A DNA stretch of 64,000 nucleotides from the NCBI GenBank assembly GCA_002989075.1, contig PSQN01000011.1, forward strand, positions 711,131 to 775,130, given 5' to 3'. Every line of letters begins with the position of its first letter. Position 1 is the first letter of the stretch. The stretch comes from Arthonia radiata. Its lineage: Eukaryota; Ascomycota; Arthoniomycetes; Arthoniales; Arthoniaceae. The notes beneath the pieces are model-generated. The model made no database searches. It had not been told where the DNA came from and saw nothing but the letters and a program-made list of their open reading frames with translations. The translations under genes and the position numbers were made by a program. Positions 1 through 64,000 of the stretch are shown here, piece after piece.

Positions 1-917
1 TGCGCAAGCTCTCGCATCCTTGGCGCCTCCCATCCTTCTGGGTACCATCCCCCAAGCTCCCAGTCAACAATGCCCGCAAGGAACCATTTACCACTAGCAG
101 ACTGATCAATGATGACGTTTCGCGTGTTTATATCCCCATGCGCGAACACATAAGGGGGCCTGTCGTCGAAACCGCACAACTCTACGTTTTGTCTCATGGC
201 TCGAGCGAAAACTGCAAAGAATGCTGCTTTCTCACCAGTGAATGGATAAACACGATGAGATATGCCGAGCCCTTGTTCTGTGCCGGTCAGCTTGCGCAAT
301 CCGTTGTGCTTGAGTATGGCACGTGTGAGGTTGGTAGAGTCCTGGAATTGCGAAATTGCTGAGTGCAACTGATCACACGATCATGACTTACCAGACCGTG
401 TTTTGATTTTCTCCCGCCAGGCCCGCAAGGTTCCGCACAACTGCGTACAAACATCAAAGCGCTCTTTCTCACTTAGCAGTTGCCACACTTCCGCGACTGT
501 ATGACCCTTAATAAGCTGCATATACAGAAATATACCATCGGGAGTCGTACGCCAACCATATATCTGCGGCACTGGTACGCCGTGTTGGCGGAGAAGCTGG
601 TATGCGTACCACGTACACTGACCCTCACCGATTGTGACGTGCGGTCCCCACTTCACAAAGACTCCCTGGCTCTCAAAACTAGCCCTCCCCGCGCAGACGT
701 CCCCCGGTAACTTTTCCGAGTGCCTCTGAACAACTTCTGGGACGAGCTTGTGCAAGAGCACTACTCGGTCGAATGTTTCGTTGGCGTGGTGCGGTACAGG
801 TTCCATGGAGGCCTCTGTAAACACATGCTCCCCGGATACGGACGCTTCATGTGGGCGTGTTTCTCTTCTGAGCGGTCGGTGCTTGCGGATGCGCCTCAAT
901 ACAGGGCAGCAGTCCAT
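1..917 (-). CDS. APH/choline-kinase-like phosphotransferase, 3' end cut by the window edge
   Basis: Protein-kinase-like fold enzyme of the aminoglycoside phosphotransferase type, a family common in fungi that phosphorylates small molecules; the substrate cannot be told. The N-terminal lobe reads VFVKWGPHVTIGEGQ, then VPVPQIYGW and the hinge FLYMQLIKGHTVAEVW. After an intron the C-terminal lobe has the Brenner motif HGDINTRN (positions about 105-130) and the metal-binding IVDWELGGWYPE close to the window start. The first ATG is at 917; a stop lies directly before the open frame at 948. The donor GTAAGT is at 391. The only acceptor that keeps the frame ends the intron at 359, giving an unusually short 33-nt intron; the next acceptor (342) breaks the frame. 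So the model may be wrong there, or the gene may be slightly damaged. The family call is firm, the exon model is not. Confidence 0.75.
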
Positions 918-947
918 AAAATCGCCTTTAATAATCAGCAAACTCAA

Positions 948-2447
948 TCATTGCCGTTCAGTACCTAGAAAACGGCGCGTGAACGTTCCTTGGAAACGGT
1001 GTGCAGGCGATGCACAGGTGCAACAAGTCAACCGCTCTCATTTCTATGCTTGTCTGCCTCCAAGCAGTGGCCTTCCGAGCATAGCCGAGCAAGCCTTCGA
1101 GCCATCCCGCTTGCTCGGCAAAGCAGCGTGCTCCGTCAAAACGCTTAGCAAAATCAGACGGCATTTGGGCGATGCCATGCAAGTCGAGCTGCTGAGTCAA
1201 TAATGGAAGTAGCTATTTTCCCCACGGAGTAAGGGAAGCGATGCATCCAATTCTCCGATCTTGGACTCTTCTACCCAATTGGAACAGGAGGTCGCTTGAC
1301 CACGACCTGAGCACGTCTTACAGCACAACGCTACATGATCGTACTTAGCGTGCTCTCAGCCTTGGGTCTGTTCAACGCATCGACCTATTTATCTGCCACT
1401 TTGGGCACGCCTCGTTGCCGTCTGAAAACGCGGTGAGGGTGCCTCGCTGGCTGCTTCTGTGATTAGCCCCATGCTGTGTCGACGCTTCGTCCGCATCAGT
1501 GCGTGCTGATATCTCGCACAGAGGTTCTCGTGCACATTCCTTGCGCCTGGGCTCCCAAGGCTTCGTGATGACGCGCCATATGGACAAATCAGGAACTTAT
1601 TCTTCATTCCACAGTATTTACGGCAAAAATGCGGCAACTCCGCGATCGATTACTTTTACCCCGAGCTGCTGTCCAGTGTGGAATACGTTGTGCTCTGGAT
1701 CGACTTCGGTGTCATTCTTGCCGTTCAAACTCTCACTGGAATGCGCATTTACCAAACGCTAAATTGTCCCTGTATCCGCAGCTGTCTTCTTCGCACGCTG
1801 AGAACGTTCGCTTACGTGGCATCCCGGCAGTCTCCCCGACGCGTATATTGACAGCGTCTGAATCCTGTGTCCAGTCAGTGAGGGCAAGCTCACAATAGTT
1901 TTTCCTGATCTCAAGGCACGATCGATCTCCGAGATGTCGAGCACATACGCAAGAATAGGGGTTATGTCGAATGGCCGTGCAAATAGTGGATAGCCGATGT
2001 AGTAGGCATTTTGTGAAGATCAAGACGATACTTGCTGCAAGCGAAGATTCGGCTAATGGTAGTTGGCTCCGGTGAAGCGCCGCCAATCTAACCTGACATG
2101 GACAATATTTTGGTGAGAGTAAGATGTAAACATTCCAGATCAGCCGTCTTATACCGTGATCGATGATCCTAGTCGTTTGCGCGAATTGGAACGCGAACAG
2201 ACAATGTAGAAGAACGAAACACAATTGACAAATAAGATTCTGCTGACTGGCGTCGGTCTGAGCAAATTTGAGTAAGATGGCTCCTATCGGAATGGATCGA
2301 TAGCTGTCACCGAACGCCTGATTTCAACCCCCATCGTCTGATCAATAAGTAGAATAGGCTACCAATACAACCCACTTTTGGTGGCGCGCGAGCAGTCTGA
2401 AGCGTTGGGCGTTTGAGAAAGTCGGCAGGAGAGCTTGAGAGATGCTG
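948..2447. other. Stretch without a supported gene
   Basis: Open frames here (for example minus-strand 958-1200 and 1733-2224) lack recognisable motifs, credible starts or splice-linked continuations. I see no RNA gene or repeat. The region lies upstream of the phosphotransferase gene and downstream of a WY-module gene. Confidence 0.4.
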
Positions 2448-2933
2448 CTACTCAGCCTGTGGACGCACACAAGCTCGAACGCGTCTGCTACTCGCCGAAT
2501 TTAGCCGACTTCCTATGTTTGACACGCGCCGCTCCAGGCGCCTCAACGCAGCGCGTATGCTTCCTCGCCCAAGCTCAGGTCCGGCGTCCAATGTCGGAGG
2601 TGGCTCCTGACCCGCCGGCACTTCCTGATACTCACGCTGAAAATTTCTGATGTTGACTGCATACCTGCGAAGGAGCTGTTGGTTGGACTCGTGCATCTGC
2701 GTGACGAGCATGTTCACAAGGCGCTGCCCTTCCACAGTTTGCAGATTCTGCCGGCCTTGCTCAATGTCTTCAACGCGGCTGCGGTTTCGCGCGATGTTGA
2801 ACAAAGCCCAGACGCGGGCGGTTGTCACATAAATGCCGAGGCCGAGTTCAAGTGCTGTGACTGCGAACGTGAAAGCGGAAGCGAACCGCTGGAACTCTTG
2901 CCAATTTATGTCCGTGCGGTTCATTGCCGTCAT
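2448..2933 (-). CDS. WY-module family protein, one module, 162 aa
   Basis: Unrecognised family; member of the cluster described at 25-35 kb but on the other side of the retrotransposon nest. The frame is open further upstream; the first ATG is at 2933. One module covers roughly residues 10-97: an N-terminal helix beginning INWQEFQRFASAF, the signature RVWALFNIARN (about residues 40-50), then GQRLVNMLVTQM and a closing helix RRYAVNIRNFQ. A proline-rich linker and an Arg-rich tail follow (AALRRLERRVSNIGSRLNS). The signature has two extra residues between the Trp and the aromatic relative to W-Y-x-I-A in other members. There is no signal peptide; the Ala/Leu-rich part of helix 1 is mildly hydrophobic but is not a convincing membrane segment. 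Function unknown. Confidence 0.6.
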   Translation of the reverse strand: MTAMNRTDINWQEFQRFASAFTFAVTALELGLGIYVTTARVWALFNIARNRSRVEDIEQGRQNLQTVEGQRLVNMLVTQMHESNQQLLRRYAVNIRNFQREYQEVPAGQEPPPTLDAGPELGRGSIRAALRRLERRVSNIGSRLNSASSRRVRACVRPQAE

Positions 2934-3634
2934 TGCGCCTGGCTTTGTCTTTTGTTTGTGTTCAAGACGCTTGATTGGGTTATCTGTAGGTCGCTGCTCA
3001 GATGGCGATGGCACGGACAATCTAAAACTGATAAGCCTTGAAAGTGGCAAGGTCTGTTGTGCTTAAAGGCTTTCGGTTCCTCTCCGCTGGGTCTTATGCT
3101 GCCGCGATGTATGCTTTTCGACAATCTGGTTATGCTCGAGGTGTCTCTCAATGCGGCACGAAAAAGTCGCAAGTAAATAAACACGATGGAAGTGGCAGTG
3201 GTCTTGAGAACACATCTTCGCTCGTCCAGAGTCAGATGCTTTCAGTACTCTGTCACGTCTATCCATGCTGTGAAGGTCAAAGAGGTAAGTTGAACGCCGC
3301 GACTGCAGCGCCAATTTGCACAACCTGCGAGAACCCTATCTACGGGGTGTTGTGCAACACGAGGCTGTCGAATGAGATCTTCCAGATAAGCCCACGGCTT
3401 TGCGCAATCGACGGCTGCAATCTGCTTACCGGGAACCTGGTTTCAGGACATGATAAATACCCCAAACAGCGCTTTCTGGCTTCGGGGAACGACTCCTAGG
3501 CCCGGTCGGCTCGGCACGCAAGATGACAGCAGGCAAAAATAGCAGATCGTGTTTGCACGTGTTGTTCCACCCATATCATCCGCTGCTGATGGACTGTCGC
3601 TAATACAAAGGATGTCGACTTGTCGAAGACCGCT
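2934..3634. other. Stretch without a supported gene
   Basis: Upstream of the WY-module gene at 2448-2933. A plus-strand frame at 3038-3499 is open but has no recognisable domain and runs antisense to possible upstream sequence of the neighbour. I do not call a gene. Confidence 0.35.
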
Positions 3635-4222
3635 TCACTTCTCCGGACCGTCAGCCGCTCTCACGCTCTCACCGCGAAGCCATCTGGTGACTCGATGACC
3701 CCTCGGCCTGGACCGCTGCGAACGTCTACCCTTGTTGACGCCCTTCAAAGCCCCTAAGATCCTCGTTAATCCAGAGGGTGATTCTGCGGGCTCCTGCGCT
3801 ACAAGCTGCGTTGGTTCAGTCGATTTCGTAGGCGCCGACGGCTGCTTCTCGAGCTCAAGCGGGAGCCGTTGTAGGCGAATATCTAGCCCTTCCGCAGGCT
3901 GTGCAGACACCCGTCGAGGACGTACACCGAGCCCCGAGAGCTGATGCTGAAAAGCAGTACTGGCCCAGACGTCGTTTTGGGAACGATGAGCGTCTCCTAA
4001 AAGGTACCACACCCAAAGCATGACCTTTAAGCCCTCCGGACGGGCTAGCAGCGAGAAGGCGCGCCTGAAATCTGCTTCGGTTGCTTAAGCTGTGCCGATT
4101 CTGTACCAGACTCTCACGTGCTATGGATCCAGCCACACCTCGTGGGGCGCTTTTGCCATTTCGACTGCACGATCGTAGAACTGCTGAAACTTGTCGAAGG
4201 GGAGCCGGCTGACGTCCGTCAT
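3635..4222 (-). pseudogene. Decayed WY-module family gene
   Basis: From an ATG at 4222 the minus strand reads a module: FDKFQQFYDRAVEMA, then EVWLDP, then HVRVWYRIGTA, then ATEADFRRAFSLL and LWVWYLLGDAHRSQN, followed by a Ser/Pro/Arg-rich tail to the stop at 3635 (ending around RSQRSRPRGHRVTRW). Two in-frame stops interrupt the module: TAG just before HVRVWY and TAA after GTA. Both are what CAG and CAA (Gln) would become by a C-to-T change in a CpA dinucleotide, the RIP signature. The rest of the frame is conserved, so the loss looks recent or the stops are few. The locus lies 391 bp outside the RIP-mutated Copia LTR. An intron bypassing the stops is possible but I see no good splice pair. 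Confidence 0.6.
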
Positions 4223-4613
4223 TGTGCGGGCTGCGCGATCAGGATTCTTTGCACGGCGTGTGAGGAGGCTTCGCGAGCTCGATGAGCTTCTTTCGACGAA
4301 ACCGCAAGGGCGCTATTTTCGGAGATCTGGTTGGAAACATCGGTTCAACAAAGGGCTTCACACATGTATCTTCACGTTTGCGGCGGCTTGCATCTAACTT
4401 ATTCCGACTCCAACATCTTGACACCTACTGTGACCGTTATTGTAGCTTTTCTATGTTAAATGACTTGAACGAAAAGAGAGGATACGGCTTACAGTAGTTG
4501 CAAAGTCCCTTCAGGCAGGGTCGCAACCTTGGCGACCGCGACAGATGGCTCATAACGTGCCGATATCTACCAATATCAGTCAAAGCGCAACGTCCATGAG
4601 CTGACCGGATTCT
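4223..4613. other. Spacer between the WY pseudogene and the Copia LTR
   Basis: Normal-composition DNA. A short minus-strand open frame (4239-4424) has no recognisable content. No gene supported. Confidence 0.4.
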
Positions 4614-4798
4614 TGATAAGGTATATGGCTTTTATCACATTCCGACTAACATGGTAGGAAGGTAGGTACAGGAGGATGAGACGGAAGATATGAGTGCGTC
4701 CATCACGTGATCCCAATATATGCCTATTCAGGCAATTCTCTACCAGGCATCCCGTGTCTTGGCATAGCCATCTGGACTGGGCGATCCTGCACACAACA
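4614..4798 (-). repeat. 3' LTR of the Copia element
   Basis: 185 bp, near identical to 24845-25029 apart from a handful of transitions. Directly inside it (4799 onward) the minus strand has a short purine run (GAGGGGG), in the place of the polypurine tract. Confidence 0.85.
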
Positions 4799-4989
4799 CA
4801 CCCCCTCAGGATCACCAATATAGGTGAATGACAAGCCAAATATTATCGTTTTGAGAAAAAGAAACGGCCTGCCGAAGGCGGTAAGTAACAAAAGAAACAG
4901 CGCACGAAGTGCGGCTAGGCGCGGAGCCCTAATTGTCGAATAAAGCCTGCTCATATTAGGAGTAGCAAAGGCTTAGTAAGACTATCTGC

Positions 4990-7900
4990 AGCTTAATCTG
5001 CAGTATCGATCTTTTAAATACGAATAGAGCCGTTTTCAACTAATTGTTAGTAAATATAATTAACCAGATTAACATACTTAGAGCGCTTATAATTAGTATA
5101 GTTAGTAGCTAAGTTAATAGCGCTATTACTATTCTTATAGATTATAATCGGTAAGTTAGCTAATTTAGTAAAGTAAAGTTCCTTAAGTATATTATTTAAC
5201 TAAAGAATATCTCTAGTTAATTTAAATAAAGTATAGTATTTAGCTTCAGTAGTAAAGAAGACTGCCTTCTTCTAAAGTTTACTGCGCCAGACAATAGAGC
5301 TACCGCTAATCTTAATAATAGAGCCGCTCGTCGACTTATAGTTATCTAAGTCGCTAGTATAGTTAGTATCGCTGTAAGCGTCGATAATAAGACAGTTGTG
5401 CTTAGTAAAAAGTAAGCTTAGCTAGCGAGTACCCTTTAAGTATCGAAATAGTCGCTTAACTACTTTCTAGTATATATATCTAGAATTGTAATTAAACCTA
5501 GCGCACATATTAATTTAATATAAGATATCTAGCTAAGTCTAAGTAGCGAGATATTATAATAATTTAATAGCTAATATATATAAAACAACCTTATCTTAAG
5601 ACGCTATACCGACGATATAAGCTTTAAGCTAAACATTGCCAAGAAACTTTGTTTTATTACAGTCTTCTATACTAAAATTATATAGTATCTTATTAATATA
5701 CTGTAGTTGAGCTATAGTAAGTTCTTGTAGCGAATTCTTAATAATAAGCTCTAAGAAGAAGCTAGTTGTTTAATCTATTTTCTTAATTTTATATTTCTTT
5801 TTAAGGTCCCTTTTAAGCTAGTAAATAGCTTTAAGATTAGATTTAGTAATCTTAATATTATTAATATAAATAAGTACTAAGCAGGTACAGTCCTTATTAG
5901 CGTACAAACAGACTTTAGAAAAGAGGCTAGTAAAGCCTAATTTCTATATTATTTCTTTAAAATTGTCTTGCTAAAGTATAGCGAACTGCTTAAGGCTATA
6001 TAGCGAGTTCTAAATACAAAGAGCTATACCTTCTTTCTTAAGTTCTTTTAAAAACTATATATATAGCGGTTTTCTATAATTTAATACGCCGTTAAGGTAG
6101 ATACCAATAACGTTAACCTATATAAAGGTCTATCTAAGCTGTACAGCGATAGTAAGGAGAATACGTACTACGGATATACTTACGGTCGACGCTACAGTAT
6201 TCTAGTAGTTAATCCTATACCTTTATTTAAAGCTGTAGGCGATTAGATATATCTTATATTTATTAATTGTTCCGTTTAGATAGCGTTTTAGCTTAAATAT
6301 AAGTATACTTAATATCGACTTTATATCCTTTAGAAGGCTTAATATAGGACAACGTATAACAGTACTAGTATTATGCAGCTATTTTAGCTCAACTTTAAAC
6401 ACAGAGTTCTATTTATAAGCATTCGGCCGTCTTATAGCTTCTTTATATAACGTAGAATTAAGTAAAAGCTTATTAATAGTAGCTATAGAAAAGACGTACA
6501 AAGCAGATTTAGGAAGTCTGTTTCTATTAATATTATTATAATTTCGATAAATTATGCTTCTACCGAAACGACGCTGAGACTAAACTATTAGAGATAGAGC
6601 TTTAGTTTCTTTATAAGTAGCTTCTTCGGCATCGGTTTTATACCCGGAGGTATTGCTATTAACGCTACCGTCGATAGTTTAGTAGTTACCGCCCTCGGAG
6701 GGGTCGTCGTTATAGTAATTAGAAGAATTTTTATACAAAAAATTATTCTGTCCGATTTCTTCCAGAGTTAGTATATGTAAACAGTCTTAGTCTAAAATAC
6801 TAGTCTCGATTATTTATAGCTCTTTAAAGATAGTATAAGGTATAATATAATCTTTCTAAAGGTAGCTATATAAGATATCAACTAGAATATTGTTATCTAA
6901 CGTAACTTAGAAGGTATTATTAATATTAAAGAACGACTATAAGTAGTTCTTAAATACCGAAGACTTATTAAAAGTAACGTACAAACTTTAATAAACTTTA
7001 AAGTCGATAGGATCGATAATTTAATAGACGTAAGTAGTCTAAGCGACGAACCCTACGAAGATAAGCTTCTTTACTTTAGACACGAACTTCTAGCTTACTG
7101 TACGTATCTATATAGATAGATATAGATAGGCTACGCAACTAAACTAACGAAGGTAGCTTAAATTAAGCGGCATTAGAGTTTTATTCTTAGAATTATTAAA
7201 AATCTGTAGGAAACATCTATCCTTCTTTTTAAAAGGTATTCTATTTAAAATATAAGTTGCGTATACTAACATATTAAGCTAAAGACGACCTAGAACGCTA
7301 CTTTCAATTATTATACTCCTAGCTTTAACAAAAACGACCTTATTAAACGATTCTACTAAGCTATGTTTCTTAGGCATATAAGAAGCAGACATTCTAATTT
7401 ATATCTCTAGCTCAGGGGTCTTAGAGACAATAGCGTTAAACTCCGTATTACTGTTAATATAGAACTCCGTAATGCAGTAGTCTGGATAGCGATTATAGAG
7501 ATAAGTAAACAGGTAAATTATACTCTCTGCGATACAATCTTTTAATAAGAACGTTATCGACCATCTACGTTAGGTACAATCGTCTGTAACGATAACAGTA
7601 TACTTACTAGCTCTCTAAAAAACGTTGTTATTGTTGATAAACGTAACCTAGCCAATAGTGTCTACATAGAGACGCTATATAGGCCGTTCGAATCGTTTTA
7701 CGGTACTAAATTGTACTCTTTAGAATTTTAATATATAATATGTTTTATACTAGAAGACATCTAGTAAGCCTTTTAACTTATTATATTCCTTTATTATCTT
7801 TTTTATAATAAATATCCTTAAATATCCTAGACGCTTGTAAATAAGCTCTAGTAAGAGCGGCGTTGCCGGTACCGCTAGTACCGTAGTAGCGAACTGCCTC

Positions 7901-8894
7901 GGTGTCTTAATTTCGGTAGGAACAACGAATAGAAGGTTGTTAATAATAGTAAGTTTAGTGTATACTTTAAATTTAACTATAAGGCGGTTGTTCTAGTAAT
8001 TAAGATATATTCTGTATCCTTTCTTTAATTTATAAGCAAAAATAATGTTAATTGACCCCGATAGTACATAAAGAACGTTAAGTAGACGTAGTACGCTCTT
8101 ACTACCGTCGGCAAGCTTAATATTTAGGATTACCTTACTAAATTAGATAGTAAAAGTAGAACCGTCCGTAACTTTAATTTACCTTAGTTTTTTAAGCTTC
8201 TTAATAGCTATAAAGGCGTTAATATTTGTATAAATATAAATAGTAGCTTCAATATTATATATCTAGATACTAGAGTAGAAAGGTTCACTAGACCGTACAA
8301 ACAGTCTGCTAGACGTTATCGTCGACGGTATAGATATAGCGACGCTAGCTATATTAGAGAACTTGCTCTTATTTACCTTTTCCTTTCTTTTCTTAGTAAG
8401 GAGGTTAGAGTACTGTTTGTAGCATTCTAAATTTTTATATATTAAATTGGAGTATAAGTTATATCGGCTAGAATACCTATTAGAGTTCTTCTTATTTAAT
8501 CCGCTCTAAGCGGCTAAAGCAGCTAGTAGGTCGTTAGTAGCAGTAAAGTTATTATAAGACTTAGCTATAGATAGCTCTAATCTCCTACTCTTCGTTATAG
8601 GAATACCTTTATACTAGTATTTAGTATAGATTCGATTAATAATATTATAAATAATTAGAACTAGGTCTATAAAACAAAGGTCTCTTATTACCGTATTAAG
8701 TCTTGTTTTTAACCTTAGTTTCTATAGAAATAAGACACTGTTATAAAGTTTTAAGTATATTTAATTATTTATTCTTAAGGTATAAATCTCTTTTCTATAT
8801 TTTAGAAAGCGGTTAATATAGTTCTCTAAGCTCTTTAAGTTATTAAGGCTAATATTTAGAAGATAATTAATAAGCTTAAATATCTTAGAAAGAG
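4990..8894 (-). pseudogene. Copia pol and part of gag (broken)
   Basis: Read on the minus strand, parts lie in Copia order from right to left: gag-like sequence (about 8,300-8,890, with the stretch LENYINRFLKYRKEIYTLR), integrase (about 7,000-8,000), reverse transcriptase (about 5,500-6,500) and RNase H (about 5,200-5,400). Order integrase before reverse transcriptase is the Copia arrangement. Breaks are numerous (dozens); no coding capacity remains. Confidence 0.75.
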
Positions 8895-9366
8895 TGTTAC
8901 GGGCACCAGCCCTAGACGGCCTAGCGTACACCCAAGCATCAACCACCGCCAGTCATCTCAGCTCTACCAGCATTATTTCCGACTAAGCCTATAAACCCGC
9001 CGTAGGCATTATCAGACAAGATAGCTATAAGAGCCTACGTTCCTTATAAACCCGATATAAGCATTATTAAGATTAACGGACATAGAGGAACTTTCCTATG
9101 TATCTTAGACTATATAGCTAGACTAATGGCCGACCCTAGGATAAACTTTAATCTATTAACTTAATATTTAAATACAAGTTTCTTAACCCTATTTAGATAA
9201 CATACTTTACCTTCTAACTATCTCTATTAAGCCCCTCTTACCTTCTGTAATCTGTCTCGCCTCTCCTGTCTTTTAGTCTTTAGTACACGAGACACCTACT
9301 ACCAAGGTCGATAAGTATACAAGGTAAGTGAGCCTTAGCTCGGTTCTCCCAGCGACCGGCGTTACA
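8895..9366 (+). repeat. 5' LTR of the outer Gypsy element
   Basis: 472 bp, TG...CA ends, preceded by the target duplication AAGAG. Aligns over its whole length with 23590-24061; differences are nearly all transitions. Confidence 0.92.
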
Positions 9367-9408
9367 CTTTAATAGACTCGCTACGAAAGTAGAAAAAGCA
9401 GATTAATT

Positions 9409-11340
9409 ATGTCTACTACTTTGGTACCCAACAGCCGCAACGCTGCGGACAGGCTGGCCAGTAAAATAGCCGCTACAAGTAAGATATCGGACGTTAATAC
9501 TAAGATAGGCAAAAGCTTCTTTAATAAACGTTCTGAACTTACTTTATTTCTAATACGCTTGGCCGTATATTTTAAAACTTATAAGGATTAGTTCCTGAAT
9601 AACAGCACTATAGTTTTGTTTGCAGCATCCTATATAGATAGCGAGGCATACAAATAGTTTAACTTCTATTTTAAAGACTACCTCTACAAGGCATCTAACA
9701 AACGACAAGAAGAGACTAACGAGCTCTTCTCTAGCTTTACTGCGTTTTAGCAAAAGCTCCGACAGGTGTACAGGGATACAGATTCCAGACGTACTGCTGT
9801 ACGCAAACTTAAGACACTCTGTCAAATAGGACCAGCTAGCCGATACGCCGCTGAGTTTCTGCAGTATGCTAACCAAACCGGATAAAATAAAGGACCTCTA
9901 GTCGACGCCTTTTATAAAGGCTTAAAGGACTATATTAAGGAAATTATCTATATTCGTAGAGAAAAGTTTACCGAACTAGAGAAGTTTATAGAACGAGCCA
10001 AGGAAATCGATAACAGCAACTTTGAACGATAGTTAGAAAAGAAAGGAGCTAACTTAGGCAAGTTCGTCTAAATTTGGAGTAAGCACAATTTACGATAAGA
10101 CCGGGGTGATCTAATAAAATTAGACTTTACGAAGCCCCGTAGTAAACTAAACAACCAGAAACGAGAACATAGAATAAAGAATAAGCTATGCTTATATTGC
10201 GGAAAACCAGGGCATTAAGTTAAAGAATGCCGTTTTAAGAAATAACAGTTTAACAGTACTAGTAGAAACGGGTACAACGATCGACTCTAGAAACTCTATT
10301 TTCTACAACAACATTTCAATATAACTACTCAGACACAGAAGGATACCTACCGGGTTACTTTTAACGAAAAATACAACAAATAGAACTTATTTAACTTACA
10401 CAAGAACTAGGATACGAACATTGAGTTATAAGAAGAAATAAAGGAACGACAAATAAAATAGAAATAACAAAACCTATAGGACTGAAACAACATTAACCGC
10501 ATTATTTTGAGACAGCAGATATAAGATACCTCTATACTATACGAAACACTATCCTAGACTGTATGCTACGATAACGATTATACGACCTACAAATCCGACA
10601 AATTGGAATTAAGATGGTAGCCGAAGAAACTGATATCTCTAAAACAAGGTTCGACACAAAAACTAGGTCTCACCCAAGGACGGTCTAGGTCGCCTTATTC
10701 AGAAATCTAAGGGGAATCTAAGGAAGAACAGACCGTAGAGGCTGAGCAAGACAGTAGCTACGATGCGTTACAGGCAAGACAACGACTCGAAGACAAAAAC
10801 ATAGATTCTAATGGTACGGAATCCTCGCTCGAGGACAATACTAATCAGAAAGAATAAACCCCAATCCGTTGGGAAGGAATAATATAGAGACTTTGTTAGA
10901 TAGCCTTCTATAATAGAAAGTTAAGCGCTAATAGAGAAATTAACGATATTCTGGGATATATTTACTTACGCCTACAACGACTAATAGACTACCTTATTAG
11001 GAGTTTAGAATTGTATAGCTAGTACTAATATCTTTAACTAACAATATATAACCTATAGATACGACGGGTTTTAACTAGCGATAATTGTATAATTAAAGCA
11101 GAGATCGTAAACAACAAACTAGACGTTATAATAAGAGCAGTACTAAAACACCTTATACAGGAATTCTTATAGCAAATTAACCGACAATAGGTTCCGGTAC
11201 CTAGACTACTCTAAAACGTACACAATTAACAGGGAAAAGACTAGACCGACTGCTTTAAGGGCAGTAGTACCGACCCGTCTAACAGTCAGATCCTCTAAGA
11301 GTCTAGCTCTATACAAGCTTAGCTTCTTATAGAACATACC
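9409..11340 (+). pseudogene. gag of the outer Gypsy element (broken)
   Basis: Starts at an ATG at 9409 with a gag-like N terminus and carries a CCHC zinc-knuckle region at 10189-10230, typical of retroelement nucleocapsid. Many breaks. Confidence 0.7.
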
Positions 11341-12323
11341 TACATACTCGGGCAACAATAAACTATAGAAACATTAAAATTATAATCGATTTAGACGCAA
11401 CAGGCAACTTTATTTCAATACGCTGCGTTAAAAAGTACTAGATACAAATACAAAAGAAGAAATTACCCTACGCACTGTTTAGATTTTAAGGGGCAGAGGA
11501 AAGAGTCGACTACAAGACTTTACCAATAGGTATAACAATTAGAGACTATTAGAAAGAAATTACTTATAATATCGTAGATATTAACTAGCACCACGCTGTG
11601 CTAGGTATACCTTAGTTATAACAATATAACTTAAAAGTAGATTAGAGAACTAAGAAACTCCTCTTTACTAGGTACAAGCACTCTAAACAAGAGTCGTTCT
11701 ACAGAATAGATACCCTACAAGCTATTTTTAGTAGTAAGGATAAGGAGCGCAATAAAGAACTTACGCAGATTAGTACTACTATACTTCGACATTTAGACAT
11801 CCTACGAGAGGAGTCTAACGCAGTATCTTGTCTATAGCTAGCTACACGCAAGTATAAACAAGAAACAACTATACGCCAACGATTCTATACGACGACAAGT
11901 ACTCAGTTAATTACTAAGATACCCGAAGAATACGATTAATTCTAACATCTATTTAAAGAAGCTGAGCCGAACTCAGCTCTTCTAGAACATAAACCGTAAG
12001 ATTATACAATACCTTTATAAGAAGGTAAAACGCTAACATTCGGTTTAATATACTCTCTATTAGAAGTAGAAAATTAAGCGCTCTACGACTATCTTAACAA
12101 AAATCTTAAAAAGGAATTTATCCGGAAATTAACATTACTAGCTAGATACTCGATACTCTTCGTACTAAAGAAGAATAGCAAACTACGACTCTACGTAAAT
12201 TATAGACAATTAAACAGAGTAACTATTAAGAACTAATACCCTTTACTACGCATCGACGAAATAACAGATCGATTGTATAACGCGCAATAGTTTACTAAGT
12301 TTAACTTACAAGGAGCTTATAAC
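11341..12323 (+). pseudogene. Protease and start of reverse transcriptase, outer Gypsy element (broken)
   Basis: A protease-like stretch lies around 11,380-11,640. The N-terminal part of the reverse transcriptase follows at about 12,000-12,323 and stops at the inner element's insertion point. Confidence 0.7.
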
Positions 12324-12519
12324 TGTGATCTGGGTGTAGGGCAGAGAGCAGTTAGGTGGCAAAAAGGGCCCAGATAGGCCCTACTGGTGTTCAAGCTAAT
12401 TATTGAGGAGACCAGAAAGGGATGCGTCCACTGGAGGGAAGATATCCTCCAAGGATCGCAGCCTTCCCAAATAGGCAACATTCCGTCCCAATTCGCCATC
12501 GGGACGTCCATGCATCACA
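12324..12519 (-). repeat. 3' LTR of the inner Gypsy element
   Basis: 196 bp, three transitions different from 20139-20334. A purine-rich tract (AAAGGGGGAAGG on the minus strand, about 12522-12537) lies just inside it. Confidence 0.95.
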
Positions 12520-13128
12520 ACTACCTTCCCCCTTTAGGAGGATCGCCCTCGATCCGGGTGCAATCCGCTATCTCTATCGCACCTTCCATTCATCGTCTTA
12601 CGCAGGGCAACAACCTCGTTAAAAACCCGCTGGCTCATGTCTGCGTTCAGTCGGGAAAAGAGTGATGTTGCTCACTGTCATCCTGCGCGTCGTTTGGTGC
12701 TGGTTTTCTGCAGCACCGAGTTGTAGTGCTGAGCTTCACTTTTGATTTGAAGCTCCCGAGCCTGAGTTGTGAGCTCGGTGGTGAGGTTTTGTATCATTTT
12801 CACCTGATTTCGCGTTCTTTTGCATGCTCTCATGCACGCTTTTGCCGATCAATTGCCCCTGTAGGCAGTAGCAACCTGCGTGAATGGGCTTCTTTGCTCC
12901 CAAATCCGAACCTGTAGGCGGAAGCTTTGTTATCGGTACCTGACGATAGGCATAAAACAAGGCTCTTGCTCTTTCGAACTTCCTCTTTCTTTCTTCAACA
13001 TCATCATACTCTTCTGCTTGGCCTGCAAGCTTCTCTTCTCTGGTAGGCCTTCACTTCTCTTCTTGGGTGATGAGTTCGTAGCTAATCCGGTGTCAGATTG
13101 CCTCCAATTCGCCTTCACAATCTCCACT

Positions 13129-14223
13129 ATGTCGGGTTTCAACCCCGTCAACAAACCCGCTGCTGGAGCGAGCTCTCCTGAAGCGCCAACTCGCCGCTCA
13201 ACTCGCGGCATTGAGGACCCTGAAGCCGCTGTTGATCCTGAAGCTCTTCTTCGTGACGCCCGCAAGAAGAAAGCTCCCAAGGTTGCTTCACCAATTCCTG
13301 AATCATCTGCGGCTTCTCCTGTTCCACGCTCTCCCGAACTAGGTAGCGTGTCTCTGACTCCTGCGACTCCTCGTAAGTCTCCTATCTCTCATTGCTTTGT
13401 CCTAGTCTGACTGTTAGCATTCTAGCTCGTCGAAAGCGTCACGTCCGTAAAGACGACTCCGACGATGACGAGATCGTCCGTTCTCCCTATCACCGCGGCA
13501 CTGCTTATGAGCCCGAGTCGCCTGCGAAGTCTCGCCGGTCTGCCTCCTCGAATCCCGCTTTTCGCGCCGTGCCTGCGTCAATCCAGCCTCAGCCAGAGGC
13601 TTACGTCCCAGTGTGCTGCCGTTGCATGAAGGCCTTGTTTGGCGACATGGCTGCACGTGGTGGTCCTTCCGCGAACTCCGATTTCAAGCATCACGAGGAC
13701 TGGACCTGCGAGTGGCCCAAGGGGCAGTACGCCAAGTGTGCTCGCTGTGCTAGTGTTGGGAGGTCAGGAGACAAGTGTGAGATGGTAAGTCTGATACCCC
13801 CCCGTCTTGGGTACTAATTGACCCTATATTGATATGTGCTAGGTCCCCGCTCGGTAGAGACGTGCCTGCAACCTCCTCGTGCGCGCCAACTTCTTCTTGA
13901 CCTCTGGCGAGGACGTCTGGGATGACGAAGAGTCTTTCCGCGACGACTATCTTACTCTGCTTCGCGCCTTTTGCGTTCAGCTGCAGGCCTGGCAGCGCGG
14001 TCTGGGCACCAAGTCGGTCGAGCAGGCCGATACTGACGATTTCGAGCGCATCAAGGCGCTACGCCAGAGCTTCGATTCTGGTATGGGGTTGTACGGCCCT
14101 CAGCCGCCTGCGAATGAGGCTCCTCACGAGCTGGCTATGGCAGGTCTGGTTGATTGGATTCGGGACCGCGTTGACGGTGGTCGCGGCTGGGTCAAACAGT
14201 ATTATACCGCCGATCCGTACTAA
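13129..14223 (+). pseudogene. Antisense cysteine-rich accessory gene of the inner Gypsy element
   Basis: On the strand opposite to pol, between the chromodomain end and the 3' LTR. Starts at ATG 13129; two introns are well supported (13373-13425, and 13785-13842 with branch TACTAAT). The predicted protein has a Ser/Pro/Ala-rich disordered N terminus, a cysteine cluster (VCCRCMKALFG, then TCEW, CARC and KCE) that looks metal-binding, and an acidic helical C terminus ending WVKQYYTADPY. Function unknown. Introns show that it is expressed from its own plus-strand transcript rather than from the genomic RNA (inference). About one break. Confidence 0.65.
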
Positions 14224-14504
14224 CTTCGGTGCCAGTTCGGGTAGTCTTTTCGTGGTTTTCTGCCTTTTGTTTGGCTGGGGTTTGGTCTGTGTGAGTGGTT
14301 TTCCTTGGCTTATCGGAATTGTTCTGCATTTCTTCCTGTACAAGTCTCATTTCAGCTTTCTCATGGCTTGAGCTTCACAATCATGTATAAATAGTCTTGG
14401 GGTTTGATACTACACCAATTCTATGTTCTAAACTGTACTCGAGGTATTCCGCCTTCTATTCGGCGTCACATCGTAGGCTAATCGCGTAGGCTTGTAGCCC
14501 TTTC

Positions 14505-17500
14505 TTATCCGCGTTGCCTAGTTCGTCTCAGACGCTTGCCTCTCGGCTCAGCGTCTTCACGCTTCTCAAATTTCTTGAGGGCGTCAGAGTCTTCAAGATG
14601 TGCCCGCGGCTCCATCGTGTTATTTGCCTCCGACCACCCCTGCCACTTGGTCCAATACTGGTCTTTGTTCTTGACCTTAAAGCGGATCGCCTCAACGAGC
14701 CATTCTTCACCACCATCGACTTCGACCGGACCAGGCGGTTCCGTGACGGGCCGACGGCGATATGGCTCCAGTAAGGAAACGTGGAAGACAGAGTGGATGC
14801 GGTAGGAGTTTGGCAGTGCCAGCTGGTAAGCTTGTTTGCCTACTTTCTTAAGGATCCTGAATGGTCCTAAGCTTCGATCGTCGAGCTTCTTTATTGGCCT
14901 CTTTGTCTTAAGGTTCTTTGACGACAGCAGCACTAAGTAACCCACTGCATAGTGTTTTGGTGTGTGCTTGGTGTTGTACCATTCTGTCTGCAGACGCTGA
15001 GCTTTCTCTAGCTGCTGCTTAATTTCTTGTTAGCGGAGAAGGCGTTCTTCTATATGCTTAACTGCAATAGGATGTTCTGGCCTAGGCTGCCTCTCCCCTT
15101 GACGGGAGGTGTCCTCGCCGACAGGAAGGTCGTCCGGCTTGACCACGGTGTGGTGCCGATCCGGCGGCGGCGCGCCGTCTGGTACGTCTGCAACGCGACC
15201 GAACGCGCATTCAATCGGCGAAATTTTCGTCGATGAATGAACTTTTGAATTGTACGCAAAAGCAGCTTCTTCCAGATACTCATGCCAGTAATCTTGATCC
15301 AAAGAGATGTAGATACGCAGGTAGTTTTCAAGCTCCTGGTTTTGGCGCTCGGTTTGGCCATCAGTTTGAGGGTGAAAAGCTGTGCTCAACCTTCGTTTTA
15401 CGGCCAAATGCTGGCAGAAGGTGCTCCAATATGAGCTAGTGAACACAGATCCTCTGTCAGACAAGAGGCTACTCGGGAATCCCGACGTTTTCGCCAAGTG
15501 TTTGTAAAGCACTTCAGCCAGCTCAATAGCATCCATAGTTTCACTAACTAGAATATAGGTAACAAACTTAGAGAAGCGGTATACGACCACGAGGATTGAA
15601 TCAACAATGTCCCCGTTCTTTAAAAGAACAATCGGTAGTTTGACAACAAAGTCAAAGGATAGGTCCTCAAAGGGGCCAATCGGGACCGGCATCGCCGCCA
15701 TTTCGCCGTATGGCTTATGCCTCTTTACGGCTGTCCGTTGGCATATGTTACATTCAGCAACAAAGTTCTTGATATACGTTGCCATCTTTTCCCACGCATA
15801 TTTGCGTCTCAGGATTTCGAGGGTCTTCTCGACCTTAAAGTGGCCAGCAAGCTTATAATAATGATTTCTGCTTATGATTTAAAGCTTCAACGCAGGGCAT
15901 TCTAGTATCCAGATTTTGCCACCTTGGCGCAACAACCCGTGGCTGTCGACTGACCATTCTGCGTGCTTTGGAGACTCGGAGTTCGAGTCGGGCCCTGTCG
16001 GGGCATCTGAGTCGATTCGACTCGCACGGCGCTTTCTCGTGCCGGCTTGACGGCGATCCGTTGCCGTTTTGTCACTCTGCTGACCTTCAGTCCCAGCCAA
16101 TGATTTCAACTCCGATACTTTCTGCTTCACAAAGGCGTCCCTCTGCTGGGCTTCGAGGATAAGGGTCGCGAGACCCCGAGGAGTATCATTGTAAGCTGTT
16201 TCGAGAGCGGTAGCTGCAACTACCTCAACTCGTGATACGAGAGCTACCGGAAAAGGCTCTGCATCAGCAGGGGAAGACGGACGCGTTTCTCGCTCCTGGG
16301 CGTCCTGCATGAGGTCTGTATCTGACTCCGATCTGCCCCCGATTTGGGCCACAGTCGCGTCCGGGGTTTCAGGTCGGTGGCCAAACCGCTGACAGTGTTC
16401 AAACTGATTTTCAAGCAATGTGATTGAGGCAGCAATCACACCTTCTTCTGGGCTAGGGGGCTCTTCCCCAGCACCAGGCAAAGCAGCACCTCTCCTGAGC
16501 TTCTGCTGCAGGCTCGGCAACATCTCGTTGGCGTTGTCTTCCTTTGCTCCACGCAAATTCTCGTAATCTGGACGGCGCGACGGCGCGTCTGCTGGGTTCT
16601 TGCTACCCACACGGTATAGTATTTCAAAGTCAAATGCTGACAGGTCTTCTGCCCAGCGCGCCTGTCGGCGAGACAATACTTTCGTTGTCATGAAATACCG
16701 CAGATTATTGTGGTCTGTCACGACCTTTACTAAGTGCTGTGCACCAATGAGGTAATGGCGCCAGTGCTTGAAGCTGGCCTATATTGCTATGAGCTCTTTG
16801 TCATAGGTATTATATCTTAGCTCAGCGTCTACGAATTTCTTCGAAAAGAACGCTACCGGATGCAGGTGTGTGTCCGCCTTGTTATCGGTGCCAGTCCGGG
16901 CGGTGTCCGCCACATCTAGTGTAGGCAAGCCTAAGTTGATGTTCAACGGCAATGGCAATCGGCCATCTCCCCTCAGCTGAAGTAAGATGCCTGCCATTGC
17001 AAAGTCTGATGCGTCAGTCATCAAAACGATCGACAGTGCCGGGTCAAAGTGCGTCAGCACTGGTGCATTCATGAAGGCTTGCTTCAGCGCTTCAAAAGCT
17101 TCTTGTTGGGCTTTGCCCCAGACGAACTTGACGTCTTTCGTCAGTGCGTTCATTGGCGCTACGATGCGGCTAAATCCGTAGATAAATCGCCGGTAGAAGT
17201 TTGCGAATCCCAGGAAGGACAGGATCTGCTTTGCGGTGGTGGGGACTGGCCATTCGGCTATAGTCTGCACCCTTTTCGGGTCCATTTCGACACCATCGAC
17301 TCCTACGGTGAACCCTAGGAAAGAAACCTTGGTGGTGTGAAATTGACACTTGGACAGCTTTGCAAATAAACCTCATTCACAGAGCCTTCGCAGGACTTCT
17401 TTGACATGGCCTTCATGGCTTTCCTCGTCTTCAGAGAAAATCAAGATATCGTCCATATAAACGATACACACGGTATCAACAAGATTGCCCATGGCTTTGT

Positions 17501-18719
17501 GGATATATGCCTGGAACGTAGCAGGGGCGTTTGCTAGTCCAAAAGGCATCACCAGGTATTCATAGTGCCCGTATCGGGTACGAAACGCCGTCTTCCACTC
17601 ATCCCCTTTGCGGATGCGGATACGGTGATAGGCATCGCGAAGATCAAGCTTCGTAAACACCTTCGAGCCTTGCAGGCGATCAAGAATCTCAGAGACTAGC
17701 GGCAATGCGTAGCGATTCTTTACAGTCACATTGTTCAAACCGCGGTAGTCAACACACAGTCTCAACGATCCGTCTGCCTTGGGCACGAACAGGACTGGGG
17801 CACCCGCCGGACTGGTGGAGGGTTGTATCTACCCTTTCTTGATCATAGCATCCAGGTACTCCCGGAGCGTCTTCAGCTCATCCTGCGATGCAGGGTAGAT
17901 TGGCTTATGCGGAGGTTCCGTGCCATCCTTGAGCTCGATCTCATGAGTGTGCTCACCAAGCGGCGCAAGCTCACTCGACAGTTCTTCAGAAAAGACATCT
18001 TTATATTCAGCGTACTGAGGAGGAAGCTCATCTCGCTTCTCTACTTTCTCAGGCTCGCCATCCGGGGTCCGGTCTGGCGGCGAACTGACGTCTGATAGGA
18101 CCGCTATTTGATACTTATAACGTCCATCCGCTCCCATCTGCGGGATCGCGGAGTAGCACTGTTCGCCTCTTTGCAAACATGCTAAAATTACGTCTTCATT
18201 GACGATCTCAACAGATTCAGCTCCTGCCACCCGTTCTTCGGGCGCAGGGAGGTTTCCCCAAGCGATTGTTCTCATCGCCCAGCTGATCCGGGGCTCAACT
18301 TGCTCAAGCCATGGGTATCCCAAGACGAGGCTGTATCCTACAAAGTTGGCCGAATATAGGCGGAGTTGGCAATGCCGTTTCTCCCCATACACGTCTCTCA
18401 CGGTTACATTCACGTTATACGCGCCGTAGAGCTGCAGCTTATTTTCATCAAGGAACTTGGCATGCGGGAGCTTTACTCCATGCGATTTTTGCCATCCTCT
18501 TTCAAGCACAATACGATGATCAATGAGGTTGATCTCTGCACCGGAATCTACCAGCGCGAGGACCTCTTGCGGCGACCTGCCCAGCTGTGCCGAGACTTCA
18601 ATTCGTCCTCGCCGTTGATCGACAGCCCCAAGCTTCAGGGACGCGAGGCTTACCCTCGGGGCCTGTCGTTTCCCCGCCCAACTGGCGTCGAATTGACACC
18701 GGTTTGGGGCGTAGTGCAT
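14505..18719 (-). pseudogene. pol of the inner Gypsy element
   Basis: Right to left: aspartic protease with ALVDSGAEINLID (about 18,540), reverse transcriptase with [11 protein letters not shown] (about 17,440) and [16 protein letters not shown], RNase H (about 16,680-17,100), integrase with a zinc-binding start and the core SDRGSVFTS and FHPQTDGQTER (15,030-15,785). A C-terminal chromodomain (YWTKWQGWSEANNTMEP) lies at about 14,600-14,680. Order and chromodomain identify a chromovirus. A few breaks. Confidence 0.9.
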
Positions 18720-19999
18720 TCAGTGGCATAATGCTCTTTCTGATTGCACGTAAAGCAGGTAATGTTTGCCTTACTGTATGTCGACCCTGGTTGCCCCTGT
18801 GCGGCAGAGCCATTGTCTCTTTGTCGGACCGGCAAGTTGCCTCGTCCTCGGTATGAACCGCCTCGTCCGCGGCCCGACCCCTGTGGGGATGCTCTGGCGT
18901 TATGACCGCCACGGTTTATACCCGATCCGCCACCGGAGCGATCTCGGTTTGTGTTGGTGTTGCGGGCGTCCCGCGATACACCACGATCAACATTCACATA
19001 TTGACGAACTTTCTTCAGAAGCTCGTTCGTGTCTTTGAGCAGATTCTCTAAGAGACCTTGCTCAATAAGCTTCGCCTTGATCAATGAAGGCAAGCGCGTG
19101 TAGTAGAATGCGGCCCGATTCGGGTCCGGCATCTTGCCACCTGGCAACTTGGTTTCTTCGTTCTGCAGAAAGCTCAGGAAGTCCTCGAGCTTCTGCGTCG
19201 AACTCTGCGTCGACGTAAAGAACTTTTCTGCGTTGGCTGCAGTAGCCGTGGCTGGGTCGACGATGCATTCCATTACCAATCCTTTGAAGTACGCCCACAC
19301 GTAGAGCGACGTCTTCTCTTTGTTCTCTTCGGCGTGAGTTCGCCACCTATCCGACAGGTCTCTGGGGAGTCCCTGGACGCACCAGGTAATGACACGAACG
19401 TCGTCGGGGTCCGACACGTTGGCCATCTGAAATCTTTCCTCAATGGTCTGAGTCCATCGAGTGCCCGCAGAGCCTATGGCTCTCTCGAGCTTGGGCGCCT
19501 CTTTCTTGAGGAGCTCGTTGATCTGGCTTTGAAGGCTTGAATCGCCCCGTAGCCGCTTGCTACCAGCCCCCGAATTGCGGGCGAACTGGAGCTCAACTTC
19601 GAGCATTCGCTTTTCGAGCTTGAGCTTCTAAATAGTGTGCTGCTGCTGCTGTGCTAGCAGTTCTTGTCTCAGCTTTCGTACCTCAACGCTTGAAGAGGCG
19701 CTAAAGAGGGATTCTTCGCGGTCAGAGCCTTGGTGGGCCCCTTCGTCGTCGTCATTGTTTTGGTTTAGACCATCGTCCTTCCCAGTTCGCGATCTGCTCG
19801 GCGTCTGTTCGCCGGCTTGTAAGCCCTCTTGCTCATCGTCGTCGCCGGATCCTATATAAGGGTCCTGGTCTTCTTCGGCGTTGGCCATATTTTGCCACGC
19901 TCTGTATTCTGCTTGTGCGGCGGATATAAAGCGACCACCGTCGCGTGCTTGGTTCCTTGCTCGTTCTCTTCGAATACGGTACTTGCCAGCACCGGCCAT
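18650..19999 (-). pseudogene. gag of the inner Gypsy element
   Basis: Starts at ATG 19999 with a basic N terminus, an acidic Asp/Glu-rich stretch and a Gln-rich run. A capsid-like helical region follows, and a Gly/Arg-rich segment with a CCHC zinc knuckle (ITCFTCNQKEHYATEC, around 18,730-18,780) lies at the end. It overlaps the start of pol by a short stretch. Broken or nearly whole. Confidence 0.8.
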
Positions 20000-20138
20000 C
20001 AATTAATTTTGATATTATTCATTTCAACGTGTGTGTGGAGTCTCGGCTATACTCGATTATGCCGGGTTGACCCCTGAGCGACGTCGATAAGGTGCCTGAC
20101 TGCCGGCCGCCCCCCTCGTGGGTTTAGAATAATTAGGA

Positions 20139-20334
20139 TGTGATCTGGGTGTAGGGCAGGGAGCAGTCAGGTAGCAAAAAGGGCCCAGATAGGCCCTACT
20201 GGTGTTCAAGCTAATTATTGAGGAGACCAGAAAGGGATGCGTCCACTGGAGGGAAGATATCCTCCAAGGATCGCAGCCTTCCCAAATAGGCAACATTCCG
20301 TCCCAATTCGCCATCGGGACGTCCATGCATCACA
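20139..20334 (-). repeat. 5' LTR of the inner Gypsy element
   Basis: 196 bp, TG...CA ends, flanked outside by ATAAC. I could not recognise a tRNA-complementary primer site next to it. Confidence 0.95.
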
Positions 20335-22860
20335 ATAACCTAATTTGTATGCGGAAAGGCGAAGAGTAGAAAACAGCCTTCTGCACCAGATACGGACTTT
20401 TCGAGTATTGCGTTATACCCTTTAGGCTAATAAACGCACTAGCATCATTTTAGAAACTAATTAACAATACACTTAGCGATTACTTAGATATATTTATAAC
20501 TGCTTATCTAAACGATATCCTAATATACAGCTGTATACTAGAAGAACATAAGAAACATATTAAGAAGGTATTAGAAAGATTAGCGCGTACCGATTTACGA
20601 ATCAATATTAAGAAAACCCAGTTTTACCAACAATCCGTCGAATTTCTTAGATTTATAATTACCGAGTATAGTCTCTAAATAGAAGATTCGAAGATCTAAT
20701 CTGTTCTAACCTAATCTATACTAAAGAATATAAAATAACTACAACAGTTTCTTAGTTTTGTTAATTACTACAGACGATAGATATTTAACTTTAGCCGAAT
20801 TATAGCACCGCTGTCTTAATAAACGAAACAATCGATAGGATTCTCCTAAACGCAAAAAAAACAATCAGCATTTAAAAAGCTTAAGGAAGCTTTTAAGATT
20901 GGGCCTGTACTAGCGATATTTAACCCTAACCTACCGATTATTATAGAAACAGACGCGTTAGACTATGCAATTGAAGTATATATAAGTTAAAACAATAAGG
21001 AAGGGAAGCTTAGACCAGTAGCTTTCTACTCAAGAAAAATGTTACCTATAGAACAGAACTATAATATTTACGATAAAGAGCTTTTAGCTATTATAGCAGC
21101 ATTCGAAATATAGCGAGCTTACCTAGAAGGAGCGAACTATACGATTATAGTATATACGGACTATAAAAACCTAACTTACTTTACAACAACAAAGAAGCTT
21201 AATTATAGACAAGTTAGATAGTTAGAAACTATAGCTTTATACGACTTTATTATTATCTACAAGAAAGGTTCCGAGAACGACAGAGCTGACGCTCTAAGTC
21301 GACGACCAGATTACCTTAATAACAAGAAACACGTTAAGCACGCAATATTCCGAGAACAAAATAATAAGATTAGATACAATCAATTGGCTATAACAACCGA
21401 GTTTGTTATTAAACCAGACAACCGAATTACAGACATTCTAAACGACCCTGAGACCTATTAGGAAAACGAGAAACGAAACCTAGAATTAACTAAGAACAAC
21501 AGAGGCTATTACGAATTTTAAGGCAAAATCTACGTCCCGAGGAATCTAATCCGAAACATTATTAGTAACTTCTACGATAACCTAACTAAAGGACACAAAG
21601 GTATTGAGAATACTATAGAGAAGATTACAAGAACCTATTACATCCCGAGAATCTAACACTACGTCGAGAATTATATTCAAGAATACGATATATACGCAAG
21701 AACTAAATACCCAAGGCATTTACTATACAATAAACTACAACCACTAAAAATACCCGAGAGACTATAGCATACAGTATTACTAGACTTTATAACTAAACTC
21801 CCAATATCCGAGGATCTACTTACAGAAGTAGCCTACGACGCTATCTTCGTTATATACGATAAACTAACAAAGTACGTATACTTCGTGCCTTACAGGGAAG
21901 CCAGCAACTCAGAACAACTAGCGTATACCTTCCTACAGATTATCTTAGCTAACTATAGTCAACCGCAAAAAATCGTCTTAGACAGAGATCAGAAATTCGT
22001 CTTACGATTCTAAACATCTCTAATGCAACAACTAAAGACTAAACAGAAAATATCGACATCGTTTTACCCGCAAACAGACAGACAAACAGAACGAACGAAT
22101 TAAACGCTAGAGCAGTATCTCTGGGCGTATATCAACTATTAGTAGAACGACTAAGTATAGTTACTACTAGTAGCGCAAGCAGCGTACAACGACACAAAAA
22201 ACGATATAACTAAGACAACCCTATTCTACGCCTTATATAGCTACTACCCTCTTTAGAGAAGACAACTGTACAATACAACCAAAAACGAGGCAGCTACACG
22301 AATAGCTATAAGCATAAAAACCCTGCATCAGCAGTTAAAGTCTAACAGCGAGTTTATTAACGAACAAACAAGACAATAGTATAATAAATTAAGAACTACC
22401 CTAAATACAAGCATAAAAGAGGAGGAAAGAGCTTACTTGCTTATAAGAAACTTAAAAACTATTAGACTAAGCAAGAAACTCGACTATACTAAGACAGAAC
22501 CGTTTAAAATTGTACAGCAATTAGAACCTATAACATTTAAACTAGAACTCTTAAAGATAATAAGAATATATTCTGTATTCTATATAGCGCTGTTAAAACT
22601 AGCCTACTCCTAAGAAGCAGAACGACCCAACCCAGAAATCCTTTCTAATAACTAAGAACCCGAGTATAAGGTTAAAACGATTCGCGCCCACAGACAATAT
22701 CAAGGTAAACGACAGTATCTTATAAAATAGAGAGGATATCCTAAACATAAAAATTAATAGGAACCAGAACAAAACCTAACTAACTACAAAGACACTATTC
22801 AACGATATTAGAACCAGAATATTAATCGGTTATAGCAGTACTAATACCCTAATCTACTAT
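20335..22860 (+). pseudogene. Rest of reverse transcriptase, RNase H, integrase and chromodomain, outer Gypsy element (broken)
   Basis: After the second ATAAC the reverse transcriptase continues, followed by RNase H (about 20,930-21,310), the integrase zinc-binding region and core (about 21,560-22,270) and a C-terminal chromodomain (about 22,670-22,830). The chromodomain makes this a chromovirus. Many breaks. Confidence 0.8.
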
Positions 22861-22899
22861 CTAGTGTACCTCGCCGGCACTCAGATTACCTTCAAACGA

Positions 22900-23485
22900 A
22901 CTAGTCCACCACGTTATAGGACCACTACCCAACACCGGGTAGGGGTTACTTTAAAAGTCAACGGATAACCCGCTTGGACATTTAAATATATTACTACTAG
23001 CCATTAACGCAGCAAACTCTTCTTACTCTAACAATTTATTCTGAGCTAACTTCGCTGCTGCCCGCGCACAAGTCTTCTTAACCTTCTCTTTTAACTTCCG
23101 GACCTTAGATCGGTTACGCTGCATAGCCGCAACCAACGCTGCTGCCTAAGCCTTTAACGCACGTAGTTAGCTCTTCGCACGCTAAAGAGCAGCCGACTAA
23201 GAGAAGTATTAAAAATAAACCGAACGCGCTGTAATTAAGTCAGTTCCAGTTACCGCAAAAGGACACGAACAAGGCATACTATCTGTCATTAACACCCGTA
23301 AATTATAACTCTTCCTATCCCGAGTACATACTAAACACGTTGCCTTCCCGAACTGAACCACACACCTTTCCTTAGTCGACACACATCTAAAACAAGGAGG
23401 CATTTTAATACCGCAGGCTTCAATTAATAGGTATTAGCTGTACTTTTTGTTAGGACCCGCAGCAACGGACTTTATGCGAGGCATA
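22900..23485 (-). pseudogene. Antisense cysteine-rich accessory gene of the outer Gypsy element (broken)
   Basis: Between pol and the 3' LTR, on the strand opposite to pol, an open stretch with few breaks encodes PPCFRCVSTKERC followed by ATCLVC, a C-x2-C-x6-C-x8-C-x2-C pattern that looks metal-binding. A Lys/Arg-rich, probably coiled-coil tail (NRSKVRKLKEKVKK) follows. It has no role in the standard retrotransposon cycle that I can name. The inner Gypsy element has a gene of similar layout in the same place. Confidence 0.55.
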
Positions 23486-23572
23486 GCGACTTACGGATTA
23501 GTTATAAAAGGAGGGACGAAACGCAACTTATAGGTATTTAAAAGGCTAAGGGTCAATCGAGGACAATTTAAC

Positions 23573-23589
23573 TAGAAGAGGAGGAATTG
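23573..23589 (+). other. Polypurine tract of the outer Gypsy element
   Basis: AGAAGAGGAGGAAT-type purine run directly before the 3' LTR, the expected plus-strand priming site. Confidence 0.7.
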
Positions 23590-24061
23590 TGTTACGGGCA
23601 CCAGCCCTAGACGGCCTAGCGTATACCTAAGTATTAACTACCGCCAGTTATCTCAGCTCTACTAGCATTATTTCCGACTAAGCCTATAAACCCGCCGTAG
23701 GCATTATCGAACAAGACGGCTATAAGAGCTTATATTCCTTACAAACCCGATATAAGCATTGTCGAGATTAACGGACATAGAGGGACTTCCCTATGTACCT
23801 TAGACTATATAGCTAGACTAATGGCCGATCCTAGGATAGACTTTAGTCTATTAACTTAACATCTAAATATAAGTTTCTTAACTCTATTTAAGTAACGTGC
23901 TTTACCTTCTAACTATCTTCGTTAAGCTCCTCTCTTCTTCTATAATCTGTCTCGCCTCTCCTGCCTTTTAGTCTCTAGCACACAAGACACCCACCACCAA
24001 GGTCGACAAGCACACAAGGCAAGTAAGCCTTAGCTCGGTCCTTCCAGCGACCGGCGTTACA
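23590..24061 (+). repeat. 3' LTR of the outer Gypsy element
   Basis: 472-bp partner of 8895-9366, followed directly by the target duplication AAGAG. Confidence 0.92.
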
Positions 24062-24066
24062 AAGAG

Positions 24067-24844
24067 GTAAGATTTAATATTGCTTATAAGTATAATTCTA
24101 TATATTTTAAGCGGTAAGGTAGCTGCTAACAATAATAGCTATATTTATAGATAGATACCGTAGAATTATTTACTTAGTTTTGCTATTTAATTAATCTTAT
24201 AATTAGTATTGAGTCTTCTCTTCGTAGTATTCCTTTTCTTTCTCTTGTTCTAGCTTAAAAGTCTTGTATAGAATAAAGACTCTAAGACCTGTAGCGCTTA
24301 AAACATTATTAACTTTAATATAAAAGCATAGAAAGTTATTTAGAGACTTTATATACTACTAAGGGGCTCTATTAGAGTAGTAGAAAAAGAACAAATTATT
24401 AGTGTTTATAGTAAAAATTACGTTTAATAAAGGTAAAGATAAATATAGTTTAAGTTTAATTTAAAGCGGGCGAGTATCTACAATAGTACTTAATTTTGCT
24501 ATTTATTAGTCTAGCTTATAAGGCCTTTAGCTTAATTAATACTCGAGCGTCGCTTCGACTGCCCGGAGGCGAGTTCGAACGACGTCGGTAAGGTAGATCT
24601 AAAGGTCCAATTCTTAAGGAGATTGTGCTCTGGGGGTAAAGAGGCAAGCTGGTAATGTTAGAATAACGTTTGAATCTTAATATCTTACCGTTGAGCTATG
24701 CTATCGATAGTAATAGTATTACCTTCTGAGCGGTAAAGAGCAACTTTGGGTCGACGACGATAGTAACGCCGCTGATGGTTGGAATTCGATCAAAAATTGA
24801 TTGTGATAACTCTTTGCTGCGTTGAAGCTGCCGGGCTTATAACC
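24067..24844 (-). pseudogene. Copia 5' leader and start of gag, separated from the rest by the Gypsy insertion
   Basis: Continuation of the Copia body on the far side of the inserted Gypsy. It begins directly after the second copy of AAGAG and ends at the primer binding site next to the 5' LTR. AT-rich and heavily mutated. Two tRNA-like words occur here but do not fold into a tRNA. Confidence 0.65.
24831..24844 (-). other. Copia primer binding site, half initiator-tRNA type
   Basis: Directly downstream of the 5' LTR the minus strand reads GGTTATAAGCCCGG. This nearly complements the anticodon-arm region (CGGGCUCAUAACC) of eukaryotic initiator methionine tRNA. Priming from an internally cut initiator tRNA is known for Copia elements. 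The position next to the LTR edge supports both the LTR limits and the minus orientation. Confidence 0.65.
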
Positions 24845-25029
24845 TAATAAGGTATATAGCTTTTATTATATTCCGACTAACATGGTAGGAAGGTAGGTAC
24901 AGGAGGATGAGACGGAAGATATGAGTGCGTCCATCACGTGATCCCAATATATGCCTATTCAGGCAATTCTCTACCAGGCATCCCGTGTCTTGGCATGGCC
25001 ATCTGGACTGGGCGATCCTGCACACAACA
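24845..25029 (-). repeat. 5' LTR of the Copia element
   Basis: 185-bp copy of 4614-4798; differences are transitions only, as RIP would give. Its outer edge at 25029 marks the right border of the nest. Confidence 0.85.
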
Positions 25030-25271
25030 CTCAGTCTACGTGTTTGTTCTGAAAGACCTTTAACAGCTTCATCAACCGGCTGACCGCTATTGTACACGTT
25101 TCGGATCTGGAAGTTTAGCAATGCGCGCTTTCGGCAATATACTGGGTCGGGTCATCTTCATGACCCGGTTGACCCATCATCTAACCACTACTATTGTGGC
25201 ATTGAGCTGACAAACGTGATTACTCCGCATCCGAAAGCTCTGCAATATCATTACATAGCAATCCAAAGTAG
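25030..25271. other. Spacer between the Copia 5' LTR and the first right-hand WY-module gene
   Basis: Any upstream exon or the promoter of the plus-strand WY gene should lie here; I could not define one. Confidence 0.3.
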
Positions 25272-26010
25272 GTTGCCCCAATAACTTTCAACTACGACTG
25301 TCGCCGGAGTTCTGACCTGTCAGCTGCCGCCAACGAAGGCTTCCACGCATTCTCCAACGCTTTTGCCGCCGCGGCGAGGAACGTGGGTGCTGACGAGACC
25401 GTTTGGATCACTGAGCACCGAATGCGACCTTGGTACATCGTGGCCACAGATCGACTGGCTTATGGACGGCCAAGTTCAGCGCTTGCCCCCCAAGAGGCGT
25501 ACGTATCAGCAGGTCCCTGATGATAAATCTTGTCGGAGCATCTACTAACTCGTTTTCAGCATAGACGACCTTCAGAGCGCCCAAGGGCAATCAATCGCTA
25601 TTCGTTTGTTAACCGAACTTCACAATATTGGCTGGCAAGCGCACAATGAGTTCCTTCGCATTTTCCTCGTGTCATACTTACCCACGGGGAGGCGTCATCA
25701 GCTGGAGCAGGAACTCAGGCCGCGGTTTGCCTCGCCTAGGCAACGTCCGCTCTTGCGGACTCTGCAAGCTGCTCCAAGGTGGTTTAGAACACGCGGAAGA
25801 CCAATCGGACTCTCAACCTGGGGGATGTCGAATAGCACCACGACGACAAATCAGCCGATCGTGACGTATCACTCCAACAGGAGAGCGCCTGGAAGACCTC
25901 GGGGAAATAGAGCACCAACGCCGCCGCCCTCGTTAACAGAAGCATCGCCAGGAAGCGCCGAAAGTCATGAGACAAGGGAGAGGTCGCGCTCGCCGCCGCG
26001 GGGGAGATGA
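25272..26010 (+). CDS. WY-module family protein, one module, plus strand, 5' end unresolved
   Basis: The frame opens after a stop at 25271. It encodes NEGFHAFSNAFAAAARNVG, then VWITEHRMRPWYIVATDRLA, an intron at 25499-25559 (GTACGT donor, branch CTACTAAC, acceptor TTTTCAG), then SAQGQSIAIRLLTEL and NEFLRIFLVSYL. The tail is Pro/Thr/Arg-rich and ends RERSRSPPRGR. The stretch VWITEHRMRPWYIVATDR closely matches YWTEDQKIEHWFNIATDR of the gene at 34449-35159, so homology is clear. No ATG precedes the module in frame after the stop, so a first exon must lie upstream, perhaps lost near the transposon border 243 bp away. It converges on the gene at 26217-27083. Function unknown. Confidence 0.6.
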
Positions 26011-26216
26011 TCGTAGTGAGCACTACAAAAGAAACAAGCAAATATAGCTTAACACTAGACAGTCTCCTAGTCTCTGCCCATTCCGAACCAGCTTTGGCAG
26101 AGGTCCTTTTTGCAAGGTGTTGCCTTACTGCGCAGCGAAGGTTGCCCAAGTCAGCGTGAAGACATCGTGTATTGACCTTTCTAAAGGGCAGAACCGATGG
26201 GGCAATGGGTAGCATC

Positions 26217-27083
26217 TTAGCTTCCACTGCCATGCTCCCGACCATTCTGCCTGCGTCGAAGCCAACGAATGAAACGCGGGGATTGCGGTGGTGGCGACCT
26301 CTCGCGGTGTCTTTCTCGCTCTTCCTCCGCTGATCCCTCCTCCCTACTCCGCTCAACAGCAGTTTGTTCCGATCTCTGGCTCGAACCACCGCTCGGATCG
26401 GTTGCTTGCGCGGCCACTGTCGGTCTGACTTGCAGTGTCACCTGCTGCTCCGAACGTACCAGTCGGCCTCGCGGCGTATTGTTGCGAATGAAGGTACGGA
26501 CACTCTCACTATTAATATCATAGCCGTGTACTTCGAGCTCCGCGGCAAGATGCGCGGCAATTGCTCTCCCTGTTGCATCTTGTAGATGAGCGCGCAATAT
26601 AGTGACATGGGTTTGATTCTCAAGATGGCCCCCGGCGAGGTTGTACCACGCCTCCAAGCGTCGTGGCTGTGCCCAGATAGCCGTGGACGCTCCAACTCGT
26701 CTCACACATCGCAGGTAGAGCTGGCTGAAAGCCCGCTGGTCTCGAATATATGGCAATGGAGGCGCAATTCCCGCTGTATATCGGAAACCGACAGGGCTGT
26801 GTCGTGACCGGAAGCCACTGATCCTTTCAGCTTCGACATTCGAACTGAGGTTCCGCAGTATGATTTCAAGGCGTACGATTATTCGTTCCCCGTCCAAGTA
26901 CTGCAGCTGGCTTCGGGCTTGCTGGCTGTCTTGCTCGATGGCGTCGTCGATGGCGATCTGGTACCACGGCCACATGTGGAGATCATTCACCCAGTCGCCG
27001 ATGCTGACAGCAGCTTGCGTCGCCGCATGTCCGAAGTTCATGGAGAAATACTGGTAACGAAGCTGCCCTGTTCTTCGATGCAT
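26217..27083 (-). CDS. WY-module family protein, two modules, 288 aa
   Basis: Unrecognised family. ATG at 27083 (a second ATG 14 codons on is possible). Module 1 (about residues 15-95) has MWPWYQIAIDD at 37-47 and GERIIVRLEIIL. Module 2 (about 115-205) has RRLEAWYNLAGGH at 141-153, GRAIAAHLAAELEVHG and SESVRTFIRNN. The C terminus is charged and Arg/Ser/Pro-rich (RHRERSPPPQSPRFIRWLRRRQ), similar in flavour to the tails of neighbouring family members. Intronless, no signal peptide or membrane segment. It converges with the plus-strand member ending at 26010; only 206 bp separate their stops. Function unknown. Confidence 0.65.
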   Translation of the reverse strand: MHRRTGQLRYQYFSMNFGHAATQAAVSIGDWVNDLHMWPWYQIAIDDAIEQDSQQARSQLQYLDGERIIVRLEIILRNLSSNVEAERISGFRSRHSPVGFRYTAGIAPPLPYIRDQRAFSQLYLRCVRRVGASTAIWAQPRRLEAWYNLAGGHLENQTHVTILRAHLQDATGRAIAAHLAAELEVHGYDINSESVRTFIRNNTPRGRLVRSEQQVTLQVRPTVAAQATDPSGGSSQRSEQTAVERSREEGSAEEERERHRERSPPPQSPRFIRWLRRRQNGREHGSGS

Positions 27084-28414
27084 TCTTTCGGATTTGCTGG
27101 GCTCCTTCCGCGCTACAGGGAACTGGGAGACTTGGACAGTCTATGGATAGTGGTGTCTCAAGTGCGCTATTCGCTATTTGCGCCGCATAGACAAGGTTTT
27201 TTATTGGGCTGAAAGGAAACGGAGGCAATCTAGAGAACATCATGTCATCAGTGGAGCTTTGCGCAATGCGATCATCCATTATACGTATCTCACAAATCAC
27301 GTAACAGGATATTCAAGCGCTTCAAATGTGATGCATCCGGTTAATCTTTGGGTAACTAACGTAGTCGGCTCTCCACGTAGAACGTCGCTATTTGGCTGGA
27401 AAAGAAACATCGAGCTGCAGCATTAAGTCCCGACATTCTATGCGACATATACTTCCCGCTATGATAGTATAGTAGCGCTTTCAATCAACAAAGGGTCCAG
27501 AAAAGAGAGTAGTTCCATAGCGATAAGATCCAGGTGGCCTCAGCCGTCTACAAATACTAGCCGTTTGAAGTCTCGGGACAGAATACACGAGATTATCAAA
27601 CGACAGTAATTGTGCTTTTGGGCAAGCCAAAGCCGAGGATGAGGGTGACTACGTTTACAAGCAGGGTTGGTCTTGGCGGTCGTTGCCAGGTCAACCAACG
27701 CACTAATCATACGCTTAAACTATGCAAGCACACACATCAGCCAGGCACCTTCCGTCTTTTGCTCATGCAATGCAATTGGGAATGCTACGATTGTTCGTCA
27801 GGCAATAGTAATCTCTCTACCGCTTCACTGAATCCTTCTGGTCTTGTCGTCCTCTGGACCGTTACACATCACCTCTAGCGACAAATTTTGTGTGCCTCCT
27901 TCATAAGTCCCAAAGCACATGATTTCATCGCGGTAGCCACCTTCTGCGTGGTGTCACTTCCAGAAAATTAGCCTTGAAATCTTGTATGGTCCGAGCATAC
28001 TGCTCCATGCTGGCACGATGCAGCTGGACTGGTAGCTGGCGAATGATTTCCAAGCTTCCTTTCCCCCGCAAGCGAAAGGCAGGCTTTCAGCAACCTGAAA
28101 TCATAATAAAGTGCTCTCGAGCTTGTTGCGCCACAGTCCACGAGAAGAGAGATATGAGCTGCTAGTGCAGACGGGTGCGCTACGCCAAGGCGCTCATATT
28201 ACTCGACAAAAGCTATTCATTAACATCTTGGAAAGCATTTCTATGATCACGTCCGGCTGGCTTGTTTGGCAAGAAACCCAGACTGGCCGACGAACGAAGT
28301 CCAGAATTCTTCCAAGCAAAAATGCCAGCTTGCGTTGTACGATGTGTGAGCAACAGACATGACCCTTACCTCTTGTACTGAATCGAGCGTCGATAGCCCC
28401 TCAAGCCTCGTGAT
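27084..28414. other. Stretch without a supported gene
   Basis: Probable promoter side of the gene ending at 26217 and 3' side of the gene at 28415-29554. The open frames are short and unrecognised. I looked for further W-Y signatures and found none convincing. Confidence 0.35.
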
Positions 28415-29554
28415 TTAGCGTTCATGGAGACGGCGGTCCAGGAATGCTTGAACCGTCGTAGCATGCTCGAGCAGGCCGACGACACGCAATTCTTGAGGGA
28501 GACGTAGTACAACGCGAACATTGTTCTTTGCCCGTATGTCTGCTGCGGCACGCTGGATATCCTTCGGCCTGGCTTGCCGTTGGCTAACACGAAACCAGTA
28601 GGCGACTTTTTCTGGAGTCTGTCGGTTCTGCGCTCGGCCTGCTCGCTCCATCGCAGAATGGTATGCTGTTTGAAACTGTTCGTGTAGCTCTTCAAGTGTT
28701 ACGTCCTGTCTTCCGTGGGCCAGTTGGGTCTGTTCACGCACTCTAGTCCGCGTTCCTGCCGAAGGCCCTAAGCCTCGAGAACGCGTGGGGGGTGTATCTC
28801 GCACCCTGATGGCAACGGTATCTTGTATTCCGTGATCGTCTTCTTGATCAGCCGCAAGGCGTTGGATGTCCTGGTCAGGTGTCTGGACTGGGACAGCCTC
28901 GGGAGGTTGGTTCACTCGAACTCCCAACGCGATTCTGACAAATGCCATAACACACTGTGCCCCATGATAGAAGGATGCGCGGTCCAGTTGAAGGGCTAGC
29001 TGATGAGCAAAGCCGCTCCCAGCAACGCGATTATTACCGCGAAGATCTTGATGCGCAATATTCGTGTCCAGGTGTGGCATGAGTCGGCCGCAAGCGACAT
29101 AGTACCAAGCACATACACGCTCGTGATGCATCCACACGCCGACATCCAGCTCAATCCCAAGATTCACTCCCGTCATCCCTATCGACTCGGCATAGCATGC
29201 GCAGAACCTATCAAAGTTCCGGTGAACTTCCAGTGATGGATACCGACCCGGTGGGACGAGAGTGTCCTCCGGTGGTTGGTTTTGGTGCTGGAACAGATGT
29301 ATACGATCAGCGTAGTCGGGAGGTCCGTCATGTTCGAGGTATATCATAAGAAATCTGATTATGCTTTCGCCTTCTTGGAATCCTAAGTGTGAGCTTGCTA
29401 TGACAGGATCTGAGGGCTCGCTGATGCCACGAGCAATATTGTACCAGGGCTCAATGCGCTCTACGCGCACCCAGCAATCAACATCTGCCATTGCTTGCAG
29501 AGCTGCAAGTGTGAAAAGGGTTACAAACCGCGGCCACGCGTCATTATGCTCCAT
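28415..29554 (-). CDS. WY-module family protein, three modules, 379 aa
   Basis: Largest member of the family. The frame is open upstream to 29602 but the first ATG is at 29554 (MEHNDAWPRFV). Signatures: RIEPWYNIARG (33-43), RVCAWYYVACG (146-156) and KVAYWFRVSQR (316-326). Each is preceded by an aromatic helix (AWPRFVTLFTLAALQA, NFDRFCACYAESIGM, LHEQFQTAYHSAMERA). Each is also followed by a Leu/Ile helix and a closing segment (YADRIHLFQ, AQCVMAFVRIAL, ATTVQAFLDRRL). Between modules 2 and 3 lies an acidic then Arg/Thr-rich linker (VRDTPPTRSRGLG). Intronless. No catalytic motif, signal peptide or membrane segment seen. The module arrangement implies internal duplication. Function unknown. Confidence 0.68.
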   Translation of the reverse strand: MEHNDAWPRFVTLFTLAALQAMADVDCWVRVERIEPWYNIARGISEPSDPVIASSHLGFQEGESIIRFLMIYLEHDGPPDYADRIHLFQHQNQPPEDTLVPPGRYPSLEVHRNFDRFCACYAESIGMTGVNLGIELDVGVWMHHERVCAWYYVACGRLMPHLDTNIAHQDLRGNNRVAGSGFAHQLALQLDRASFYHGAQCVMAFVRIALGVRVNQPPEAVPVQTPDQDIQRLAADQEDDHGIQDTVAIRVRDTPPTRSRGLGPSAGTRTRVREQTQLAHGRQDVTLEELHEQFQTAYHSAMERAGRAQNRQTPEKVAYWFRVSQRQARPKDIQRAAADIRAKNNVRVVLRLPQELRVVGLLEHATTVQAFLDRRLHER

Positions 29555-31243
29555 TGTGTACGGGAGCGGGACCGCGATAAAGGAATAAGTGGCTTGGTTC
29601 AAGAAAGCCCGCTGGGCTCATAACGGATCAGAAAAGGCATGTCTCAGTCTGCTCAGCGCTGAATGATCAATCACGAAGGCACGCCTTTTATTATGATCTC
29701 TCCAGACAGGCCTATGTGGCCGGTGAGACCTGATGCCATCTCACCGTGGCAAGTAAGAGCTCCCAAAATCGCTCTTGATATTAGGGATATCTCCACCACA
29801 TGTTTTAAGACATCGTAATAAGATACTGGCATCGGGATATCGGGATATTATTGTCCAAAGTGGCTGCGAAAGGCCAGCGTCGAAACGGGATGGTATGCTA
29901 TGAAAATTCAAGGTGGAAATTTTACTGACCATCAGAAGATGTTCAACGTCTTTGAGCTCTTGCCAGACTCGAACGATGAGTCCGAGAACGACGTTAGTGA
30001 ATCATGGGCGAATACTGCAGTCGAAAGGCACTGTTAGATCTGTAATCTTCACTCAAGTTCTACTAGAGACCTGCTACATCTATGCCACGTCCACATATAA
30101 ACAGGGGTCATCACCAGATTACGTCCATGGGAGGTAAATTGCTCGGGTACTTTTCATGCGAGTGTCTGGTGATATACTTTCCATACGCATCCCGACCTTG
30201 GGCGTCCGTGTAATGTCTTCATCGAGGAGGTGTGCGGGAGGTATACCCCTGTGTCAGAGCTCACACCACCTCGTATGACACAAGCACTGATCTTTATGCA
30301 GTTTGCGATATAATGCGCGAGGAATCGAGGATTGGAGAATCCTTCTGGATCCGTAATAGTCCTCATTTGATCCCCCTCGTGGCCCAGGCGCGCACGGACC
30401 GCTTTGCCAAGACCTTGCCACGACAAGTCGTACGCGTGAAGGCATTCCTCTTCCCCTGTTTGAACGTCATTCATCATCAGTCTTTTCAAATTCAAGGCGC
30501 TGCAAAGCCTCACAGACAACTGGACGCTGCGCGCTGCGCTGCAGCGATTGTGAGTGGAACATCTCTCGGCCGGGGTTGTTGCAGGACTCTCCTGCTGAAA
30601 CAGCCCCTCTCCCCCACGACCACATAGCAGCCGCTACTCTGTTTTATGTGGTCTGAAATTGCAACGGCTTCTTCGCTTCTTCTGCCGAGCCACTTACTGC
30701 AGTACATTCGAGACTGCATTTACGCCCCGAGTACAGATCGACTCGCTCGAAACCGTGGCTCGAGCTAACCGCGGGACGCATCAGTCACTTGTAGACGAGA
30801 TCCTCACGTAACGAAGGATTTCTGCAGCTGTTGCAGAAGGCTGGCTCATGATGATATCGAGAGCACGGGCGGTAAGTCCGCCCCTGCTGAAGTATACGCC
30901 TTGCGTGAGGATCAATGGCGTCGTTGTCGCCTCCAGGATTTGGTTCCTGATGGTCAGAGTGCTATGGCCAGAGCATCACTCGATAGCATAACGATATGGT
31001 AAGCCTTACACAAGGAACCGTAGGAATCCTCTGGGTGTTCCACGAAGGTCCATAATGAAAGGTCATATCCTGACACTGTTCGCGGGTACAATACTGTGCG
31101 CATATGCACTCTCCAACAGCGGCCCGTCCCTGTTACTTTCCCTGGTACTCTAAATTCTCAAGCCTCTATAGCACGACCACGGCGCTCCGCCGGACTTTTT
31201 TCGTTGCTCGGACTTTTGACGTCTCTTGTTCTATGAGTGCGTG
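29555..31243. other. Mostly non-coding stretch
   Basis: Only one open frame here is worth listing (30154-30477, separate entry). No RNA gene, repeat or further WY signature seen. Confidence 0.35.
30154..30477 (-). CDS. Doubtful hypothetical ORF, 107 aa
   Basis: Begins with two consecutive ATG codons at 30477 (MMNDVQTGEEECLHAYDL) and contains QGLGKAVRARLGHEGDQ and GFSNPRFLAHYIANC. Not recognised and without a domain, splice support or partner. Codon content looks reasonable, which is the only support. It could be a gene remnant. Confidence 0.22.
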   Translation of the reverse strand: MMNDVQTGEEECLHAYDLSWQGLGKAVRARLGHEGDQMRTITDPEGFSNPRFLAHYIANCIKISACVIRGGVSSDTGVYLPHTSSMKTLHGRPRSGCVWKVYHQTLA

Positions 31244-32661
31244 ATGACGGAGACGTTCGACTCGAATGCGTGGGTAAGTGCTCAACCGCGTGACGATGCG
31301 AGAATCGCAGCATCGTTTTGGACATCCCTTTCCTCCTCTGCATCACTTGATACGCTTCGAAGCAGCTTCTACGTTGCTGCTCACAGCACGCGCTGGACGC
31401 TGTGTGCCTGCAGATCCGTCCTCGTCGTTTGTTTCTGAGTGTCATACCGCGTTTACTAATAGCTTTCAGTACACTATACGCTTCAACGACTCCGACAACA
31501 ACGCCCTGCAGACCAGCTCCTTGTATAGTCCAGACGGTCAATATGGCGCCGCGTATCTATCGCCCTACCGTACCAACACAGCCGTCCGCACGTACAACTG
31601 GGTACGCATCTCTTCACTTCCCCACACAATCCGGTAGCCGCGAGCCCTGTACTGATGAACCAACTCTATCCAGCAACTTTTCCCTTCGCCGCAAAACTCA
31701 AGTCAATACATCATTCGACGGGCTGACCACGACCCCATGATGAATCTCGCCGGCCTCTCACAGTACGCGTTTGGTGACCCGAGCTGCCCCCACGGGTGCT
31801 CCGCAACAGGTACTGCACTAGCTCGGCGTCTGTCATCAGAGTCCTCCCAACTAAAGCTTCATCACAGTCGGGATCACCAGCGTTGCTGGCGACAACGCTG
31901 TCTGGAACATCATTCCAAGTGGCGACGGCCTTACCTCATATCTGAGTAATATTGCGAACGGGAGTTCCTGGCAATTGGCGGTCGATGCGGAGGGAGACGG
32001 CAAGGACTCTTGGCTCGGCATGGCACAAACCAAGTCGCAAGGCACAGGGCGAATGCGCTGGCTGTTTTCGAGTGTCGCGCCGATCAACAACATTACGTAC
32101 TCCACAGTGAGTGTACCATCTGGCCGAGTCATTGCGGTCGTCAATAGACTTGGGGCCTTCTGGCGGATATACTGACACGATTAGGCTGCCTCTGGCTTCA
32201 CCACCCCATCGACTAGCTCCGCTTTTTCTTCAATCGGCTCCGCTTTGTCGCCGACTATCCCCACACCAGCAGGAAGCAGCAGCACGCCGTTTCTTTCAAC
32301 GGCGACGGCGACGCCCGCGCCATCTAAGAACATGAACTCAATCATAGGCGGCGCGGTCGGCGGCTTCGCTGTACTGACACTGTCCATTCTGAGCGTGCTT
32401 CTACTCCTGATGCGTCGGAAGAAAGCTCGAGCGGCAGATAACGAAGTTGCGGGCCCGTATGACGATACAATGAAAATCATTGGGCGAAGAAACATCAAGG
32501 ATCCAACGGAGAATGGGTTCGTGGAAGGGCCTCAGACTGCGATCTTCGAGGCACCTCGTACGGAAATCGTTGAGGCGCCTAAGACGCCTAAGACTGGATG
32601 TGCGCAGTCACCTCATATTGGAAGGTCGGACACGATGACGCATGAACTGCCAGCTCGATAG
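31244..32661 (+). CDS. Single-pass membrane protein with a ricin-B-like (beta-trefoil) N-terminal domain, 337 aa
   Basis: Five exons: 31244-31273, 31470-31601, 31674-31809, 31868-32106, 32185-32661, all in frame with GT-AG introns. The N terminus MTETFDSNAWYTIRFNDSD and the following AAYLSPYRT, YNWQLFPSPQNSSQYIIRR and VWNIIPSGDGLTSYLSNI resemble a fungal family of ricin-lectin-like beta-trefoil repeats (W-x-L/I-x-P followed by Y-x-I/L). A Ser/Thr/Pro-rich stalk follows (about 180-230), then a membrane helix at about 232-254 (GGAVGGFAVLTLSILSVLLL) stopped by RRKK, then a ~80-residue cytoplasmic tail. There is no N-terminal signal peptide; the single helix probably directs insertion, with the trefoil outside. 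Role unknown: cell-surface or cell-wall sensing is a guess. The membrane topology is firm; the trefoil call is an inference from motif spacing. Confidence 0.72.
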
Positions 32662-32811
32662 CGCGTCAGTATTTAGCGGACAGAGCTGGGTACTGTATTC
32701 TTCATCCTTGAGACTCCAACTATGTCTGTTGTACGATATGGTATCTCACATGTCATTAGCGAGCTACGGCGAGTTAGGAATGAACGCCTATCCCTTGCGT
32801 GACACAGGCGA

Positions 32812-33762
32812 TCATCCCACCCGTGGTGATCGCTCCCTCTCCCAGCGCGTATCGCTAGTGTTCTCAGGGTCCCGATGACTCCTAAGTGGCCTTTGAGGCC
32901 TGCCATCTCTACCTGAGAGCTGACGATACGTCCTTCCGGGAATGAGATTGGCCGAAGGTGCATTCTCGCGCACGAAGATCTCGACTGCTTGCGCGGCGCG
33001 GGGCATACTAGCGATGCGCAGTTGCTCAGGTAACTGCTCGAGGATCAACATTCCCGGCACTGACCGCAGATCCTTCCATGCTCGGTGGTCCTGATTAGCT
33101 CGGTCGTTCAACTGCTTTGCATTTTGGTACCATGAGCGAATGCGCGCGTCCGTGAGATGGTTTCGTTCTACGTGGGCCGCTCTCATGGCCGCCATAAAAA
33201 CATCTTCGAAATTGAACAGTGTGAGATTGGCGTCCGCCTGACCGCGATGATGCACTGTGGATGGGCTCTGACTGTTCGAGCACGTCGTATCAGAGCTTTG
33301 CGTACTTGTTGCACTGTGGTTAGATGGAGCTGCGCGATGCTGTGCTTCTATCGGCGCTGGGCGGTGCACGACTTCACGCACAGGTGAGAGAAGCCGGGCT
33401 ATATTTTCAGACATGCGTCGGATCGGCTGAGAATGTAGTCGTCCAAGCAGATCACATTGTCGTATCTCTCGCACCAATTTCGCATGACGCATGAAGTCGT
33501 GGATATTGTCCGCATACTCTCCCAAGGTCGCCGAATCGCTCAATATGGCCACAAGATGTTCAATGGCCACTCCTCCGTTGTTGTCCTCCAGCATGTTGCG
33601 CGCAAAGAGTGTGGCGGCTTGGCTATAGCGGCCTCTCGCAATTTGATACCAATTTGTCACGCTTGCAGTGTCTTGCCAGGCGATGTTCGCATCAGGTGTC
33701 AAGCACCAATGATATGCTGCAGCGAACGTCCGCCAATTATCGGTGGATTGCCGACGCCCCAT
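32812..33762 (-). CDS. WY-module family protein, two modules, 316 aa
   Basis: ATG at 33762, stop TGA at 32812-32814, intronless. Module 1 (about residues 9-95): NWRTFAAAYHWCL, SVTNWYQIARGRYSQAA (34-50), AIEHLVAILS, GEYADNIHDFMRH. Module 2 (about 183-268): NFEDVFMAAMRAAHVE, RIRSWYQNAKQLN, MLILEQLPEQL, AAQAVEIFVREN. A Ser/Thr/His-rich linker (about 135-175) separates them, and the tail is basic, ending WERERSPRVG. GEYADNIHDF matches DYADRIHLF in the three-module gene at 28415, good evidence for common descent. Its 3' end lies 150 bp from the convergent end of the membrane-protein gene. Function unknown. Confidence 0.68.
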   Translation of the reverse strand: MGRRQSTDNWRTFAAAYHWCLTPDANIAWQDTASVTNWYQIARGRYSQAATLFARNMLEDNNGGVAIEHLVAILSDSATLGEYADNIHDFMRHAKLVREIRQCDLLGRLHSQPIRRMSENIARLLSPVREVVHRPAPIEAQHRAAPSNHSATSTQSSDTTCSNSQSPSTVHHRGQADANLTLFNFEDVFMAAMRAAHVERNHLTDARIRSWYQNAKQLNDRANQDHRAWKDLRSVPGMLILEQLPEQLRIASMPRAAQAVEIFVRENAPSANLIPGRTYRQLSGRDGRPQRPLRSHRDPENTSDTRWERERSPRVG

Positions 33763-34448
33763 GATGGTTTAGCCGACACGCTCTCGAGGCGAAGCGAGGC
33801 TGACAGATAAGCAGACTGGTTTCGTTAGGTGGAGGCTTGTTGCTGGGCAATGTGTAGAAGACTAAGCAACAAGCCCGCCGGTAGAAGGGGATCGAGATAG
33901 CACACAATAACCATCTATCAACATAGCCATTGCCGGGGCCCGGTGCCGGCACGAAACGACTAAGAAAGAAAGCCTATTCGGCAGGGGAGTTTGCCGTGGC
34001 CGAGATGACAAAATGTGCCCATTGAAACGTATGCGTTGAAGTAGCAACAGCCGATCCGCCTTGGACGTGTCATGGATAAGACTATTTTAGGGCGTCAGGA
34101 TACATTTGACGAGGACCTGTCTTGGCCGCTGTTACAAGTTAGTCACTCAAAGCGGATTGACATACCCTCATACACGTGTTGAGTGAGCAAGCACGTTGGA
34201 GTCATGTTCCACATGCATCGAAGACTATTGGCCAAGCAAAAGGCTCTCTGTATTTCCTGAACAAGTTGGTACGTCATACGTTCCGACACATGAGTTCTTA
34301 ATGTTTTGACTAACGGTCTTAGATGCTGATGAGGTCGTTGAGACAGCAATTGTATCGTTGTGACCACTATGCATGAAAGACTGCGACATCAGCATTAAGG
34401 TAGGGACCACACGAGAGACTTGGTGACTGAAGTGCGGACTCGGCCCTT
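33763..34448. other. Intergenic region between two WY-module genes
   Basis: Should contain the promoter of the gene at 32812-33762 and the 3' region of the gene at 34449-35159, which point the same way. No open frame with recognisable content. Confidence 0.35.
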
Positions 34449-35159
34449 CTAGACCTGCTCTCGATCGTTGTCTCTGCGTGCTCTCGTTCGCGATCTTGTT
34501 AATATTGGCGATCTTGCGCGCCGTCGGTCACTTTCTCTGGGCGTGGTATTAAAGTATTGGCGCATGCCGTGCTGTCCCGCGACACCTCTCTGTAGTGGAG
34601 CACTTGATCCTTGACTTTCCTCTCTCGGCTGCACAGAGACTAGTCCATTGTCGGGCGCTCCAAGCTGCGAAACGGTGGAGTTGTCTGCCCCCTTCTTGTG
34701 CCGAGCATTGGTAGAATTCTGGGATGGGGCAGACCATTGTCGACCTCGTTGCAACACCTGCTCGACTGATCGTATCATGGCTTGTAGGGGCGTTGGTGCA
34801 CTAGGGCCCGATGCTGGCGTTGAGATTGAATTGGAGTGAGCAAGCGGCTCTGCCAAGGTTCTCATGGCGGCGTGGACAAACTCGGAGCTTTCGCGCATGT
34901 TCCATCCCCGCAATTGGGTCGCAAGTTGACTAATGATTTCTCGTCCTCGATCGTTGGCCAAGGTAAGCCGTCCAGCGTTTCGGTCTGCCTGGTTAGCTCT
35001 GTCTGTAGCGATGTTGAACCAGTGCTCGATCTTTTGATCCTCTGTCCAATAGCGAACATCCGCTCCTTCTAGGTGTACCGACATCCCGAACAACGCAGCG
35101 AAATTGTCTCGAGAGACGTCTCGTGCTGGGACTAAAGCATCTTGATAATCAGATCCCAT
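34449..35159 (-). CDS. WY-module family protein, one module, 236 aa
   Basis: ATG at 35159; the open frame extends only one codon further upstream. The module spans about residues 16-105: RDNFAALFGMSVHLEGADV, YWTEDQKIEHWFNIATDRAN (37-56), GREIISQLATQLRGW, SSEFVHAAMRTL. The second half is a low-complexity Ser/Pro/Gln region and then an Arg-rich tail (RRRARSPILTRSRTRARR) that could act as a nuclear localisation or RNA-binding segment (inference). Intronless. Last member of the cluster on this side. Function unknown. Confidence 0.65.
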   Translation of the reverse strand: MGSDYQDALVPARDVSRDNFAALFGMSVHLEGADVRYWTEDQKIEHWFNIATDRANQADRNAGRLTLANDRGREIISQLATQLRGWNMRESSEFVHAAMRTLAEPLAHSNSISTPASGPSAPTPLQAMIRSVEQVLQRGRQWSAPSQNSTNARHKKGADNSTVSQLGAPDNGLVSVQPREESQGSSAPLQRGVAGQHGMRQYFNTTPRESDRRRARSPILTRSRTRARRDNDREQV

Positions 35160-35678
35160 CAACCAAAAATCTCGTGCGCCGGATTAAGCTTGCCTGTCAT
35201 TGTATCAATTTTGGATTCGTAGACGCATTAGATGGCGTTGTTGGTAGAACGAGTTGGCGACGAAACAACGTGTTGTCTACAGCGAACAAGGACTGCCTGC
35301 CTTCATGCAAAACGAACGACCGTGAGGTGTTAATACTTACTGCTTTGAACCATACATCAGACTTTTGCAGTCTTTCCTGATCTGATTCATTTGTACCGAA
35401 GACTTCCATCTCTGAAACGTATGTGTACCGCGCTTGGTACCATCTGTGGCCTTTACATGGTAATCACTAGGATCGGAAAAGGACAGATGCTGGCTGGGTC
35501 TGCTCCTCATGCAGGACGAATTGTCATTTCGACAACGCTTCAAAAGACCGACCCCATCATCAGACACATTTGGCAGACACATTTTGCAGTGCAAGCTAAG
35601 GGAGACACAAAGGCATAGCTGGATCTCACGAAGACCAACAAACTGGTATCAAAAATATCTACAAGCTGACGACGTACC

Positions 35679-36016
35679 ATGGGGCATCTGTTCGAACGTT
35701 TCAGGCGTTTGTATGACCCCAAGGCGCGCATTGTCGCGCGAATCAGGCGAGAGGTGAAAAATAACACCTTTAATCCTCAAAAGTATGGTGTCAACGCCGA
35801 CCCAACTGGTAGAGCTGCCGACGGCGGTACAGACGCATCATAACCTTGCGCCCGGAAAGATTTTCGCGAGGTATGTTTACTTCAACATCAAGCGTTATGT
35901 ACGATCTCTCAACGTGACAAGCGATAGATACGCTGGCCGAAAGGCTCGAAGAGCAAGCAAAGAAGATTGCAGCGAAAAAGGGGATTCGTCTCGAGGAATG
36001 CCAAGGCGCACGTTAG
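35679..36016 (+). CDS. Possible small two-exon gene, 72-78 aa
   Basis: ATG at 35679 opens MGHLFERFRRLYDPKARIVA and KNNTFNPQKYGVNADPTG. A second segment from 35928 reads DTLAERLEEQAKKIAAKKG and IRLEECQGAR before TAG at 36014-36016. Both donors GTAGAG (after 35808) and GTACAG (after 35826) join in frame to the acceptor ending at 35927, giving 72 or 78 residues. The sequence is basic and helical, without signal peptide or recognised domain. Donors are weak and no homologue is known to me, so this is tentative. Confidence 0.38.
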
Positions 36017-36491
36017 GGTTATGATACATGCTTTCTGACACCACGCCTGCTTGGGCTGAGCGATTTGTTGGTAACTACTTGTGGCTTAGCGCAGATCGGT
36101 CGGGAGCAAGCAAAATTTCGTGCTTTGTGGTTGGAAACATGAATGACACAGTATCCATAACAAGTGCTGCGGAGAAGGACAGAGAGGTGAGGAAGGTTTC
36201 GAAAGCCGTACTTGCTGTCGGGTCATCCTGAACCTAATGTATTCGTCTCAGTGGCACTGCCTGCCCCTATCTACTACAGCCAAAGCATTTCGGCGATGGC
36301 ACATGCGACAAAGAACGCCAATTCATGGTCACCCTAGCTCTCGTGCTGTCTGTGATTGATCGTTTGTGCACCATCTGCTACTGGCACTTATTTGTGCGTG
36401 GGTGAGCAGAGCACGGTCTGTACAGTGGTGGTGCTAGATGGAACGTCAGTTGAACATGCAACCAATGCGAAACGAGGTATCAAGGATTTGA

Positions 36492-36788
36492 TTACCCTGG
36501 GAAGACTGTGGTCTGAGGCGCGCAGGCTATGTCGCACACCGGACCTGGAACGGAGGTGACGACGCCGCAGCCATGACAGTCAGTATAAGCGGTTTTGGTA
36601 ACAGTGAGCGAAGTCTTCTGGCAGTTGCCGCAGCCTGGGTTGTATCTGAACGTCGTGGTGCACGGCTTGAATGGACCTCCTTGAGCATTGCTAATACATG
36701 TCAGTAAAATCAGGATTGCGAAGCAGCATAGAACGTACGCGAGGCCTGCAACCGCGGCGATAGTAGTCAAAACTGCGGTGTATTGCAT
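36492..36788 (-). CDS. Small secreted cysteine-rich protein, 82 aa
   Basis: Two exons: 36788-36739 and 36690-36492, joined across a 48-nt intron (GTACGT donor, branch TTTACTGAC, acceptor TATTAG). The product starts with a clear signal peptide (MQYTAVLTTIAAVAGLANA, cleavage expected before Q20). The mature ~63 residues contain seven cysteines (27, 37, 40, 55, 58, 69, 73), including two C-x2-C pairs, and Thr/Val-rich repeats (TSLTVTKTAY). Size and cysteine content are typical of fungal secreted effectors or surface proteins; a role is not deducible. Reading through the intron would give a false longer signal region, which is why splicing is preferred. Confidence 0.72.
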   Translation of the reverse strand: MQYTAVLTTIAAVAGLAYVLCCFAILILLTCISNAQGGPFKPCTTTFRYNPGCGNCQKTSLTVTKTAYTDCHGCGVVTSVPGPVCDIACAPQTTVFPG

Positions 36789-38375
36789 ATTGGCCGCGAC
36801 GCAAGAGTTGCTCTTGATTTGATTTCTGATGAAGCTGGAATGGTGTTAAGATAGAAGAGATGCTGCGGGACAAAGGTTATTTGAGTGACGGCGGGTTTGA
36901 ACGGCTCTTTATAATTGACGGACTATGAAGTGATGTCCATTGATGTCTGCCGCAGGACGCGACCGCAACTGTTCAGCCCATCATTTCGCAAACTCGAGTG
37001 GTTTAGTAGAATTGCCGCACTTCCGGATCCCGCACGTTTGCAGCCGGTGGCTCCGCGCCCTACAATGGCGCATCGGACGACTTTACTTCCGCGGTGATGC
37101 TCACCGCCCCATCAGCAGCACATATTACGGCGCGTCTCACTGCGGTATAGCCCAGGATGCTTGTGTGAAGCGCCACAGCTGCATGTGAGCAAATGCAATC
37201 CCTCTAATGTAGAGGAAAACTTCAAACAATATTGTACCTAGGAAAAACCACACTTGTGTCTGTGGCAAGGATGTCGGTACGTCTGAGGTGCGGTATGCGC
37301 AACGTCCTGGCGAATACGGCGAAAGGCCGCTTCCCAGCTCAGAGTCAAGCTAGCGCTGTCAGAGGATGCCCACGTAGGCTAAGCTTTAGTGACATTGAAT
37401 GCGATGGACGGACCGCAACGATTGCCGTCCTTAGCTACAAGTTACCATTTGAGCAAGGGGCTATTGTTTAGCCAATACTCTGTCTCATAATCTTACGTTA
37501 TCAAAACCAAGCAAGGCAGTAGCGGTAAGCGTAACTAGACGACTGCCGCCAGTACATCATGGCTGTCGAAAATTCAACATTGCCCTTGCGTATGCATGGA
37601 ATGCTTACTGTCGTGGCTGTCCTCATATCAAAGTGGACACACAATAATTGAAGATTCCAAATGACAGCAGTGCTCGATGGGAGCTCAAAAGATATGGTGG
37701 AGCCCCTGGTAGAATCCTCAGATTTACGAGCCCATGTTAGCACACTTAATAACCAGAGTATTGGCTGACGCGGCTGACCGAATTGGTCAGGGCATTGCAG
37801 TAATTACAGCCGCCCCCTGTACGAAGCAGGAAATGGAGCGCAGGCGATGAGTTCGCAATCGTCTCGAAGTGTTGGATCTAGCTAATGCGGGCAGAGAAGG
37901 AAATGAAGTGTGGTTGACAGGTCAGATTCAGCAAGATGGGGTATGCCAAGAGTTGATCTCGCTGGTCGTCACGTGTCGTTTCAGAATGTTCGGATGACGC
38001 CGACTTAGCGTGCACTAGCGCGAACACCTTGATGGCTTCTCTCTTCGTCACATCGTTGCTTCGTCCTCGGATGTGATTTGGCTCTCTTCCGTCGTGTGAT
38101 CACGAGACAGGGAACATTTATGTTGCTATCGGTAACTGACACGTACGACCACAGAACAGAAACCCAGTTCTACGATAGCATACCTTCCAAGGCCTTGTCG
38201 AGCATTTCGACAAGCATGTTCCACCAGAGTTGAGAGCAAACCCTCCACCACCGCAGCGGCAACAAGGCAATCATCAGCATATTCCGTAGTATCAAGGCGT
38301 CGGCTCAGCTCCTACATTCCTTTGTGCTCTGAAAGCCGACTTCCCAATCTCTCGTCATCATAGCATCCCAGCATC
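36789..38375. other. Stretch without a supported gene
   Basis: Holds the promoter side of the secreted-protein gene and the promoter of the acetyltransferase at 38376. Short unrecognised open frames only. Confidence 0.4.
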
Positions 38376-39435
38376 ATGTCAGTCCAGACCCAACACAACT
38401 TCGTGTTGCAGCCGATGCTGACCGTCATCTTACAGGGCAAACTTCGGTGCTGAGTTCCTAACGCATCTCAACCCCCCAGGCTCCGCACTTGCTCACTATG
38501 ACCGTACCAAGTACCACAGCGCTCAGCCGCTCTCGACTTCTACGGCCAATCAAGTCCCTTCTCTCTTCCTCGATTTAATGTCGGTCCGGGAGACCGTCTT
38601 CGTCGACGAGCAAAAGTGCCCTATCGAAAATGAGTACGATGCAGACGATCACCGAAGTCACCATTGGATCACGTATGCTTCTGTCTCTCGCCCATCAAGA
38701 GACAGCGTCGGTGGGTCGAGTGACCTGACACCGGTCAGCAGTAATGAGAAGACTACGAAAGAGGAAGACCGTCGACGTAGTCAGCCTACAAGTCAGAGAC
38801 TGGCGGTGGGCACAGTTCGAATCGTACCACCGCCACATGCACAGCATCCCGCCCCAGGCTCCCATCACAAGATCGACAACGCCGAAGCCGCCTCAATCGA
38901 CCGGCCTCATGAGACGACTGCTCTCGCCTCGTCGGTCATGGAAGACCCTCACAAAGCACACGATGTACCCGGCATCGGTATTATCAGCCCAGACGAGCCA
39001 TTTGTCAAGCTGGGACGCCTCGCTGTGCTTGCACCCTATCGCAGGCTCGGCATCGCACGCATGCTCCTCGAAGCGTCGCTTGAGTGGGCGGGCCAGCACC
39101 CTGACCAGGTCATCCCGCGTGCTGCAAGTGCAGCTGATCGAGAGCGTGGGAAAGAGCACTACCGAAACAGCAGCGACCCCAGCGTTGGCTCACCGTCTGC
39201 ACCTCGAGCTGTAGGTGGGACCGAGGATGTTGATGCTTGGCCCTTGTCCAGTGAACCTTTCATTGACCAGGGACCCTGGAAGGGCTTGGTCTTGGTTCAC
39301 GCCCAAAAACATCTCGAAAAACTCTACCGCAAGTGGGGCTTCGTTCGCGATGACGCCCTCGGAGTCTGGGATGAGGAGGGAATCGATCATATTGGTATGT
39401 GGCGCCGCGTTAGGGTGGTTGAGCAGCGTATCTGA
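38376..39435 (+). CDS. GNAT-family N-acetyltransferase, 333 aa
   Basis: Acetyl-CoA-dependent N-acetyltransferase; substrate unknown. The coding frame continues upstream of the ATG at 38578 without a stop (GAEFLTHLNPPGSALAHYD), so the true start is earlier. An intron at 38378-38435 (GTCAGT donor, branch GCTGACC, acceptor TTACAG) falls inside the start codon: AT at 38376-38377 joins G at 38436 to give MANFGAEF. Residues about 49-75 (MSVRETVFVDEQKCPIENEYDADD) are the usual GNAT N-terminal strand and helix. The acetyl-CoA-binding motif A is VKLGRLAVLAPYRRLGIARM (about 191-210), and EKLYRKWGF is the closing motif. Long disordered insertions (about 85-185 and 225-285) lengthen it relative to typical ~170-residue GNATs. 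Confidence 0.8.
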
Positions 39436-39766
39436 GCCGCTGCTGCCCTCATTGCGTGGCCGCACCGCATGGTATGAGCCGCTTTAACACGAGGCATCAG
39501 CGAACGGCGTTTGGAAAGCATTTACAAGAGACGCATTACGAAGACATGACATCAAATGCATTGAGGAGACACAAGACTGGCTAGGCAAGATCAAAAACGA
39601 GAATGGCGAGAATGGCTCACCAATACGAGGTTGGTTCTGTTGCCGACACTAGGATGCATCTGGGAGCTGACAAGACTTGAGATGGAGAGAGCAGCCGATA
39701 TACGAAGCATGCTGTAAGATACCACACACTTTAGATGCATCATCATGCCGTCATTACGTTCATCCA
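39436..39766. other. Convergent intergenic region
   Basis: 3' regions of the acetyltransferase and the acyl-CoA oxidase meet here. No gene seen. Confidence 0.5.
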
Positions 39767-42046
39767 TCATAGCTTTGCCTTCTCTTGCAGTCCGGCTCCC
39801 CCCTCCCATCCCTCCCACGGCACAACATACGTCCCCTTCCCCCTCACAACCTCCTCATCCCAATACCACGGATTCATCGTCTCGCGATTCAGCGGGTTCC
39901 TCCTGTGGGCCCAATCCCACAGCTTTTCATATACTTCACCCTTCCCATTCCCCAACGCACTATCCAACACATAATCCGGGATCGCCCACGCATCCACCAG
40001 CGCCACGGCGTGCGGGCGCACCTCCTTCATCAACCCAGCAAGCACATCCGGTATCGCTTTCAGGTCCGCCACTGTCACCAGCGCCGGCTGCAGCCCTAGA
40101 AAGCTGAGGCCATGCGTATGCAACGTATGCAAAGCGTACAGCCTGAACAAGCTATGTAACACGCTCTTCGCTCCCGCCGGTGGCGCACCCTCCGCCGCCT
40201 CAGGCATCTGCAGCGCGCCCCAGAAGTTCCGCACCAGCAGCGCCTGCGCAAACGCATTGCTCAACTGATGCATCTCCACCTGCACGTCCCGCTCCCCCCT
40301 TCCCTGCCTCATCTTCCCCCACACCTGCACCGCCAATCCCGCCGCTCTCCTCTCAAACGCCCTCACAATCGCCGCGCTGCTCTTCAGTACCGGGAACGCT
40401 GTCTTCACCCTCGTGCCCGACCGACTTAGCACCCGCACCCGCGCTATCTCACTGTCGATCCACCCGTCGACTTCACTGCCTTGCTCCAGTTTCCGCTCGT
40501 CGAACTCGACTGCCTGTAACTTCGAGGAGATGAGATCGCACCGCTTCACCAGCCATCGCGCGGCTTGCACCGTGATCATCCAATTATCACCTTCGACGGT
40601 CACTTTACTCAGGTAATCCGCGTTCAGGCCCACGAAGCCTGAGTACCCGCCGAAGCCGTGGCCGCCGCACGCACGTCTGCAGGTCTCGATGCCGTTGGCC
40701 GCATACTCAGTGCATTGAGATTTCAGCGCGGAGGACTGCGCGTGCAGCGAGGATAGTAAGGAGTAGTTCTGTGTGCGCTCGATGAGGGAGCGGGAAGTGG
40801 CGTAGAGGTGCGCGATGGATAGGCCGGTGTAGTGGAGGGCGTAGGTTGTTGCGAGCAGCGGAAAAAGCCGGGAGGAGACGGTGGGGTAGTCGAGGACTTG
40901 GAGTTCGGGCTGTGGAGGCGTGGGCGGTGCGGAGGCGTTGGCTGATGAGGAGGGAGCGTCGCGCGACGGGAACTGGCGGCGCACGGAGGTGTACCGCAGG
41001 GCGATTGTGACGGCGCGCGCGAGGACAAGTCGCGCATGCATGATGATGTGGGCGCGGATGCTAGTAAGACTGCCGTAGACGACGGCGGGGTTGGCGGGTT
41101 TGGTGTAGCGGCCTGTGCTGGGCTCGATTTGGGAGTACCGGCACAGGAAGGCGGAGTGCGGGACCCGGTGGTGGTCGAAGAGCATGTAGCCGTTGTCCAT
41201 GGAGGTGTAGCCGTACTTTGGGCCGATGTCGCCGACGAGGATGCCGGGGAGGGGTTCGTGGGTTTGGCTGTCGCGAATGCGGAGGACGAAGGGGTGGGGG
41301 CCGAGGTTCACCATGTTGTTTGTGGAAGGGGAGGGGGTGGTATTGGATGGGCCGGAGGGGTCGTCGTTTGCTTGGTAGACTGCAGGTTTGTTCGTTGTGG
41401 ATGTGGAAGACGACTGCGCTGACGCCGGCAGGTAGACTTGCGCGACGACGATGGAGTGCGTCGCTGTCCGGCCCATGCTGCCGTTCCACCACTTGCTCGC
41501 TGTGATTTTTGGACTGTGCAAAACGAACTCCTGGGTCGCAACGTCATAGATCGCTTGGCATTCGAGACCACGGACGTTGCTGCCGTGGCCCATCTCTGTC
41601 TGCGCGTATGCGCCCAGAATCTTCCAGTCGTTGATGAGGGGATCCCAAAGGCATCTTTGCTCCTCACTGCCTTGCTCACGGACCGTTGTTGCGAACATAC
41701 CCATGTGGAGATGATAGGGGCTCATCTCATCCACCAAATACTCAGCCATGTCGTAGTCAGCTTTGGCCCAGCCATTCTTGCGGCCGATGCGGCGGAGAAG
41801 CTTCGCCCGTGCGAGGCCGAGCTTATAGCGATCTGGCCGAGACAGATGTAGTTGAGCGTGCTTCTGACAGAGCGGTTCGTCTTTGACAAGTGCGAGGATT
41901 CGAGATTGACGCTCTAAAAAGCCATCGTGGGACAGAAGATGCTGCGTCAGTTCTTGGACTGGCAGTGAGGATTTTGATCGCTCATGGGCTATGGTTGACT
42001 GTGTTGTTGGTGTGGCGGGCTTCAACTTGGCACTGAAGTCTGCCAT
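39767..42046 (-). CDS. Peroxisomal acyl-CoA oxidase, 759 aa
   Basis: FAD enzyme that catalyses the first step of peroxisomal beta-oxidation, converting acyl-CoA to trans-2-enoyl-CoA and H2O2. Intronless, ATG at 42046, length normal for fungal acyl-CoA oxidases. Seen: the flavin/substrate region GAYAQTEMGHGSNVRGLEC (about 145-163), KITASKWWNG, the FAD-binding RYTSVRRQF (351-359) and CRRACGGHGFGGYSG, and the catalytic base Glu485 in VTVEGDN. The C terminus KAKL fits a type-1 peroxisomal targeting signal (AKL variant). Low-complexity Ser/Thr insertions at about 210-245 and 360-380 are unusual. It is transcribed away from an ACSF3-like acyl-CoA synthetase gene with 509 bp between starts, suggesting shared control of fatty-acid use (inference). 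Confidence 0.93.
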   Translation of the reverse strand: MADFSAKLKPATPTTQSTIAHERSKSSLPVQELTQHLLSHDGFLERQSRILALVKDEPLCQKHAQLHLSRPDRYKLGLARAKLLRRIGRKNGWAKADYDMAEYLVDEMSPYHLHMGMFATTVREQGSEEQRCLWDPLINDWKILGAYAQTEMGHGSNVRGLECQAIYDVATQEFVLHSPKITASKWWNGSMGRTATHSIVVAQVYLPASAQSSSTSTTNKPAVYQANDDPSGPSNTTPSPSTNNMVNLGPHPFVLRIRDSQTHEPLPGILVGDIGPKYGYTSMDNGYMLFDHHRVPHSAFLCRYSQIEPSTGRYTKPANPAVVYGSLTSIRAHIIMHARLVLARAVTIALRYTSVRRQFPSRDAPSSSANASAPPTPPQPELQVLDYPTVSSRLFPLLATTYALHYTGLSIAHLYATSRSLIERTQNYSLLSSLHAQSSALKSQCTEYAANGIETCRRACGGHGFGGYSGFVGLNADYLSKVTVEGDNWMITVQAARWLVKRCDLISSKLQAVEFDERKLEQGSEVDGWIDSEIARVRVLSRSGTRVKTAFPVLKSSAAIVRAFERRAAGLAVQVWGKMRQGRGERDVQVEMHQLSNAFAQALLVRNFWGALQMPEAAEGAPPAGAKSVLHSLFRLYALHTLHTHGLSFLGLQPALVTVADLKAIPDVLAGLMKEVRPHAVALVDAWAIPDYVLDSALGNGKGEVYEKLWDWAHRRNPLNRETMNPWYWDEEVVRGKGTYVVPWEGWEGGAGLQEKAKL

Positions 42047-42555
42047 ACTGCCCTTATGGTTCTTCTAGACGTTCTTGCTCGTTTTCCAATGATTCAAGAT
42101 AAATGGCTTGCTCCCTTAATACTATCCTTATATTCCAGTAATGGGCTACAGGTTTACCAAACTCCGAGCCAAATGCTTACGAATTCAGCTCGACTAAACT
42201 TTCTTACTCACACAGATGTGTTAATCGCACACTGAGCATCAATACAAAATCATGAGGGACGAGATCTGTGGAAATGTCTGGGGAAGATGTGGGGTTCGTC
42301 ACGCGAGTCATGCTTTACTGGATGAGCCGAGAGCCGACCTCAACATGGGGTGGGGAGGATCACAGCGTGATTGTACAGATTTTGGCAATACGTTTGTACC
42401 TTCCATTCTTCAGTAGTGCTCATATAGGCGACATTTGCTGCTGTATGGGGCACGAGTATGTTGGATCAACACTGCCAAGCCATATCTCTAATTTGTCGAC
42501 TTCAGCCCAATGAAATAGCTGCTACTGGCTGTAAAAGCAGTTAGGTGCTCCTGGC
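42047..42555. promoter_or_regulatory. Divergent promoter region of the acyl-CoA oxidase and acyl-CoA synthetase genes
   Basis: 509 bp between two start codons of genes that read away from each other, both acting on acyl-CoA. I did not find a convincing paired CCTCGG (fatty-acid response) motif by eye. No gene is seen inside. Confidence 0.5.
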
Positions 42556-44512
42556 ATGGACGACAGCAAAGACCGAACTTGCTTCCAGCCACCACACCGT
42601 GGCGAGCACATCTTACCGAACACCGCGTTCTTAGCGCAGCTTCTCAGACACGCGCACAAAAGCCTTTTGGCTATCAGAGATGACAACACTGGCGCTGAGA
42701 AGACTTATGGCCAGCTGATTGGAGATGCTTTGTCCTTACGATCTGCAATTTCCAGGACGTTGCGCTCGCAGGTGCTTGCAGATATCGGTAATGGCGAAGA
42801 GGTCTTCGTTGGTGTCTTAGCGCCTGGAGGGTACGAGTATGCTGTAGCGGTGACAGCGGTGTATGCTCTGGGAGCTGCTGTTGTACCCATGAGTTTGTCC
42901 ATAGGTCCGGCGAAGTCGCATGCATGGCAGGCTGACAGGCGTTAGCTATCGCTCTTCCGACACAAGAAGCTGCCTACTTCGTGGAGAAGTCCCGTCAAGT
43001 AGCCATCGTGGCATCCTCATCCGCGACCGAGCTTGCCCAGTCCACTGCTCACTTCGTGAACGGAAAGCACGGAACGGAAATACCTGTCGTAGAAGTCATA
43101 GCTAACCTCGCTAAGAACTACCCAGATCCGAGCCACTTCCTGATAAGCTCGGACCGACACCTCGACGAAAACAACGCCGGCCTGGTGATCTTCACGTCGG
43201 GCACCACTGGACCTCCGAAGGGAGCTGTGCTGCGCAGAGGCTTTATCTCCGAAGATACCAGAGCTACTGCTGAACATTTCGGCATTACGTCCGAAGACGT
43301 ATTACTGCATGTGCTTCCTGTGCATCATGCTACTGGTGCAATGATCAATTTCTTTCCCTTTCTTGCGAGCGGCGCGTGCATAGAGTTCCGCGCTGGAAGC
43401 TTTGATGCCCAGTGGATGTGGGAGAGATGGCGGCGAGGCGGCCTGACATTCTTCTCTGGCGTGCCAACCATCTACATGTACGTTCGACTGCAGATTATTG
43501 GGCAGCGCGTCTGACGTTATACATCCATATGCACAGGCGAATGATGCGATACTATGAGCAATATCTCTCAAAGCTGCCCGCAACCGAACGTGTCTCTTAT
43601 GACAAGGGCGCCAACACTTTCCGGGTAATGATGTGCGGTACAAGTGCTCTTCCTCGACCATTACAGGAGTTCTGGACTCGGATGAGGAACGGCAAGATCA
43701 TACACACTCGGTACGGCTCAACTGAGGTCGGCGCAATCTTCAAAGTACCGATAGACCCAAAAGGCGTACCAGACGGATCGGTAGGTGAGCTCGCGCCAGG
43801 CGTCGATGTGCGCCTAAGTGACGGCGACGAGGGCGAGATCCTCGTCAAGTCTCCTTTCATGCTGTCAAAGTGAGTGGCTTCTAACATATGCTTATTCATG
43901 ATTCGATGTTCAAGGGCTGCAGGTACCTCTATGACAACAACGCCACGGCCGCCACCTTCGATGCAGACGGCTATTTCAAGACTGGTGACATCGCCAAGCG
44001 CGATGGGAAGTATTACACAATCATCGGCCGAACCTCACAAGATATCATCAAGTCTGGCGGTTACAAGATATCTGCTCTCGATATCGAGCGTGAGTGCTTG
44101 TCGCTGCCCTACATTGCAGAGGCCATGTGCGTAGGAGTCAACGATCCTGAGTTCGGTCAGCGCGTTGGAGTGGTTGTCAGTCTAAGAGACGATCAAGACA
44201 TGTATGCGCCTTCCATGGATCATGGCAAGACTATACTTAGTATCTCCGTTCTGCGCGAGCATCTCAATTCTCGGCTTGCCAGGTATAAGATGCCAACCCT
44301 GCTGCGTGTAGTCCAGGGAGGTACTTCAAGGGCTCCGTTACTCTCGAACAGTGATAGAGTGCTGATTATTCACAGAACTTCCAAAGACTGCCAGCGGCAA
44401 AGTCCTGAAGCGTGTCTTGGGACCTCAATTCTTCCCCAGCCCGGGTTGGTCGAATGATCCCAACGTCCAAGCATGGCGCCCTCGTCGGGTGACCGGGCGA
44501 AGCATGCTCTAG
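42556..44512 (+). CDS. Acyl-CoA synthetase of the malonyl-CoA synthetase (ACSF3-like) type, 582 aa
   Basis: Adenylate-forming enzyme: activates a carboxylic acid with ATP and transfers it to CoA. Five exons (42556-42904, 42946-43477, 43537-43869, 43923-44320, 44376-44512), all phases agree; the first intron is only 41 nt. Seen: the ATP-binding P-loop TSGTTGPPK (about 200-208), GVPTIYMRMMRYYEQ, MCGTSALPRPLQEFW, RYGSTEVGAIF, GYFKTGDIAKRDG, GRTSQDIIKSGGYKISALDIERE (about 443-465) and the C-terminal catalytic lysine in PKTASGK (Lys546). The string GRTS-DIIK-GGYK-SALDIE is typical of ACSF3-like malonyl-CoA synthetases, but substrate choice cannot be read with certainty. No obvious peroxisomal signal (ends RSML). 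Divergently paired with the acyl-CoA oxidase. Confidence 0.88.
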
Positions 44513-44572
44513 AAGGGGGCCAAGATGGCGCGATGGCTTGCCTCATGAGTCTCGCAGATCAACATCTACATC

Positions 44573-47500
44573 TCACTTCCCCGAGGCCTTCCGACAACCC
44601 CGCTCACGCTTTTCACGCTCGACTAAGGAAACGATCAACATGAGATGATTTTCCACGTATGGCTTTTCGAAGTCTTCCAAGTCATTGTTTTCTATCCAAG
44701 CCCAGTCACTGCAATCCCTGCCGGATTCGTCTTCCGCTAAAAGGTCAACGCTTGGGTGGGCGCGAATGCGGTCGAAAAGATCCTCGTTCCACCGTGATGC
44801 TGCGAACATCAAAGGCGTACGACCTGAATAATCTCGGACGTCCCAGTTGTCGTTACCGTTAGGTAACAATCCAACAACATCGAATGAGTCTTCGGCGAGC
44901 GCGTGGAACAATGGAGTACGTCCTTTCGCATCCCGTGACTGCACATCAACATCTTTGCGATCGAGCAGTAATCTCACAACATTGACTGCTCCTCGAGCCG
45001 CCAAGTATAATGGAGTCTCACCATTGTTGTTCTTGATATCTGCTTGAATGTTTTCGTGGCTTAGCAAGGACCTTGCGACTTCTGAGTTGTTAGTACGAGC
45101 AGCGAGGTGTAAAGGTGTATTCCCTGACTTGTCTTGAGCATTGATATCGACAGAGGGCATATTCAGGAGGATTTTCCCCACCTCAGTGGCATGGTTTTGA
45201 AGCGCGTGCATCAGCGGCGTCATCGCACTCTCATCTCTAACATCCAACTCAACTCCTCGTTCCTGGATGAGCCGCTCAACGATGCGTTTGAACTTTCTCA
45301 GCGCTTCTTCGTAGTTCCTACTACCAGACCGAGAGCCAAGAACGTATTCAATGGATACGGAAGTGGCGTACGAAAGTGCCGTTAACCCCTTTCCGTCTCT
45401 GTGGTTGATGTCGAAGCACCCAGAGCGCAAAAACATGTCAACAGTCTCAAAGCACCCGCTTGCAGCCGCAGCACTCAGCACACCTTCTGCTTCTAGTCCG
45501 CTTTGTTGCTCTTCTGACCTTTTCAGGTGAACATTTTGCCACAACAGTTCAGATTCTGGAAACCTCCCAAAATGTGCCGCGCACCATAGGGGTGTGCTTC
45601 CAAAGATGTCTTCACGATTGATTTCTGACGGTTCTGCTCTTTCCAAAGAATATCGAAAAGCTGCATCCCCTGAGATTAGTACACCAAAACATCTCATGTG
45701 GATAGCAGGAAGTCAGATAATAGTTCACTCACCCGAAGTCAGACCAAGTGAAGCTGCGAAATACAAGAAGGAGCATTGACCGTACTTCCATATCTTCGAG
45801 CTGTGGTAAGATTCAGATTCAACACCATGGTCCGTCCAGGCGCGAATCCAGCAATCGAAGAGATATGTGTCTGGCACGCGCAGAAGTCGCGGAACGCTCT
45901 CAGTCGAGAGCTCTGGCACGTTGAGTGCTTCCAGCTTTTGTGCATGGTATGGCCAGAAATTGACCGCATAACGAAACAGTGCTGGCAGTTGCAATGTAAG
46001 CAAGTTTTTGACAAGTTTGATTAAGCTAAGGGGTCAGGTCGCCAGCGTCATCTTTTCAAAATTCCACAGAACGTTATTTCGCATGTTGCGTGGAGATAAA
46101 GTGCGAACTTACCCATCTCAAAATTTTGTCGATCCCTCGCGTCCTCCGCCGTAGGCGACGATGTCGTACTCACAGATTGACGTCTTTCGGCTTCAATATG
46201 CATAGTGAAGAATCTCAAACAAGTTTCCAAGACATCAAAATGGGATTGCGCTTCGATGAGCGCTTGCGAGTTCAGACTTTCTTGAAGCACATCGAGTCCG
46301 TGAGACTCAAAAAGATAATCTGGCACAGACTGATGAACAAATTCAACAAGCTTGTATCTTCGCCGGTCTGGCTGTCTGAGCTGAAGCAGACCACACGACA
46401 GGGCGATAATACGCGTTTCGAACGAATCAGCATCATCGAAGGTGTCCGACGATTCTAGATACTGTTCCATGGAAGCGAAAGAACTACCCACTTCAATAGA
46501 AAGGGCCTTGATCGTCTCGTAAACAGTCAACGGACGCTTGGCGACACCGATCCACTGAAAAAGCCGCAACGATTGTAGCTTGTCTTCTTCATCCTGACAG
46601 TCCAAGAGATTCCGATACATTTGTTGCAGGTCACTCGGGACATTGTTCAGTCGCTCGAGCGTCTGCTTATTTGATTTTCCGCGTCGCCTCTTCAACTGCA
46701 CGACTTGGTCTATGACAAGTTTGGCCCACATAAAGTTGCCAGCAGCTTTATCATAAACAGTCAGCATTACCTGCGATTCTCGCAACCCCATCGATGCGAA
46801 TCGATCCGTCACATATCTTCGCACATCTTCGCTATTCACTTCTTCCATGCAAATGCTAGAGCCGGTCGGGTTGCTTATGATAGGATAGTAACGGGATGAG
46901 AAACAGATGCTGAGTCGACCTGATGGATTCGTTGCGGTGAACATTCGTTCAATGTCGTCGACAGCCTGGGCTCCTTCGGCTTCTCCGCACTCATCCAATG
47001 CATCAATGAAGATCTGGACACTACGAGTAGTTAGCGCGGCGGTCAAAGCATTCGCAAGGGCAATGCGCAGCTCTGCGAGCTCCCAGGTGACGTCCTGCTG
47101 GTGTTGCATTCCAAGCTCAGCTTTGCGCTGATACAGCTCGAGCAAGGCCGTTGTTGTGGTTGAAGTTTTGTCTGTGCTCTTTATATTAGCAGAAATTTTT
47201 CGCTAAGACTGAGGCTTCTATGAAGCGGTTCGTCTTGAAACAAAGCTCGCTTACCTAAGAGCTGATGCAAAAGTGCTCGAAAAAGTCCCATTCTGTTTTT
47301 TTGAAGCTCTTGTCCTGTTCCGTGAAAGAAGTATGAGAGCGTGCAAGCTTGGTGGAGATTGCCAGAGGTGGAGTTGCGAGTCCGCGCTAGAATACTCTTC
47401 ATTAATGTGGACTTCCCCGTACCTGGACCACCCTTGATCCAAAGAAGATGACGGCCAGGCTCCCGCCATTGCAGATACCCTGGGTGACTCGTGATCCATG

Positions 47501-48940
47501 CACAAGTCTGCGCTACAGCGTCTTCAATATTGCTTTCGCGACTGTGCATAGCTTGAAAGCCGAGAGAGGTCAAGCAGCCCGCGATACATTAGTCATTGAT
47601 CGTTTAGCCATTGCCAAGAAGCATACCACGTCTCAGCCGTTCGGCGTGCGGGAGTAGGTTGACTTCTTCCCTAGACTGCCTGCTCCAACGCTGTAACTCG
47701 CCCAGCACAGCATCATACGCGGGCTCATCGGGATGGCTATACTTCGTCATGTCCTAGACATCTTAAGTGGTTCGCTCTGCAACTGCCATTGGAACTCACT
47801 CACCATATGATTCGCATGCACCGTGTAGCAGGGATATCCTCTTAGCTCTGCCGACTCTCTTGGCACGATCTTGACACGTTAGTGTGATATGTCTTTTTGG
47901 CCGGACCAATTCAATGGAGCGCGTACCAAACCAACACCGATCACTGCTAGCTCTTCCGAAAAACAGGTAATTGCCAGTCCGCGCTGCTCATCCGTCCTCA
48001 GCCGGAGAAGTCGATGGAAGTTTTGCTGGACCCGCGCAAGCACCTCTGAATGGGGTCTTAAGACGGAAACTATGTGGGAGTTCGTTCGTCGAATGCTGTT
48101 GGCAAGCTTTGCTGCGAGACTTCCCCACATCGCCAGGTCAGATCCATAGTGAGGCGTGCCCATGAAGACTAGATACTTGTCAGCATGTGGCTATTTTCTT
48201 TGTTGCGAGGTTCCAAGAGGCTGCACGGATTTAATCAGTTTTCTAAGAAGAGACTGCCGGCGGACCCACCGATACCACGCGTGTACTTTTCAATCTGTTG
48301 TAGATGTTTCTCAACAAAACGCTGCGAGTGGTCTAGTGCGTTTTGTACGACCAGCCCGCCGAGGCTATGCGCTACAAATAGGATGGGTCTTGTCTCAGTG
48401 TCGCTTCGCTCCCTCAATCGAGTCAATGAGCCGACCAGATTCTCGGCATGGTGACTGAGACGGTTGGAAGACGGCGGACTCCATAGAGCAGCAACATCGG
48501 CATCGTAGCCAAAGGTGATAATTCGCGAGAGTTTCAGGTCGTTCTAGGCGAGTGTCAATGATTTTCTGAGGGAAGTCTTGAAGGGTGATGATTTCAGGGC
48601 TGGGAGTAGAAGGACCTACGTTTAACAATTGACTAGGCCAATGAATCCCGCTTGCTTGATGATGCCATGTATTGAATGCATTACCCGTAAGCCCGTGGAC
48701 GAATACAACATCAACGTCAGCATCTTCAATGTCATGCAGTACCTTCACACCCAGGTTCTGCTGGCCCCCGAGCACGCCGTCTCGAGCCGGGGTTATTCGA
48801 GTTTCCGGTCCGGAAGCAGGACCAGGCTGTTCTTGCGAGGTGTTGATCGCGGAGGTGGTGGTTCCGCTGTCTTCCGCTAGGAGTGTTGAATCCGTTGACC
48901 CTATTCGCTCGGTGCGGTCAAAGAGTTTGCGAAACGGCAT
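44573..48940 (-). CDS. NOD-like receptor: SesB-like hydrolase, NACHT, ankyrin repeats, 1,241 aa
   Basis: Nine exons, all frame-consistent: 48940-48620, 48543-48276, 48168-47927, 47869-47804, 47753-47627, 47551-47255, 47171-46113, 45981-45733, 45669-44573. The N-terminal alpha/beta-hydrolase domain (about 60-300) has DVVFVHGLTGNAFNTW, the nucleophile elbow AHSLGG (Ser167) and MGTPHYGSD. This is the SesB-like lipase domain known as an effector domain of fungal NLRs. The NACHT NTPase has its P-loop at 382-390 (GGPGTGKST) and Walker B at 494-501 (IFIDALDE), then a winged-helix-like part (RYKLVEFVHQSVPDYL). C-terminal ankyrin repeats (about 890-1,200) include SGNTPLHLAAR and NGETPLYLAARG. Likely a cytosolic receptor for non-self or damage with the hydrolase as output, as in heterokaryon incompatibility. 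All key residues are present, so it looks functional. Confidence 0.9.
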
Positions 48941-49505
48941 GATTCATGCGCACGACAAAGAGCTTCCGGATACATACGCCTGCCTGGACAAGTAAGAAAT
49001 ACAAAAGGAAACCCGGGAAAGCAGCATTGTGAAGATAGCCAGTCCGCAAGGCTAGATACCTAGATGCCTACGTACGAGGTACGAAGGTACATGTTTAGCG
49101 AGAAACCGTCGTTAGCTCTACCAACTTAGCTCACGTTAGACCTCTCTCAGAATCATTGTGCACATGTTAAGTCGCATGTGGTAGTAGCTTCATTCTCGCG
49201 TCGACATTATGAAGTATCAATGTCTTTGTTGATGAAGCAGTTGAAGAAAGAAAATGGGTCAGGGGCCCCACTGCATTCTCCGCTACATTCTGCTGTTCTT
49301 GGCGGGGAGATCTCCGCCAACCCCGTTCTTTCGCGCACTCATCCACAGAGCGTGCATGCGTGACTTGGAGGAAGTTCATGGTATAGCCTGGCAGAATCTG
49401 CACAAGCCCAGGATCACCAGAAGGCACTGATCCAATTCGTACACACTACGAGGTAGCACAATCATACAGGGGTATCATAGCGTTCGTGTACTCATCACCA
49501 TAGCT
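48941..49505. other. Upstream region of the NLR gene
   Basis: No gene seen. Around 49,050-49,095 short words such as CCTAGATGCCTACGTACGAGG form imperfect repeats of TACCTA/TAGGTA type, of the sort often seen in fungal intergenic DNA. Confidence 0.4.
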
Positions 49506-51578
49506 CTATGCCCTCTCAGCGTCGGCTCGACGCTCCCGAACCTCGCCTCCTGGCTGTGTATCGACGCCCGAGCTTGCAGCCTCGCCTTGCCCTTCAATGC
49601 GCGCCACCGTATCCTCCGCTGCTGGCGGCACTTGAGCACGCGCGTCTTCTTCTTGCCTTCGCCTCTCCTCGGCCTCCCTTGCCTCCCTCTCAATGCGTGC
49701 ACGAGCGGCGACTTGCTGCTCCCCAACGCCCGGGTACAGACTCGCCAAAAAGAGCGTCACAGCCCTTTCCCAACCACCGACTCTTTCCCACAGCCACCCT
49801 CGTTCAGCCTCTGGTCGCCGGGGTCGAGGAGAGCCGTCTTCTCTGCGTTGTACGGCAGCGCCCTCGCCGCCTCTTTCGACATTTTGAGCTCCTGCGTCTT
49901 GATCTCTCTGCCCCTGTGCCTGTTCGCCGCCACGCGCCGCCCTGTCAAAGCGCGCACGCAACCGCTCAAATGGTCGCTCACCGAAGACGCCAGCTTGAGC
50001 GAGTAGATAGATGCCCGTGCACAACAGAATGAGAAACGTGCGACGGTTGCTCGCGCCACGTGTGAGCAGCCAGATTAGCCCGAAGATTCGAACAAGTAGC
50101 CAGACGTGTCGTGCTATCACGCCGATGAGGGCGACGATATCGGCCTCGTGGGGAGCGGGTGCGGCTGGGTCGTGTTGTTGGTCTGGGGCCTGTTGCTGTT
50201 GAGTAGCTTGATCGGATGCGGCCGCGGCGGCAGCGGAGTTAGAGGTACGAATGCCAACTTGTTGCGAGCTGGTGGTTGGGTGAGGCGGATTCCTACGGTT
50301 AGATGTTTGGCTGCTGAACACTCCATCGTGGCTATATACCACTGCGTGCGGTCCAGTGGGCGAGTTCAGAAGGTAGGCAACTGTTGATTGCGGTGATGGT
50401 TGTACCTCATCTGGCCGCGTGGAGGACGACTGAGGTTGAGTTTGGAAGTTAGTATTGGTTGGTGGGAGACCAAAAGGCGGCATATGCATTGGAGGCATCA
50501 TCATGTTCGAGGGCCAAAAGCCAGTGGCGAAGGGCAGTTGTGCCATGTTTTGGAAGTGTATTTGTTGGTTAGGCGGATCTTGAGCTGTTGCGGGTGCTGT
50601 ACTTGGAGCGTCTTCGCCATTGAACTGCTGGCCAGTCTGCGAAGTCCCTTGAGATGTCGCTGCCTGACTGCCTTCTCCAGATACATGAGTGGGGCTCTGT
50701 TCATTTCCAGGATTGACTTGACTTTGTGTAGGTTGATCTTGTTGAGCGTTGTTGTTCTGCAAGCGATTCTGCTGAAGCCACATCTGATTCTGTCGCTGCA
50801 GATGCCACTGCTGCATGGCCCTGAACCGAGTCTGTTGCAACTGGTGGGCGGCAGCAGCACTGAGCTGTGGCACAGGCGCCGTGTTATGGGTCGGCTGTGG
50901 CGCTTGAGACTCTGTTGAGGCCGCCGGGGCTTGTGGCTGCTGTCCTGCTCCATTCGCGCCTACTGGGGGCATCACGCCTGGCTGAAAGTGGGCCATTGGA
51001 TTGAAGCCATTGCTGAATGGCATCTGCATAGGCTGGCCAGGAACAAATTGCTGTTGCATGATACCGTGCACCTGGAACGGCTGCAAATTCTGCATCATTG
51101 CTGGCATATTAGGCGCAGGCACATTATTGAAGGTCATGAAAGGCCCTGGGGGCAGTCCCGCGCCAACAGGTGGCTGCACGGCGACTCCTTGCCCCGGCGC
51201 AGCACCCGGTACAGGTTGTCCATTAAGGGAAACATTTGTGGGCATGGGGCCTCCTGCTCTTAGCTGTGGTGTTTGCGAACCTTGCGCATCTCGCACAATC
51301 ATATGTATGGTAGTTGTTCCGCGCTGTCGAAAAGCGTCTTGCCCCAGAATCTGTTGAAGCGTTGCAGAGTCATTGGGTAACGCATGGCCAGCATGTATGA
51401 GACGAATATGATCAGGCTGCGGCTTTGATGAGAGCTCTTGAGACAAGTTCCTCTTGAGGTCTTTGACCGTCATGTCGGGTCCCAGGCCATCGTATCGGCG
51501 TACATTGTCTGGTTCAGGGAGCTGCGAGAGTATCCTCAGAGTGACGGTGTTCGCTGTTGATGTGTCTTCGGAAGCCAT
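49506..51578 (-). CDS. Herp/Usa1-like ubiquitin-domain membrane protein, 690 aa
   Basis: Starts at ATG 51578 (the frame is open seven codons further but without ATG). The N-terminal ubiquitin-like domain (about 10-95) contains VTLRILSQLPEPDNV, MTVKDLKRNLSQEL and HIRLIHAGHALPNDSATLQQ. A long Gln/Pro/Met-rich disordered region follows (about 100-460). Two hydrophobic segments then occur (IVALIGVIARHVWLLVRIFG and TFLILLCTGIYLLAQAG), then a charged Arg/Glu-rich tail. A ubiquitin-like head plus C-terminal membrane hairpin is the layout of Herp and of fungal Usa1-type scaffolds of the Hrd1 ER-associated degradation complex, so an ER membrane role is the best guess. DSC-complex subunit 3 has a similar plan and is the main alternative. 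Intronless. Confidence 0.65.
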   Translation of the reverse strand: MASEDTSTANTVTLRILSQLPEPDNVRRYDGLGPDMTVKDLKRNLSQELSSKPQPDHIRLIHAGHALPNDSATLQQILGQDAFRQRGTTTIHMIVRDAQGSQTPQLRAGGPMPTNVSLNGQPVPGAAPGQGVAVQPPVGAGLPPGPFMTFNNVPAPNMPAMMQNLQPFQVHGIMQQQFVPGQPMQMPFSNGFNPMAHFQPGVMPPVGANGAGQQPQAPAASTESQAPQPTHNTAPVPQLSAAAAHQLQQTRFRAMQQWHLQRQNQMWLQQNRLQNNNAQQDQPTQSQVNPGNEQSPTHVSGEGSQAATSQGTSQTGQQFNGEDAPSTAPATAQDPPNQQIHFQNMAQLPFATGFWPSNMMMPPMHMPPFGLPPTNTNFQTQPQSSSTRPDEVQPSPQSTVAYLLNSPTGPHAVVYSHDGVFSSQTSNRRNPPHPTTSSQQVGIRTSNSAAAAAASDQATQQQQAPDQQHDPAAPAPHEADIVALIGVIARHVWLLVRIFGLIWLLTRGASNRRTFLILLCTGIYLLAQAGVFGERPFERLRARFDRAARGGEQAQGQRDQDAGAQNVERGGEGAAVQRREDGSPRPRRPEAERGWLWERVGGWERAVTLFLASLYPGVGEQQVAARARIEREAREAEERRRQEEDARAQVPPAAEDTVARIEGQGEAASSGVDTQPGGEVRERRADAERA

Positions 51579-52016
51579 TAGGCCAACGGTAGTGCTCAAA
51601 TCGATCCTTGGGACGCGGTTGGTATCAATTTGTACACATTGATTCTATCGAAAAGTCGTCATTGTCGTCAATAGGGTGAGGACCTCCTCTTGTAAACGCT
51701 TGACGGCACTCAGGGACGTAATGATGGGTTCTGCAGTGAAGCCATGTCGGGTGAAAGTAGCTAAGTCAGGGTTGTCAACCCTCTGTATCAAATCTTGGCA
51801 CGTGCTTGGCAAATTCTTTTGATATTTAACAGCTTAAGCGCTCCATATTAAGGTCCATCGCCCGCATCCGTTAAAGCTGTCCAAGTTCCCACTGTCAAGC
51901 CTTATCGCAGACACAAAATATACGTTCCTCGGCCTCCATAGAGTGCTATGGCTATAGAAAAGTGTTTATTCGTACGCATCGTTCCAGGTCATCTCATAAA
52001 CGGATCATATAACATC
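51579..52016. other. Intergenic region
   Basis: Upstream of the ubiquitin-domain gene and downstream of ALO1; both run on the minus strand. Nothing else seen. Confidence 0.45.
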
Positions 52017-53684
52017 TCAGCCGTCCATAGAGATGACGCCTTCGCTTCCGCTCGTGCTGACGCCAGCTGAGTCGAAACTCTCCTCACTCCTGTTTGTCTT
52101 GAAGCTTGCATCTGCATGCAAATCTCTCTCCTTGCTGTGTGGGGATGCCTGCTTGCTCTGCACAAAGAAGCCACCACCCCGTTCAGGCCATCTCGAGACC
52201 TCTGTCTCCTCCATAGGTAAGACCGGCGACTTGGCGTCCATAACCGTCCGCCTATGCCACTGTCCCAGGAACATGCCCTGTGGATCCACACGTTGCCGCA
52301 CCTCACGCCAGCTCTGTAAGTTTTCCTTATACATCCCTTCAAAGTCTTCATTAGAGAGCGTCTGAAAGTTCTTCGCCCAATGCGGCCGGCCACCCAGATC
52401 CTTCATTAGCCACTCAAAGGCCTCGTAGTATCTATGAGCACAAGGTGGGTCCTGGCCGAATGGCCGATACAGCGTGGCGTTCAAATACAGCGTCGGTCCG
52501 TCCTCCATCGTTGGGTCCAAATATCCCCTGACAGATGTCTTCGATGAGTTGTTATCAGTAACACGTACTTCAATGGGAAAGTGCACAAAAACCCGGTGAG
52601 GATCCAGGGGTATTCCCGAGCGCTCCCTATCCGCCTGCAGCCAAGCCTCAAGGCGATCGATCGCCTCAGGCCCTTTACTCAGTGATATCGCCCACTCGTT
52701 GACAAGCTGGGAGAAGCCGCAGTCCATCAGCAGAGCGGACCGCTGCTCATCGACGCCAGACGAAATGTGTCCTGGTGTCACTCCACCATTGTTGATTCCA
52801 AACATCCATCGCTCGACGCCTGGCAAGATCCGCGGGAAGTAGTGCGCCACGTACAAAAGACACTCATAGAACTTCTGCCCAATCACACCAGCTGAGAACC
52901 AACTTTGCGGTATGCGCTTTGGCTTCGAGGTCTTGTCGCCCTTCCAAACGACCATATTCTGCTGGTACGGCAGCCACCAGCAGCGCACGAACTCAGCTTG
53001 AGTCCAGTGGCCCTTGTCCCAATTTTGTACGACTTCGCGGACGGGTACGAGATCCTGCGTCCACTCAACGTTGCATGTAGGCACCATGCGGATCTCTACT
53101 TCAACGACGATGCCGATAGCGCCCAGTGACACGAGCGCTGCCCGGAAGAGGTCTGATCGCTCGGTAGGCGAGCATGTCACGAGCGAGCCATCAGCCAGGA
53201 CCAGCTTCAAGGAATAGATGTTCTGCGCGAGGATACCATGGTACAGGGAAGAGCCATGCGTGGCGGTGGCGATTGCGCCCGCGATGGACTGCACGTCGAT
53301 GCTGCCAAGATTGGGGATGATGAGGCCATGAGACTTGATGAGGCGGTCGGAGAGGTCGTGCAGAGACAGGCCAGCCTGCGCTGTTACGCGCGCCTCGCCT
53401 GTCTTCTCATCCTGCTTCACATCCAAGATATTGGACAGCTTGTTCAGCGAGACGAGCCATGACGAGGTGCAAGTCAAGTCAGACGGCGAGTGTGAGGCGC
53501 CTGTGACCACCACACGGCGTCGTTGCCGCTGTGCTAGGAGCACGAGCTTCTGTACTTCCTCGACGGACTCAGGTTGTATGTAGAGGCTTGGACGCGAGTG
53601 GAATGTGCGCGCCCAGGTCGCGTGCTTGTGATTTGATGTAGCACGGAATGGAATGCTTGGGTCGTCTGCGATTGACTTCGACAT
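52017..53684 (-). CDS. ALO1: D-arabinono-1,4-lactone oxidase, 555 aa
   Basis: Mitochondrial outer-membrane flavoenzyme that makes D-erythroascorbate from D-arabinono-1,4-lactone, the last step of the fungal ascorbate-like antioxidant pathway. Intronless, ATG at 53684, length as in other fungal ALO1 proteins. Seen: the FAD-binding PCMH domain (about 25-205) with VVVTGASHSPSDL, where His65 is the expected covalent flavin attachment site; GLIIPNLGSIDVQSIAGA; ATATHGSSLYHG; and LVSLGAIGIVVEVE. In the C-terminal ALO domain CAHRYYEAFEWLMKDLGGRPHWAKNF ends with the conserved HWAK. A ~60-residue Ser-rich C-terminal extension (KERDLHADASFKTNRSEESF) goes beyond the catalytic core. Expression and targeting cannot be judged from the sequence. 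Confidence 0.93.
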   Translation of the reverse strand: MSKSIADDPSIPFRATSNHKHATWARTFHSRPSLYIQPESVEEVQKLVLLAQRQRRRVVVTGASHSPSDLTCTSSWLVSLNKLSNILDVKQDEKTGEARVTAQAGLSLHDLSDRLIKSHGLIIPNLGSIDVQSIAGAIATATHGSSLYHGILAQNIYSLKLVLADGSLVTCSPTERSDLFRAALVSLGAIGIVVEVEIRMVPTCNVEWTQDLVPVREVVQNWDKGHWTQAEFVRCWWLPYQQNMVVWKGDKTSKPKRIPQSWFSAGVIGQKFYECLLYVAHYFPRILPGVERWMFGINNGGVTPGHISSGVDEQRSALLMDCGFSQLVNEWAISLSKGPEAIDRLEAWLQADRERSGIPLDPHRVFVHFPIEVRVTDNNSSKTSVRGYLDPTMEDGPTLYLNATLYRPFGQDPPCAHRYYEAFEWLMKDLGGRPHWAKNFQTLSNEDFEGMYKENLQSWREVRQRVDPQGMFLGQWHRRTVMDAKSPVLPMEETEVSRWPERGGGFFVQSKQASPHSKERDLHADASFKTNRSEESFDSAGVSTSGSEGVISMDG

Positions 53685-54267
53685 CTGAGCGTTGGTAATG
53701 CGCGGGTGTGTAACGATGATGTGTTCGTGACGTTGAAATAGAACGGGCGGCAGCTTTAGCTTTGTCGATTATTTCGTAAACCGCGCGGCGTTGTAGATCG
53801 ATCTCACCGGAGCCGCAGTGTGAGGTCATAGATCTGGCAAGGAACACCAGGGCACGTGACATTCTTCCACATGTATCATCTTTGTTTCGACTCTCGGATC
53901 AACACTGCACTTCTCTATTTCAAGATACAAATGTTTATATGCACATACAGATAAGTTATAGCTGCCTAGTGACATGTAGTCGTGGAACGCGTTTGAGGTC
54001 GGGTAGAAACGATCGCTCGTGTATTCCCAGGTGGCCGAGACGGCGTGACTTTTTCCGAGGGCTTTGATGACAGACAATGTGCACAACACGATAAGTTGTT
54101 GAGGTGACGAATCAATACGTGGAATACTCCCGGCTAGGATGTTGCATTACTCCCTGCACATAACTACCATTTGGCCGCTTCGCGCATTTCCAGTGTAATG
54201 AGCTATTGCATGTCTGCTATTTGTACCCACTACTCGCGAAACACATCGGGACTGACCAAGCTTCAGT
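53685..54267. other. Intergenic region
   Basis: Promoter side of ALO1 and 3' side of the small membrane-protein gene. No supported gene. Confidence 0.45.
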
Positions 54268-55031
54268 CTAGGTGTGTTTTGCCTTCGCTTGAGTGATGGC
54301 GTCGTGAGTGTCTGCGAGCCCCGGCTCGTCCTTGGCCATCTTCTTTGTCACAATATCCGTACCTGCCATCAGGAGTCTGTCTTCAGGATGCTCTTCCGTC
54401 TCCTTGATCACTTTCTTAGCTGCATCGGCGAACTCGTCTGACGCCTTCTTCTCGTCCTGTACTGCCTCCTTGACCTGAGCCTCAGTGGCCTTGCCCTTGC
54501 CCTTGGCCTCCTTCACCTCCTTCGTCTTCTCCTTCTTCTCCTTCCTGTTGCGATATTTCTTCCAAAGTTCTTGCATCTTCGTAATGAAGCCCGTCTTCTG
54601 GTCGGCGAGGTAACCGAGAGTACACAGGAATATGACAAAAGTTATGATGGCGGCGGCGAAACCGGAGTTGCTCTTCAAGATCGTGAAAGGAGCTTTCATC
54701 TCAGCGCTCATCGCAGTGATGGTCTCGTTCATTGATTTGATGATCTTGTCTTGATCCATGGCCTTCGTTTCGAGCCCTAGCGCGATAGCGTTAGCTATGA
54801 CTCATGCGCGACGTCCTATAAGCTTTGGCAATAGAACATACTATCAGCAACCTCCGCAACGTGCGCGAGCACCTTCTGTATCGTTTCTAGGCTGGGACAG
54901 TCGGTCGCAACAGCCTTTGCCGCCTTTGACGCAGTCTCATAGGCCTCGTGCACATCCTTGGACAACGCTTGAAATTCAGCGTTTGTCAAGAATGAGGTAC
55001 TGAACGAGCTCAGTGGATTGTGAGGGGGCAT
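54268..55031 (-). CDS. Small single-pass membrane protein with Lys-rich tail, 232 aa
   Basis: Two exons: 55031-54842 and 54776-54268; the intron (54777-54841) has donor GTATGT, branch TAGCTAAC and acceptor GCGCTAG and joins the frames exactly. The N-terminal third is amphipathic helix (LSKDVHEAYETASKAAKAVA, KIIKSMNETITAMSAEM). One membrane helix lies at about 103-120 (FAAAIITFVIFLCTLGYL). The rest is a highly charged Lys/Glu helix (NRKEKKEKTKEVKEAKGKGK) that could form a coiled coil. No signal peptide. I do not recognise the family. The layout (amphipathic helix, single helix, charged tail) might suit an organelle membrane anchor. Confidence 0.68.
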
Positions 55032-56675
55032 ATTCGTTACGTAATGAGGTGTTTCTTATTCAAGGTAGACGTCTCTAACGGGGCAATTGATCGAACTGGA
55101 TCTGTGTGTGAACGCCGAGATGGAAAGCGCAGGGCCAGCGCCTAGTTGTTCGGCTGCCGGTATGGGAAGATACTCTTTGATGAATTGAAAGAGAAAAAGG
55201 GATAGGTGGAAGCCCTTGCTTGTGCATCTTCTTAAGTCACAAGCCGGAGAACAATCTGTTCGCAACGCTGAAGGTTCTGCTGACGGACACGTCTTTGCAA
55301 AGACATTGTAAAATCCTAAGACACAAGTCCTGACACAGCGGAGGCCGCTGTCAGGCGGCCTCGTCGAGGATCCGGGTGCGGCGAGCAGACATCGGCAGGG
55401 ACATGTTATGCGAAGGGAGTAGGCATACTGTAGCACTGGATCATCTGCATTCAGATCATGAAACACAGAGAGACCAGACCTACCTGTTCATTTCATGCTT
55501 CGTCATAAGGTTTGCACGCAATGATGGAGCCGAACGTAACGTAGGATGCGTCAACAAGCAACAACTCGCGTTCGCCAGTTCCAGGATTCCGTGAGATACC
55601 TGATTCGGACATCAACAAGAACACGTCTTTCGCCTTGTCCCACGGTGCGGGACTGTGAGAGAACAGAGACGCAACTATCGCCAAAAACAAGGCTGCAAGA
55701 GGCAATCAAGGCTGACTTCTCCGCCTGTAGATGTCCGCGAATACAAGTACACGCTGTCAAGTCTTTGAACGTTAGCTAGCTGGCATACCACGCGACTGTT
55801 CTTACTGAGGCTGACTCTACCGAAAACTCTATGAACCTGATGGTGGTGACGAGACTGGGTCAGCTTATGTCAATGTTTCAAACCTACCAAAGAGGACGTC
55901 GCCTGAAAGATATGGGGCCGTGGACGGGGTTGAACGGCCAAGGTTGTCGCATCACCGCACTGTGAAAAGGGTGACGCAAGAAACCGTGCGGAACAGTGTG
56001 TTGTAATAATACTGGGCGTGTAACACCTAAACAAGTTTGGGGTCAGCACATGGGCGTTGCGTGACGTGGCGCTAAGCCGAGCGGGTCATGGGCGTCTTGG
56101 GCGCCTGAAACATGGGAAACCAGCCCGTGCCGCAATGTGCCTGGTATCAATGCGCGTGGTTTCTGCCTGTGGTCAGCAGTGTGCGCGAGCTGGCTGGCGG
56201 ATGAAGATTACTGAGAGTGCGAGACAGCCGTTCACGCAGTCGTATGTGTGGCCAAGCTGTCACATGACTCGCAAGATCACTACAGCAAGACGCGTGTCCA
56301 TAGCAACGCACACACAAGGACCGTGCAGATGCAACAACTGCGACGTAAACCATGGTCGCAGCACAATCACAATAGAGCATATCCACACCCACTACAGGGT
56401 GTGCTAGTCTGTATGAAGGCTCTTTCAAATGGGCAGAGCGCTCCTGCGAAATAAACTTCGTATGGGAGCAGCACCGGCGAAATCCTTCACGAGCAATGTA
56501 GGGAGTAAGACACAAGTTGGCAAAATACGAGAGTAGCCTGAGCGAGAGACTTTGCCACTGATCATGGTTGATCTACGCGCGTGGGGCAGCTATTTGATAA
56601 AGCCATAACTTCTCAGGACGCTGAGTTGCAACCTTCGCAGTCGTGCTCACGTCTGTCAGTGAGACCATCACTCCC
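55032..56675. other. Stretch without a supported gene
   Basis: Several short unrecognised open frames on both strands, none with an ATG plus coherent content. A minus-strand frame at 55493-55705 looks signal-peptide-like but lacks an ATG start. Confidence 0.4.
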
Positions 56676-56963
56676 TCAAGTGGGAGCTGTGCCCTTATCC
56701 TTGCCTTCATCATGGTGTTTTTTGACCGGCTTATGTCTGCTCACAAAACTTTCCGCGTGGGCCTAGATTACATTTCCAGTAAGTCCAGGGACGCAAGGGC
56801 TTTTGTCTTCAGCTGAGCAACTTACCGGTGCAAGACTGTGTGATTCTTCTGGAGTAATGTCGGCAGGAATTGGCTCGGGTTGCTTGCCAAATGTATCCTT
56901 GGGAAGGCTGCCATTTTTGTGGCCTTTAATGCCCAAAGTCAGAATCTCCTCCCAGTTTGGCAT
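56676..56963 (-). CDS. Small orphan protein, 74 aa
   Basis: Two exons: 56963-56826 and 56762-56676, intron 56763-56825 with GTAAGT donor and AATCTAG acceptor, in frame. Sequence: MPNWEEILTLGIKGHKNGSL, then FGKQPEPIPADITPEESHSL, then after the intron FVSRHKPVKKHHDEGKDKG ending TAPT. Hydrophilic and probably disordered, with a basic end. The strong donor and immediate frame agreement support a real gene in spite of its size. Family not recognised. Confidence 0.58.
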
Positions 56964-59673
56964 TGTGAAAGTGGTGCAGATTATTCAGCTAGGAGGGCTA
57001 AAAGTGGGATGATCTTGAGGTTTTTCGGCGAGATTGATAGGAGTTTGTGATCGACAACGTTGTACGGGACTGGTATAGGGTATAAATGGAGTGAGTGCAT
57101 GTGAACACCTCGCCAGCCGTGAAGTCTGAGTTCTTTCTGAACACATGTTTCTATTCTGATCTACTTGCGAGAAAGATCACTCGTAAGTCTACCAAAAGAA
57201 TGATGCCAAGGCTGTATTAGGCAAGGTTCGAGCAGTCGCCCAAAGCGGTTGGCTCGTGCCGTGCTTACGGCCTTGCGTTAGTAGCTCATCTCACCCGGCT
57301 TTTGCCAGGGGCCAGCTGTTCGCGCTGTATTACGGTACGCCATGAAAGTACATGAGCTTAATCTGACAGCTGTCGCAAGGGTGGCCTCACACAACACTTC
57401 CGACGTTTGCACACGAGCAAAGAGGCGGCAAGCTTGGCTCAGTTTGGCTTGAAACTCCCGCCACTTTATGCCGGGGCCAACCCCGGCCGTCGGACTACGG
57501 ATAGTAACGTTGCGAGAGCTTATTATTTTCAGGCGAGAGCTTAATGGGCTTCGACGGCAGCGTTTCAATAGCTGTCCTGTACTGTTGGGAAAACCCCGTT
57601 TTGATAAGCGGAGACACATCATCACAGTCCTGATGACTTGACGCATTCGTCTTGAGACACCTATTATATTCTTTGTCCACATCGTGTCAGCTAGCTTCGC
57701 AGTGGTGTGGAAACTGAATGGAGCACGAAGGTTTCGGTTGCAAGCGCAGCAAGGTTTCATGACAGCTAGGCATTCTCATCCTCAGTTGAGTTGCTCAAGG
57801 GGCTCGTGGCGTCCACCTCGCAACCCTTACCTCTGACAGAAGGGACACACAGAAACCGCACTCACCGTTAGAGACATGAGACGAGCGCTCCGCCATTACA
57901 TCAGCTGATTTCACCAGCTACTGCAAAAGCTGCGGGGCAACACCCCTACGCACGCTAGCCAACGGTCTAGAGATGCCAAAGAACACGTGTACTTCAGTCC
58001 TGAGGAGACACGCGCCACAAGGTGCAAGCAGACTCTTCGACGGCGCGCAATGCTAGACTGAATCTCATTGACGATTGTTCGATTTATTCAGCAACGGTCT
58101 TGCCTTCCTTTACTGATGGTGGGCTTCCTTGCCTCTTCATCTCATCTCCTTAGCAAAACAACAATGAAGCATACACGAAACCGCCTTGGTGGCTAAACGT
58201 CGTCCGCCATTTGCTATTACTACAGCCAATTGACGACATCAGGTAACGCTTGAGCAGCAAGCGTATAGACCCACGCGTTCCATCGCCAACAATTTCAGCA
58301 TCCGCATCGCAGGTATGCGGAGCGGCCAGCTCACGTATTCAATACCTTTAAAAATGTCACGAGGATCACCACTCGAGGGGCTCCACTGGTTGTGGAAGCC
58401 CGTGCTTCACAGCCCTGAGCAATTAATGCCCGAGCACAATCGATACCGCAGTCTAATCGGAAGACTTTGCTGAGAGCATCCTAGGCCTTTGGAATTGGAT
58501 GATCGTTCGACAGGTTTCCACACGCGAGGGTGCTGGGATTCACGTACCGTGCGATCTTGTCCATTTCAAGGAGCTGACCGCGATGTCAGGTCCCTTCCAC
58601 AAAAGTGGGAGAGGCTGTACCACGCGGCTATCTGCAAGTCAGCTGACAGCGGCGTCCGGCCACCTCAAAAGAAACAAAATGCGTTGTAGCTCGCATGTAT
58701 CTGCGCACATCGCGCTCTCGACTCGCAGAATATTGCCTGACCTTGACTTCAAGCCACCTGCAGAAGGACATGCCGCGCTACGCTCGTGCTGCTGCTCATG
58801 CATTACCGTCTAAACTGAGCGACTGTATTAAGCGCATCACAGGTCTCAAAATACAAGTCCAATGACAAGGCCAAGGCTTAGTTCACGTGCCAGCAAAGCC
58901 AGGAAAGTACATCGAGCATTTTGCCAGCTGGCATAGGTGTTACAGCGCGCTGCCCATTCCATTCCATACTTTACTTGTTCGAAGGTAAGACACGTTGTAT
59001 AGATGGAGCTGTTGGTGCGAAAGGAGTTCTCGGGATTACTTAGCAAGTTTTAAAGCTTTCACAGCCCCGTGTCTCTACGGATACTGCTGTCTCGTCCTGC
59101 AGGATGAACTCTGGGATCCGACCCACCTGGGGCGGCGAACCTCCCTGCGCGAAGGCACGGCTCGATCACGCGATGTCTTAAGTATGTCGTTAAGGCCACC
59201 GTGGCGCTCAGAATCCCGTGAGAACGTGTTCCAGCATTGTTGCTAGAAATCCGTGAGGGAAATACTGGGTGGCTTCGTGTTTGACGCGCTAGGGAGTGCG
59301 CTAGTCTGTTTCCGGCTTCGAGCAAATACCCTCACTACATCAACTCTGAAGAAGCTGAGAGGTATAGGATTGCGGTAGCTGGTAGAGAGGACCTGCTGAC
59401 TTCGCGCTCGGTCGTGAGTTTTTCGTCTATATGGTTGCGAAGTCTGAGTAACCTGATATGTGATAAGATTAGCATTCCATGTCGAAATGTATTCAGAAAA
59501 GGGTAGAAGAGCCAGCTATACTCTATTGCGGGAAGTATTGATCAGCTTTGAAGTTTCGTTTTATTGTTTCTAGCTAGTGACTTTGGGACATCGATAGCTG
59601 CCAAAGCGAGCCAGCGGAACATATTTCATTTGTAATTTACTGATGCGCAGAGATTCCATAATGAAGGCATCAG
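56964..59673. other. Long stretch without a supported gene
   Basis: Open frames at 57278-57760 (minus) and 58499-58813 (plus) were read and are not recognised; neither has splice-supported partners. No RNA gene or repeat seen. Confidence 0.35.
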
Positions 59674-60101
59674 CTAATCGCTATGTGGGTGGTTGTCAGT
59701 AAATCGATCGGCCCGCTGCTCTTCCTCGTCGGTGATCTGTTTCTTTTTCCTGAGACCGGTGCTGAGCCCATGTAAGAAGGTCTGCAGGTAGTACAGTTAG
59801 CCATGTTCCCGCTCTCGCGGTAGGGACGTACCCTCCCAACACTCACCTTTCCACCCTTCTTCTTGACCGTGTCTGACACGACCGCCTGGTCTGCTGCAGG
59901 CGCTTTATCTTCCATTTTGGCGACCGCTTTGACAGCGTTGACGACATCTCGGCCACAAGCCCATGTCACACCAGCAAAGAATGCCACCTTGGCCGCCTCA
60001 GTGACGATCCACCAGATCTGCCGCATGCTTTCGAAGGTAACGCGATCAATTACGGGTTGTCCACCTCCACCATCTCCTCCTGCCCCACCTGTTGATGGCA
60101 T
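59674..60101 (-). CDS. Small orphan protein with a hydrophobic segment, 120 aa
   Basis: Two exons: 60101-59847 and 59781-59674, intron 59782-59846 (GTGAGT donor, branch GGCTAAC, acceptor CTGCAG), in frame. The start has a Gly-rich stretch (GGAGGDGGGG). One hydrophobic helix follows (QIWWIVTEAAKVAFFAGVTW, about residues 29-48), then an Ala/Lys helix (NAVKAVAKMEDKAPAADQAV). The end is hydrophilic and charged (RKKKQITDEEEQRADRF). No signal peptide. Not recognised. Reminiscent in plan, not in sequence, of the small membrane protein at 54268. Confidence 0.6.
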
Positions 60102-61964
60102 GGCTACCCTATGAATTAACGATTGCGCCCGAAATTCTAGAACGTAATTTGGCAATGTGCCCAAGACTCACTTATCTGACGTTAGATGCGTGCTTGATGA
60201 TAGTTCTTCTACTGTGATTCTTTACCGTAAGACGAGCTTTCAAAAGCTAATGCAATGAGGCCAGAGAGCTGTGGTAACTGATCGTGTGTTGATGAGAGAG
60301 TATTGCTTCGATAACAGGAATCACGAGGTGATATAGCGACGAAGAATGTGCACATGAGATCCATGCCAGCTGGTTTTTGGATCTGCAATGCGAGTTGTTG
60401 GAATAGCCTGATGATGTTGTTTTCAAGACGTGTCTACGCGCCAAGGATGGAAGGTTGGTCTTGCTCTTGCAAAACCACACCTTATGGCGTGCTGTATTGC
60501 AGACGACTTTCCACGTTTCAAGTCGCGAGCGGGTTGTTGCCATCCACGCAGGAGCGCTGTCCCAGACCAAAAGGTTCATAGCAGGCCGGATAGAGGTCGT
60601 TGCAGTAGAGGTGGCCTCGGGATGATTGTTGCAAGAAGAAGCTAAGCTCCTGTAAGCTCGGTAGATGTGAACGTGTTCAAGCATCTGCGGTGTTAAGTAA
60701 AGAAGGAGTACATCTCTGACAAGCAAGAGGCCTTCCATGATGCTCTTGATAGGCTCGCCATCCCTGGGACGCAGTTGCTCATCCCCTACAGACTGCGTTC
60801 GTCGAAGTCATCTGTAAGGAAGCTTCCTGCAAATGTCGCAAGTGTTGCTCTGCGGGATGCATACGGACTGGTGGCCAGAAGTCTCAGTCTGAATCGACAG
60901 CAACAAGGCCTGACGTGAATACGAAATCCGTCCACATCCGAGCGCGTTTTGGCATGAGACTGTTCCATGCCATGCAACTTTTGTGTTGTAGGATTTTCCT
61001 CAGATCCATTCACATAGCATGGACTTGTTGTCGTGAGGTCTGGAAGAGTGGGTCAATCGTATGAAAATGAAATGGTCAAGCAGACGATGCCGATACTGGA
61101 CTCCCAGGATTTGTTGTAGGACCAATATTATCGATAACGGCTCGATATCTCTGCTAGCGCGTGTGGGCTCGTCGTCTCGTCGCCCATTTGGCGCAACCAT
61201 GGCAACGGTGACACCAGTTAAGACCTATTTCTCACATCATATCGCTTCTCCTTCACAACCGTCTTCGACAACTCCAGGTTCCGCTTCAAACTCGAATCGA
61301 AAAATGGCGATGGGATCCCTCGGGAATCCTCCATGTTTGTGAACGATGGATCCTACACGACATACGTACGATCCGCCCTTGCAGGAATACCTCGAAACTT
61401 CGCCAAAAGCTGGTTGTCGGGATTGCTCGACTTCTTGCAATATCCATGTATCGAAACACTGATGGGTGGTAACAAAGTGTCGCATGCGGAACAGTTGGGT
61501 GTCGAGTCGAGCAAGTATGCCTTCGGTGAGCAGACTAACGTGCCTCGAGGATGCTCGGCCCCACAGCCAACATCAGGGCACTTGGTAAGGCAGGCTGCGC
61601 GAAGTCTGTACCGGTGAAAGTTGCTCGTAACAGATTCGAACCGAAACCGCCTGAACTCTGCACATGTGCTACCAACACCTCCTGCGGTCTTGATGACAAT
61701 CGTGATGTGACAGCCTGTCAATTATGCCGCTGCTTGCATCCGTCTGAGAATCTTGACAGCTCGGTGTTTGAGACATCTCAATATTGTAAGATCTCAACAC
61801 ACCGTGTCTTCTTTCATACAAGCTTGCAAAGTCAATACCTGTTCGTTAGAGACTACTGCAATACAAAAGTCGTTGGCAAGCTCATCTCCACAGCACTCAA
61901 TCATCCGCCGAAACAGAGCTACAATTCCCAGCATATTCGCAGGAGACCCTTTAGGACAGTCAGT
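60102..61964. other. Long stretch without a supported gene
   Basis: A minus-strand frame at 60247-60738 starts with ATG (MEGLLLVRDVLLLYLTPQ) and a plus-strand frame around 61,260-61,480 reads smoothly (GIPRNFAKSWLSGLLDFLQ). Neither is recognised or splice-supported, so I do not call them. Confidence 0.35.
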
Positions 61965-62216
61965 ATGTCAAGTGCAAACGCCGAGATGCCGCCGGGGAGG
62001 TGGACCCCGGAACAGCGTTTGAAGTGGGCGGAATTGGAATTCGAGCACCCTTTGGACCGCACGAAGGCTGTCAAGAAGTACATGGAATGGACTGCGGATC
62101 ACCCAGGTAAGGAGCCAACGCCGCCTGCGGATATCATGAATTCCAGCGACGGCTCTGGCTCCAGCGGCGACGACACCAAGTCCAAGAAGAAGGGCGACAA
62201 AACGAAGGGGAAGTGA
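61965..62216 (+). CDS. Small orphan protein, 83 aa
   Basis: ATG at 61965, single exon, stop TGA at 62214-62216. Sequence starts MSSANAEMPPGRWTPEQRLK, continues WAELEFEHPLDRTKAVKKYM and EWTADHPGKEPTPPADI, and ends in a Ser/Gly then Lys-rich tail (KSKKKGDKTKGK). Hydrophilic; probably one or two helices plus a disordered tail. No domain recognised. The frame is open further upstream but without a better ATG. Confidence 0.55.
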   Translation: MSSANAEMPPGRWTPEQRLKWAELEFEHPLDRTKAVKKYMEWTADHPGKEPTPPADIMNSSDGSGSSGDDTKSKKKGDKTKGK

Positions 62217-64000
62217 GGCCCTAGGGTCGTTCCACACAGCGTGTATGTCCTTGTGTCGTCTCCTAATGTTCTCGTATTGACGTCTCCAAGACAACAATAT
62301 CTCAGCTACAGTCAATCATTCTTGCAGGCCCCACGGAAATTTCAAGGTCACACGCTGCTCACAATCCTCTCTACTTACGTCACTGAGAATATCGCTTACG
62401 GATCTATCTTTAAACCACAGAGATTTGATAAATTCTTGAGCTTGCCTTCATTGTAGCTTTCACTCCGTTCGATCTTTCTCATGTGGCATTCGGACTCATT
62501 GACTTGATTGACCATCTTGTAGCAAGCGCGTCAAGCCATGCGTCTCCTTATGAAGGAGGCGCAGCATCACCATGCACACTGCCGGTACGCCCTTGCCCAT
62601 TCGCTCACTCGAGCTCTCTAGAACTCTGTCGCAAGTCCGCTCCCATTTCTCCAACTGCATATCTTTCACATGTATACCAGCGCATGTAAGTGTTTGAAAC
62701 CCCGCAGAGTGTCTTCCTACGACTGAGCTAATCGATACGTCTTGCCCCCGGCAGCGCAGCGGGGTATGCTGGCACTTCAAAGTCTTCGCTATAGGATCGC
62801 ACTTGCGTGCTCGTGCCTTGCGCGCGTATGCTGAGAAGTTCTGCGGCTGTGATGCTTTGAGAAACACCAATGAGCTTCAAATGTCCACAAGGCCTTTGAT
62901 CATGCGCGACCGACGTAGTGATCAACAGGGTCGGCCGATCAATTTGAGCGAATGATAACAACCACTTGTGGTGAAGAGCGCTCACTGCCATTGCTGCTTG
63001 AATGTTTGCCTTTTCAGCAGAAGAAGTTCAGCAGACGCTCGAAATCGATGAAACGCAAAGCAAGCAGGTTTCCAGCAATGGCAAAGAAGATCAGAGCAGC
63101 GTAAGGAACCTTGGCATGCGAAAATGCTATATTTCCGAATCAGACGGGATGAGATCTCGTTTACCTTGACTAAAATCTTTAAGCGACGGCGACGCTGGAG
63201 ATGCGAAAAGAAAATGTGGCACAGTCGTTGGTTGGACTGCTAACCCGTACCTACGTACAAAGACTGCGGCCAATGCCCATCTGATACTGCATCAGTTCCA
63301 GTGGGAGACTCGCCTCTTCATATCATTGTATGTCTTCATAAATTCCACGTACTTCGAGTTCGCCTCACCGCGTTTCTCGTCACACTCATCTTTGGCATTT
63401 ACAGTTGCGCCAATACCTGCAGGCCAAAATCCGTCGTCTTCTCAGGGGAATAGTCACCCCGAGTAGCTACATCATATATCCTTCGAAGAAACCAGTTCCG
63501 AGACGTCTTGAGACTTTGCGGCTTCTACATCGCCGCCATTAAGGCATGCTCAAGAATCGGTTGATTTTGAGTTTCATCGTGTGGCGGTTGGACGCGGCCT
63601 TGATGCTAACGTGTCGTACATGTATCAATCTGAAATGGTAGCCAATGCCTCAATGAACCGCTGGGATGTTCAACAGTGAGCTCCGCGTCGAACCCTCCGC
63701 GGCCTTCAGTGAAAGGTTGCCAAGGGGTGTTTGTGTTTGTAGCGACTTTTTCCCAGGGATACCGGACTGTGTTGAAGCTCGCCGTCATGCTCCAGGTATT
63801 ATCGGAAGGTGGAGTCAATGCGTCCACACAGATGATGTACGTGGCCTCGAGTAGCTACTAGAGACGATATGGTGCTTGCAGCTGGATATTGATTGACGTA
63901 CTTAACAGACGTACTCAAGACTCGTGTTAACGTCAAAGTGGCCTATGAAGGCCACAAGAAAGACTCTTCAATCAGTTTCTGATCGTTCGTGTCCTGAAGA
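62217..64000. other. Mostly non-coding stretch to the window end
   Basis: One doubtful frame (62728-62991, separate entry). Otherwise short unrecognised open frames. Confidence 0.35.
62728..62991 (-). CDS. Doubtful hypothetical ORF, 87 aa
   Basis: ATG at 62991 (MAVSALHHKWLLSFAQIDRP), with HLKLIGVSQSITAAELLSIR and RSYSEDFEVPAYPAALPGA. It reads like a coding sequence in composition, but no domain, intron or partner supports it. Could be a gene remnant. Confidence 0.25.
   Translation of the reverse strand: MAVSALHHKWLLSFAQIDRPTLLITTSVAHDQRPCGHLKLIGVSQSITAAELLSIRAQGTSTQVRSYSEDFEVPAYPAALPGARRID

Follow-up and report, generated by a model that had tools for sequence, protein, structure and literature searches.

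A diverged fungal protein family of tandem modules, predicted to be helical, that nearly excludes lysine

A module gene cluster split by a transposon island

The window analysed here is a 64 kb stretch of contig C7, in a genome of 33.5 Mb on 16 contigs. It contains six genes of a single protein family that look intact, although one shows no start codon, together with one broken copy and one remnant of the family (Table 1). Fifteen full modules were identified in total, ten inside the window and five in two genes on other contigs. An earlier note on this DNA had described seven clustered loci encoding eleven copies of a ~85-residue module, one to three per protein and on varying strands. The repeated module, ~90 residues long by our alignment, and the copy number of one to three are confirmed, and all eleven core signatures were found at the positions claimed when sequence and translation were reread. 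The eleven copies stand as placed, but a twelfth, decayed partial copy, missing from that list, sits immediately downstream of g5 on the minus strand; the seven window loci are clustered, but two further genes lie on contigs C4 and C1; and the strand varies only in that g3 is on the plus strand, all other window loci being on the minus. The locus called decayed, g2, is indeed broken by two stops inside its module.

Table 1. Members of the module family and the mobile elements between them (positions in the window unless a contig is given; K, lysine)
Feature	Position	Strand	Description
g1	2448–2933	−	Intact ORF, 161 aa; one module (2628–2921); K = 0; profile E 1.2e-26
g2	3635–4222	−	Broken copy, two in-frame stops inside module; 8 K in 193 residues, counted piecewise
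Transposon island	4616–25030		Splits cluster; 184-base direct repeats at ends; AT-rich RIP-like DNA
Ty3-type retrotransposon	12324–20341	−	Inside island; 203-base end repeats at 12324 and 20139, 97.5% identity
g3	25272–26010	+	Two exons; single module interrupted by intron 25499–25559; RSRSPP tail; K = 0
g4	26217–27083	−	Intact ORF, 288 aa; two modules (26799–27068, 26475–26741); RERSPP tail; K = 0
Remnant	27961–28080 (approx.)	−	Decayed C-terminal module part; ORF 27928–28086, E 1.5e-5
g5	28415–29554	−	Intact ORF, 379 aa; three modules (29279–29554, 28922–29230, 28424–28699)
g6	32812–33762	−	Intact ORF, 316 aa; two modules (33478–33747, 32956–33225); RERSPR tail; 3 K
g7	34449–35159	−	Intact ORF, 236 aa; one module (34851–35117); arginine-rich tail; 3 K
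C4 paralog	C4:990040–991317		426 aa; three modules; from genome search
C1 paralog	C1:1627727–1628434		236 aa; two modules; from genome search

Five of the genes (g1, g4, g5, g6 and g7) are uninterrupted ORFs, each with an ATG shortly ahead of its first module. The intron of g3 is canonical and 61 bases long (GTACGT...CTAAC...CAG). Reading back from the module of this gene to the preceding stop, one finds no in-frame ATG. Whole-genome searches with seven members converge on the C7 cluster and the C4 and C1 genes, the only other places reached in the genome being four with E values of merely 0.10 to 0.83. The C4 paralog is surrounded by HSP70, glutamate synthase and phosphoesterase ORFs, and the C1 paralog by an amino-acid permease and a SAM-PH protein. 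These dispersed paralogs are absent from the earlier note, as are the module classes by position and the lysine depletion.

The 184-base repeats at the ends of the island (4616–4799 and 24847–25030) are 98% identical, lie 20 kb apart and perhaps mark the two ends of an older, outer element. The Ty3-type element within it appears to have a five-base target duplication, likely ATAAC. RIP marks are found in the island DNA at 4–12 and 20–24 kb and are absent from the module genes of the window. A 473-base direct repeat (8894–9366 and 23589–24061, 89% identical) also lies within RIP-marked DNA. An oomycete origin of the genome was considered and rejected: at least 24 HET-domain matches, RIP-like islands and the 61-base intron point instead to a filamentous ascomycete, of which we take such features to be marks.

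Common descent of the modules

Leave-one-gene-out profiles scored all 15 full modules at 37–68 bits. The profile signal stands well clear of shuffled sequence: for each of the 15 modules, none of 1000 shuffles matched the real score, the best shuffle per module reaching 7 to 15 bits (overall maximum 15.3). In a final scan, a profile of all 15 modules, which the known copies match by construction, was run against 1299 window ORFs of at least 30 aa in six frames; beyond these, it picked up the remnant at E 1.5e-5 and, at E 0.004, part of g2 (4124–4312), with no further match below E 0.7. Directly compared, g5 and the C4 paralog match at E 1.5e-24 across two modules. The modules descend from one common ancestor.

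The shared pattern reads F-x3-[FY]-x2-A, a W, R-[VI]-x2-W-[YF]-x-I-A, A-x3-L, G-x2-[IV][IV]-x2-L-x3-L and A-x2-[VI]-x2-F. F8 and W33 are conserved in 14 of the 15 modules, and A37, L53, L65 and L69 in 13; for most modules, identity to a reference lies between 15 and 27%. In a tree of moderate support (bootstrap 83–91, no starred branch), the C-terminal modules of g5, C4, g6 and C1 cluster together, and g5b pairs with C4b. A comparison of this last-module class with ten other modules by hhalign, which served as a positive control, gave a probability of 98.4% over 84 columns. Since modules group by position across genes, several of the genes probably descend from a multi-module ancestor.

Predicted fold and candidate relatives

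Structure prediction gave a helical fold, in line with the earlier expectation. Modelled alone by AlphaFold2 from nine window rows, g6a has six helices, with a pLDDT of 95.4 and a pTM of 0.86; the g5a+b tandem, modelled from two rows at lower confidence (pLDDT 78, linker under 50), repeats the helix order of g6a twice. Three modules from two genes are thus predicted with one helix order. Fold searches returned no named domain and no match above the level classed by the tool as common among helical bundles: scores for the globin-like fold fall within this common range, and the death fold accounts for six of the 50 rows listed, all of them weak (E 4.1 to 7.2). The module structure is confidently predicted and is without a clear solved match.

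Sequence searches gave the same picture. Pfam yielded no family at E 0.001 or better for seven window ORFs or ORF pieces or for the 15 modules, C4 and C1 being scanned as modules only, which agrees with the earlier note, whose author knew of no named family with this signature. Searches of a set of 5.8 billion proteins, of uncertain fungal content, found no relative. This is a fungal protein family with no relative found outside this genome; its description as undescribed is suggested by the sets searched and cannot be proven.

PDB sequences gave no match at E 0.001 either, and the best of them, homeodomains at E 0.016 and later 0.14, raise the question of whether the module is a diverged DNA-binding homeodomain with the WY core as its recognition helix. 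The WY helix does resemble WFQN over a short stretch, and g6b reads RSWYQNAK. We consider this identity highly improbable, as the match weakens when members are added (from E 0.016 to 0.14), an hhalign comparison with the five homeodomain pieces of this genome reaches a probability of 6.3% over 18 columns, the position that we take as equivalent to Asn51 of homeodomains is I in 10 of the 15 modules and N solely in g6b, and the module model has six helices. The Pfam homeodomain, PF00046, scored 12.3 bits against a cut-off of 22.9, in g6 only, and the five homeodomain matches of the genome are at other loci.

Oomycete WY-domain (RXLR) effectors consist of tandem helical modules with a conserved W and Y, and share the 'WY' name that the earlier note gave to this module. 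They were rejected as relatives because Pfam, which presumably contains their models, gave no match at E 0.001 or better. Unlike in these effectors, W and Y are here adjacent within one predicted helix, and no clear secretion signal was seen in the family. The latter rests on a weak test, of hydropathy only, in which the g6 row began at an internal Met: the most hydrophobic nine residues in a row close to the start have a mean of 1.2 to 2.3 and fall on module helix 1, and no N-terminus looks like a clear signal.

Constraint on the protein

Across 368 codon pairs, g5 and the C4 paralog are identical at 0.49, 0.54 and 0.30 of codon positions 1, 2 and 3, and of the 109 residues that the two proteins share, M and W aside, 74 are encoded by different codons. 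In this one pair, silent sites are near saturation and the protein is retained. Seven members and g3 exon 1 have codon-usage scores that are positive and low (0.002 to 0.11, against 0.09 to 0.42 for the eight training genes, which were scored on themselves); g3 exon 2 scores negative, and in g4 and C1 one antisense frame outscores the true frame among the six. Because of these low scores, the case for coding rests on conservation and not on codon bias.

Low codon-usage scores and the adjoining Ty3-type element would also fit ORFs that are chance or transposon remnants and not genes. This is extremely improbable, given that third positions are near random in a pair whose protein is conserved (g5/C4), that the dispersed copies lie near recognisable genes, that the loss of lysine is confined to the coding frame and that the Gag ORF of the element gives no match. 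The related candidate, a gene derived from Ty3 Gag, was rejected on this last comparison, in which hhalign returned a probability of 0.1 over 11 columns. The intact-looking loci of the window and the C4 and C1 paralogs are probably genuine genes on which selection acts at the level of the protein, in part against lysine.

Near-absence of lysine in the coding frame

Of the 2266 residues of the eight members, 10 are lysine (0.44% K) and 278 arginine, compared with 505 lysines in 10286 residues (4.9% K, 7.0% R) in 16 control ORFs of the same genome, which were hand-picked from long ORFs and in some cases cut at locus ends. A 17th, lysine-poor ORF (window ~49506–51644) was left out of the controls; with it, they would contain 4.6% K. 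Lysine stands at 0.09 of its control level in the family; no other residue is strongly depleted, S coming next at 0.62, and R and Q are raised 1.7-fold. The three lysines of g5 all fall within its third module.

A lysine desert must be depleted beyond what base composition explains, and the AAR codons bear on this directly. AAA and AAG occur 10, 90 and 57 times in frames 0, +1 and +2 of the family (Fisher P 3e-16), as against 505, 359 and 270 times in the 16 controls, and the base composition of five family genes would predict 3.4% K. Because these codons are low only in the coding frame, the depletion is not due to base composition: it is the coding frame itself that excludes lysine. In three pairs of members, the sites that differ contain 3, 2 and 0 lysines, against 37, 30 and 31 expected from BLOSUM62, a comparison in which the pairs share members, two include loosely aligned tails and the background frequencies are nominal values. 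In a ranking by lysine content of 53 ORFs of at least 200 aa from 144 kb, with antisense ORFs counted too, the bottom six were C4, g4, g5, g6, g7 and the ORF at ~49506–51644; the g1 ORF, with an upstream extension, came ninth, and C1 and g3 were missing because they were cut or short.

One published definition of a lysine desert asks for a run without lysine that spans 150 aa or more, or half of the sequence or more (PMC10665810). Six of the eight members have such a stretch: g1 (161 of 161 residues), g3 (225 of 225), g4 (288 of 288), g5 (315 of 379), C4 (426 of 426) and C1 (127 of 236). In the other two, g6 and g7, the longest stretches are 120 of 316 and 111 of 236.

The broken copy differs from the rest, with 8 lysines in 193 residues versus 10 in 2266 in the eight other members (P 2.8e-5), which is suggestive of relaxed selection on lysine in g2; since g2 is a single broken copy, this is not proven. 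The remnant has 1 lysine in the 44 residues counted.

Possible roles of a lysine-poor module array

Family-wide lysine exclusion is the stronger clue to function. Orphan families rarely offer any clue to the forces that shaped them, and here the clue is strong, as the divergent modules are nearly all lysine-free and the broken copy is not. Ubiquitin usually attaches at lysine. The proteins, made up of one to three tandem modules of six predicted helices, arginine-rich linkers and tails and nearly no lysine, would offer ubiquitin no acceptor site, which may be why lysine is excluded. With less certainty, they may act as adaptors that keep diverse clients near a ubiquitin ligase, and their R/S tails hint that this could take place in the nucleus; the lysine-free state would prevent the adaptors from being tagged along with their clients, as published for San1, Slx5 and RAD23A, and copy gain, break-up and divergence would follow changing clients.

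Such an arrangement has precedents in two papers. Long lysine-free stretches are described there as frequent in components of the ubiquitin-proteasome system, which so escape tagging, and as present in some toxins and viral proteins (PMC10169902, PMC10665810); in two yeasts, ubiquitin-proteasome components make up 7 of 14 and 17 of 35 of the proteins whose deserts exceed 200 residues (PMC10169902). The same papers report long lysine-less stretches, conserved or functional, in San1, Slx5, RAD23A, UBQLN1 and BAG6 (PMC10169902, PMC10665810), to which the present family is similar. The deserts of San1 and Slx5 are described as chiefly disordered (PMC10665810), unlike the near-absence of lysine here, which extends through modules predicted as folded.

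Taken with the arginine-rich tails and the lack of a clear secretion signal in a weak test, this literature makes an intracellular adaptor array beside ubiquitin ligases the simplest reading. That the lysine-poor proteins of this highly diverged fungal family are intracellular adaptors, avoiding ubiquitin tagging near ubiquitin ligases, is nevertheless a tentative proposal, somewhat more doubtful than probable, and the narrower statement that they avoid tagging perhaps because they work beside such ligases is also rather doubtful. Unlike known lysine-desert proteins of the pathway, the family has no RING, UBL or other ubiquitin-pathway domain recognisable by Pfam in the seven window ORFs or pieces or the 15 modules, and with no known pathway domain in any member we can only infer an adaptor role. 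Further points weigh against it: g6 and g7, two of the eight members, fall short of the published desert thresholds; the remnant has just 1 lysine in 44 residues and g2 is a single broken copy; and the codon-usage scores are low, with another frame ranking above the true one in g4 and C1 and a negative value in g3 exon 2. The arginine enrichment could reflect RNA binding or condensates instead.

This last point leads to an alternative in which lysine is avoided for the sake of other properties, either arginine-driven RNA binding or condensate formation by a nuclear protein with RS tails, or freedom from acetylation or SUMO conjugation. Five tails contain 14–23% R and 0–2 lysines each, with RSP in four of the five, and the arginines of the UBQLN1 desert are reported to matter for speckles (PMC10169902). 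RSP also appears, however, in 13–27% of 2000 shuffles of the four tails that bear it, so the motif is weak evidence, and lysine is equally rare in the modules (7 of 1394 residues) and in the five tails (2 of 440). We regard this explanation as rather unlikely.

High divergence, broken copies and transposon-rich, RIP-marked surroundings, all seen here, are typical of effector or poison genes. The family could accordingly be imagined as a delivered effector or poison that acts in another cell, be it a host, a competing hypha or a sister spore, and whose avoidance of lysine guards against the ubiquitin system of that cell; lysine-poor protein toxins are named in both papers, with ubiquitin evasion proposed for several (PMC10169902, PMC10665810). 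We judge such a role unlikely: no clear secretion signal was seen at the N-termini by the weak hydropathy test, and the C4 and C1 members stand among ordinary genes on other contigs.

To return to the adaptor proposal, the avoidance of lysine across modules predicted as folded is what sets this family apart. On the structural models, the module might be a new all-helical domain of unsolved fold, set in a tandem, diversifying and near-lysine-free client-binding array, representing either a class of fungal ubiquitin-ligase adaptors or a self-against-other poison family hidden from ubiquitin, with exclusion in folded domains and disordered linkers alike; taken as a whole, this description is improbable, if conceivable.

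Other ORFs in the window

Two further loci lie beyond the cluster. At 44573–47202, about 9 kb from it, adjacent ORFs contain ankyrin repeats in one and NPHP3_N and DUF7791 (below its cut-off) in the other, and their domain content looks like that of a fungal NLR-type gene. The ORF at ~49506–51644, on the minus strand, has 3 lysines in 712 residues, an N-terminal ubiquitin-like region (Dsc3_N, 17.8 bits against a cut-off of 25.4) and, by eye, a hydrophobic stretch; it is possibly a membrane ubiquitin-ligase component and itself a lysine desert.
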